From the NCBI GenBank assembly GCA_017471245.1, contig JAFUVB010000039.1, positions 1-38,855 on the forward strand: a stretch of DNA of 38,855 nucleotides, given 5' to 3'. This DNA comes from Prevotella sp. (lineage in GTDB: Bacteria > Bacteroidota > Bacteroidia > Bacteroidales > Bacteroidaceae). Below the pieces are notes generated by a model that had not been told where the DNA came from, ran no database searches, and saw nothing but the letters and a program-made list of their open reading frames with translations. This document shows positions 1 through 38,855 of the stretch, piece by piece; position 1 is the stretch's first letter; the number at the start of each line of letters is the position of its first letter. The position numbers and the translations under genes are program-made.

Positions 1-137
1 ACCTTTGTGGCTGGGCATAGGGCTTAGTATCTTTTTGTTTGACACCTCAAAGTTACTAAATTTCCGTGACATACGGAAATCCCTGTGCTCTTTTTTACAC
101 CATCATATCACCTTATTTTGAACTTGCGGAACTTGAA
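1..137. other. intergenic, hairpin only
   Basis: This stretch lies downstream of the sugar reductase gene. I see no gene in it. It holds a short perfect hairpin at 60-80 (ATTTCCGT, 5-nt loop, ACGGAAAT). On the minus strand a TAACTTTG box (55-48) resembles a Bacteroidetes -7 element, but it has no -33 partner. The hairpin has no T-run on the minus strand, so I do not call it a terminator. Confidence 0.4.
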
Positions 138-1028
138 TTAAATATAATCAGAAATGGATTCCTTAATGCTTATGATGGGATTGTAGTTTATTAAGTTGTA
201 TAATTTAGAACCATCAAGTGCCAGATATTGCATGGCAGTATCGACTCTTTCAGACTGATTGAATACACTCTCTGACATTTGCTGGTCTAACTTATTGTAT
301 ATAATCTCAATCAGTTGATGTACCGAGACAGTATCAACACCACCTACATTGTAAATACCTCCATGAAGCCTCATTTGCACGGATTTCTGTATTATTACGG
401 ATATCTCTTTTACATGTATATATTGACGAATCTGTTCCCCACTCGTAAAATTTGGTACTAAGCCGTTTTTTAAAGCATTGATGGTATATGGTATCAGACG
501 GTTGGGATTCTCACCCTGGCCGTATATGGTGGGTAAAATGAAATGCCAATGCGTAAAGTCATGTCTATAGGAGGAAACAAATTTGGAAAACATTCTTTTG
601 CTGACTGTATAGTCATTGGGGGCAGGAGCTGAAGAATTGATAACGTCTTCTTCTGCAAAAGGATATCTTTGCATGGTCTCTCCCATCTCAAAATATGAGC
701 CGAAAGAAACAAAAACACCATTATAGTTTTTGTCTCTCAGTTGGAGGCATAAGGATACAGGACTGAAAACGTTTAATTTGTATATGATATCTTCTTTTTC
801 TCTCAGATTGGACTGTATACCAGCGCCAATTGCATAAATTATTAGGTCGGAGTCCAATAAAAAGGATACATCAAAGTTTTGATTTACCAAATCTATAGCA
901 TAAAATGAATCATAACTATGTGTGGGAGGCTCCAAACCAAAACAGTTGATGATATAACCCTGTTGCTGGAAATAATACCCAATTGCAGTCGAAAGGAATC
1001 CGTTTGTTCCTAAAATAGAAATAGTCAT
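138..1028 (-). CDS. NAD(P)-dependent sugar epimerase/reductase, CDP-abequose/paratose-synthase-like
   Basis: This 296-residue short-chain dehydrogenase/reductase of the extended (NDP-sugar) type has an N-terminal GTNGFLS nucleotide-binding loop. It has a Ser-containing SFGSYF strand and the catalytic Tyr-x3-Lys in YTVSK, followed by a family-typical LPTIYGQGENPNRLIPY stretch. Its start overlaps the stop of the CDP-glucose 4,6-dehydratase gene by 4 bases, so the two are probably translationally coupled. After RfbF, RfbG and RfbH, the missing step is 4-keto reduction of CDP-3,6-dideoxyhexulose, which fits this enzyme class (RfbJ or RfbS roles). The stereochemistry, and so the final sugar (abequose, paratose or another), cannot be read from the sequence. 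Family assignment is firm; the substrate is inferred from neighbours. Confidence 0.75.
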   Translation of the reverse strand: MTISILGTNGFLSTAIGYYFQQQGYIINCFGLEPPTHSYDSFYAIDLVNQNFDVSFLLDSDLIIYAIGAGIQSNLREKEDIIYKLNVFSPVSLCLQLRDKNYNGVFVSFGSYFEMGETMQRYPFAEEDVINSSAPAPNDYTVSKRMFSKFVSSYRHDFTHWHFILPTIYGQGENPNRLIPYTINALKNGLVPNFTSGEQIRQYIHVKEISVIIQKSVQMRLHGGIYNVGGVDTVSVHQLIEIIYNKLDQQMSESVFNQSERVDTAMQYLALDGSKLYNLINYNPIISIKESISDYI

Positions 1029-2110
1029 GATGGCTGACAGAAAGAATGGATTTGTTCAATGCAAAGCTGATAGACATTCTCATTTCTATATCGTCTATAC
1101 CAGTCTGCAGTTAGGTGACAACACTGTTCGATATTTGTACGAGGCTCCCAGCCTAGTTGGAATTTAGCTTTACTGATGTCGAGCAACAACAGGTTGGCTT
1201 CGTGTAAAGCATTGGAATTGGACACATCCTTTAATTTTCCTCGACCATAATAGTTGCATAGCATAGTGGCCACATCCCATACAGGGGTGATGCTTTCTGA
1301 GCGAGGCCCAAAATTCCAACCCTCACAATATTTGGTTGGTTCTTGTAACATTTTACTTGCAAGGAGTAGGTATCCAGAAAGAGGTTCAAGCACATGTTGC
1401 CAAGGACGGATAGCCTTTGGACTACGTATTTCAATGGGGTTATCTGCCTCCAATGCTCGGATGCAGTCAGGAACTATACGGTCTTTGGCCCAGTCGCCGC
1501 CGCCGACAACATTGCCGGCACGGACACTGGCTATGGATATGTGGTGTGTTTTTTCGTAATCTGCAGGATTAAAGAAACTCCTGCGCCACGAATTAATGGC
1601 AATTTCGGCTGCACCCTTGCTGCTTGAGTATGGGTCGTAGCCCCCCATTGGCTCATTCTCGCGATAGCCCCATATTTGTTCGCGGTTCTCGTAACACTTA
1701 TCGGTAGTAATCATCACCACGACTCTAACGCTGTCTGTCACACGAGCAGCCTCCATAATGTTGATACTGCCCATAACATTGGTTTCGTAGGTCTCAACAG
1801 GAATCTCATAACTCAGTCGAACCAATGGTTGAGCAGCTAAATGGAAGACGATTTCTGGCTGGTATTCAGCAAAGATGTCCTTCATCTTTTGGCCATCACG
1901 AATATCGGCACGGATATCGGCCTTGATTATATTGCCGATACCAGAAAGGATATAGTTGTCTTTATCAGAATAAGGATCAAGACCTATGCCAATGACCTCG
2001 GCACCTAATTCGTGGAGCCAAATGGAAAGCCAGCTACCCTTGAAACCTGTATGGCCAGTTACCAAGACGCGCTTACCTTGAAAAGCGCCATTGAAAATGT
2101 CGATGTTCAT
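1025..2110 (-). CDS. rfbG: CDP-glucose 4,6-dehydratase
   Basis: The 361-residue product converts CDP-D-glucose to CDP-4-keto-6-deoxy-D-glucose, the committed step to CDP-3,6-dideoxyhexoses. It starts with a Rossmann loop VTGHTGFKGSWL typical of RfbG. The substrate/NAD region includes FHLAAQPLVRLSY, a Thr-Thr-Asp segment (MITTDKCYENRE), and the catalytic Tyr-x3-Lys in YSSSKGAAE. Length matches the family (about 360). It lies 24 bases after rfbH and overlaps the downstream reductase gene by 4 bases, so it sits in the middle of a four-gene sugar-nucleotide operon. Nothing in the gene looks damaged, although the flippase gene of the same cluster is. Confidence 0.92.
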   Translation of the reverse strand: MNIDIFNGAFQGKRVLVTGHTGFKGSWLSIWLHELGAEVIGIGLDPYSDKDNYILSGIGNIIKADIRADIRDGQKMKDIFAEYQPEIVFHLAAQPLVRLSYEIPVETYETNVMGSINIMEAARVTDSVRVVVMITTDKCYENREQIWGYRENEPMGGYDPYSSSKGAAEIAINSWRRSFFNPADYEKTHHISIASVRAGNVVGGGDWAKDRIVPDCIRALEADNPIEIRSPKAIRPWQHVLEPLSGYLLLASKMLQEPTKYCEGWNFGPRSESITPVWDVATMLCNYYGRGKLKDVSNSNALHEANLLLLDISKAKFQLGWEPRTNIEQCCHLTADWYRRYRNENVYQLCIEQIHSFCQPS

Positions 2111-2134
2111 GTTATCACACAGATATCACTGATA

Positions 2135-3484
2135 TCATAACTTTAAGGATTGTAATTCCACAAAGTCTTTGATTGTTTGGGTCATATACTGAATCTTCTC
2201 AGGAGTCATACCAGGATAAAGGCCCAGCCAGAAGGAATTGAGCATGATGCTGTCTGTTACCTGTAGAGCACCTATCACACGGTAGTCAACACCTTCGACG
2301 TACTGTTCAAAGGCAGGATGACGTAACAGATTGCCAGCAAAGAGATTTCGAGTTTGAACCTTGTGGTCTTCCAGATACTTTGTCAATGCATTGCGGGTAT
2401 AACCGGCATCTTTTTTTACCGTGATGAAGAAACCAAACCAACTGGGACGACTGCTCTTCTGAGGTTCTGGTAATAAAAGACCATTAACTCCTTTCAACCC
2501 ATCATGCATCATATCAAAGTTCTCTCTCCTGCGACTGACAATGAAGTCGAGTTTCTCCAACTGAGCACAGCCGATGGCAGCTTGAAGGTCGGTTGCCTTC
2601 AGGTTATAGCCCAGATGACTATAGACATACTTGTGGTCGTAGCCTTGCGGGAGCAGACCAAATTGCCCCGCAAAACGACAACCACAGGTGTTGTCTATGC
2701 CACTTGCACACCAGCAGTCACGTCCCCAGTCACGATATGAGTTTATATATTTGTGGAGTTCGGGATTGTTAGTATAAACGGCGCCGCCTTCGCCCATCGT
2801 CATGTGATGAGGAGGATAGAAAGATGAGGTGCCGATGTCACCGATTGTGCCAGTTTTCTTCCATTCGCCATCAATGTAATATTCTGAGCCTAATGCATCA
2901 CAGTTATCCTCAACCAGCCATAGTTTATGCTTCTTGCAGAAAGCAACAACGACTTGAAGGTTGAAGGGGTTTCCCAAACTGTGAGCAATCATTACTGCTT
3001 TAGTCTTTGGTGATAATGCAGTTTCCAACTGGGTGGTATCAATATTGCCTTCTACGATGTTCATGTCGACGAATACAGGTACGGCACCATACTGGACGAT
3101 GCAGGCAACTGTTGTAGGAAAGCCTGCAGCCACGGTAATCACTTCATCTCCACGACGAATCTGTCGATCACCTAATTCTGGTGCAGTCAGAGCACTAAAA
3201 GCAAGAAGGTTGGCCGAAGATCCTGAATTACAAAGCGAGCAGTATTTAACTCCTAACCATTCAGCCAGACGAGTTTCAAACTTATGTACCCATGGACCTG
3301 CCGTCAGCCAAAAGTCCAATGAAGCATCAACCAAGTTGACCATTTCTTCATCATCAAAGAAACGGCCACCATAGTTCACTCGGCTTTTCCCTGGCTCAAA
3401 TTTAGAATGTACCGCATGAACTTCCCGGTAATAGTCTCGGGTCAATACAAGAATCTGTTTTTTTATTTCTTCTTTCTTTGACAT
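2135..3484 (-). CDS. rfbH: CDP-4-keto-6-deoxy-D-glucose 3-dehydrase (E1), RfbH
   Basis: This PMP-dependent, [2Fe-2S]-containing dehydrase removes the C3 hydroxyl of CDP-4-keto-6-deoxyglucose. It has the aminotransferase fold, but the usual cofactor lysine is replaced by His in FYPPHHMTMGEGG, the hallmark of this dehydrase group. A cysteine cluster (DCWCASGIDNTCGCRF) supplies the iron-sulfur ligands. I chose the Met-Ser-Lys-Lys start at 3484, giving 449 residues and an 11-base gap after rfbF. A longer in-frame start at 3526 would add 14 residues, overlap rfbF and carry a non-conserved leader. The enzyme needs an E3-type reductase partner, which is not visible in this window. Confidence 0.92.
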   Translation of the reverse strand: MSKKEEIKKQILVLTRDYYREVHAVHSKFEPGKSRVNYGGRFFDDEEMVNLVDASLDFWLTAGPWVHKFETRLAEWLGVKYCSLCNSGSSANLLAFSALTAPELGDRQIRRGDEVITVAAGFPTTVACIVQYGAVPVFVDMNIVEGNIDTTQLETALSPKTKAVMIAHSLGNPFNLQVVVAFCKKHKLWLVEDNCDALGSEYYIDGEWKKTGTIGDIGTSSFYPPHHMTMGEGGAVYTNNPELHKYINSYRDWGRDCWCASGIDNTCGCRFAGQFGLLPQGYDHKYVYSHLGYNLKATDLQAAIGCAQLEKLDFIVSRRRENFDMMHDGLKGVNGLLLPEPQKSSRPSWFGFFITVKKDAGYTRNALTKYLEDHKVQTRNLFAGNLLRHPAFEQYVEGVDYRVIGALQVTDSIMLNSFWLGLYPGMTPEKIQYMTQTIKDFVELQSLKL

Positions 3485-3495
3485 TTTGTTACTTT

Positions 3496-4296
3496 TTAAA
3501 AACCTTTTGGTACAGCACGTTCCCATTTCTTCCAGGGAGCGGTATTATTTTGCAACAACTTCTCTAACATCATTTTCTCACGGATATTATCCATACATTG
3601 CCAAAAACCTTCATGAATATAAGACATCAGCTGTCCTTGGCTTGCAAGTGTCTCTAATGGTTTCTTTTCAAAAACAGTTTCATCCCCATCCAAATAATCA
3701 AATATCGCTGGCTCTAAAACCATATAACCAGCATTGATAGGCGCTCCGTCAACAATGTTTTTCTCACGGAAAGACTTAACTGCATTATCTCCCCCAATAT
3801 TCAAAACACCTTTATCCTGTTTCATCTTGACAGCAGTTAGAGTGGCTATTCTTCCATGACTTTTGTGGAATCTCAACAACTCATTAATATCGACATCACA
3901 TACACCATCACCGTAAGTCATAAAAAAAGTTTCATTACCAATATACTTTTGAATTCTCTTAATACGACCTCCGGTCATAGTATTATAGCCTGTATCTACA
4001 ACAGTAACTCTCCATGGTTCACAATGATTAGTATGAACAGTCATTTCATTCTTCCCATCACGGTAATCAAATGTCACATCACTGTTGTGTAAGAAATAGT
4101 TAGCAAACCATTCTTTTATATACTCCTGCCTATAACCAGCGCATATAAAAAACTCTGTATGCCCGTAATATGCATATTCTTTCATAATATGCCAAATTAT
4201 CGGCATACCTCCTATTTCAATCATCGGTTTGGGTTTGTACTGTGACTCTTCTGATATCCGAGTTCCAAAACCTCCAGCTAAAATAACAGCTTTCAT
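3496..4296 (-). CDS. rfbF: glucose-1-phosphate cytidylyltransferase
   Basis: The 266-residue enzyme makes CDP-D-glucose from glucose 1-phosphate and CTP, the entry step of the CDP-3,6-dideoxyhexose pathway. The N-terminus has the nucleotidyltransferase signature LAGGFGTRISEES followed by KPKPMIEIGG. A metal-binding Asp lies in MTYGDGVCDVD. Length is close to the family norm (about 257). It opens the compact rfbF-rfbH-rfbG-reductase group. The pgm-type hexomutase at 9277-11025 could supply glucose 1-phosphate, though it is in a separate transcription unit. No convincing -33/-7 promoter is visible in the 118-base gap upstream. Confidence 0.93.
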   Translation of the reverse strand: MKAVILAGGFGTRISEESQYKPKPMIEIGGMPIIWHIMKEYAYYGHTEFFICAGYRQEYIKEWFANYFLHNSDVTFDYRDGKNEMTVHTNHCEPWRVTVVDTGYNTMTGGRIKRIQKYIGNETFFMTYGDGVCDVDINELLRFHKSHGRIATLTAVKMKQDKGVLNIGGDNAVKSFREKNIVDGAPINAGYMVLEPAIFDYLDGDETVFEKKPLETLASQGQLMSYIHEGFWQCMDNIREKMMLEKLLQNNTAPWKKWERAVPKGF

Positions 4297-4363
4297 TTGC
4301 TTTGCCTATTTGTTATTCTTGAATGGATGAAATTTACAAAATAATTCTTAAGATACAGATGGC

Positions 4364-4384
4364 TCTCGTTTAAAAAAAACGAGA
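4364..4384. other. short hairpin between flippase pseudogene and rfbF
   Basis: TCTCGTT at 4364-4370 pairs with AACGAGA at 4378-4384 around an A-rich loop on the plus strand (T-rich on the minus strand). It lies 30 bases past the end of the flippase pseudogene. It could be a weak terminator or an mRNA processing site, but there is no T-run after the stem. Confidence 0.3.
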
Positions 4385-4414
4385 AGGATTAGTAGAACAA
4401 GACTCCTACTACTA

Positions 4415-5765
4415 TCATTGAAGAAACAATGAAAGATATATATTCATTTCTATCTGGCCTACACAATAAACCACAACGGCCATCATTATTGACAGAATCG
4501 CATTAGAACTAACATCACGTAGTTGCTGAACAAATGGATATCCAACATATTTTTTGTTCGGATGCGCATTGATAATCAAAGCATATACCCCATAAACACA
4601 CATACCTGCAGCAATTGCTAATGGACTAATAAATGTTGTGACTATCAAGATTGCAACCATCACAGGCTTTTTGTATAATTCAAGTCTCAATAGCACATCT
4701 GCCCTTCCCACACCTTTCAATGCCTGTAAGTTGGCTGTGTTTAATATTCCTAAACATTCTGTTATACAAAGTATTTGCATAAAAGGAATACAGGGAGCCC
4801 ATTTCTCTGTATAAAGAAGTATTACAAGTTTATCACAAACTGCAGCCAATCCGAATAATATAGGCATCAATACATAGCTGCTGGTCTTCATGGATCTACT
4901 GATAGCACGAACTAAAGCATCACGGTCATTCTGTAGCTTCGACATTGCGGGGAACATAACCCCATTAATCGTAGAATCAATATTTCTGGTAAATAACTGA
5001 GGGATTCCTTCACCTCTGTTATAAAATGCCAAATCTGCGGCTGTGTATTTTATACCAATTATGTACCCCCTTAATTGATAGAATGATGTGCCGATTAGGC
5101 TTGACATCATATATTTCCAGCCAAATGAGAACAACTCTTTAAATCGAATTACTGAAAACTGCAACTTTGGGAGCCATCGTACGAAATAAAACAACAAAAA
5201 AGCACTAATGATCACACTTAACAAACTTTGTGCAACGAGTCCCCACACGCCATAACCTGAGTACGCCATGATTAAACCGATAATACCAGATATGACGGTG
5301 GCAATCATCGTAATATAAAAATAGAATTTAATATCCATTCTTCTTGTAAGAATGACATTTTGAATTCCACTAAAAGATGACACTACCATAGACAAGCCTG
5401 CTACACGAAGTACTGGAACAACAGTTTCGTTCTTGAATAACAGACCTAATAATGGTGCAATGGAAAACACTATAGCATATAACAATACTGAAAAAAACAA
5501 TTGCGCCCCAAAAACAGAAGAATAATCAAGATCGTCTGTTTCTTTTTTTTGAACAAGAGCTGTTCCAAATCCGCATTACTCAAGAATGCCTATCCATACC
5601 AAAAACATGCCTGACAAAGCAACGACTCCATATTCATTAGGCATTAACAATCGTGCAAGAATAACAAAAATAACAAAAACTAACAATTTGACCAGATATT
5701 TTCTGAAGAAATTGCCAAAAGAGTCCGGAAATTGTTTTCTGCTTTAAGTCTTCTGTATCAGACAT
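4415..5765 (-). pseudogene. Wzx-type O-antigen/polysaccharide flippase, disrupted
   Basis: Read from ATG 5765, the frame gives MSDTEDLKQKTISGLFWQF, the typical N-terminus of MOP/Wzx flippases. Homologous sequence then continues in another frame from about 5681 (FVIFVILARLLMP, then GMFLVWIGILE). That implies a one-base insertion (an extra A at 5681 or nearby) or an equivalent change. A second lesion is an in-frame TAA at 5578-5576, just before CGFGTALVQKKETDDLDY. Downstream of the TAA the frame is open to 4415, with hydrophobic segments to the C-terminus. Total length is 1351 bases, one more than a multiple of three. Two independent lesions argue for a real pseudogene rather than one sequencing error. 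An intact 361-residue C-terminal part could start at the TTG at 5500, but it would lack the first helices. Confidence 0.8.
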
Positions 5766-5813
5766 CTGTTAAAACCAGGAATTTGCTATTAGTGGAATCC
5801 GGTTAAATTGCTT

Positions 5814-6122
5814 TCATTCTTCTTTCTTCACCAATAATTCTTCAGGCACAAGAAGCAGATAATCAGAAAGCACAAACATGGCACTTGTGTTGGTATAATG
5901 ATTGTGTCCTTTGCACAAAGGAATAAGGAACACTGTTTCTGGATGCCCATCGTGGTAGACATGACAGCCCTCAATATCCGTCCTGTCACAGTGGATCTGA
6001 CAACAAACCTCTGCTTCTAAATCCGGTTTATGAACCTTCCAGTATTCCAACCAGCTGTCATAACCTGCAGGAACCTCATATTCTCCTACCACATTCCTTA
6101 CTAATGCCACTGCTTCTGCCAT
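5814..6122 (-). CDS. small Cys/His-rich protein, possibly HNH-like
   Basis: This is a 102-residue soluble protein of unknown function. Its centre contains EVCCQIHCDRTDIEGCHVYH, and the C-terminal half contains LIPLCKGHNHYTN. The spacing of Cys and His residues resembles a zinc-bound HNH-type fold (CxxxC then a C-x2-H-x-H cluster). I see no clear catalytic His-Asn-His series, so I name it only as similar. It sits between the AAA ATPase gene and the broken flippase gene, all on the same strand. No promoter of the usual type is visible in front of it. It may be accessory cargo of the variable sugar locus. Confidence 0.6.
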   Translation of the reverse strand: MAEAVALVRNVVGEYEVPAGYDSWLEYWKVHKPDLEAEVCCQIHCDRTDIEGCHVYHDGHPETVFLIPLCKGHNHYTNTSAMFVLSDYLLLVPEELLVKKEE

Positions 6123-6171
6123 AATTGTATTAAAAAAAATAAAAATATTGCAATATTTTTGACGTTTTTTT

Positions 6172-6284
6172 CAAATGCACTCAATTACACACAATCGGAA
6201 GAATTTTGTAGTATTACTATGCACTCAATGACACACAATCGGAAGAATGCGGTGGTATTTCAAATGTGCTCAATGATACACTGG
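6172..6284. repeat. 44-45-bp tandem echoes of the AAA ATPase gene tail
   Basis: The plus-strand words TGCACTCAAT (6176), TGCACTCAAT (6220) and TGTGCTCAAT (6265) mark three copies at steps of 44 and 45 bp. The first two copies continue as ACACAATCGGAAGAAT. The third copy is the end of the AAA ATPase coding sequence (its last codons and stop, 6260-6280). The downstream copies are therefore degenerate copies of a gene's 3' end, as if alternative tails had been left behind by recombination. Confidence 0.7.
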
Positions 6285-7912
6285 TGCTGCTTGGTCTTTT
6301 TATCGTAGTTGATACCCACAAGAACCACGGCACCTGCATGGTCTTTCAACACTCCGCCATAACGTTTCTCGTGAATTTGGTTGATGGCGGTGTCAGCAGA
6401 ATGGTCGTACTTCAACTCCAAGACCACAGCAGGGAGGTCACGATTGGGGCGAGGCAGCAGCACAATATCAGCGAATCCTTTTCCTGTAGGGAATTCGCGA
6501 ATCATCGTGAAATCCTTTCTTGCCATATAGTATGCTATCATCAGCACACACGAAAGGGAGTTCTCATCATTGTATTGCAGCACGCTGGTATTGTCGGAAT
6601 GGATGATGTCGACGGCATTTGCCACGTTCTCAGCCTTGCCCGTCAGGGTATCACTGAGCAGCTGTTCAGATTGCTTGATGGCATTGGCAATCACCTCCCA
6701 ACCGGTTTCTGAAACGATGGCATTCTTGAACTCCGTAGCCACCTCGCGGTTTGGTATCTTGCATGTCTGGCTATCCCTGTCATATGACAGATATCCCAGA
6801 TGTATCAGCAAGGTCAATACATCATCCTTGCTGCGCACTACATGCAAATCGTTTTGGAAACTCGCCGTATCCACATGACAAGACTCCCCTACCAGCAAAC
6901 GTATCACATCGTCTTTCAAACCGTCGAAATACATGCGTATGTACGCAGATACAGTGTCGTATGCCCCCGTATTTGACCAATAGGTGTCGCAATACTGATT
7001 ATAGAGTGCCGTCATGACGGATGTCGGATTGAACATTCCCTTGGTTCCTCCGATCTGATAGCCGTCATACCATTCCTCAAAAGAGGCATAATCCATCTGA
7101 TGGCTGGCACATAATTCGTTCACCTCTTGTAAGGTAAACCCGAAGCAATCGGCCATGGGACCGGGCTGGATGACAGAATATTCATGGAAATTATTCAGTG
7201 CAGACTGCGTATCATATTTCTTTATGGGCAAGATTCCCGTCATATATACGCCCGCGAAAGTAGACATTGCATTGGAAGATTTGAACAATCCTCGCAAAAG
7301 TCTTACGTATTGGTCTGTCACCTCACTATTTTTGCACTCCCTGAGGATAGCATCCCATTCATCGATAATCATGATGAATTTCTCAAAATATGGCTGCTGC
7401 GACACGATTGCATGCAGAACCTCAGCCAGATTGCTATTCTCCCGGAGTTGGGTTTCGGGGAATATCTCCTTCAGTTCCTCTATTAAATCGGATTCGATAT
7501 GCTCCACAACACTATTAGGATCATACCGAGTGACGAAGTCGGTCATATCCAAATAGATTACCGGGTAGCGCTGAAAAAAACGTGGAAAAGACGGAGATGA
7601 ATAGATGGTCAGGTCGGTAAACAGACTCCGATCGGCACACCACAGGTCATAATAAGCATACAACATCCTTGCACCCACCGACTTTCCGAACCGGCGGGCA
7701 CGACTTACGCACGTGAATTTCCGTTCTGTATTGAGTGTGGCGTTTACGATTTCGATGAGCTTGCTCTTATCAACATACTCGCCATTCCTGGCATCCCGGA
7801 ATCCGTCGTTGCCAATTTTCAGAAACCTTCCCATTGTTTTTTGGGCGGCTTTTCGCTGAAGATAATCACGCGAAAAGCATTGTTTTGGAGCCGTGTCGGT
7901 CTCTTCCTTCAA
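6260..7912 (-). CDS. AAA-ATPase with C-terminal PD-(D/E)XK-like nuclease domain
   Basis: This 550-residue protein belongs to the AAA-ATPase-like/DUF1703-type family common in Bacteroidales. The N-terminal half has a P-loop-like RARRFGKSVGARML and a Walker B MIIDEWD. The C-terminus has a restriction-nuclease-like core GFADIVLLP...VVLELKYD (Asp then Glu-x-Lys). A more typical family start is Met27 (MGRFLKIGNDGFR, 7834), but the longer start at 7912 is also open. A good -33/-7 promoter lies at 8045-8015, so the gene is its own transcription unit. The family often occurs in many copies per genome; its function is not established and links to mobile DNA or defence are inference. Copies of its 3' end follow it. 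Confidence 0.8.
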   Translation of the reverse strand: MKEETDTAPKQCFSRDYLQRKAAQKTMGRFLKIGNDGFRDARNGEYVDKSKLIEIVNATLNTERKFTCVSRARRFGKSVGARMLYAYYDLWCADRSLFTDLTIYSSPSFPRFFQRYPVIYLDMTDFVTRYDPNSVVEHIESDLIEELKEIFPETQLRENSNLAEVLHAIVSQQPYFEKFIMIIDEWDAILRECKNSEVTDQYVRLLRGLFKSSNAMSTFAGVYMTGILPIKKYDTQSALNNFHEYSVIQPGPMADCFGFTLQEVNELCASHQMDYASFEEWYDGYQIGGTKGMFNPTSVMTALYNQYCDTYWSNTGAYDTVSAYIRMYFDGLKDDVIRLLVGESCHVDTASFQNDLHVVRSKDDVLTLLIHLGYLSYDRDSQTCKIPNREVATEFKNAIVSETGWEVIANAIKQSEQLLSDTLTGKAENVANAVDIIHSDNTSVLQYNDENSLSCVLMIAYYMARKDFTMIREFPTGKGFADIVLLPRPNRDLPAVVLELKYDHSADTAINQIHEKRYGGVLKDHAGAVVLVGINYDKKTKQHQCIIEHI

Positions 7913-7996
7913 TCATAAAAGTGATTGACTGAAGGTATAAAGAGAACTGACATGCCTCCGCTTAGGGGCCTATTCGCCCGCAGATTATAGTATCGT

Positions 7997-8010
7997 TCTT
8001 TTCGAAAAGA
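7997..8010. promoter_or_regulatory. perfect 14-bp palindrome at predicted start site
   Basis: TCTTTTCGAAAAGA is a perfect palindrome just past the -7 box of the AAA ATPase promoter, overlapping the expected transcription start. Its position fits an operator, but no regulator gene is next to it. Confidence 0.35.
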
Positions 8011-8014
8011 TATG

Positions 8015-8045
8015 CAAAAGTAGTGTTTTTTTCCGAGAGGACAAA
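8015..8045 (-). promoter_or_regulatory. promoter for AAA ATPase gene
   Basis: On the minus strand TTTG (8045-8042) is followed after 19 bp by TACTTTTG (8022-8015). This matches the Bacteroidetes primary sigma consensus TTTG-N19-21-TAnnTTTG. The ATPase start codon is about 100 bases downstream. Confidence 0.7.
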
Positions 8046-8138
8046 GCGTTTGCGCATGTTTTTAGCGCGAAATCGCCGTTTCGACGTGAAAAACCGCAAA
8101 TCTTCATCCGCAGGATTATGATTCTGCATTCGCGGAAA

Positions 8139-9161
8139 TCACAGTTTTGCATTCATCAGCGCTGTCACTTCCTCGTCGGTAGACAGGTTGAAGTCGCCGG
8201 CGATTGAGTTTTTCAGCGCGGCGGCAGCCAGTGCGTAGTCGATATACCGCTGGTCGTCGTGGGGGAAAGCGAGCTCTGCATGGATCATTCCGGCACTGAA
8301 AGCATCGCCAACACCCATGGTATCAACGATGTCGAGTATGTCGTAGATGCGCGACTGATACACTTTTCCGTTGCTCCAGAGCACAGCCGTGAGCGTGTTG
8401 TGGCTGGAACTGATCATGTTTCGCATACCAATGAGCCACTTTTTGCATCGTGGCCAGCGGCGGTGGATGTCTTCAAACCAGTCGCGATATGCGTCGATGG
8501 GCATCTGATAGTCAGCCGATGTGGCTATAAACGGCACTTGCCGCCCTGTCATATATTCGTATTCGATGGCATCAGCAAAGACAATGTCGGCATATTCGAG
8601 CATTCTGCTGAGCGTCTCCTTGGGATCGGCGCCGTATTTCCACAGGTTTTTCCTGTAGTTGATGTCGAAAGAGATGGTGATTCCCATATCATTGGCGGTG
8701 TCGAGAGCCTCAAACGTGGCATCGGCAGATTCCTTCGAGATGGCTCCGGTGATACCTGAGGCATGGAATATGCTGGCATTCCGGAATATCTCACGCCAGG
8801 AAAGCATCTGCGGTTTCAGCTCGAAGAAAGCCGAATTGTCGCGGTCGTAGATCACTTTAGAGCTGCGCATGCCCGATGATTCCTCATAATAATAGGATCC
8901 GATGCGGCTTCCGCCATAGAGCACATGGTGGGTTCCCACGTTGAATTCGCGCAGTTTCATGCACGCTGCCCTGCCCATCGGGTTGTCGGGAACGCGTGTT
9001 ACGTACTCCACATCATCGCCCAGGGTGGCGAGCGCCACAGCTACGTTTGCCTCACTTCCGCCATAATTGCCGGCGAAAACCCTTCCCTGCTGCAGCCGCA
9101 TGTGCTCATATTTGGAGAAACGCAGCAGTAGTTCGCCGAAGGTAACGATCTTACCGTTCAT
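8139..9161 (-). CDS. kdgK: 2-dehydro-3-deoxygluconokinase-like sugar kinase (PfkB family)
   Basis: This 340-residue ribokinase/PfkB kinase probably phosphorylates 2-keto-3-deoxygluconate from uronate catabolism. The N-terminus has FGELLLRFS and the GGSEANVAVALATLG substrate-lid signature. The C-terminal ATP site carries DTMGVGDAFSAGM, where Gly-x-Gly-Asp holds the catalytic base Asp. The segment GSYYYEESSGMRSSKVIYDR is typical of KDG kinases. It lies 115 bases after the phosphohexomutase gene on the same strand, with a long imperfect hairpin in between, and no KDPG aldolase gene is adjacent in the window. PfkB membership is firm; the exact sugar is a family-based inference. Confidence 0.8.
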   Translation of the reverse strand: MNGKIVTFGELLLRFSKYEHMRLQQGRVFAGNYGGSEANVAVALATLGDDVEYVTRVPDNPMGRAACMKLREFNVGTHHVLYGGSRIGSYYYEESSGMRSSKVIYDRDNSAFFELKPQMLSWREIFRNASIFHASGITGAISKESADATFEALDTANDMGITISFDINYRKNLWKYGADPKETLSRMLEYADIVFADAIEYEYMTGRQVPFIATSADYQMPIDAYRDWFEDIHRRWPRCKKWLIGMRNMISSSHNTLTAVLWSNGKVYQSRIYDILDIVDTMGVGDAFSAGMIHAELAFPHDDQRYIDYALAAAALKNSIAGDFNLSTDEEVTALMNAKL

Positions 9162-9195
9162 TCTTAACTATACTTTTATTCCAACATAAGGGAGT

Positions 9196-9243
9196 CTTGG
9201 AAAAGGGGGAATGCCCGCCCGGGCATGCCATCCCTATTCCAAG
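9196..9243. other. long imperfect hairpin between hexomutase and kinase genes
   Basis: CTTGGAA (9196-9202) pairs with TTCCAAG (9237-9243). Inside lie GGGA/TCCC and TGCCC/GGGCA inner stems. There is no T-run on the minus strand, so an mRNA processing or stabilising structure between the two genes fits better than a terminator. Confidence 0.45.
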
Positions 9244-9276
9244 TGCTCCCCGAAACTATTCTTCTATAAAGTGGGA

Positions 9277-11025
9277 TCAGAGGTTGAGAGACTTCTTGAT
9301 AGCCTCAATCTTCTCCGCAGCAGCAGTCATGCAGCGCTCATAGCAGCCTGCACACTTGAACGAAGGATCCTTCACCTCGGTGTAGAACTTGATTTTGGGC
9401 TCGGTTCCCGACGGACGAACCGACACCTTAGTGCCGTCTTCGCAGAACCATTGCAGCACATTGCTCGTTGCGGGCATGTCGATTTTCGACACGTTGCCTG
9501 CTGCATCGCGCTGCTCGAGCGTCTGATAATCCTTCCAGAGGCATATCTTTGAACCGCCGAGATCGGTGGGCGGGTTGTTGCGGAAGTCTTCCATCATCTG
9601 TCGAATCTCATCTGCGCCGCTCTTTCCGGGCTTCACCACGTTGATGGTAACCTCCTTTGAGAATCCGTATTCTGCGTAGATGTTCATCAGCAGGTCATAA
9701 AGCGTCATGCCGTTGTCCTTTGCCCACGCTGCGATTTCGCAGATCAGGCAGATGGATGCTGGTGAATCCTTGTCGCGAACCTTGTCGAATGGCAGGAATC
9801 CGAAGCTCTCCTCGCCGCCTCCGATATACTTTTTCTTGCCCTCGTTGATGCGGATTTCGTTGGCGATCCACTTGAATCCGGTGTAGCAGTCCATATATTC
9901 CACGCCGTTTTTCTTGGCTATTTCGGCGATCACCTCGGTGGTAACGATGGTCTTCACCAGGAATTCGTTGCCCTTCAACTGTCCGAGTTTCTTCTTGTTT
10001 GCGATGATATACCAAGAGAACATCATACATGTCTGGTTGCCGTTGAGTATCTCCCACTCTCCCTTAGCATTGCGGCACACGATGGCAAGGCGGTCGGCGT
10101 CGGGGTCGGAGGCAATTACGAGGTCGGCATTCAGCTTTGTTCCGAGGTTCATACCCAAGGTCATGGCCTCTGAGTTCTCAGGATTGGGACTCACCACGGT
10201 TGGGAAATTGCCGTCGATAACCATCTGCTCGGGCACCACGTGGATATTCTGGAATCCCCAAGAGCGCAGTGCTTCGGGAATGATAACGCGCCCTGTGCCA
10301 TGAAGCGGTGTGTAAACGATGTTCAGGTCCTTCTGTCTGAGGATGACATCCTGGTCTACCATCGCCTCTTTTACTGCCTGCAGGTAGTCCCAGTCCATCT
10401 CTCCGCCGATGATTTCAATGAGGTCTTTATTGGGCTCGAACTTCACATCCTCGATCTTCACCTTGTTCACCTCGTCGATGATACCGGTGTCGTGCGGAGA
10501 AAGCACCTGTGCGCCGTCTTCCCAGTAGGCCTTGTATCCGTTGTATTCACGCGGGTTGTGGCTTGCGGTAACATTCACGCCGGCCTGGCATTTCAGTTGG
10601 CGGATGGCGAAAGAAATCTCCGGTGTGGGACGAAGGCTCTCGAAAAGATAAGCCTTGATGCCGTTTGCCGAGAAGATGTTTGCCACTGTTTCAGCAAACA
10701 GACGGCCGTTGTTGCGGCAGTCGTGCCCCACCACCACCGACAGGTCGGTGCGTCCCGGGAACGCCTTCAGTATGTAATTGGCAAATCCTTGTGTCGCCAT
10801 ACCGACGATATAGATGTTCATTCTGTTGGTGCCGGCACCCATGATGCCGCGCAGTCCACCCGTACCAAACTCTAAGGAACGATAGAAACTGTCGATGAGT
10901 TCTGTCTTGTCCTCGTTGTCGAGCATGGCCTGCACTTCTTTTCTTGTCTGTTCGTCGAAAGAAGGAGACAGCCATTGCCTTGCAGCCTCTTCACACTGCT
11001 TGATAAGTTCTGCGTTGTTTGCCAT
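9277..11025 (-). CDS. pgm: phosphoglucomutase/phosphomannomutase (phospho-sugar mutase)
   Basis: The 582-residue alpha-D-phosphohexomutase interconverts hexose 1- and 6-phosphates. It carries the catalytic phosphoserine loop TASHNPREYNGYK and the metal-binding loop ASDPDADRLAI. It also has the sugar-specificity loop GGGEESFGF and the C-terminal phosphate-binding RPSGTEPKIKFY. Length suits the long PGM/PMM type. A strong promoter lies just upstream (11094-11064). The product could feed glucose 1-phosphate to rfbF further along, but the kdgK-like gene is the direct downstream neighbour. Confidence 0.92.
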   Translation of the reverse strand: MANNAELIKQCEEAARQWLSPSFDEQTRKEVQAMLDNEDKTELIDSFYRSLEFGTGGLRGIMGAGTNRMNIYIVGMATQGFANYILKAFPGRTDLSVVVGHDCRNNGRLFAETVANIFSANGIKAYLFESLRPTPEISFAIRQLKCQAGVNVTASHNPREYNGYKAYWEDGAQVLSPHDTGIIDEVNKVKIEDVKFEPNKDLIEIIGGEMDWDYLQAVKEAMVDQDVILRQKDLNIVYTPLHGTGRVIIPEALRSWGFQNIHVVPEQMVIDGNFPTVVSPNPENSEAMTLGMNLGTKLNADLVIASDPDADRLAIVCRNAKGEWEILNGNQTCMMFSWYIIANKKKLGQLKGNEFLVKTIVTTEVIAEIAKKNGVEYMDCYTGFKWIANEIRINEGKKKYIGGGEESFGFLPFDKVRDKDSPASICLICEIAAWAKDNGMTLYDLLMNIYAEYGFSKEVTINVVKPGKSGADEIRQMMEDFRNNPPTDLGGSKICLWKDYQTLEQRDAAGNVSKIDMPATSNVLQWFCEDGTKVSVRPSGTEPKIKFYTEVKDPSFKCAGCYERCMTAAAEKIEAIKKSLNL

Positions 11026-11063
11026 TTTTGAGATATGTTTTAAGTTAATAATTTTTCCGATTA

Positions 11064-11094
11064 CAAAGATAGTAATTAATATCCAAACGACAAA
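11064..11094 (-). promoter_or_regulatory. promoter for pgm
   Basis: Minus-strand TTTG (11094-11091), 19 bp, then TATCTTTG (11071-11064), an exact Bacteroidetes -33/-7 match. The pgm start codon is 39 bases past the -7 box. Confidence 0.8.
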
Positions 11095-11334
11095 GCGATT
11101 AATTTTTTTTCACACAACAAGTATCTCGCCTCATGCTCCCAAAACGGGGATGCCAACCATCTGTATTGTAAACATTTATTGTCAGTTTATATCCATGACA
11201 TTCGCTTATTTGAAAACCGTTTTTGCCAAGGCCGAAATATCGCAAAATGAAGCGGATTTTATAACTCGCTCACTATCAAAGGCTAAGAGGAAAATGTAAT
11301 TTCCCGAACTGTAGAAAAGATGATTTTATGGTAT

Positions 11335-11438
11335 AAAAGCATAGGTTTTAAGTGCTAAAAACTATGTTTTTACAAGCCAAAACCATAGGTTTCGTTCAAC
11401 AAAAACATAGGTTTTGCGAGGTAAAACCATAGGTTTTG
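11335..11438. repeat. 22-bp repeat array 1, five CATAGGTTT-type units
   Basis: The conserved C before ATAGG falls at 11340, 11362, 11384, 11406 and 11428, exactly 22 bp apart. The best units read AAAACCATAGGTTTT, a 6-bp-arm dyad around ATA. Spacers of about 7 bp are unrelated to one another. Unit 2 is degenerate (AAAAACTATGTTTTT). The array starts immediately past the T-run of the terminator that ends the upstream minus-strand transcript. Confidence 0.85.
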
Positions 11439-11488
11439 AAAAAACGACAGCAGGAAAAACGCCAGAAAGACCGTTTTTCCTGCTGTCG
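11439..11488 (-). terminator. strong Rho-independent terminator
   Basis: CGACAGCAGGAAAAACG (11445-11461) and its exact complement at 11472-11488 form a perfect 17-bp stem with a 10-nt loop. On the minus strand the stem is followed by six Ts (11444-11439). It lies 90 bases after the stop of the DUF2027/Smr gene. Confidence 0.85.
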
Positions 11489-11489
11489 G

Positions 11490-11520
11490 CAAAGTTAGAA
11501 GGCACCGTTTTGCGAACAAC
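11490..11520 (-). promoter_or_regulatory. weak promoter-like pair in front of the terminator
   Basis: Minus-strand GTTG (11520-11517), 19 bp, then TAACTTTG (11497-11490). If used, transcription would begin at the foot of the 17-bp hairpin and stop at its T-run, giving a very short RNA of about 50 nt. The -33 box is imperfect, so this is tentative. Confidence 0.3.
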
Positions 11521-11578
11521 ATTTTGTAATATCTTTTCACAACTACAAAACAATGCCGCCGTGCTTTTTATCCAGGTG

Positions 11579-12739
11579 CTACTTGATTGTTACCTGCGTG
11601 GCACCGTAGCCATATTCCTGAAACGAGGCATCCTGATAAGGATATGACTTGTATTTATAGTTCAGTTCGTTGATGATGGCACGGCGCAACACACCCTCGC
11701 CCTTGCCGTGAATGAACACAATTTTATGCCCTTTGTTACCTCCATAGTCGGCAAGTGTGCGGCGGAACACGTCCAACTGATAACTCAGGATGTCGGCCGG
11801 CGACATGCCTGCCGTGGTGTCCAGCAGTTCGCCGGCATGCAGATCCACCACCACAGGCTCGTCGCCCGCATGATGTTTCGGCGCAAAGGGGTTCCCCTGC
11901 TTGCCATGCTCGTATCTACGGACGTATGAGTTGGCGTTTCTGGCGGCCTCGCCCGTCATCTGCTGGCGCGAGGGAATGTGGTCGTTCTTGGCAGAAAACA
12001 TCTCCTCTTTCAGTTGCTTGGCATCCACCACAAGAGGACGTGCCACACGGTCGTTCTCAATAACGGTGTGAACCATCGCCTTTGTCTCAAAGAAATCGTT
12101 CTCCTGGAACGTGTGCAGTTTGTAGAATTTCACCGGATCCACGCGCAATTGTACCGAAACGGGGTCTTTCAGCATGAAACTCTTGTCGCGCTTATAGGCC
12201 ACCAACTGCACGGCAAGGTGCTCCATGCCGTTCAAATCTTCTTTTCCGAACTCCTCGATGAAGAGTTTGGTGTTCGGTTCCACCTCTCCTGCGGCCTTCA
12301 ACTGCCACGACTTGCCCTCGGCAACGAGATAAGTGAAATGGATATAATAGTTGCTGTCGTTGACGATGTAGGTTTCATAGCGCGTTCTGGTCATTTCGAG
12401 GATGTCGATGGGCACAAAAGCGATGTAGACAGACAACTGGTCGCCGCCCTTCCGCTCCTCCGGCTTCCTCCTGAAAGTGATGGGGCGGTCGGCAGGATCG
12501 TCGCTCTCGGGTTCCTTCGAGGCAGAAGCGGTGCCGGGTTTCGCATTTCCCGCCTGTTTCTTGTTTACCACATTGGCGGTGCTATAGTCCTCGTCGTTCA
12601 CGAGAACCACCTCTCTGACGGAAGTGGGAATCTGGAATCCATCCTCATCTTCCACCAAAACGATGTCCTTTCCCTTGAATCCGGCAATCACGCCGCCACC
12701 GATTTCGCTCAGAAACCTCACTTTATCTCCAATTTTCAT
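11579..12739 (-). CDS. DUF2027 protein with C-terminal Smr domain
   Basis: The 386-residue cytoplasmic protein begins with an SH3-like barrel (MKIGDKVRFLSEIGGGVIAG). A linker rich in charged and Ala/Ser residues follows (about 60-95), then a DUF2027 beta domain with IAFVPIDILEMTRTRYETYI. The C-terminal Smr domain (about 300-386) has DLHAGELLD and IHGKGEGVLRRAI; the latter is the HGxGxG element of MutS2/Smr nucleases. Smr domains bind or nick nucleic acids, and several act on stalled ribosomes. This architecture is typical of Bacteroidetes and its role is unknown. The gene is separated from queA by a heptad-repeat hairpin and ends before a strong terminator. Confidence 0.82.
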   Translation of the reverse strand: MKIGDKVRFLSEIGGGVIAGFKGKDIVLVEDEDGFQIPTSVREVVLVNDEDYSTANVVNKKQAGNAKPGTASASKEPESDDPADRPITFRRKPEERKGGDQLSVYIAFVPIDILEMTRTRYETYIVNDSNYYIHFTYLVAEGKSWQLKAAGEVEPNTKLFIEEFGKEDLNGMEHLAVQLVAYKRDKSFMLKDPVSVQLRVDPVKFYKLHTFQENDFFETKAMVHTVIENDRVARPLVVDAKQLKEEMFSAKNDHIPSRQQMTGEAARNANSYVRRYEHGKQGNPFAPKHHAGDEPVVVDLHAGELLDTTAGMSPADILSYQLDVFRRTLADYGGNKGHKIVFIHGKGEGVLRRAIINELNYKYKSYPYQDASFQEYGYGATQVTIK

Positions 12740-12771
12740 ATCTATTTCTTGTTGTTTTGTTTATTATGTTT

Positions 12772-12863
12772 AGAAGTCAGAGGTGAGAGGTGAGAGGTGA
12801 GAGAATAGTACTGAGATTTAATAATCTATTCTCTTGCCTCTTGCTTCTTGCTTCTTGCTTCTT
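12772..12863. repeat. heptad-repeat inverted pair (large hairpin)
   Basis: The left arm 12772-12808 contains AGAGGTG-type 7-mers in tandem and ends AGAGAATAG. The right arm 12826-12863 is its inverted partner, with four TTGCTTC-type 7-mers starting CTATTCTCT. The 7-bp register is the same in both arms and the outer nucleotides are drifting. It lies between queA and the DUF2027/Smr gene and may end the queA transcript. I recall similar heptad hairpins as dispersed elements in Bacteroidales, but cannot verify that here. Confidence 0.7.
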
Positions 12864-12881
12864 AAAAAACCAAGCACCCCC

Positions 12882-14111
12882 CTATGGAATCAGCAATGAA
12901 CTATCACCATAGCTCAGGAAACGGAAGTCGTGAGCCAAGGCAAAGTCATAGATTTTGCGCCAATCACCATGGACAAAAGCACTCACAAGGAGCAGTAAAG
13001 TGCTTTGCGGCTGATGGAAATTGGTGACGAGCATCTTCACAATCTTATAGTCGTAGCCCGGCGCAATGATGATCTGCGTGCTGCCATGCAGGGTGTTCAG
13101 CCCGTTTTTCTCCATCCACGCAGCGATATTCTGCAGTGCCTTGACGGGCGAAATGCCTTTCTGCGCCGCCATACCGTCGTAAGGCTCCCACTGACCGACA
13201 TGCAACGCCTCGTCGGAAGCATCGGGATTGGTCTCAAAATGGCACCCGATGTAGTACAAACTCTCCAATGTGCGCACGCTCGTCGTACCTACCGCGATGG
13301 CACGGGCACCGCTGTCGATCAGTCGCATGATGGTTTCCCGCTTCACGCTGATATACTCCGTGTGCATGTCGTGACCCTCAATCTCCTCGCTTTTCACGGG
13401 TTTGAAGGTTCCGGCACCCACATGCAGCGTCAGTTCTTCGCGCTGAATGCCGTGCTCATCGAGCGATTTCAGCACCTCATTCGTGAAATGCAGCCCTGCC
13501 GTGGGAGCCGCCACGCTGCCCTTTATCTTGCTGTATACGGTCTGATAGGTCACTTTGTCGCTCTCCTCCGTCCTGCGATTCAGGTACGGGGGAATGGGTA
13601 GTTCGCCGGCAGCATCGATGATTTCGGCAAACGAAACCGAAGCGTCGTCCCACTCAAAATCAATCCAGAAGCTGGTGCCATGCTCGCTTTTGCGGTCGGC
13701 GGTGAGCGTTATCGACTTGCCGTTGATGGCGATTTCCTTCTGCAGGCGGCCCTCCTTCCATTTCTTCAGATTACCCACGAGGCACAGCCACGCACATTTT
13801 CCGCGCGCCTGAAACATCTGTTCGTAGTCGGCAGGCATGGCGGGTTCGAGCAAGAACACCTCTATCAGGGCGCCGGTGCTCTTCTTGAAGTGCATGCGAG
13901 CTTGGATAACGCGCGTGTTGTTGAACACCATCAGCGCGCCTTTCGGCAGGTATCGGGCGATGTTGCAGAAGATATCCTGCGACACTTCGCCATGTCTGTA
14001 AACCAGCAACTTGCTCTGGTCGCGCTGCGCAATGGGGAATTTGGCGATGCGCTCGTCGGGAAGCTCGTAGCTGTAATCCTTTATCCGGATGTGTTTTGTA
14101 TCTTTTTCCAT
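12882..14111 (-). CDS. queA: S-adenosylmethionine:tRNA ribosyltransferase-isomerase
   Basis: QueA transfers the ribosyl part of SAM to preQ1 in tRNA, giving epoxyqueuosine. Family landmarks are LPDERIAKFP near the N-terminus, MVFNNTRVIQARM, and VAAPTAGLHFT, followed by LHVGAGTFKPVK and VGTTSVRTLES. The C-terminus has MLVTNFHQPQSTLLLLVSAF. At 409 residues it is about 55-60 longer than classical QueA. The extra length is mostly a segment between TSVRTLES and the TQIIIAPGYDY motif (GQWEPYDGMAAQ region). It is the last gene of the Bat-PAP2-queA run, 12 bases after the PAP2 gene. No preQ1 riboswitch is apparent in that small gap. Confidence 0.93.
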   Translation of the reverse strand: MEKDTKHIRIKDYSYELPDERIAKFPIAQRDQSKLLVYRHGEVSQDIFCNIARYLPKGALMVFNNTRVIQARMHFKKSTGALIEVFLLEPAMPADYEQMFQARGKCAWLCLVGNLKKWKEGRLQKEIAINGKSITLTADRKSEHGTSFWIDFEWDDASVSFAEIIDAAGELPIPPYLNRRTEESDKVTYQTVYSKIKGSVAAPTAGLHFTNEVLKSLDEHGIQREELTLHVGAGTFKPVKSEEIEGHDMHTEYISVKRETIMRLIDSGARAIAVGTTSVRTLESLYYIGCHFETNPDASDEALHVGQWEPYDGMAAQKGISPVKALQNIAAWMEKNGLNTLHGSTQIIIAPGYDYKIVKMLVTNFHQPQSTLLLLVSAFVHGDWRKIYDFALAHDFRFLSYGDSSLLIP

Positions 14112-14123
14112 TGAAATAGCGTA

Positions 14124-14816
14124 TTAATAAACCGATGCCTTCATCACTGCAAATGCCAGGATGAGCACCATCGACGTGATCACCAGGTCGGTATCGCGCG
14201 CCGTTACGGGCAGCGTTGCCGCCGGTTTAGGCTGCTCGCCGCCGGGCAGAGCGCACGTGCTGTCGTGAAGTTTCAGATATATGCGATAGGTGGCTATGCC
14301 CATCAGCGTGCCGAAACACAAGCCTGCGAGTATGTCGGAGGGATAATGCATGCCGAGATAGAGCCGTGTGTAGCAGTTGAGAAGCACCCACGCCGCCATG
14401 GCAACGGTGAAAGCGCGCCGCCTCAACGTAAGCGACAGGAACGTAGCAATAACCGATGTGTTGGCAGCATGTGCGGAAAAGAAGCTGTAATCGTTGTTTC
14501 TTGCTGAGATAACCACATCAACAAGATACTTGAACATAGGATCGTTGCACGGGCGAGGTCGCTCAAACAGCGGCTTAACGATAAAATTCGTGATGCCGGC
14601 CGTGAGTGCCACGCCCGCCACAGCACAGGCGGCAACGAGCATGATCTGCGGTATCGTCTCGTTGTCTCGCATGATCACATAGAACAAAACTATGTAAAGG
14701 GGTATCCAGACATAGCCCGACGTGAGCGTAACCATAAGCCCGTCGAAAAACAAAGAGCTGCTCCCGTTGAACAACAGCAGCACTTGCCGGTCTATTTCCA
14801 TCAGAAAACCCATCAA
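14124..14816 (-). CDS. PAP2-family membrane phosphatase
   Basis: This 230-residue integral membrane phosphatase has about five or six hydrophobic segments. The three PAP2 motifs are visible: KPLFERPRPC, SFFSAHAANT (phosphate-binding with catalytic His) and TRLYLGMHYPSDILAG. Likely substrates are undecaprenyl pyrophosphate or phosphatidic-type lipids; which one cannot be decided. Its start overlaps the stop of the BatD-BatE gene by 4 bases, tying it to the Bat operon. The C-terminus has a Pro/Ala-rich stretch and one further hydrophobic segment (TSMVLILAFAVM), which is not part of the catalytic core. Confidence 0.85.
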   Translation of the reverse strand: MMGFLMEIDRQVLLLFNGSSSLFFDGLMVTLTSGYVWIPLYIVLFYVIMRDNETIPQIMLVAACAVAGVALTAGITNFIVKPLFERPRPCNDPMFKYLVDVVISARNNDYSFFSAHAANTSVIATFLSLTLRRRAFTVAMAAWVLLNCYTRLYLGMHYPSDILAGLCFGTLMGIATYRIYLKLHDSTCALPGGEQPKPAATLPVTARDTDLVITSMVLILAFAVMKASVY

Positions 14817-17374
14817 ATCACCTCAATCTCAGATGTCAATATCCATCCTTCGCGGCCGTCGGCAAGGCGCACGCCCTTCCAGTCTACCATGGTATCGTCG
14901 GTGATGTCCACACGTGTTCCTTCGTGAATCACGCCCTGATCGGCACTGTTGGCTGCGGGAGTCTTCTTCACCATCGCAGAAGGCGCGATGACGATTGCCC
15001 CTTTCCGGGCGCGCATACGGCTCTGCTGCTGGAAGGCAAACACATTGCTCAGCACGAAAAGAATGATGAACACCATCCCGCCGAAGAACCCTATCTTGCG
15101 CAAAAGCAGGTTCTGGGAGAACAGATACACCAGCGCCAGCACCAGCGTAAGCAGCATTGAGACAATGGCAAGCGCAGCCCAGCCGTCGATGTCGAGCAGG
15201 TTTACCAATGAGCGATACCATGAAAAGAAGAACATTTCGCTCTCTGGAGTGATCTTGTCGATAGTCTTCGACCGCGCCATCTGCAAGTTAAAGCGGATGT
15301 CTTCATCAGAAGGCGACAAGAGCAAGGCACGCTCATAGCTGAGCACGGCACGCGTGATGTTGTCAGTGCGATAATATGAATTGCCGAGATTATAGTATAA
15401 ATCGGCACTCTTACCTTCTTTCAGCAGTTCCTCATAGTCCTTGATGGCCTGCTGATAGTTGCCCTTGCTATATTCCGCATCTGCCTGCTGCTTGGTTACG
15501 GCATGCGCGTTCACCGACAAGAATATCAGGAAGAGGAGCGCCATAGTCTTGGATCCTTTCTTCACTTTCTTCATTACGCCTTCTATCTTCGTGATTGCCT
15601 CCATGGCTGTTTCGTATGTCTTGTTCATGTTTCCGGCAGAATCGCCCGGCGCATAGCGCTCGTATTCGCATTCGTTCAGGGCTTCAATAAACTTGCTGAC
15701 GGTGGATTCGTCGACGTCGCAAGCCTCAAGCTTGCCCGCAATATTGTCGTGCGAGAGATCGGTAACGGGAATATTCAGCTTGTCGCCGATATAGCCCCAC
15801 AACGCGCGGAGCACCTCATCATAGAACTCATTCTGGCGGTTTTCGCGCATCAGCTTGCTGGCAAGCTTCAGGCGTTTCGTGGCTATCTTGTTGGCTTTCT
15901 TGCCCTTCATCTTCACCAAATCGGCATTGTTGATCGCCCGTTTGCGGAAAATCACCATCAGAATGATGAACAGACAGAGCAGCGTGAGCAAGAGAATCCA
16001 ATACAGGGAGCTACCAAAGAAGATGTCGTTGCCGCTCACCATGTTTGCCTTTCCTGTCTTGATGGAATGGATGTCCTGGTTTTTCTCAAGCATAAAATCT
16101 GCAGAATTGCCGGTGCCACCCTCGCCTTTCTCCACCTTTAGCTCAAAAGGCTGGCTCTTGATTGTCTTATACGAGCGGCTGTTCAGGTCGAAATAGGAGA
16201 ACTCCACCGGTGGTATTGTGTATGTTCCTTGGTTTCGGGGAACCACCAGAAAGTCGTAAATCATGTTGCCTTCCACACCGTTGACGGTCAGCTTTGTCTT
16301 GTCGGTCACCTTCGGATCATACTTATCAAAGTCCTTTGGGAAATTAACCACGGGCTGCTTGATGAGCTTGAGATTGCCGTTTCCGCCGATAACGACGCGC
16401 ACGGTGACAGGATCGTTGGCCTTCACAACCGACTTATTGAGCTGGGCAGAGATATTAAACACACCCACTCCACCTGAGAAATCGGCCGGTTTACCTGCCG
16501 GAAGCGGATCCACTTGTATCGTTACGCCGGGAGCCTTGATGCTCCGTTTCACCTCGATATATCCGCTTCCGCCGTTGAAGAATTCCTCAAACGGATCGAC
16601 ATCACGGTTCTTCTGCACCACCGTACCTTCAAACGTGATGCTGGGAATCTCCAACTTGCCCGTCATCTGGGGATACATCACATACTGGCTCCATGTTCCT
16701 GTACGATAGTTCTTGCCGTTGATGTTCTCCACATGCAATGATTTCTGCTGCGGAAGCTTCACTTCCTGGGAGTGGAAACCCGTAAGATCGGGCATGTTAC
16801 CCTCAAACTGCGTGAGTCCGACCAGCGTATATACCTTGTATGTAAGCAGAATCGGCTCCTGCTCATATACGCGTTTCTTGTTCGCGCTCACCTTGATGAA
16901 CAAATCGGAATCACGGATTGGAGAACCGGCAGCGCGCATCTGGGGCATGTCGTCTTCCTCTTCGTGCATCTTGGGAGTGCCTCCCTGACTGCTTTCAGCA
17001 CCTGAAACGGTGATCTTTACCGCCTGAGAAGCTATCTGCTTGCCATTTGCATGGATGTGGGCAGGTGGGATTGAATAGATTCCGTTCTTATTGGCACACA
17101 GGATAAAAGTGTATGTGATGGATGAAGAACTGCTGGTATGGCCGTTCACCATCTGAAAACTCGACTGCGTTGATGTATATGGTCCGGTAATCAATTCTAA
17201 CCCTTCGGGAATGCCTCCTACACGAAAATCCGATGCATTCTGCGTATTCACGGTGTAAGTAAGGCGGAAATTCTCGCCATTCTGTACATGTGAGGGTGCA
17301 TTCACTGTCAATGTCTGGGCATGAACGGCGAATATGAACACCAACATCTGCAATATGATCAATAACCTTTTCAT
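14813..17374 (-). CDS. BatD-BatE fusion protein of the oxygen-tolerance operon
   Basis: The 853-residue ORF joins two proteins that are usually separate. Residues 1-20 are a signal peptide. Residues 21-415 are the BatD beta-rich extracytoplasmic region and 457-477 a membrane segment, followed by a cytoplasmic tail to about 600. Residues 601-625 (MKKVKKGSKTMALLFLIFLS then VNAHA) look exactly like an independent BatE signal peptide. Then come TPR motifs (about 628-700), two membrane segments (733-754, 763-781) and an SH3-like domain (785-853). The internal ATG at 15574 overlaps an out-of-frame TAA (15576-15574) in the same TAATG form as the MoxR/DUF58 junction. So either the genes fused recently or BatE can also be made separately. 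It begins 9 bases after batC. Confidence 0.85.
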   Translation of the reverse strand: MKRLLIILQMLVFIFAVHAQTLTVNAPSHVQNGENFRLTYTVNTQNASDFRVGGIPEGLELITGPYTSTQSSFQMVNGHTSSSSSITYTFILCANKNGIYSIPPAHIHANGKQIASQAVKITVSGAESSQGGTPKMHEEEDDMPQMRAAGSPIRDSDLFIKVSANKKRVYEQEPILLTYKVYTLVGLTQFEGNMPDLTGFHSQEVKLPQQKSLHVENINGKNYRTGTWSQYVMYPQMTGKLEIPSITFEGTVVQKNRDVDPFEEFFNGGSGYIEVKRSIKAPGVTIQVDPLPAGKPADFSGGVGVFNISAQLNKSVVKANDPVTVRVVIGGNGNLKLIKQPVVNFPKDFDKYDPKVTDKTKLTVNGVEGNMIYDFLVVPRNQGTYTIPPVEFSYFDLNSRSYKTIKSQPFELKVEKGEGGTGNSADFMLEKNQDIHSIKTGKANMVSGNDIFFGSSLYWILLLTLLCLFIILMVIFRKRAINNADLVKMKGKKANKIATKRLKLASKLMRENRQNEFYDEVLRALWGYIGDKLNIPVTDLSHDNIAGKLEACDVDESTVSKFIEALNECEYERYAPGDSAGNMNKTYETAMEAITKIEGVMKKVKKGSKTMALLFLIFLSVNAHAVTKQQADAEYSKGNYQQAIKDYEELLKEGKSADLYYNLGNSYYRTDNITRAVLSYERALLLSPSDEDIRFNLQMARSKTIDKITPESEMFFFSWYRSLVNLLDIDGWAALAIVSMLLTLVLALVYLFSQNLLLRKIGFFGGMVFIILFVLSNVFAFQQQSRMRARKGAIVIAPSAMVKKTPAANSADQGVIHEGTRVDITDDTMVDWKGVRLADGREGWILTSEIEVI

Positions 17375-17383
17375 ATCTCTCGT

Positions 17384-18052
17384 TTACCAATTCTTGTTTA
17401 GGGTCCTCTTGCGAGGCTGTTGCATTGCCTTTTTCAACCGTTGCTGGGTTGCTTTCTCATTCTGGACGGCAGCGTCGAGCAGGCGTTCTGCGTTGTCTTT
17501 GCTCATCTGCTCTTGCGGCTGTTGTTGCTGCTGCTTGTTGTCCTTGTCCTTTTTCTGGTTCTGCTTGTTCTGCTGCTCATCGTTGTTTTCCTCATTCTTT
17601 TGCTGATTATCCTTGTTCTGCTGAGGGTTTTCTTTCTGCAGCTTCTTGCAAAGAGCCAGGTTATAGCGTGTCTCGTGGTCTTTTGGATTACATCTGAGTG
17701 ACTGTTCGTAAGCCTTGATGGCATCTCCGAACATCTTATGATTCTGACAAATCACGCCAATATTATGAAATGACTTTGACTGACGGAACTTATTCTTCTC
17801 CAGTTTGGCAGCAGATTGATACTGGGCAACGGCTGCCGAGTCTTTCTGTTGCATCATCAGCGAGCATCCAAGGTTATAAACAGCCTGGGGATTCTCAGGA
17901 TTCTTGGCTGTGGCTTTGCGGTATAGCACTTCTGCCTTCGCATAGTCTTTCTGCCGATACATGCGGTTGCCCTCCCTGATAAACTGCCTGTCCTCCTGCG
18001 CAAGGGCGATTATCGGGATGAAGATGAGTAATATGGTGACAATTCTTCTCAT
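17384..18052 (-). CDS. batC: BatC, TPR protein of the Bat operon
   Basis: The 222-residue protein has a signal peptide (MRRIVTILLIFIPIIALAQ) and tetratricopeptide repeats at about 25-135 (AKAEVLYRKATAKNPENPQAV; YNLGCSLMMQQKDSAA; AIKAYEQSLRCNPKDHET). A very Gln/Lys/Asn-rich low-complexity segment follows (about 140-195), then a conserved C-terminal tail (AERLLDAAVQNEKATQQRL). The TPRs probably scaffold the VWA proteins BatA and BatB on the periplasmic side. The start overlaps the stop of batB by 4 bases. Length is near the Bacteroides BatC norm. Confidence 0.85.
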   Translation of the reverse strand: MRRIVTILLIFIPIIALAQEDRQFIREGNRMYRQKDYAKAEVLYRKATAKNPENPQAVYNLGCSLMMQQKDSAAVAQYQSAAKLEKNKFRQSKSFHNIGVICQNHKMFGDAIKAYEQSLRCNPKDHETRYNLALCKKLQKENPQQNKDNQQKNEENNDEQQNKQNQKKDKDNKQQQQQPQEQMSKDNAERLLDAAVQNEKATQQRLKKAMQQPRKRTLNKNW

Positions 18053-19080
18053 TTCTTTCTGAATAGTTTTAAATTCCTGAGCAGCGGATTCTTGCTCTCC
18101 AACACACAGATCTCTATGATTAACAGCAAGATGGCAAGTATTCCGAAAGCCTGAAACTGCTCGTCGTATTCGCTGTATATAGTGCTGCTGATCTCTCCTT
18201 TCTCCAGTTTTATCAGCTCATTATTCAGGCGTTCCTGCGCAACATTGGTATTATCCACATGGATATATGCCCCGCCGCCTGCCTCAGCTATCTGCATGCA
18301 CATCTGTTCATTAAGTGCCGACATCACTTCTGTGCCGGTATTGTCCAAGAGATAGCCGCCATTGCCGTCGGGAACGGGTGCTCCCTTGGGAGAGCCAACA
18401 CCTAATACGAACACTCTCATGCCTTTTTTCCTCGCGGCTTTCGCAGCCTCAACAGCCCCGCCTTCATGGTCTTCGCCATCTGTAATGATGATAATGGCAC
18501 GCCCCACCTTGTCTTGCTGGGTGAAACTGTTCATTGAAATGTGGATTGCCTCTGCGATATTCGTTCCCTGCGTGGCAATCAGTGACGGGTCGATGCTCTG
18601 AAGGAACATCTTGGCAGACACATAATCGCTGGTGATAGGTAACTGAATGAAGGCATCGCCGGCAAAAACAATCAGGCCAACCTTATCATTCGTGAAGTTC
18701 TCCACCATGTTCTCTATCAGCATCTTACTCTTATCGAGGCGCGAAGGAACAACATCTTCGGCGCGCATAGAATTACTTATATCAACGGCAATCATGGTTT
18801 CGATGCCATTGCGCTTCTCATGCGAAATCTTAGTTCCCATCTGCGGCCTCGCCAACATGATAATCAGCATGGCAAGAGCTGTGAGCAGCAAGCAGAATTT
18901 CACTAACGGGCGAACACGAGACACATCTGGCATCAGCTGTTTGAGCAGTTCCAGTTCGCCGAATTTCTTCAACTTGCTCTTCTTTTTTCTAAAAGCCGCA
19001 TATCTTATCAGCACCAATATGGGTATCAGTGCCAACAAATATAAATATATGGGATTCTCAAATTGAAACATTTCTGTCAA
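18049..19080 (-). CDS. batB: BatB, VWA-domain membrane protein
   Basis: The 343-residue protein has two N-terminal membrane segments (about 12-28 and 60-80) and a von Willebrand factor A domain with an intact MIDAS (DISNSM; ITDGEDHEGG). A C-terminal membrane segment follows (FGILAILLLIIEICVL). In Bacteroides the Bat proteins are linked to aerotolerance and form a membrane complex driven by MoxR-type ATPases; that link is family knowledge, not visible here. It begins 8 bases after batA and overlaps batC by 4. Confidence 0.88.
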   Translation of the reverse strand: MTEMFQFENPIYLYLLALIPILVLIRYAAFRKKKSKLKKFGELELLKQLMPDVSRVRPLVKFCLLLTALAMLIIMLARPQMGTKISHEKRNGIETMIAVDISNSMRAEDVVPSRLDKSKMLIENMVENFTNDKVGLIVFAGDAFIQLPITSDYVSAKMFLQSIDPSLIATQGTNIAEAIHISMNSFTQQDKVGRAIIIITDGEDHEGGAVEAAKAARKKGMRVFVLGVGSPKGAPVPDGNGGYLLDNTGTEVMSALNEQMCMQIAEAGGGAYIHVDNTNVAQERLNNELIKLEKGEISSTIYSEYDEQFQAFGILAILLLIIEICVLESKNPLLRNLKLFRKK

Positions 19081-19088
19081 AACTTACT

Positions 19089-20087
19089 TTAAGGAATACG
19101 TCTAAACCATGTGATTCTCAGCAGGATTTCAAGAAGAAGAAGAAGGAATGCGCCCATGGCAAACGGCAAAAACGCCTCGTATCTCTTAGAGAACTTCTTC
19201 ACTTCCAATTTCGATTTCTCCAGCTTGTCGATATCACTATATATCTTTTTCAGCTCTGCCGTGTTCGTGGCACGGTAGAAATGGCCGTCGGCCAAAGACG
19301 CTATCTCGGTGAGAGTCTTTGTGTCTACGTCGGCCTTAACGTTTACATACTGAATGGTTCCGCCGATTCTCATCGGGTAAGGGGCAACTGTCTTGCTGCC
19401 AACAGCAATCGTATACACCCTGATACCAAGGCTCTTGGCTATCTGCGCGGCAGTCAACGGAGATATGTCGCCCATATTGTTGCTGCCATCAGTCAACAAG
19501 ATGACCACCTTGCTCTTCGTTTTGCTGTCTTTCAACCTCGAAACGGCATTTGCCAATCCCATTCCCACGGCGGTGCCATCTTCTATCAGTCCTCGCTCGG
19601 CAATATCTGTCCTTACATTTTCGAGAAGGTTCAACAGCGAGGTATGGTCGGTTGTCATCGGACATTGCGTAAATGCCTCACCGGCAAAGATTGTCAAACC
19701 GATATTGTCATCCGGTCTTCCTGATATGAATTCAGCAGCTACATCCTTGGCTGCCTCTATGCGGTTAGGTTTCAAATCCTGAGCAAGCATACTGGTGGAC
19801 ACATCCATTGCAAGCATGATATCTATGCCTTCAGAGGTTCTTTTCCCCCAACTGCTGTGCGTTTGCGGACGTGCCAAGGCAAAAACAAGAAGTATAAAAG
19901 TGAGCATTCGGAGCAAGGCGGGCAGCCATACCAGCCTCTGACGCAGGCTTTTGGGTGCGTATTGGTATGCATACGTGCTGCTCATCTGCATGGTGGGCTC
20001 ACTCTTCTTACGATAGAGCAGATACCATAACAGATATGGTATCAACAATACCAGCAATATGAAGTATTCTTTATTTACAAATTCCAT
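19089..20087 (-). CDS. batA: BatA, VWA-domain membrane protein
   Basis: The 332-residue protein has a BatA/YfbK-type N-terminus with two hydrophobic segments (YFILLVLLIPYLLWYLLY; LPALLRMLTFILLVFALA) and the motif LARPQTHS. Its VWA domain has a complete MIDAS (AMDVSTSML, a TDH threonine loop, LLTDGSNNMGD). A C-terminal membrane segment follows (AMGAFLLLLLEILL). It is a paralogue of the next gene (batB) with the same layout. Spacing to the preceding membrane protein gene is 12 bases, consistent with one operon from moxR. Confidence 0.88.
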   Translation of the reverse strand: MEFVNKEYFILLVLLIPYLLWYLLYRKKSEPTMQMSSTYAYQYAPKSLRQRLVWLPALLRMLTFILLVFALARPQTHSSWGKRTSEGIDIMLAMDVSTSMLAQDLKPNRIEAAKDVAAEFISGRPDDNIGLTIFAGEAFTQCPMTTDHTSLLNLLENVRTDIAERGLIEDGTAVGMGLANAVSRLKDSKTKSKVVILLTDGSNNMGDISPLTAAQIAKSLGIRVYTIAVGSKTVAPYPMRIGGTIQYVNVKADVDTKTLTEIASLADGHFYRATNTAELKKIYSDIDKLEKSKLEVKKFSKRYEAFLPFAMGAFLLLLLEILLRITWFRRIP

Positions 20088-20099
20088 ACGTTCTACTCA

Positions 20100-21167
20100 C
20101 TATAATACCAAATAGACATGATACAGAACACTGACAAACAAGACAGAAGCAAGGATGATCAGGGCGCGAATAGTCCATTTCAAGGCCGTTCTCGACCGCA
20201 TTGAGCGCATCTCAGTTTCTGTAAGCTGCGGCTCAACACGCTCTGTCGTTGGCATATTCTCCATCTTTGTGGTGTTGATAAACTCTATGGCGTTCACCAG
20301 ATTGGCATCATTCTCATTGATAAGTGTTGAATATTTAGCGAATTTCACCAAGTCGGCGGTAGTGAAAAGCTCACGCAGTTCATCGATCATCCTACGGTCC
20401 TCAGCTTGCTGCAACCGCTCTATGATCTCTGAACTGGTCATTTCCATGGCGTTGAAGCCAAACCGCTCCTCGATATATTTTCTGAGTGTATCGGTCAAAC
20501 GGGTATAATATGCCTTCTGATCTTCAGATGAAACCATGCGCTCTTCCTTGATTTTCTCGATCTCAGACATTGCCTTCTGATGGGGCAAAACCTTTTTCAC
20601 AATCCTCACATGAGCAATAATGGGCTTGTTTTGTTTGAGACGCAGATGCAGATAGAATGCAACACAAAACAGGAGAACCACCAAAACACTCAGCCAGAAG
20701 ATACCACTCCACTCACTCCATAGGAATGGATTGTCCTGCACATCCTTAGGAGGAAAGAAGTTTTCGGGGTGCAATGTGTCTACCGGCATTGTGATTACTT
20801 TCAGCGCAAGGCTCTTGCTCTTGTACTCTTTACCATCGACCTTGACTGTCATTTCTGGCAGATAATACAGGTTTTCATCAAACGACGTGAGCGTATACAC
20901 TTTGTTCACTCTTACTGTATGATCATCCAAGACAGCTGTGTCGGCAGGATTTGATGACAAAACCTCCACTCCAGGGGTAATATATTGTGAGGGGGTGAAC
21001 TCCGGCATCTGCAGAGACTGCCCCTTTTTCATGGCAACAGACAACGTAAGGTTAGTCTGTTCACCAATCAGAATCTCAATGGAATCGATCTTCGTCTCCA
21101 CCTGAACCTGAGCATTAACACTGAATGCAATGGCCGCCAACAATATGATAATCAACGATTTTCTCAT
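20100..21167 (-). CDS. exported membrane protein of the Bat operon, function unknown
   Basis: The 355-residue protein has a signal peptide (MRKSLIIILLAAIAFSVNA) and a beta-rich extracytoplasmic region resembling the BatD N-terminal fold (TNLTLSVAMKKGQSLQMPEF). A membrane segment lies at about 155-175 (GIFWLSVLVVLLFCVAFYL), followed by a charged cytoplasmic domain and a final membrane segment (TIRALIILASVLFVSVLY). Bacteroidales Bat operons regularly have such a gene between DUF58 and batA. It is placed by context and layout; I do not assign a specific biochemical role. Gaps on both sides are short (4 and 12 bases). Confidence 0.75.
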   Translation of the reverse strand: MRKSLIIILLAAIAFSVNAQVQVETKIDSIEILIGEQTNLTLSVAMKKGQSLQMPEFTPSQYITPGVEVLSSNPADTAVLDDHTVRVNKVYTLTSFDENLYYLPEMTVKVDGKEYKSKSLALKVITMPVDTLHPENFFPPKDVQDNPFLWSEWSGIFWLSVLVVLLFCVAFYLHLRLKQNKPIIAHVRIVKKVLPHQKAMSEIEKIKEERMVSSEDQKAYYTRLTDTLRKYIEERFGFNAMEMTSSEIIERLQQAEDRRMIDELRELFTTADLVKFAKYSTLINENDANLVNAIEFINTTKMENMPTTERVEPQLTETEMRSMRSRTALKWTIRALIILASVLFVSVLYHVYLVL

Positions 21168-21171
21168 CAGT

Positions 21172-22041
21172 CTACCCTCTCATTTGGAATAACAACATCA
21201 ATTGTTTTACGTAATCATCATTCGTTGCAATACTCACATGATCGACATTGCTCTTGTTGAATACATTTTTCAATTCGTTTTGACGATTCAACCAGAACTG
21301 AGTGTGCGCACGGCGAAGCTTCTTGCTGCTGGTATCAATGTACATCTCATGACCCGTTTCGGCATCACGTACTTTCATCAAACCTACATCCGGCAACAGT
21401 TTTGCCCTTTCGTCATACACCTGTATTGCCACAACATCATGCTTTCTGTTGCAGATTGTCAACGCCTGTTCGAAATCGTTCTTCGTGTAAAAGTCACTTA
21501 AGAGGAACGCCGTGCAGTGCCTTTTCATCACACCGGTAAGGAATTCAACAGCCAGATTCACATCAGTCTTCCTACTTTCAGGATGGAAATCAAGCATTTC
21601 CCTGATGATATACAATATGTGTTTCCTGCCTTTCTTGGGCGGAACATATTTCTCAATCCTGTCGGAAAAAAAGATAACGCCGATCTTGTCGTTATTCTGA
21701 ATGGCACTAAATGCAAGCGTGGCGGCAATCTCTGCAACCAAGTCACGCTTCATCTGCCGCTGTGTTCCAAACTCCAAAGACCCGCTGACATCTATAAGAA
21801 GCATCACCGTGAGCTCGCGTTCCTCTTCAAACACCTTCACGTAAGGACGATGGAAACGTGCCGTAACATTCCAGTCAATGTCACGCACATCATCACCAAA
21901 CTGATACTCACGCACCTCACTGAACGCCATACCCCTTCCTTTAAAGGCGGAATGATACTGTCCGGCAAAGATGTTGTTACTCAGGCCGCGAGTCTTTATC
22001 TCAATTTTGCGAACTTTCTTTAGTATTTCCGAAGTCTCCAT
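21172..22041 (-). CDS. DUF58-domain protein (Bat operon)
   Basis: The 289-residue cytoplasmic protein has the DUF58 hallmark GRGMAFSEVREYQFGDDVRD followed by IDWNVTARFHRPYVK. A VWA-like fold follows (MLLIDVSGSLEFGTQ). DUF58 proteins are partners of MoxR ATPases; the VWA-like site here retains Asp-x-Ser-x-Ser. Its ATG shares one base with the stop of moxR (TAATG), so translation is coupled. It has no membrane segment, so it is likely the cytoplasmic adaptor between MoxR and the Bat membrane proteins. Confidence 0.88.
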   Translation of the reverse strand: METSEILKKVRKIEIKTRGLSNNIFAGQYHSAFKGRGMAFSEVREYQFGDDVRDIDWNVTARFHRPYVKVFEEERELTVMLLIDVSGSLEFGTQRQMKRDLVAEIAATLAFSAIQNNDKIGVIFFSDRIEKYVPPKKGRKHILYIIREMLDFHPESRKTDVNLAVEFLTGVMKRHCTAFLLSDFYTKNDFEQALTICNRKHDVVAIQVYDERAKLLPDVGLMKVRDAETGHEMYIDTSSKKLRRAHTQFWLNRQNELKNVFNKSNVDHVSIATNDDYVKQLMLLFQMRG

Positions 22042-23036
22042 TATGGAACCTCTACCTTATTTATTATTTTACTAACGATTTCTTCACTTGTCACATTCAT
22101 GGCTTCTGCCTCATAAGTGAGCCCGATACGATGGCGAAGCACATCATGAGCTACGGCGCGCACATCCTCGGGAACAACATAACCACGACGTTTGATGAAT
22201 GCGTATGCACGTGCAGCCTTGGCAAGATTGATGGAAGCACGAGGTGAACCGCCAAAGGATATCAGGTCTTTCAAGTCAACAAGTCCGTAGCGGTCGGGAT
22301 ATCTCGTAGCAAATACGATATCCGCAATATACTGCTCGATCTTTTCGTCGATATATACTTGACGCACAACTTCGCGCGCATTCAGTATTTCCTGAGAACT
22401 GATTACTGGTTTAACAGCTGGCAGACCTGCCTGAATATTCTCGCGGATGATCAGCTTCTCTTCTTCGATTGACGGATAGTCTATAACAACCTTCAGCATA
22501 AAGCGGTCTACCTGAGCCTCAGGCAATGGATAAGTACCCTCTTGTTCTATAGGATTTTGGGTTGCCATCACTAAGAACGGTGTGGGCAAAGAGAACGTTT
22601 CGCTGCCGATTGTCACCTGATGTTCTTGCATAGACTCTAAAAGAGCGCTCTGCACTTTGGCTGGAGCACGGTTTATTTCGTCAGCAAGCACGAAATTGGC
22701 AAACACAGGACCTTTCTTAACCAAGAACTTCTCGTCTTTCTGCGAGTAGATCATTGTGCCGATCACATCAGCAGGGAGCAAGTCTGGAGTAAACTGGATC
22801 CTGCTGTAATCGGCATCAATCAACTGTGAAAGGGTTTTTATCGCAAGTGTCTTTGCAAGACCAGGCACGCCTTCGAGCAGGATATGCCCGTCGCTCAACA
22901 AACCAATCAACAGTGAATCTATGAGATGTTTCTGACCGACAATCACCTGATTCATGCCATGAATCAAATTTGTCAAGAACGCACTTTGTTGTTCAATCCG
23001 GATATTCAGTTCGCGGATATCGATAGCTTCTGCCAT
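22041..23036 (-). CDS. MoxR-family AAA+ ATPase
   Basis: The 331-residue AAA+ ATPase has Walker A LEGVPGLAKTL, Walker B VLADEINRAP, sensor MATQNPIEQEGTYPLPEAQ with the arginine region DRFM, and a lid domain containing GGSPRASINLAKAARAYAF. MoxR ATPases act as chaperone-like activators of VWA-domain proteins; here the targets are probably BatA and BatB in the same operon. It is the first gene of the run. A TACTTTTG -7 box lies at 23099-23092, 56 bases upstream, and a terminator at 23180-23141 insulates it from the preceding region. Confidence 0.92.
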   Translation of the reverse strand: MAEAIDIRELNIRIEQQSAFLTNLIHGMNQVIVGQKHLIDSLLIGLLSDGHILLEGVPGLAKTLAIKTLSQLIDADYSRIQFTPDLLPADVIGTMIYSQKDEKFLVKKGPVFANFVLADEINRAPAKVQSALLESMQEHQVTIGSETFSLPTPFLVMATQNPIEQEGTYPLPEAQVDRFMLKVVIDYPSIEEEKLIIRENIQAGLPAVKPVISSQEILNAREVVRQVYIDEKIEQYIADIVFATRYPDRYGLVDLKDLISFGGSPRASINLAKAARAYAFIKRRGYVVPEDVRAVAHDVLRHRIGLTYEAEAMNVTSEEIVSKIINKVEVP

Positions 23037-23091
23037 ATTCTTTTATCTATTTATTATTTAAAATGTTATTCTCACTACTGATTTGAGTACG

Positions 23092-23099
23092 CAAAAGTA
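23092..23099 (-). promoter_or_regulatory. -7 element for the Bat operon
   Basis: Minus-strand TACTTTTG matches TAnnTTTG. There is no clear TTTG 19-21 bp upstream, so the promoter is only half supported. Confidence 0.4.
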
Positions 23100-23140
23100 A
23101 TACTTTCGCCTTTGATAGCCGAAAAATAGTGACTAAAAAG

Positions 23141-23180
23141 TATTAAAAAAGTTTCTCAAAACTTACTTTTAAGAAACTTT
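23141..23180 (-). terminator. Rho-independent terminator ahead of the Bat operon
   Basis: AAAGTTTCT (minus, 23180-23172) pairs with AGAAACTTT (23156-23148) around a 15-nt loop, and the minus strand continues TTTTTTAATACTTTTT. It would stop transcripts arriving from the HU-LysM operon before the moxR promoter. Confidence 0.65.
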
Positions 23181-23240
23181 ATACAAGTTCCACAAGTTCG
23201 AAACATGTCTGACTATGTTCAGCATCTGATTTCGCTGCAG

Positions 23241-23390
23241 CAAAAACTTACATTCTGCCGCAATAAAGCATAGGTTTCAGGAGCCGGAAACATAGGTTCG
23301 GGCGATGAAAAGCATAGGTTTAACCCCACAAAAACATAGATTTGGACACGCAAAAACACAGGTTTGAACAAGCAAAAACATAGGATTTGC
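23241..23390. repeat. 22-bp repeat array 2, six or seven CATAGGTTT-type units
   Basis: The conserved C before ATAGG falls at 23269, 23291, 23313, 23335, 23357 and 23379, all exactly 22 bp apart. A degenerate seventh unit is in register at 23247. The orientation matches arrays 1 and 3. Unit sequences vary (CATAGGTTC, CATAGATTT, CACAGGTTT, CATAGGATT), while spacing does not, which suggests the step itself is selected. 22 is not a multiple of three, so the pattern is not coding. Confidence 0.85.
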
Positions 23391-23438
23391 CGCACCTGCA
23401 ACTCCACTCCCAAGGCGAAAAAACAGTTTTTAGCGTAT

Positions 23439-23765
23439 CTGCGCATAAGTCACAGAAAACCAAATGGTTACGAAAAGTTCTGCGTTATCCGCTACGTTAC
23501 CTGCTGCGTATTCACTGCGCAATCCGCTGCAAGTGTTTTTGCTGATGCTGCTTCGTGTGCTGTTATGGTTTACGCAGCAGGTTTGCAGATGCGATGCTAC
23601 AAGTTTGCAGATATGATGCAGCAGGTTTGCAGACGCGGTGCTGCAAGTTTACAGATACCGATACTGCATGCTTGCAGATGGTGACGCAGAGAATACGCAG
23701 CAGGTAACGCAGCGAGTAACGCAGAAAAACACGTAACAAACTGTTATTCAACCGCTTATGCGCAG
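23439..23765. repeat. 82-bp-arm inverted repeat enclosing a repeat array
   Basis: The left arm (23439-23520) and the reverse complement of the right arm (23684-23765) align without gaps over 82 bases, with 62 matches by my count. They share an 11-base identical tip (CTGCGCATAAG) and a 19-base identical block (CGTTACCTGCTGCGTATTC). The 163-base loop holds the GCAGGTTTGCAG array. Within each arm an ACGCAG-type word recurs at 11-12-base steps, half the 22-bp period. The size and structure resemble a MITE-like or cruciform element. Confidence 0.75.
23574..23684. repeat. 22-bp array of a different unit (GCAGGTTTGCAGA type)
   Basis: Units start at 23574, 23596, 23618, 23640 and 23663 (steps 22, 22, 22, 23). 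They alternate between GCAGCAGGTTTGCAGA and GCTACAAGTTTGCAGA types. The unit shares only a GGTTTGC-like core with the CATAGGTTT arrays, but keeps the same step. It fills the loop of the inverted repeat. Confidence 0.8.
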
Positions 23766-23852
23766 CACACACAGTTCTTGTTTTTTATCCTTAGGAGAGC
23801 TGTATGAACTGCGCATAAATCACATTCCACGGTGGGAAATGCCGATTTTTTG

Positions 23853-25352
23853 TTATTTCTTTTTCTTGAGTTGCAGTTTGGGAATACGTAGTTTCATGCC
23901 TTCTTTCACTTCAACTACACCGTTATATGCCTGGATATAGCATTCCATTCCATCTCCAAGATAGAACTTGGATATTTTCTTCATGTTCTGGTCTGCCCTG
24001 ACAGTGATTGTTTCCTGGGTTCCCACAATCACATAGGCACCCGTATTCACCATCTGTCTGGCGGTTTTCAGACCTTGAGAATTGTCACCCTGAGGAAGCG
24101 GTACGGCTTTCTCCTCAGGTCGGGCAACAGGTTCTTTCTTGGCATTGGCAACTGGCTTGTCCTGCACTGATGCGGGTTTGGTTTCCGTAACGGGCGCAGC
24201 TGGCACCGACTGCGCAGCTATTGCGTTCTTTTTGGCATTGATTGACTCATTGCGTGCTTCACGAACTTTTGTCAAAGAATCCACACGCGCTTTGATTCTG
24301 GCTTCTCTTGCGGCATTGATAGAGTCGAGTCGCTGCAGGGAATCAGTAGAAGTAGAGTCGATAAACTCACCATTAATCATTTCAGACTGTCCCATAGGAA
24401 TATAGACCTTGTTTTTTTTGATTCCTATATAGTAGCCAATACCCAACGCAATCAGGGCAACAAGGAGATAGCTCAACAGTCTGCCCCATACACTTGTCTT
24501 TTCTTCCATAGTTGTTTCTTCGTTTTCAGTTTCTGTATTTATTAGATTATTTGTTTTTTCTTTGTCTGCATCCTCCGCCATACCTTCGTTCCCCAGGGCT
24601 GCATCAAGCCGTTGCTCAACTTGTTGAACAGGGTTTTCTTCATCATCCGGTTCTTCTTGATGGTCAGAGACTACATCAACGGGCATTACATTACTTTGGT
24701 CAATAGCCTCATCATCACACTGTTCTGTAATGGCTTTATCCAGTTCAACGGTCTTGTAATCTTGTTCTTCAATCGGATTATCTTGTTCTGCGACCGCATT
24801 GTTGCGTTCATCAATTTCATCTTCTTGCTCATCTATCACGTCTTCTTGCTGTTGCACTTCTTCAACGTCGGCATTTTCTTCTTCATCAGGCAGTGACTGC
24901 TGAACAATTACTTCATCATGCTCATCGCCGGAATCTGATTCCGCAAGTTCAATACTATCATCAGAAGGCAATAAAGCCTCATTGGCGAGCAGCTCTTGAC
25001 TATCTTCGAACTCCACGCCGTCATTCAATACGACTGTATCAAATTGGGAAAACGGCTTGTTGACAAGCTCTTTCATCACGCTGTCGGGAGAAAACGTTAT
25101 CTTTCCCCTACCTTCGATGACAATGCGCTCGCCCGTTTTGACATTCACACTGGCGCGATCCTTCACTTCAATCACCTTGAATGTGCCAAGTCCCTTCACT
25201 TTTACCAGCTTATCATCGCGGAGACCGTCGTTGATAACTGCAATAAAGTTATTCAAGAACTGCCGTGCTTGCTTCTCTTGAAGTCCGTGTTTCTCAGCCA
25301 AAACACGTGCAAACTCCATCATGATGCCCTTAGCCATTCTCTGTTCCTCCAT
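23853..25352 (-). CDS. HU-like DNA-binding domain + transmembrane segment + LysM domain protein
   Basis: This 499-residue three-part protein starts with a HU/IHF fold at about 7-97 (VKVKGLGTFKVIEVKDR; ITFSPDSVMKELVNK). A very acidic Gln/Glu/Asp-rich region follows at 115-285, then a hydrophobic segment at 291-310 (LLSYLLVALIALGIGYYIG) and a charged, coiled-coil-prone stretch (340-375). After an Ala/Pro-rich linker, a LysM-like domain lies at about 438-492 (GAYVIVGTQETITVRADQN...LGDGMECYIQAYNG). The natural reading is N-in, with LysM outside touching peptidoglycan. However, IKKNK after the helix conflicts with the positive-inside rule, so topology is uncertain. The start overlaps the preceding HU gene by 23 bases (8 if Met6 is used). 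Confidence 0.8.
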   Translation of the reverse strand: MEEQRMAKGIMMEFARVLAEKHGLQEKQARQFLNNFIAVINDGLRDDKLVKVKGLGTFKVIEVKDRASVNVKTGERIVIEGRGKITFSPDSVMKELVNKPFSQFDTVVLNDGVEFEDSQELLANEALLPSDDSIELAESDSGDEHDEVIVQQSLPDEEENADVEEVQQQEDVIDEQEDEIDERNNAVAEQDNPIEEQDYKTVELDKAITEQCDDEAIDQSNVMPVDVVSDHQEEPDDEENPVQQVEQRLDAALGNEGMAEDADKEKTNNLINTETENEETTMEEKTSVWGRLLSYLLVALIALGIGYYIGIKKNKVYIPMGQSEMINGEFIDSTSTDSLQRLDSINAAREARIKARVDSLTKVREARNESINAKKNAIAAQSVPAAPVTETKPASVQDKPVANAKKEPVARPEEKAVPLPQGDNSQGLKTARQMVNTGAYVIVGTQETITVRADQNMKKISKFYLGDGMECYIQAYNGVVEVKEGMKLRIPKLQLKKKK

Positions 25353-25623
25353 TCTTTAGTTTTTCCTTGATAGAAGCTATCGGCTTGAAGGTAAGCACCA
25401 GTTTTGGAGGAACCAGCATTCTCTGCTGGGTTGACGGATTAACAATCACTCTTTCCAAGCGTTTCTTCACTTCAAAGGTACCAAAACGTGAAAAGGTAAC
25501 GCTTTCGCCCTCCAGAAACTTCTCGTTCATGGCGTCTATTAGCGTAAACACCATCCGCTGCACATCATCTTGCGAAAAATGAGTGCGCTGAGACAACTCT
25601 ATGATGAAGTTCTTGTTGTTCAT
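25330..25623 (-). CDS. HU-family DNA-binding protein
   Basis: The 97-residue single-domain HU/IHF-like protein has the beta-arm entry SRFGTFEVKKR and the arm region RVIVNPSTQQRMLVPPKLVLTFKP, with the NP pair at the arm tip that intercalates in HU. The N-terminal helices match the dimerisation core. It overlaps rimO by 4 bases and the HU-TM-LysM gene by 23 bases. The two HU domains are thus made together and might pair as a heterodimer; that pairing is inference. Confidence 0.88.
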   Translation of the reverse strand: MNNKNFIIELSQRTHFSQDDVQRMVFTLIDAMNEKFLEGESVTFSRFGTFEVKKRLERVIVNPSTQQRMLVPPKLVLTFKPIASIKEKLKNGGTENG

Positions 25624-26921
25624 ATTTTCGTTGTTGCGTATAGATCAAATTCTTCTGAATCAACTATCCTGACAGTGTAGAACGACCCTACCCTGAGTTG
25701 TTTTTCATGGGCAGGAACCAACACTTCGGGATCAACTTCGGGAGAACTGAATTGGGAACGGCAGATGTAATAGTCGCCTTCTTTTCTGTCGCAGATCACC
25801 TTTTGCGTGGTTCCCACGTTTTCAGCCTGCAGTTCTGCACTGATATTCTGCTGCAGTTCCATCAGTTTGTCAAGCCTTTCCTGCTTCACTTTCTCAGGAA
25901 TGTCATCTTTATAATGCACTGCACTGAAAGTTCCTTCTTCTTCAGAATAAGCAAAAGCTCCCATTCGCTCAAATCTTGCCCACCTCGTGAATTCCATCAA
26001 CTCGTCAAAATCCTCCTGCGTTTCTCCCGGGAAGCCAACCATCAGCGTGGTTCTGAGGTGAATGCCAGGTACTTCTGCCCGTATTCTACGGATGAATTCA
26101 TAGGTTTCTTTCTTAGTGAAGTGCCGTTTCATTGCCTTCAACACAGGGTCGGAAACATGCTGCAATGCAATGTCAAGATACTTGCAGACATTGCTTTTTT
26201 CACGGATCACCTGAAGCAATTCCCATGGAAAATCCGTGGGATAGGCATAGTGAAGGCGTATCCATTTCACACCTGGGATGTCGGCCATTGCCGAAACCAG
26301 TTCCGCAATATGCTGTTTTCCATCGATGTCAATGCCATAGTATGTCAGTTCCTGTGCGATTACCTGAAACTCTTTCACACCGTCGGCCACAAGATTGCTC
26401 ACCTCTTGCAGTATTTCTTCTTGCGGACGGCTCTTGTGATTGCCAGTTATGATGGGAATTGCGCAATAGGCACAATGCCGATTGCAGCCTTCGCTGATTT
26501 TGATATATGCATAATGATGCGGGGTGGTGATATGGCGTTTGCCGCAATAAGGCACTACGGGCGACTGTTTCAGATCGCTCACCAACTGCCGGTAGTTGAA
26601 TTTTCCGTAGAACTTATCCACCTCAGGAAGCTCTATTTGCAGTTCTTGCAGATAACGCTCTGAGAGACAGCCCATCACAAACAATTTGTTGAGCTTGCCG
26701 TTTCTCTTCCTTTCGGCAAACTCCAAGATGGTGTTGATGCTCTCTTCCTTGGCATCTCCGATGAAACCGCAAGTGTTTATAACAGCAATTTCACCCTGAG
26801 GATTCTTGCTGTCATGGCGGCATGAATAGCCATTAGACTCAAACATGCTCATCAGAATCTCGCTATCCACCAGATTCTTGGAGCATCCCATGGTGATGAT
26901 GTCTATCTGATTCTTAATCAT
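25620..26921 (-). CDS. rimO: ribosomal protein S12 methylthiotransferase RimO
   Basis: The 433-residue radical-SAM methylthiotransferase modifies the conserved Asp of ribosomal protein S12. The N-terminal UPF0004 domain carries cluster cysteines in TMGCSKNLVDSE, INTCGFIGDA and VMGCLSERY. The radical-SAM CxxxCxxC motif is SEGCNRHCAYCAIP. A C-terminal TRAM-like domain follows (about 365-433). GCSKNLVDSE and the family length distinguish RimO from MiaB. It overlaps ftsY by 8 bases upstream. Confidence 0.95.
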   Translation of the reverse strand: MIKNQIDIITMGCSKNLVDSEILMSMFESNGYSCRHDSKNPQGEIAVINTCGFIGDAKEESINTILEFAERKRNGKLNKLFVMGCLSERYLQELQIELPEVDKFYGKFNYRQLVSDLKQSPVVPYCGKRHITTPHHYAYIKISEGCNRHCAYCAIPIITGNHKSRPQEEILQEVSNLVADGVKEFQVIAQELTYYGIDIDGKQHIAELVSAMADIPGVKWIRLHYAYPTDFPWELLQVIREKSNVCKYLDIALQHVSDPVLKAMKRHFTKKETYEFIRRIRAEVPGIHLRTTLMVGFPGETQEDFDELMEFTRWARFERMGAFAYSEEEGTFSAVHYKDDIPEKVKQERLDKLMELQQNISAELQAENVGTTQKVICDRKEGDYYICRSQFSSPEVDPEVLVPAHEKQLRVGSFYTVRIVDSEEFDLYATTKI

Positions 26922-27867
26922 TAAACAATGAATCTACAAACTGACGTCTATTAAACAACTGCAAGTCCTCCATTCCTTCACCCAGGCCGATATATTTCAC
27001 CGGCACCTTCAGCTGGTCGCTGATTCCGATAACCACGCCGCCTTTGGCTGTTCCGTCGAGTTTCGTGATGGCGAGTGATGTGATCTGCGTGACGGCAGCA
27101 AACTGTTTGGCCTGCTCGAAAGCATTCTGCCCGGTGCTTCCATCAAGAACAAGCAACACCTCATCTGGGGCATCGGGCAGCACTTTCTTCATTACGTCCT
27201 TGATTTTCTTTAGTTCGTTCATCAGCCCCACCTTGTTATGAAGGCGCCCTGCTGTGTCGATAATCACCACATCGGCATCGTTTGCCTTGGCAGAACTCAA
27301 TGTGTCGAAGGAAACACTGGCAGGATCGGCTCCCATTTGTTGCTTCACGACGGGCACTCCCACACGTTCTCCCCAAATGCACAACTGCTCCACGGCTGCT
27401 GCACGGAATGTATCGGCAGCACCCAAATACACTTTCTTGCCGGCCTGCTTAAACTGCCATGCGAGTTTTCCGATGGTTGTGGTCTTGCCAACACCATTCA
27501 CGCCAACCACCAAGATGACATAGGGCTTATGGTCAGAGGGCAAATCCCAGTTCTCGTTATCATCGCTGTGATTCTCACTGAGCAGGCTTGCTATTTCATC
27601 GCGTAAGATTCCATTCAACTCAGATGTAGAGACATACTTGTCTCTCGCTACCCTATCCTCAATGCGATGAATGATTTTGAGTGTAGTGTCAACGCCAACA
27701 TCGCTTGTGATGAGCACTTCCTCGAGATCATCAAGCACCTCGTCGTCCACCTTCGACTTACCTGCGACGGCTCGTGTCAGCTTGGAAAAAACACTTTGCT
27801 TTGTTTTCTCGAGTCCTTTGTCTAATGTTTCCTTCTTACTCTTATTAAAAATTCCAAAAAGTCCCAT
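26914..27867 (-). CDS. ftsY: signal recognition particle receptor FtsY
   Basis: The 317-residue SRP GTPase has a four-helix N domain (about 20-100), then the G domain with GVNGVGKTTTIGKLA, DTFRAAAVEQL, DTAGRLHNK and TKLDGTAKGGV. It targets ribosome-nascent chain complexes to the membrane with Ffh. There is no long acidic A domain, as is usual in Bacteroidetes. A TAACTTTG -7 box lies at 27932-27925, after the terminator of the ribosomal protein operon. Confidence 0.95.
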   Translation of the reverse strand: MGLFGIFNKSKKETLDKGLEKTKQSVFSKLTRAVAGKSKVDDEVLDDLEEVLITSDVGVDTTLKIIHRIEDRVARDKYVSTSELNGILRDEIASLLSENHSDDNENWDLPSDHKPYVILVVGVNGVGKTTTIGKLAWQFKQAGKKVYLGAADTFRAAAVEQLCIWGERVGVPVVKQQMGADPASVSFDTLSSAKANDADVVIIDTAGRLHNKVGLMNELKKIKDVMKKVLPDAPDEVLLVLDGSTGQNAFEQAKQFAAVTQITSLAITKLDGTAKGGVVIGISDQLKVPVKYIGLGEGMEDLQLFNRRQFVDSLFND

Positions 27868-27924
27868 ATATCAAGATTTTACAGACAGGCGGGTTTGAAA
27901 ATGCCATAATTGTCCAATTTGTTG

Positions 27925-27932
27925 CAAAGTTA
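27925..27932 (-). promoter_or_regulatory. -7 element for ftsY operon
   Basis: Minus-strand TAACTTTG, 58 bases before the ftsY start and just past the upstream terminator. No good -33 box at 19-21 bp. Confidence 0.45.
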
Positions 27933-27966
27933 TAAAAAAAATCCGAAATAACCTTATCTTCTTTCA

Positions 27967-28003
27967 AAAAATAAAAAGAGCCACAACAATGTTGCAGCTC
28001 TTT
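27967..28003 (-). terminator. terminator of the rpmB-rpmG-DUF4295 operon
   Basis: AAAGAGC and GCTCTTT (outer stem), with inner CAAC/GTTG, form a hairpin at 27975-28003. On the minus strand it is followed by a T-rich run (TTTTATTTTTT). It begins 19 bases after the DUF4295 stop. Confidence 0.85.
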
Positions 28004-28021
28004 ATATGTCATTTCAGAATA

Positions 28022-28180
28022 TTAATTCTTGAAAAAAGCCTGTACATCCTCATTAGGCACCATCTGCTCATCAAAAACATAAGCACCTGTTTTCGGACTC
28101 TTTACCATTTTAATAACCTTTGTATAAGCGCGACCGTCCTTTGAACCTTCATGGAGGGTAGCAACCGTTTTCTTTGCCAT
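28022..28180 (-). CDS. DUF4295 small basic protein
   Basis: The 52-residue basic protein begins MAKKTVATLHEGSKDG and ends in EDVQAFFKN. It follows rpmG by 12 bases and precedes the terminator. This small protein is regularly next to L33 and L28 in Bacteroidetes and is thought to be ribosome-associated; I rest on that context. I found it by reading the frame directly: the ATG at 28180 and the TAA at 28022-28024 bound it cleanly. Confidence 0.88.
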   Translation of the reverse strand: MAKKTVATLHEGSKDGRAYTKVIKMVKSPKTGAYVFDEQMVPNEDVQAFFKN

Positions 28181-28192
28181 TGTCTAATCGTT

Positions 28193-28384
28193 TTATTTGA
28201 TTTCCTTATGAACAGTCATTCTCTTCAGAATGGGATTGTACTTCTTCATCTCCAATCTCTCGGGAGTATTCTTGCGGTTCTTAGTCGTGATATAACGACT
28301 TGTGCCAGGAAGACCGCTGTTCTTCATCTCCGTGCACTCCAGAATCACCTGAACCCTATTGCCTTTAGCCTTTTTTGATGCCAT
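28193..28384 (-). CDS. rpmG: 50S ribosomal protein L33
   Basis: The 63-residue protein has the L33 core [33 protein letters not shown] and [14 protein letters not shown]. It has only one Cys and lacks the paired CxxC motifs, so it is a zinc-independent (C-minus) form. It lies 5 bases after rpmB. Confidence 0.95.
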
Positions 28385-28389
28385 GGTAA

Positions 28390-28653
28390 TTATTCTCCTA
28401 TCACTTTAATGTCCTTCCAGTCAACATAGCCTTTACTTACAGCCTGCTTGAGAGCTGCGTCAAGACCAACCTTATTAATAAGTCGCAGTCCCGCTGCGCT
28501 AATCTTTAGACGAATCCAGCACTGTTCTTCAACATAATAGAACTTCTTGCTGAACAAGTTTACTTCAAAGCGGCGCTTTGTACGATGCTTTGAATGGGAA
28601 ACATTGTTGCCCACCTGAGCTTTCTTTCCCGTAATCTGACAAATCTTCGACAT
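28390..28653 (-). CDS. rpmB: 50S ribosomal protein L28
   Basis: The 87-residue protein has [20 protein letters not shown] and [15 protein letters not shown], characteristic of L28, and ends in [14 protein letters not shown]. It opens the rpmB-rpmG-DUF4295 operon, with a good promoter 52 bases upstream. Confidence 0.95.
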
Positions 28654-28704
28654 TGCTATCTACGTTTTTAACTTTCGTTTTTGATACTTATTCCAAACAG
28701 GGTG

Positions 28705-28735
28705 CAAAATTACAAACTTTTTACGAATAAACAAA
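28705..28735 (-). promoter_or_regulatory. promoter for rpmB operon
   Basis: Minus-strand TTTG (28735-28732), 19 bp, TAATTTTG (28712-28705). Both boxes and the spacing match the Bacteroidetes consensus. Confidence 0.75.
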
Positions 28736-28813
28736 ACAATTATCAGAATAATCTTTGCAATTAAGTTTTTTTTTCGTTTAAAGCTGCGTTTATATATGAA
28801 AAACCTGAATCTC

Positions 28814-28901
28814 GATGCACGAGAGGATGGATCATCATACATGGGAAGATGAATCTTCATGCACGAGAAGATAGATCATCATGCACGAGATACTACTGAA
28901 T
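28814..28901. repeat. 22-bp tandem array, ATGCACGAGAAGAT type, four units
   Basis: Units begin at 28814, 28836, 28858 and 28880, exactly 22 bp apart. Units 1 and 3 are nearly identical (ATGCACGAGAGGATGGATCA versus ATGCACGAGAAGATAGATCA); units 2 and 4 are diverged. The array lies between the ABC permease stop (28919) and the rpmB promoter. The unit sequence is unrelated to the CATAGGTTT arrays. Confidence 0.8.
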
Positions 28902-28918
28902 GCACACTGAAACCTGCG

Positions 28919-30118
28919 CTAACTCCTCGAAGACCAAATGTTAGAAACTTTCCTTCTTATAGCCACGATGTTCAGAATGGTAACAATGACAAACAGCAAC
29001 AGGCCTACCGCGATGGCTGGAAGCATATTTGAGTCGGCCATCTGTGGGAATAATGTTTCGATAATATTCATATAATACCTGCGGACAACGGCCAACACGA
29101 TCAAGGCAATGATGAGCACAAGGACGTTGAGAATGATGGTCAACAACTGATAAGGCCATGCCACTTTTGCCGGAGAATAGCCTATGAGCAACAGGTTTTC
29201 AAGCTTCGAGGCATTCTTTTGCACCAGCAAATAGATGCTTAACATCAGAATGTAGAAGCTGAGAATGCTGATGATCAATCCAATCACCATCACTAATGAG
29301 ATGACCAATTTCAGGAAATAGGTTGTTTTCTCTGCCTGCAGTTTGTCGTCTTCCACCTCATATCCGTTCTTTTCAACAAACTTCGCGATATTCTCATCTG
29401 CCGGATTACCCACTTCAACAATAAGTCGCGAAGGGTTAGAGCTCTCTTCTGCCGCATAATTCCGGTTGCTCCAATCCATAAAAGCCTGCGGAACCAAGAT
29501 TGTATTCAGCCTATTGCTGAACCCGATCACATTTCCCTTGAACTCATCTCGCTTTCCATTACCGTGAATGAAGATATGGAAGTCGATCATACCCGCCAAT
29601 CCGTCACTGATTTTCGGCAGCGAATGACTCTGGGCAAAGCCGAAATTATACATATTAATATATGTACGAGGCAGAATGACAGGCACTTCTCGGCTCCCCG
29701 CCTCATATTTCCAGTCTTTCAATGCCACATCCACGAAATGATCGGGTACGCTTTCGAAGAACAATTCCGTGCGGATGAAGCTCTGTCCATTCACGCCCAT
29801 GGTCGCATCAATGGCATATTCGGCACGTGTGAACCATCCGAGGTTCTTCACGAAATCCTGTTTCCGGAACTCATCCATTTCCATTTCAGAGAACGTGTGG
29901 CTCCTTCCGGATATCGTATTCCCTATTCCAATCTTCTTGCTGAATATGATATAGTCGGATTTCATGAACGAATCCTCCGACGTAAAGACAGGCAGCACAT
30001 CGCGATAGAACTGGTATCCCAGCAACACAATGAACATTCCGAACAAGTTTGCGAAGAAAAAGCCGACGAACTGACCTACACTTATATGCTGACGCAGTAA
30101 TTTCCAAACGAGACTCAT
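28919..30118 (-). CDS. FtsX-like ABC transporter permease
   Basis: The 399-residue membrane protein has the MacB/FtsX layout. One N-terminal membrane helix (about 15-38, QFVGFFFANLFGMFIVLLGY) is followed by a large extracytoplasmic domain to about 270. Three C-terminal helices follow (LVISLVMVIGLIISILSFYI; ILNVLVLIIALIVLAVV; AIAVGLLLFVIVTILNIVAI). The loop LENLLLIGYSPAKVAWPY is typical of FtsX permeases. It lies 36 bases after an ABC ATPase gene and two genes after a lipoprotein. Such systems usually do mechanotransmission or lipoprotein release rather than import; the substrate is unknown. Confidence 0.82.
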   Translation of the reverse strand: MSLVWKLLRQHISVGQFVGFFFANLFGMFIVLLGYQFYRDVLPVFTSEDSFMKSDYIIFSKKIGIGNTISGRSHTFSEMEMDEFRKQDFVKNLGWFTRAEYAIDATMGVNGQSFIRTELFFESVPDHFVDVALKDWKYEAGSREVPVILPRTYINMYNFGFAQSHSLPKISDGLAGMIDFHIFIHGNGKRDEFKGNVIGFSNRLNTILVPQAFMDWSNRNYAAEESSNPSRLIVEVGNPADENIAKFVEKNGYEVEDDKLQAEKTTYFLKLVISLVMVIGLIISILSFYILMLSIYLLVQKNASKLENLLLIGYSPAKVAWPYQLLTIILNVLVLIIALIVLAVVRRYYMNIIETLFPQMADSNMLPAIAVGLLLFVIVTILNIVAIRRKVSNIWSSRS

Positions 30119-30154
30119 AGATATTTTCTGATATAAAAACGCTACTAATTACGA

Positions 30155-30799
30155 CTATAACCTGTAAACCACATCATAAGGCAGCTCCATTCGCTTGCCG
30201 ATACTTGTGAGAACAACGCCGGCTCCCTGTGCCTTTGCCTCTTTCAACAGGATATCCGCCATTATTCTTGAGTTGGTATCATCGAGGTGGGATATAGGTT
30301 CGTCTGCCAAGATAAAGTCGAATGGCTGCACGAGAGCACGCACGAGCGCCACCCGCTGCTGCTGTCCAAACGACATCTTGCCTATCAACACATTCTTTTT
30401 CTCTGCTATTCCGAGCATCTCGAACCACTCATCAATCTGCTTCTGACTCTTGAAACGCGTTATCTTGTTTTTGATTTCAACGTTCTCATAGGCAGTAAGC
30501 TCCGGGAAAAGCCTTAATTCCTGGAAGAGATGACTGACGTGGCGGCTTCTTATTTCCACCCAATCGCTCACCTTCAGGCTATTGATATTCACATCATCAA
30601 AGAAAATATTCCCCGAGTAGTCGTGCCTATAGCCTATCAGATAGCTACAGAAGGTGCTCTTCCCTTTTCCGCTGTCGGCTTCTACAAGATACAGCCTTTC
30701 TTTCTCGAACAGCACATCCTGCTGCCATATTTCACTGTCCTGCTCCTCGCGAGATGCAAAGACATGAGGAATCACGTATTTTAAACGAATCGAATTCAT
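30155..30799 (-). CDS. ABC transporter ATP-binding protein with altered motifs
   Basis: The 214-residue LolD/MacB-type ATPase is atypical. Walker A reads ADSGKGKST (41-49), with Ala for the first Gly. The Q-loop Gln93 is present (FQELRLFPELT). The signature is MSFGQ (142-146) instead of LSGGQ. Walker B and its Glu are intact (FILADEP), and the D-loop is SHLDD. Where the switch histidine is expected, VVLTSIGKR has none. Missing switch His with intact catalytic Glu suggests slow or altered hydrolysis. It overlaps the lipoprotein gene by 4 bases and precedes its cognate permease, so this is likely one complex. Confidence 0.85.
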   Translation of the reverse strand: MNSIRLKYVIPHVFASREEQDSEIWQQDVLFEKERLYLVEADSGKGKSTFCSYLIGYRHDYSGNIFFDDVNINSLKVSDWVEIRSRHVSHLFQELRLFPELTAYENVEIKNKITRFKSQKQIDEWFEMLGIAEKKNVLIGKMSFGQQQRVALVRALVQPFDFILADEPISHLDDTNSRIMADILLKEAKAQGAGVVLTSIGKRMELPYDVVYRL

Positions 30800-32148
30800 C
30801 TGATTGTCAATATGATTGTGCTGACATCGCCCGTTATAGGCAACATCACCGACTTGATTGTTTCAACTATCTCATTGTTGCCAACCCCATCTAAATGGAG
30901 CAACAGACACATTTTCTCACCCTTGAGCGCATTTGACACCGAAGGATCGGTATTCTTATAGGAAGGCATCACGCTGCCGTTGGGAACCAACTGCCCATAG
31001 AACTGCTTGTCGGAAGTAACGCCGAACAAGAATCTCCGGCTCTTGTCTTGATAGACAAACGCATTGACTGCCTTCGCGTCTCTGCGGATGGAAGCCCCGT
31101 CGGGACAGGATTTCATCCAATAGTCCACATCTTTCAGGAATCCGTCGTCAGCCAATTGTGCATGGATAGATACCATGGGGTCCATGTTATGGGCAGTTAT
31201 CGCTACCTCACCATCTACCCCCTGGAGAATCCTGTTCATATCTATTGCGGTGTTCACCCCCGTCAACAGCGATGTCAGCATTCTGTTTTTCCGGATCATT
31301 CCCAACAAATCCTCACCCTTGGTGTTGATCATCAGCGAACAGAAATCAGAGCCCGACAGCTTGCCGATATATGCTCCGCTGATCGGGCGGAACAACTCTT
31401 TGGCAGCTACCAAAGCCTCGTTCACACGCTTATTCAGCGAAAACGTCTCTCCCTTCATACGAAGAGTGCCGTCGGAACACGCTATTTCTGCGGCAATCAG
31501 TATCTGCGACGCATCCGTTTTTTCGGGTGCTCCCAGCGTGAAAGGTGCCGCAAACATCTCCGGAAGGGCAGCTGCCTGAGCGACAAGAGCGACCGGAGTG
31601 GACATGGATTCTAACCTTTCCATCAGTGGAGACGACTTGATTCCCATGTCATCTCCCTGTTTGAAATAGGCACTTATTTGGCTAATGGTTTCCGAATGCT
31701 GCGCCGGAAGAGCCGGTCCCATGACAACCACGGCAGTATTACCTATGCCGACGACCCACGATCCCTTGACAACGGTGAACAGATTTCCGCGGAACGGCGT
31801 CGCTTCCTGGCAGATTCCCTTCGCAGCGAGGCGCTTGAAGAAGTGCTCCACCTGCTTTCTGTCGTCCACTTTTGCCACCATTCCGAGCGCACCTTCCTGC
31901 GATTCGAAGAGAAAAAGCCTTGCAGACACATCGATGCCCATGTCTTCTTCGCTGTCGATACCCAATGTTGAACAGAGCATTTGCGATGCATCTTGCTTTC
32001 CTTTGCCAGATGATTCAAGAAGTTGCTGCATGTCGATGGAAAGCAATGCCATGCTATTGCCCGGTATCACATTCAAATAATCATCATCGGAACACGAGGA
32101 AAACATGACGGCAAGCAACATGAAAACCCAAACAATCTTTTTTTTCAT
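30796..32148 (-). CDS. lipoprotein, DUF4836-like
   Basis: The 450-residue protein has a lipoprotein signal (MKKKIVWVFMLLAVMFSSC with lipobox VMFSSC, followed by Ser-Asp-Asp-Asp). The DDD after the Cys resembles Bacteroidetes surface-export rules (acidic residues near +2), so it may reach the outer surface. The start of the mature part (IPGNSMALLSIDMQQLLE) and repeated globular modules resemble DUF4836 proteins of Bacteroidales; I give this moderate weight. It is sandwiched between rsmE (15-base gap) and the ABC ATPase (4-base overlap), so it may be a substrate or accessory lipoprotein of that ABC pair. Confidence 0.65.
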   Translation of the reverse strand: MKKKIVWVFMLLAVMFSSCSDDDYLNVIPGNSMALLSIDMQQLLESSGKGKQDASQMLCSTLGIDSEEDMGIDVSARLFLFESQEGALGMVAKVDDRKQVEHFFKRLAAKGICQEATPFRGNLFTVVKGSWVVGIGNTAVVVMGPALPAQHSETISQISAYFKQGDDMGIKSSPLMERLESMSTPVALVAQAAALPEMFAAPFTLGAPEKTDASQILIAAEIACSDGTLRMKGETFSLNKRVNEALVAAKELFRPISGAYIGKLSGSDFCSLMINTKGEDLLGMIRKNRMLTSLLTGVNTAIDMNRILQGVDGEVAITAHNMDPMVSIHAQLADDGFLKDVDYWMKSCPDGASIRRDAKAVNAFVYQDKSRRFLFGVTSDKQFYGQLVPNGSVMPSYKNTDPSVSNALKGEKMCLLLHLDGVGNNEIVETIKSVMLPITGDVSTIILTIR

Positions 32149-32163
32149 TCTTTATTCTTTCTG

Positions 32164-32898
32164 TTATTCAACCCGACGAGCCAACTGCGACATCATCACG
32201 GCATACAATGCTGCGGTCTCAGTGCGCAGCCGCGCGCTTCCGAGCGATATGCTCCTGTAGCCTGCATCCATAGCCATGCGAACCTCATCAATGGAGAAAT
32301 CGCCCTCGGGACCTATCAAAATCGTTATTTCATCATCATTTCCTGCATTCTCTTTTAACGAGAGGATGCTGAACAAATCTTCACGTTCTACTTCCTCATA
32401 ACAATGCGCAATGAACTTCATTCCACTGCGCGGAACCTGGAGAAACTCCTTGAACGGCACCATCTGGTTAACCACCGGCTTCCAAGGTTTTCTGCTTTGC
32501 TTCATGGCAGAGACAACTATCTTGTCGAGTCTCACCGTGCGAAGCATCTTCCTTTCTGAGAATCTGCATCCGATAAAGCTGAGTTCGTCCACTCCAACCT
32601 CAGTTGCCTTCTCGGCAAACCACTCCACCCGGTCCATCATTTTGGTAGGCGACATCACCAAATGGATTCTTCCGCGCCATGCTTTCTGTTGGGGAATCTC
32701 CTCGATTATCCTATACAAGCAGCGCTTGGTTGCGGCAATCGTCACCTCGGCACGATAGTATTTCCCGGCGCCATCCATAAGAAACATCTCGTCGCCGCTC
32801 TTTAATCGGAGCACGCGAAGGGCATGCAAGCCCTCGTCCATGGGCATCTCGTTCTGCGAAGATGCATCAGGCACATAGAAAAACCTCGATTCTTTCAT
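32164..32898 (-). CDS. rsmE: 16S rRNA (uracil1498-N3)-methyltransferase RsmE
   Basis: The 244-residue SPOUT methyltransferase starts with the PUA-like MKESRFFYVPDA region and has VEWFAEKATEVGVDEL. SPOUT knot motifs are ILIGPEGDFSIDEV and SLGSARLRTETAALYAVM, diagnostic of RsmE. It overlaps the bifunctional nuclease gene by 4 bases. Confidence 0.94.
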   Translation of the reverse strand: MKESRFFYVPDASSQNEMPMDEGLHALRVLRLKSGDEMFLMDGAGKYYRAEVTIAATKRCLYRIIEEIPQQKAWRGRIHLVMSPTKMMDRVEWFAEKATEVGVDELSFIGCRFSERKMLRTVRLDKIVVSAMKQSRKPWKPVVNQMVPFKEFLQVPRSGMKFIAHCYEEVEREDLFSILSLKENAGNDDEITILIGPEGDFSIDEVRMAMDAGYRSISLGSARLRTETAALYAVMMSQLARRVE

Positions 32899-33458
32899 GA
32901 CTGTTGTTGGTTATTTGGAAGCTGGCGCCGCCTCTTTTCATCCCTCAAATGTGAGGCGAGCTCATAGTTTTCATCATCAATTGCCTTGCCGAGAGCACTT
33001 TCGAGCATGTCGTCGCTAAGTGTATTCACGGGAATGGATACTCCATTCTGGTTGGCAGAATATCTTACTGACTGGCGAAGCATCAGTTGCGACACGATAT
33101 AGAGCGGTATGTTCCCCGCAACGCTCAGCAACACGGCATCGCTGGCGCGAATCGGCACGTAATCCAGTGTGTCGGTGTTGCACAATATCACGCGATACTG
33201 CCCGTTTATCAGGTTAGTGATGATGAGTTCCAGCCGCAGGTGCGTTTGGTTTGCTATCACTTTGCACATCACTTCGGGCAGCAAGATGTCGGCAATCGGA
33301 AGTCCTTTGGCTCGGAGTTCTAACTGCACGGCCATCGATTTCTCACAGATGATGCTGATTTGCTGCTCGCATTGCTCATCCGTGAGTATCAACAGGCCTA
33401 AGTTTTCACCCCCGACAATCTCGGAAACGCCCTTGAACACCAGACGTACCTTATCCAT
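32895..33458 (-). CDS. bifunctional nuclease (BFN/DUF151) family protein
   Basis: The 187-residue protein has a BFN domain at about 1-135: LLILTDEQCEQQISI, LIITNLINGQYRVIL, and DAVLLSVAGNIPLYIV with the typical ASDA motif. The C-terminal UvrB/UvrC-like UVR motif reads LGKAIDDENYELASHLRDEKRRR in part (ALGKAIDDENYELASHLRD). This BFN plus UVR layout is common in Bacteroidetes. Its nuclease role is only family-level knowledge. It begins 6 bases after the permease gene stop. Confidence 0.88.
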   Translation of the reverse strand: MDKVRLVFKGVSEIVGGENLGLLILTDEQCEQQISIICEKSMAVQLELRAKGLPIADILLPEVMCKVIANQTHLRLELIITNLINGQYRVILCNTDTLDYVPIRASDAVLLSVAGNIPLYIVSQLMLRQSVRYSANQNGVSIPVNTLSDDMLESALGKAIDDENYELASHLRDEKRRRQLPNNQQQS

Positions 33459-33464
33459 AAGCTT

Positions 33465-34736
33465 CTATACTTGTATTTCCTCCTTGCTGGGACGGAATAT
33501 CAGGGCAAACGAAACCCCAACTACCAGTGCGTAGGCAGCAAAGATAAACCAGCACGTAGGCCAGTCGCCGACGGTGTAGGTCTGCTCTCCTATCACCTGG
33601 CTTGTGGTGTAATGGTTGATGATTTTCTGCGCAATGATCGTTCCGATGGATGCTCCCACGCCGTTGGTCATCAGCATGAACAGTCCCTGAGCGCTTGAAC
33701 GGATCTCGGGAACGGTGGTCTTGTCGACAAACAGCGAGCCGCTGATGTTGAAGAAGTCGAATGCCACGCCGTAGACTATCATTGAAAGCACGAACATCCA
33801 TACGCCGCTGCCGGGATTTCCCAGCCCAAACAGACCGAAACGCAATACCCATGCGAACATGGCAATCAACATCACGTTCTTGATTCCGTAACGTTTCATG
33901 AAGAACGGTATCAGCAAGATGCAGCACGTTTCACTGATCTGCGACAGCGAAATCAGGATATTGGCATGCTGAACACCGAAGGTTGACGCATATTCAGGCT
34001 GCGCTCCGTAGCTGAAAATATAGGGATTGGCAAAGCCATTCGTGATCTGGAGGCTCACACCCAGCAACATGGAGAAGATGAAGAAGATGGCCATCTTCTT
34101 GTCTTTAAACAGCGTGAAGGCGCGCAAACCGAATGCATCGACGAACCCTTTCTTATCTGAACTGGTCGAAACAGGGCATGGCGGCAGCGTGAAAGTATAG
34201 AGGAACAGGATCAGACTCAGCACACCGGAGGTGATAAACTGGTTCTGGTTCACCTGGAAGCCCATCAAATCGACAAACCACATGGTGAGAATGAAGCCGA
34301 TAGTGCCGAAAACACGGATTGGCGGGAATGCTTTCACCGTGTCCATGCCCGCTTTTGTCAGGGCATTATAGGCAACTGAGTTCGTAAGAGCGAGCGTCGG
34401 CATGTAGAAAGCCACGCTCAGCGAATAGAGCAGGAAGATAACGGAGAACTGCGTATCGGTTCCTGCCGACATTCCATACATGGCTGCGCTGATGAGAAAT
34501 ACGCCTGCCACGAGATGGCACAGGCCTAACAGCCGCTGTGCAGGCACCCATCGGTCGGCAACAATACCCATCAGGGCGGGCATGAAGATCGAAACGATGC
34601 CCTGCATGGTATAGAACCAGCCGATGCTTGCTCCGAGACCGATGTTACCAAGGTAACGTCCCATTGACGTAAGATAGGCACCCCAAACCGCAAACTCAAG
34701 GAAGTTCATGAGCGCCAGACGGATTTTCAAATTCAT
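33465..34736 (-). CDS. nupG: nucleoside permease, NupG/XapB-type MFS transporter
   Basis: The 423-residue protein has 12 predicted membrane segments and belongs to the nucleoside:H+ symporter family. It starts with MNLKIRLALMNFLEFAVWGA, typical of NupG/XapB, and has GIVADRWVPAQRLLG in the first loop, plus ISGSLFVDKTTVPEIRSSAQ in the second half. It imports nucleosides across the inner membrane. A textbook promoter lies upstream (34806-34776), and the five following genes are spaced to be cotranscribed. Confidence 0.88.
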   Translation of the reverse strand: MNLKIRLALMNFLEFAVWGAYLTSMGRYLGNIGLGASIGWFYTMQGIVSIFMPALMGIVADRWVPAQRLLGLCHLVAGVFLISAAMYGMSAGTDTQFSVIFLLYSLSVAFYMPTLALTNSVAYNALTKAGMDTVKAFPPIRVFGTIGFILTMWFVDLMGFQVNQNQFITSGVLSLILFLYTFTLPPCPVSTSSDKKGFVDAFGLRAFTLFKDKKMAIFFIFSMLLGVSLQITNGFANPYIFSYGAQPEYASTFGVQHANILISLSQISETCCILLIPFFMKRYGIKNVMLIAMFAWVLRFGLFGLGNPGSGVWMFVLSMIVYGVAFDFFNISGSLFVDKTTVPEIRSSAQGLFMLMTNGVGASIGTIIAQKIINHYTTSQVIGEQTYTVGDWPTCWFIFAAYALVVGVSFALIFRPSKEEIQV

Positions 34737-34775
34737 ATTTTTCTATTTTTATTCGTTTGCTACCTATAATTGATG

Positions 34776-34806
34776 CAAAGATAATCAAAATTCGGATAAG
34801 AGCAAA
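34776..34806 (-). promoter_or_regulatory. promoter for nupG operon
   Basis: Minus-strand TTTG (34806-34803), 19 bp, TATCTTTG (34783-34776). Exact consensus; 40 bases upstream of the start codon. Confidence 0.8.
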
Positions 34807-34928
34807 ATAAATAACATTTATTAAACTGTTATGTCCGTGCATGCCGCAAATAGGATTGCCGCGCGGCGGATGATGCTGCAAGCACGTGAAGACATCACCT
34901 TGGGCCGCGAAACAGCCCGGAAATCGCA

Positions 34929-35080
34929 AAACCATAGCTATTGAAGGGCAAAACCATAGGTATTGAGGCGCGAAAAAAAAGCATAGGTTTCAAGGTTCAA
35001 AAGCATAGGTTTTGACGGTCAAAAACATAGGTTTCGAGGCTCAAAAACATAGGTTTTGAAAACCGAAAACATTGGTCTTG
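34929..35080. repeat. 22-bp repeat array 3, seven CATAGGTTT-type units
   Basis: The conserved C before ATAG falls at 34933, 34955, 34982, 35004, 35026, 35048 and 35070. Steps are 22 bp except one of 27, where an A8 run has expanded the spacer. The last unit is degenerate (AACATTGGTCTTG). Orientation is the same as in arrays 1 and 2. It lies between the terminator at 35134-35164 and the nupG promoter. Confidence 0.85.
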
Positions 35081-35133
35081 AAAAAAAGTATGTGAAATCG
35101 CCCGCGGCATTTCATGCCTTTTCGGCAAGGCAT

Positions 35134-35164
35134 AAAAAAAAATTGATTGTCTCACGACAACCAA
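35134..35164 (-). terminator. Rho-independent terminator after the GH2-DUF3256 operon
   Basis: On the minus strand TTGGTTGTC (35164-35156), loop GTGA, and GACAATCAA (35151-35143) form a stem with one G-T wobble, followed by a run of nine Ts (35142-35134). It lies 100 bases past the DUF3256 stop. It may instead end the short RNA proposed for 35134-35202. Confidence 0.85.
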
Positions 35165-35202
35165 TCTTTATTAACCTTAATAATCTAATACCATGAAAAA
35201 CA
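35134..35202 (-). ncRNA. candidate ~65-nt small RNA
   Basis: A TATCTTTG box (minus, 35215-35208), with ACTTGC about 21 bp upstream as a weak -33, sits just in front of a terminator. A transcript starting near 35202 would be about 65 nt, mostly unstructured A/T-rich sequence ending in the TTGGTTGTC hairpin and T-run. There is no open frame of use. The same segment read on the plus strand resembles a Bacteroidales mRNA leader (TTAACCTTAATAATCTAATA then CCATG), so a decayed leader is an alternative. Confidence 0.3.
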
Positions 35203-35264
35203 CAGTGCAAAGATACACATTTTTATTCATAAATGCAAGTTTATGCATAAGAAAAGCGCATCGT

Positions 35265-35912
35265 TTAACACTCTTTAAATGACAGCCCGTCCCATTTAAA
35301 CTTTCTTTGCCTTAGGTATGCCTTCACTTCAGATGCCTCCTTGGCTGTTTTCAGCGACGAACTGAGCTCCAGAATCAGTTCCGGAGAATCGGGGAAAAGC
35401 ATTGCGCTCATCATCACAGGGTCGATTCCTCGCTGCAATTCGTGCATGCGCGCAGCCGGGAGCGTATCGTTTTCGGTGAAGAAAGAGCCGATGATGCTCT
35501 CTCCGTCGGCAGGCGACGGCAAGCCGAACATGTCGTCTATGCGTTCCCAACTGGTTGTATAGAACCGTATTTCGCTCTCTGCGTGCTGCGCCCTTACGGT
35601 CTTCACCATGCAAACCACCTGCGATGAGTCGGGTTTCGGCAGCAGTAGCAACTGCAAGTCGGCGGAAGCGTTCAGGCGTATCTGCAGGAAACGGTCGCTG
35701 ATCGTATCCATCTGCCCTTCGCCGCTCAGCAGATTCTTCACTTTTGAGTCCACCTGCATCTCCAAAAGCTCAACATGCTCAAGCCGTTGGCTCTTGTTCA
35801 TATAGGGAATCATGCTGTCGGGCATCGACAGCCATACCTCGCGCATGCTCGTCTGCGCAGACAACGACATGGAGAAAAGCATGAACGGCAAAAGAATCAA
35901 ATATTTTTTCAT
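35265..35912 (-). CDS. DUF3256 family exported protein
   Basis: The 215-residue protein (from Met at 35912) has a signal peptide (MKKYLILLPFMLFSMSLSAQ). Its mature part begins TSMREVWLSMPDSMIPYMNK, characteristic of DUF3256 proteins of Bacteroidales. A longer in-frame start at 35948 would add 12 basic residues and spoil the signal peptide, so I reject it. Function is unknown; I see no catalytic motif. It follows the GH2 gene on the same strand with a short gap and shares its promoter. Confidence 0.82.
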   Translation of the reverse strand: MKKYLILLPFMLFSMSLSAQTSMREVWLSMPDSMIPYMNKSQRLEHVELLEMQVDSKVKNLLSGEGQMDTISDRFLQIRLNASADLQLLLLPKPDSSQVVCMVKTVRAQHAESEIRFYTTSWERIDDMFGLPSPADGESIIGSFFTENDTLPAARMHELQRGIDPVMMSAMLFPDSPELILELSSSLKTAKEASEVKAYLRQRKFKWDGLSFKEC

Positions 35913-35960
35913 TTCTGTTTTTTGGTTATTTCTTCTTCTGATCAACATGGGGAAAACGCA

Positions 35961-38363
35961 TTAAATGCCTTTTGAGAGCAGGCTGACTTCCGATTCCGAC
36001 CCTCCTTTCGAGGTTCTCACCTTCAGAACCATGGTGCCGGCCTGCTTGGTTGTCCTTACCAGAACCACAAGACGGCCGTGGAAAAGGCGCATCTGAGGCT
36101 TTGTGAACGGCTCAAGCGACGTTGCGTCGCCATTGCAAGCTGCCTGGAACGTGCCGCAACCCTCTACGCTGAACTCCAATTCATCACTGGCATCGGGGCA
36201 AAGGTTGCCGTCTTTGTCAACCATACTCACCGTGACAAACGAAATATCGTCACCATCGGCATTCAGCACGCTGCGGTCGGGCTCCAAGAGAATATGCGAT
36301 GGCGCGCCCGCGGTGTTCACTTTCTGCTCGCCAATCACGCGGTCGTGCTCGTCGAAAGCCACCACCCTGAGCTCGCCGGGCTCATATTTCACGTTGTTCC
36401 AGCGCAGGCGGTAGCGATCCATTTTCTCGTCTTTCTGCTTGAAAATCCTGCCTTGGCTCTTGCCGTTAACGAAGAGTTCGGCAGAGGGTGCATCGGTGTA
36501 GCAATACACGGGAGTCACCTTTCCCCGTCGCCCAGGCCATGTCCAATGCGGCAAAAGATGAATGGTGTGGCTGTCTTTATTCCACTGGCTGCGATAGAGA
36601 AAATAGCGATCCTTGGGCAATCCGGCAAGGTCGCAGATGCCGAAATAGCTGCTTCGCGAAGGCCAATACTCATCGTATGGAGTCGGTTCTCCCAAATAGT
36701 CAAAGCCTGTCCATACAAACTGGCCGATGGTATATGCCTTATCGTCTTGCGCAATGAAATCATCCTCGGGCAGATTGCTCCAAGAACAGTATTCCGTGTC
36801 ATAGCTCGAACACTGCCCGTCGGGATAAACCTGATGGTTGGAAACCACTACCGGGAACTTGTAAACGCCGCGACTGCTCACCGTGGATGCGGTCTCGCAG
36901 CCAAGAAGGAATCCTTTGGGCAACGACTTGATATTGTTGTCATACTTATGAACGCGGTAGTTGAATCCGGGAATATCCATTACCTGGGCAAATCCCGACT
37001 TCAATGCGTCCTCGGCATGGTCGAGTCCCTGAGTGACAAAGCGGGTTGGATCGAGCTCGTGGCATAGGTTCTGAAGATGGCGCGCTATCTCCCTGCCCTC
37101 TTCACTCCACTGTTCGGGAATCTCATTCCCTATACTCCACATCACGATACATGGGTGATTGCGATGGGATTTCACAAGATTCTCAATGTCGCGGTCGCTC
37201 CATTCTTTGAAGAAACGGGCATAGCCGTTCCTGCATTTGGGATAGATCCACATGTCGAAACTCTCGGCCATCACCATCATACCCATCGAATCGCAGATCT
37301 CCATCTGCATCTGCGACGGCATGTTATGGCTGGTACGGATGGCATCAGCGCCCATTTCCTTCATCATTCTTATCTGACGGATGAGCGCCGCCTTATTCAC
37401 CGCGGCACCTAACGGACCTAAATCATGATGAAGACATACGCCCTTGAACTTGCGAGATACGCCGTTGAGCCGGAATCCGCCGTTATTGCTCACCGAAATA
37501 GTCCTGATGCCTGTGCGGAACTGTTGCTCATCAAGTAGAATATTATTATTGTACACGCGCGCGCATACCTTATATAAATATGGGGACTCAGGAGACCAGA
37601 GCTGAGGATTGCGCACAATGATCTCCATTTCTGCCCTGCCCTCTCCGTCAATATCATCATGCGAAGCCGCAACAAGCATTCCACGATGGTCGTAAACATC
37701 AAACTCTGCCGACAAATGCTGCGTCGACGATGCGCCGGAAAGCTGCATACTGCCGCACATCACTGCTATGTCGCCGCTCACTTTCGAGGTTCTGACAAAT
37801 GTTTCCCACTCATCTATACATGTTTTCTGTGTAAAAACAAGTTTCACAGGGCGATATAAACCGGCACCGGGATACCATCGGCTGCTCTCTTCCACATTTT
37901 TTAGCTTCACAAGCAGCTGATTGTCGGCACCTTGAGCATGGATATAGGGAGTCACATCTATACGAAATGCGTTATAACCGTATGCCCAACGGCCTGCTTC
38001 CTGGCCGTTAACATAGACCACAGGCTCACTCATGGCACCATCGAAAACCAGTTCGGCTCTCTCGTATTCTGCAGGAACGCGAAACGTTGTCTTATACTGA
38101 CCCTCGCCAATCCACGGCAATGCGCCGGAACGACCTGACTTTTCAGTCGCCGCCGTCTCACCGTTTTGCTCTATCGCCACCGTTTGCAAATCCCATTTCT
38201 TGTCAAACGGACCGCTGATAGCCCAGTCGTGAGGCACGGTAACCTGCTCCCAGCTGATTCCATCCTTAGAAAACTGCCACTCTGATAACAATTCTTCGCT
38301 CCTTGGCTGTGCGTTCATCACACAGAAAACACAAAGGAACGACATCAATAACCTACATCTCAT
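35961..38363 (-). CDS. glycoside hydrolase family 2 (beta-galactosidase-like)
   Basis: The 800-residue secreted enzyme has a signal peptide (MRCRLLMSFLCVFCVMNAQ). A GH2 sugar-binding domain follows, with VTVPHDWAISGPFDKKWD and GRWAYGYNAFRIDVTPYI. Then come an immunoglobulin-like domain and the TIM barrel with KGVCLHHDLGPLGAAVN, SHNMPSQMQM and the acid/base Glu in MWSIGNEIPEQW. The nucleophile is likely Glu in LGCETASTVSSRG. Later domains include a DUF4982-like segment (PHWTWPGRRGKVTPVYCYT) and an Ig-like C-terminus. Substrate (galactoside or other) is not decided by sequence. No SusC/SusD pair is nearby. A consensus promoter lies at 38486-38456. Confidence 0.9.
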   Translation of the reverse strand: MRCRLLMSFLCVFCVMNAQPRSEELLSEWQFSKDGISWEQVTVPHDWAISGPFDKKWDLQTVAIEQNGETAATEKSGRSGALPWIGEGQYKTTFRVPAEYERAELVFDGAMSEPVVYVNGQEAGRWAYGYNAFRIDVTPYIHAQGADNQLLVKLKNVEESSRWYPGAGLYRPVKLVFTQKTCIDEWETFVRTSKVSGDIAVMCGSMQLSGASSTQHLSAEFDVYDHRGMLVAASHDDIDGEGRAEMEIIVRNPQLWSPESPYLYKVCARVYNNNILLDEQQFRTGIRTISVSNNGGFRLNGVSRKFKGVCLHHDLGPLGAAVNKAALIRQIRMMKEMGADAIRTSHNMPSQMQMEICDSMGMMVMAESFDMWIYPKCRNGYARFFKEWSDRDIENLVKSHRNHPCIVMWSIGNEIPEQWSEEGREIARHLQNLCHELDPTRFVTQGLDHAEDALKSGFAQVMDIPGFNYRVHKYDNNIKSLPKGFLLGCETASTVSSRGVYKFPVVVSNHQVYPDGQCSSYDTEYCSWSNLPEDDFIAQDDKAYTIGQFVWTGFDYLGEPTPYDEYWPSRSSYFGICDLAGLPKDRYFLYRSQWNKDSHTIHLLPHWTWPGRRGKVTPVYCYTDAPSAELFVNGKSQGRIFKQKDEKMDRYRLRWNNVKYEPGELRVVAFDEHDRVIGEQKVNTAGAPSHILLEPDRSVLNADGDDISFVTVSMVDKDGNLCPDASDELEFSVEGCGTFQAACNGDATSLEPFTKPQMRLFHGRLVVLVRTTKQAGTMVLKVRTSKGGSESEVSLLSKGI

Positions 38364-38455
38364 ACTTCTATGTCTTTATTTGTTTCACTCAAAAATGATT
38401 CTATCAGGTTTAACAATAGTTGCATCTGACAAGCAACTCCTACGTAATCCTGCTG

Positions 38456-38486
38456 CAAAGATAGTCGAAAAACGCCAAAAGACAAA
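38456..38486 (-). promoter_or_regulatory. promoter for GH2-DUF3256 operon
   Basis: Minus-strand TTTG (38486-38483), 19 bp, TATCTTTG (38463-38456). Exact consensus, 93 bases upstream of the GH2 start. Confidence 0.8.
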
Positions 38487-38574
38487 CGTTTACACGAATA
38501 AATTATTAATAAAATTTAAAAAACGAAATTGTGTTCCCACACAATTTTCTTTGCTAAAAATTGTTATGAATTAT

Positions 38575-38606
38575 TTTGGTTGATAAAAAAAAGTATGTTA
38601 TCTTTG
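38575..38606 (+). promoter_or_regulatory. plus-strand promoter
   Basis: TTTG (38575-38578), 20 bp, TATCTTTG (38599-38606). A good consensus pair pointing to the right edge of the window. Confidence 0.65.
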
Positions 38607-38765
38607 CATCGTTATCCTGAAAACAATCTTTTTACCTTAAAAAAACTAATACCTATTGAAGATATGAAGCGATCACCTGTGAAGGCTGTCGCTTTATTTT
38701 TTTATATCTTTTTAAAACGCGCAACGCATCAGTCACGGCTCAGTCGATATTTCATAGGGGTAACC

Positions 38766-38796
38766 TTTCAAATATCAGATAAATATCTTATCTTTG
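38766..38796 (+). promoter_or_regulatory. possible second plus-strand promoter
   Basis: TTTC (38766-38769), 19 bp, TATCTTTG (38789-38796). The start site would fall at about 38803, so translation from ATG 38801 would not be possible from this promoter; starts at 38819 or 38822 would be nearly leaderless. Confidence 0.35.
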
Positions 38797-38800
38797 TCGT

Positions 38801-38855
38801 ATGGAAGACAAAGGTTTAATGATGTTGGCACGCTTAGTGCTTCCCAAGGAAGTTC
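38801..38855 (+). CDS. partial gene at the window edge, possibly an ISAon1-type transposase N-terminal protein
   Basis: Only 18 codons are visible (MEDKGLMMLARLVLPKEV) before the window ends, and the frame is open. The LARLVLPKE-type start recalls the N-terminal protein of ISAon1-family elements in Bacteroidales, but that is from memory and the fragment is too short to prove it. The start could also be the ATG at 38819 or 38822. It is the only plus-strand gene and has its own promoter-like boxes. Confidence 0.4.
   Translation, partial: MEDKGLMMLARLVLPKEV

Follow-up and report, generated by a model that had tools for sequence, protein, structure and literature searches.

Near-palindromic repeats on a 22-bp lattice, dispersed between genes on Prevotella chromosomes

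Intergenic arrays of near-palindromic sites, held in register every 22 bp, are dispersed over Prevotella chromosomes, where they keep apart from one another and turn over between close relatives. The explanation favoured here, to which a probability of just under one half (about 0.48) is assigned, is that they are dispersed chromosomal elements resembling BIMEs or BrickBuilt, with a lattice that would be bound by putative dimers on one face of the DNA.

Arrays in the window and the CATAGG lattice

The window is a 38,855-nt stretch of the Prevotella sp. source genome; G-numbers such as G015 and G414 designate other genomes. Five arrays with a 22-bp step had been reported in a preliminary description of it, and all five were confirmed in place by unit tables. 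A self-match scan of the window (lags 8-60) likewise returned them as its five best 88-bp windows, all at lag 22, with scores of 0.80, 0.66, 0.61, 0.61 and 0.60. Other lags reaching 0.60 were 44, in the same arrays, 15, 30, 45 and 48 at ~17.5 kb, and, at 24.7 kb, 21; the matches at the latter two places fall within long ORFs. The features concerned are the following.

11336..11445, no strand assigned: CATAGG array 1, five units at a 22-bp step, one inverted in register
11445..11488, no strand assigned: perfect hairpin with 17-bp arms, adjoining CATAGG array 1
23265..23396, no strand assigned: CATAGG array 2, six units at a 22-bp step
23407..23799, no strand assigned: inverted-repeat element adjoining CATAGG array 2, with ends CTCCCAAGG / CCTTAGGAGAG
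23574..23684, plus strand: GCAGGTTTGCAGA array, steps of 22, 22, 22 and 23 bp, loop of the inverted-repeat element
28806..28893, plus strand: ATGCACGAG array, four dyadic units at a 22-bp step (dyad P = 0.015)
34928..35086, no strand assigned: CATAGG array 3, two units separated by a 27-bp step from five more, all others 22 bp apart
35133..35203, minus strand: FopS-family sRNA (RF04319, 75.3 bits), context outside the array

Units of CATAGG array 1 start at 11336, 11358, 11380, 11402 and 11424, that at 11358 lying on the opposite strand with the register kept; those of array 2 start at 23265, 23287, 23309, 23331, 23353 and 23375, and those of array 3 at 34928, at 34950 and, after the 27-bp step, from 34977 through 35065. 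The GCAGGTTTGCAGA units start at 23577, 23599, 23621, 23643 and 23666, and the ATGCACGAGAAGAT units of the 28.8-kb array at 28815, 28837, 28859 and 28881. The only irregular steps announced, one of 23 bp and one of 27 bp, are those from 23643 to 23666 and from 34950 to 34977. All five arrays lie between long ORFs; a 106-aa ORF starting at TTG (23364-23684), which overlaps two arrays, looks spurious. The 3' end of the FopS-family sRNA borders the spacer with CATAGG array 3; the FopS paper and PMC5771137 provide context only.

Within the element at 23407..23799, 12-bp repeats of the TGCGTTACC type stand in opposite orientation, and arms at 23478-23519 and 23685-23726 enclose the GCAGGTTTGCAGA array as a loop, so that this array does not constitute the independent site type it had been taken for. 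The idea of several site types was thus half right: their working side by side is unsupported, since a single family dominates in both of the species studied most closely, and neither the GCAGGTTTGCAGA nor the 28.8-kb units recurred as exact 10-14-mers in 400 kb of other source-genome DNA.

Throughout the 3.73-Mb source genome, the CATAGG core produced 355 matches, compared with 7 for the reversed control, and the family was mapped to 113 clusters. In each unit a near-palindrome of 17 bp is followed by 5 bases that vary freely, and register is held even upon inversion. Steps between neighbouring sites in 439 kb were of 22 bp 74 times, of 23 bp three times, and a single time of 27, 44, 54 and 66 bp, whereas the 10 steps of 1 bp and 8 of 21 bp are taken as single sites scored on both strands; 13 of the 74 steps of 22 bp link sites on opposite strands. 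Among 151 units YRAAAVCATAGGTTTYR is conserved and 5 bp are free, with 122 distinct 5-mers, in agreement with the earlier remark on the bases between cores. Under a loose filter, CATAGGTTT bases of the downstream neighbouring unit are 66-84% conserved versus 30-39% for the best linker base. Linkers are not common between loci, for which reason most loci seem old, although the cores are intact. The identical repeats and unique spacers of CRISPR loci are not found in these arrays, their units being degenerate and their linkers showing a partial consensus.

Chromosomal spacing, turnover and possible mobility

A 13-bp dyad unrelated to CATAGG occupies the same 22-bp step in G015, within a dispersed element of ~400 bp. 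Its core, ATYTGMNKCARAT, gave 156 matches against 0 for the control, and among the first 100 matches all steps below 300 bp were of 22, 44 or 66 bp. The matches listed span 0-2.09 of 3.17 Mb, the positions of origin and terminus being uncertain, and a 168-kb gap among them contains conjugative-transposon genes in both 20-kb samples taken. No array was found in these two samples of the integrated conjugative element, although one of them carries a single core (at most 1 mismatch) together with a 22-bp repeat in two copies. The conjugative element may simply be recent DNA.

Arrays of the same family are rarely found close together. Only 2 of 57 intervals in the source genome are shorter than 7 kb versus 17.3 expected, a count built on match lists shown to 100 places, and one of those two depends on an isolated, mismatched site; reassignment of the arrays among intergenic gaps predicts 5.8 short intervals, with 0 observed (P = 0.0002). 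Similarly, 1 of 79 intervals in G015 is below 5 kb (13.5 expected) and 0 of 11 in G183 below 7 kb (2.9 expected, P = 0.018), the latter value referring to 15 arrays on four contigs, leaving out three C69 arrays (two separate pieces) and four weak clusters (of two or three sites, each with 2 mismatches and mostly off register), one of which sits ~370 bp from a counted array. No avoidance is seen among the 7-bp and 12-bp repeats of this DNA. Nor do the non-CATAGG 22-bp arrays avoid one another, a class that includes at least one CATAGG array piece (window 23329), and avoidance is weak when all 22-bp arrays are pooled (P = 0.06). Intervals reach 84 kb, indicating exclusion plus randomness and no regular ruler. 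Target immunity, or selection acting against repeats that lie close together, would also produce avoidance at short range.

Fast turnover of array positions is evident from G414, where four of the five window arrays are missing, so that no single array is essential. CATAGG array 1 (11.3 kb) is the sole shared one, within a nearly identical segment. CATAGG array 2 is absent, with 40 bp in G414 in place of about 670 bp in the source genome, as is the 28.8-kb array; CATAGG array 3 is lacking in both L137 and G414, in a spacer of 57 bp versus about 310 bp.

Such presence and absence among close relatives favours the main rival explanation, namely that the arrays belong to non-autonomous mobile elements (MITE-like, as BrickBuilt was described), the 22-bp sites being bound by a transposase and avoidance reflecting target immunity. 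TnsB of Tn7 and MuA of Mu bind sites of ~22 bp and show target immunity; for element ends of Tn7/Mu type, arrays near the termini and a target duplication would be expected, and in the aligned G015 element the arrays are central. This possibility, which we regard as unlikely though deserving serious consideration, also agrees with 14 of 24 G015 arrays, chosen for fit, aligning as a leader, a central array and a tail over ~400 bp with conservation borders, with four G015 copies carrying distinct units in nearly identical order, and with avoidance being seen for CATAGG and not for other 22-bp arrays. Long inverted repeats lie near 15 of 22 source-genome arrays versus 10 of 55 control gaps (P = 7e-5) and, by eye, one G183 array stands beside an apparent integrase remnant. 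Against this reading, under a laxer cut-off, inverted repeats in G183, G414 and G194 are not clearly commoner near arrays (13/26) than in controls (26/70). The three absent-site spacers compared look by eye replaced rather than cleanly interrupted, with no target duplication or common terminus visible at sites too diverged for certainty. Moreover, no transposase gene was noticed on reading the elements, and the apparent age of most loci, their cores still intact, also speaks against mobility. Searches for carriers returned no virus in IMG/VR for the CATAGG and G015 pairs, no plasmid or phage for the G015 element and no plasmid for the window element. If mobility were nonetheless the cause, some 100 small elements that exclude their neighbours would document target immunity in nature in an unusual way.

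Elements of the 23407..23799 type adjoin other arrays of the source genome. This 12-bp inverted-repeat element was considered as a general carrier and discarded: it has 70 exact matches in the source genome and, at up to 2 mismatches, is absent from 15 of 16 other genomes, the CATAGG-bearing G414 and G183 among them, with one match in G003.

Period 22 and dyads across the genus

Neither the step nor the arrays are confined to one strain, and the CATAGG core is carried also by G183, G414, G194, G215 and G397. In a TRF-independent test of noncoding DNA, lag 22 was the commonest of lags 12-60 in 7 of 11 Prevotella samples, with 57 places in the source genome (mean of other lags 5.2), 26 in G015 (4.2), 35 in G183 (5.2), 16 in G414 (1.2) and 5 in G009 (1.1); it was weak in G003 and not raised in G008. 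Eighty named Prevotella loci, picked by a protein and counted among those seven samples, showed it at 40 places (other lags 9.2 on average), and in other families of the order it was not raised (2 places versus a mean of 2.6). Dyads were evaluated by column permutation with CATAGG filtered out, an earlier score on TRF consensus units having been weak (mean 5.6 vs 4.8 for shuffles, 42 units). They reached P < 0.05 in 18 of 49 period-22 arrays (combined P = 1e-12), being non-significant in the other 31 and in all 4 from outside the genus, compared with 2 of 25 arrays of periods 18-20 and 23-26 and 0 of 12 of period 21. A chromosomal lattice of dyads that lies between genes and advances by two helical turns, as envisaged at the outset, is supported genome-wide and in relatives.

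Neutral minisatellites, that is, 22-bp duplications of any intergenic sequence yielded by replication or repair, with core conservation as a residue, could account for the many unrelated unit sequences, some found only once, and for the abundance of other tandem repeats (7, 8, 9, 12 and 14 bp) in the same spacers. This origin is nevertheless improbable, considering that linkers are saturated and cores kept, that dyads are enriched at period 22 only, that odd steps are few and that neighbours are avoided. In addition, period 22 accounts for 59 of 96 diverged arrays (<88% match) and for 4 of 12 near-identical ones, two of these four sitting inside CATAGG-type arrays; the numbers, although small, fit retention better than duplication bias.

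A comparably low likelihood is given to the arrays serving as operators for a global regulator of transcription, despite the sites being dyadic, arrayed and intergenic. The 22 source-genome arrays examined show no preference for gene context (++ 6, +- 6, -- 5, -+ 5), convergent gaps, expected to lack a promoter, holding arrays as often as others; spacing along the chromosome also argues against operators, and an unsystematic comparison revealed no link with any class of genes. The initial report of nearby terminators and promoters holds by eye at both loci inspected (11.3 kb and 34.9 kb), but occurrence in all gene orientations and on both strands makes a terminator or promoter role unlikely. 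Tandem promoters were rejected from the sequence by comparison with the promoter consensus. Finally, hairpins or protein-binding RNA in UTRs are very improbable: short RNA hairpins appear possible by eye for some families, yet position 4 of the CATAGG core (G 79, A 44, T 3, against C 25) disrupts pairing in most of the 151 units, both strands are mixed within one array, one G015 element had no Rfam match at E up to 0.1, and the window returned only FopS at gathering score.

Proposed role and comparison with known systems

In the favoured explanation, arrays would be the cores of dispersed repeat elements of Prevotella chromosomes, probably copied into new intergenic places. Near-palindromic sites every 22 bp would align dimers of one putative, species-specific protein on one DNA face, where they may bind cooperatively, and selection would keep core and spacing as linkers drift. 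Bound arrays may then act in anchoring, compaction, segregation or division-site control. Action at the level of the chromosome is most likely, rather than on single promoters, since arrays lie at least ~5-7 kb apart, occur in all orientations and are absent from the conjugative-element samples. Points against this explanation are the fast turnover of array positions, the other possible sources of short-range avoidance, the weak or lacking avoidance among 22-bp arrays at large, the existence of 22-bp arrays belonging to no visible dispersed family, the arrays with non-significant dyads, the lag-22 results for G003 and G008, and the lone core and two-copy repeat in one conjugative-element sample. 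A stronger version appears doubtful, in which they form a fast-evolving positional code on the core chromosome: dimers of a putative, rapidly diverging protein would cover the dyads of each species on a 22-bp lattice that never varies, with arrays mostly 7-30 kb apart and scarce or missing in DNA of recent acquisition, marking anchoring points or domain borders, much as satellites and their binding proteins do in eukaryotes. Should the favoured explanation hold, a genus prominent in gut and rumen would possess a chromosome-wide protein-DNA lattice of fixed geometry and species-specific sequence, and which sequence-specific proteins organise Bacteroidales chromosomes could be tested with one DNA probe.

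A protein-binding array, whether nucleoid organiser, insulator or iteron-like, had been suggested initially; these roles are putative, as is the protein. Plasmid iterons, such as the 22-bp iterons of R6K, are direct repeats; they mark one origin per replicon, whereas the Prevotella arrays occupy more than 100 chromosomal loci, making an iteron role unlikely. Anchoring, compaction, segregation or division-site control are known elsewhere from Noc, SlmA and gyrase- or IHF-bound BIMEs. Noc (NBS) and SlmA sites are comparable in being short, scattered round the chromosome and bound there by sequence-specific proteins, although they are not known to form phased 22-bp arrays. Among the best matches of a literature search outside most subscription journals, none described dyad arrays with a 22-bp step from Prevotella, and nothing was found there on HU proteins with envelope domains.

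BrickBuilt of Porphyromonas gingivalis is a minisatellite/MITE of 19 copies with a 23-nt imperfect tandem repeat, and 41-, 23- and 22-nt tandem repeats had previously been described in strain W83 (PMC4596501). It is likewise intergenic, dispersed and from Bacteroidales, with conserved and free positions in its repeat, and its leader and tail resemble those of the G015 copies chosen for fit (PMC4596501). The Prevotella arrays differ in their 22-nt unit, about 100 or more loci, species-dependent core, dyads and neighbour exclusion; in the source genome, no common leader or tail is visible, and the spacers compared by eye gave no sign of duplication or of terminal repeats.

Compared with REP/BIME sequences, the Prevotella arrays have a fixed 22-bp lattice, no GTAG-type tag (GTAG/CGTC is absent at the unit end in the profile of 151 units) and no Y1 transposase beside source-genome arrays. 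A REP/RAYT system was rejected for that genome, whose one Y1_Tnp has no core (at most 2 mismatches) in the 2.7 kb around it. On the other hand, REP/BIME sequences are extragenic palindromes in more than 100 copies per genome, regularly spaced and in either orientation (PMC2817692); the Prevotella arrays share these features and are themselves high-copy extragenic palindromes. For REP/BIME sequences, a role in chromosome organisation has been suggested (PMC2817692).

Arrays of the window and of its genome

Unit tables confirmed each of the five arrays with a 22-bp step that a preliminary description had placed in the window, and the best lag-22 windows of a self-match scan (lags 8-60) fell precisely on these five. 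One unit of the array at 11.3 kb is inverted with the register kept, and the array at 23574 forms the loop of an inverted-repeat element. Features referred to here are:

Window 23407-23799 and G000:C106:69847-70119 (same assembly), among others: inverted-repeat elements that combine TGCGTTACCTGC tandem repeats of 12 bp with variable cores of 7-14-bp repeats
Window 23853-25352, minus strand: protein of 499 aa, HU/IHF domain (PF00216) at the N-terminus
Window 35133-35203, minus strand: FopS-family sRNA (RF04319), immediately before the spacer holding array 3 (34928-35086)

The 12-bp inverted-repeat element has 70 exact matches in the window's own genome and a single match, with 2 mismatches, across 16 other genomes; IHF-like sites are present in it by eye. 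The gene of the 499-aa protein adjoins array 2 (23265-23396). By eye the protein also has a linker rich in acidic residues, a single probable membrane helix and a C-terminus resembling LysM, a layout with which a chromosome-to-envelope tether is possible, and its identity to the counterpart in G414, a UBA4268 genome, is 56%, mostly through the linker. The sRNA appears by eye to be kept in a further locus (L137) where array 3 is missing.

Throughout the own assembly (3.73 Mb, 114 contigs), which its named relatives point to as a Prevotella, the core AAAACATAGGTTT of the main family, CATAGG, gave 355 matches at ≤1 mismatch, versus 7 for the reversed pattern. The 439 kb examined (the window plus 20 stretches, four contigs selected for length and matches) contained 22 clusters of at least two sites and 74 site intervals of 22 bp, steps of 1 and 21 being taken as a single site scored on both strands. 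Neighbours at 22 bp were paired ++ 34, -- 27, -+ 11 and +- 2 times, and alignment of 151 units, chosen for CATAGG, ≤1 further mismatch and a loose neighbour, yielded YRAAAVCATAGGTTTYR plus five free bases. Gene orientations around the 22 arrays were ++ 6, +- 6, -- 5 and -+ 5, four arrays overlapping a doubtful ORF from a simple ORF caller.

Dyads, distances and a second system

In G015, a single-contig genome of a second species, the core ATYTGMNKCARAT gave 156 matches versus 0 for the control, and among the 100 listed (up to 2.09 Mb) all steps below 300 bp were 22, 44 or 66. Among non-CATAGG period-22 arrays, 18 of 49 were dyadic at P<0.05 against permuted columns (7/15 in 80 Prevotella loci picked by a protein, 3/13 in the own genome, 0/4 outside the genus), versus 2/25 at periods 18-20 and 23-26; by the same test, period-21 arrays gave 0/12.

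At least 113 CATAGG clusters were mapped on 47 contigs of the own genome. Among the matches listed, 2 of 57 testable intervals were shorter than 7 kb versus 17.3 expected, one of the two involving a lone mismatched site that is probably no array; for the 22 fully read arrays, reassigned among intergenic gaps, the count was 0 versus 5.8 (P 0.0002). G015 had, among the matches listed, 1 of 79 intervals below 5 kb (13.5 expected) and 7 below 7 kb (18.2 expected), and G183, with weak clusters excluded, 0 of 11 below 7 kb (2.9 expected; P 0.018). Such avoidance was not shown by 7-bp repeats, 12-bp repeats or non-CATAGG 22-bp arrays, and with every 22-bp array pooled P was 0.06. Placement fits short-range exclusion plus randomness, with no ruler. 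Register kept despite saturated linkers, dyads only at period 22 and this distance keeping speak for the units as candidate sites recognised by a dimer.

Among the matches listed, 168 kb of G015 (C1:1335265-1502897) lack the core. Both 20-kb samples of this gap carry conjugative-transposon genes, and one held a lone core (≤1 mismatch) and a two-copy 22-bp repeat, with no array. A role of the arrays at chromosome level, which we infer, is favoured by their gene context, by the mixing of strands and by how scarce they are in acquired DNA.

Copying and turnover

Of 24 arrays within the 280 kb of G015 examined, 14, chosen for fit, align as an element of ~400 bp that has a leader and a tail, and four share a nearly identical ordered set of differing units; thus, the element was copied. 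A motif like TTGACAATCAA, which we take to resemble an IHF site, is common by eye to this element and the own-genome inverted repeats. A long inverted repeat adjoins 15/22 own arrays versus 10/55 control gaps, and 13/26 versus 26/70 in G183, G414 and G194 at a laxer cut-off. The copied G015 element and the inverted repeats speak for arrays that would disperse as mobile or mosaic elements. We favour both readings together: elements would be copied to new places and retained for binding by a putative protein.

Syntenic blocks of G414 are 75-91% identical in nucleotides to the own genome. The 11.3-kb array is common to both, in a segment that hardly differs between them; the remaining four window arrays are missing from G414 and their spacers are replaced, although G414 has 256 core matches versus 24 for the control. 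Window ~9277-11580 aligns at 91%, with one ORF 99% identical in protein and flanking blocks at 75-84%, and was probably transferred recently between species. Nor are the arrays confined to one strain, two-unit CATAGG patterns occurring in 26 of 398 genus genomes, own included (≥2 matches in 12; reversed control in 1), and in 1 of 61 of a family sample, the own genome. In G183 and loci L243-L255 and L263-L264, 8-bp repeats of the AAAGGTGA type and motifs like TTACAATTTGTAA occur close to several arrays, and one array adjoins, by eye, an integrase-like remnant.

The 22-bp period across genomes

With TRF on noncoding DNA, the commonest period was 22 in the own genome (22 arrays, against 20 for period 12), G015 (5) and G023 (3), and in the 80 Prevotella loci, fetched via an unrelated protein (15; 21: 7; 20: 2; 23: 2). 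Period 22 was not modal in pooled G003/G004/G008/G009 (3 arrays; period 7: 5), and order-level outgroups had zero period-22 arrays. A TRF-free test (lags 12-60) spoke against the refuting outcome named in the preliminary description, that 22 bp is no commoner than other steps: lag 22 led in 7 of the 11 Prevotella samples, namely own, G009, G015, the 80 loci, and G183, G414 and a small G194/G109/G360 pool, these last three being non-neutral samples fetched for arrays or synteny. Sampling was closer to neutral for own, G015, G023 and the 80 loci. G004 and G023 had lag 44 in first place and lag 22 second (in G023 level with other lags); neither G003 nor G008 showed this, lag 22 being weak in G003 and not raised in G008.

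In other genera of the family lag 22 was first (12 places versus 2.9 for other lags; 9/20 loci), so a weak 22-bp bias may extend beyond the genus. In other families of the order it did not lead (2 places). The top noncoding repeat lag there, in order-level outgroup loci L118-L136, was 23 (9 places; small numbers), the same as the repeat length of BrickBuilt, a minisatellite/MITE of Porphyromonas gingivalis.
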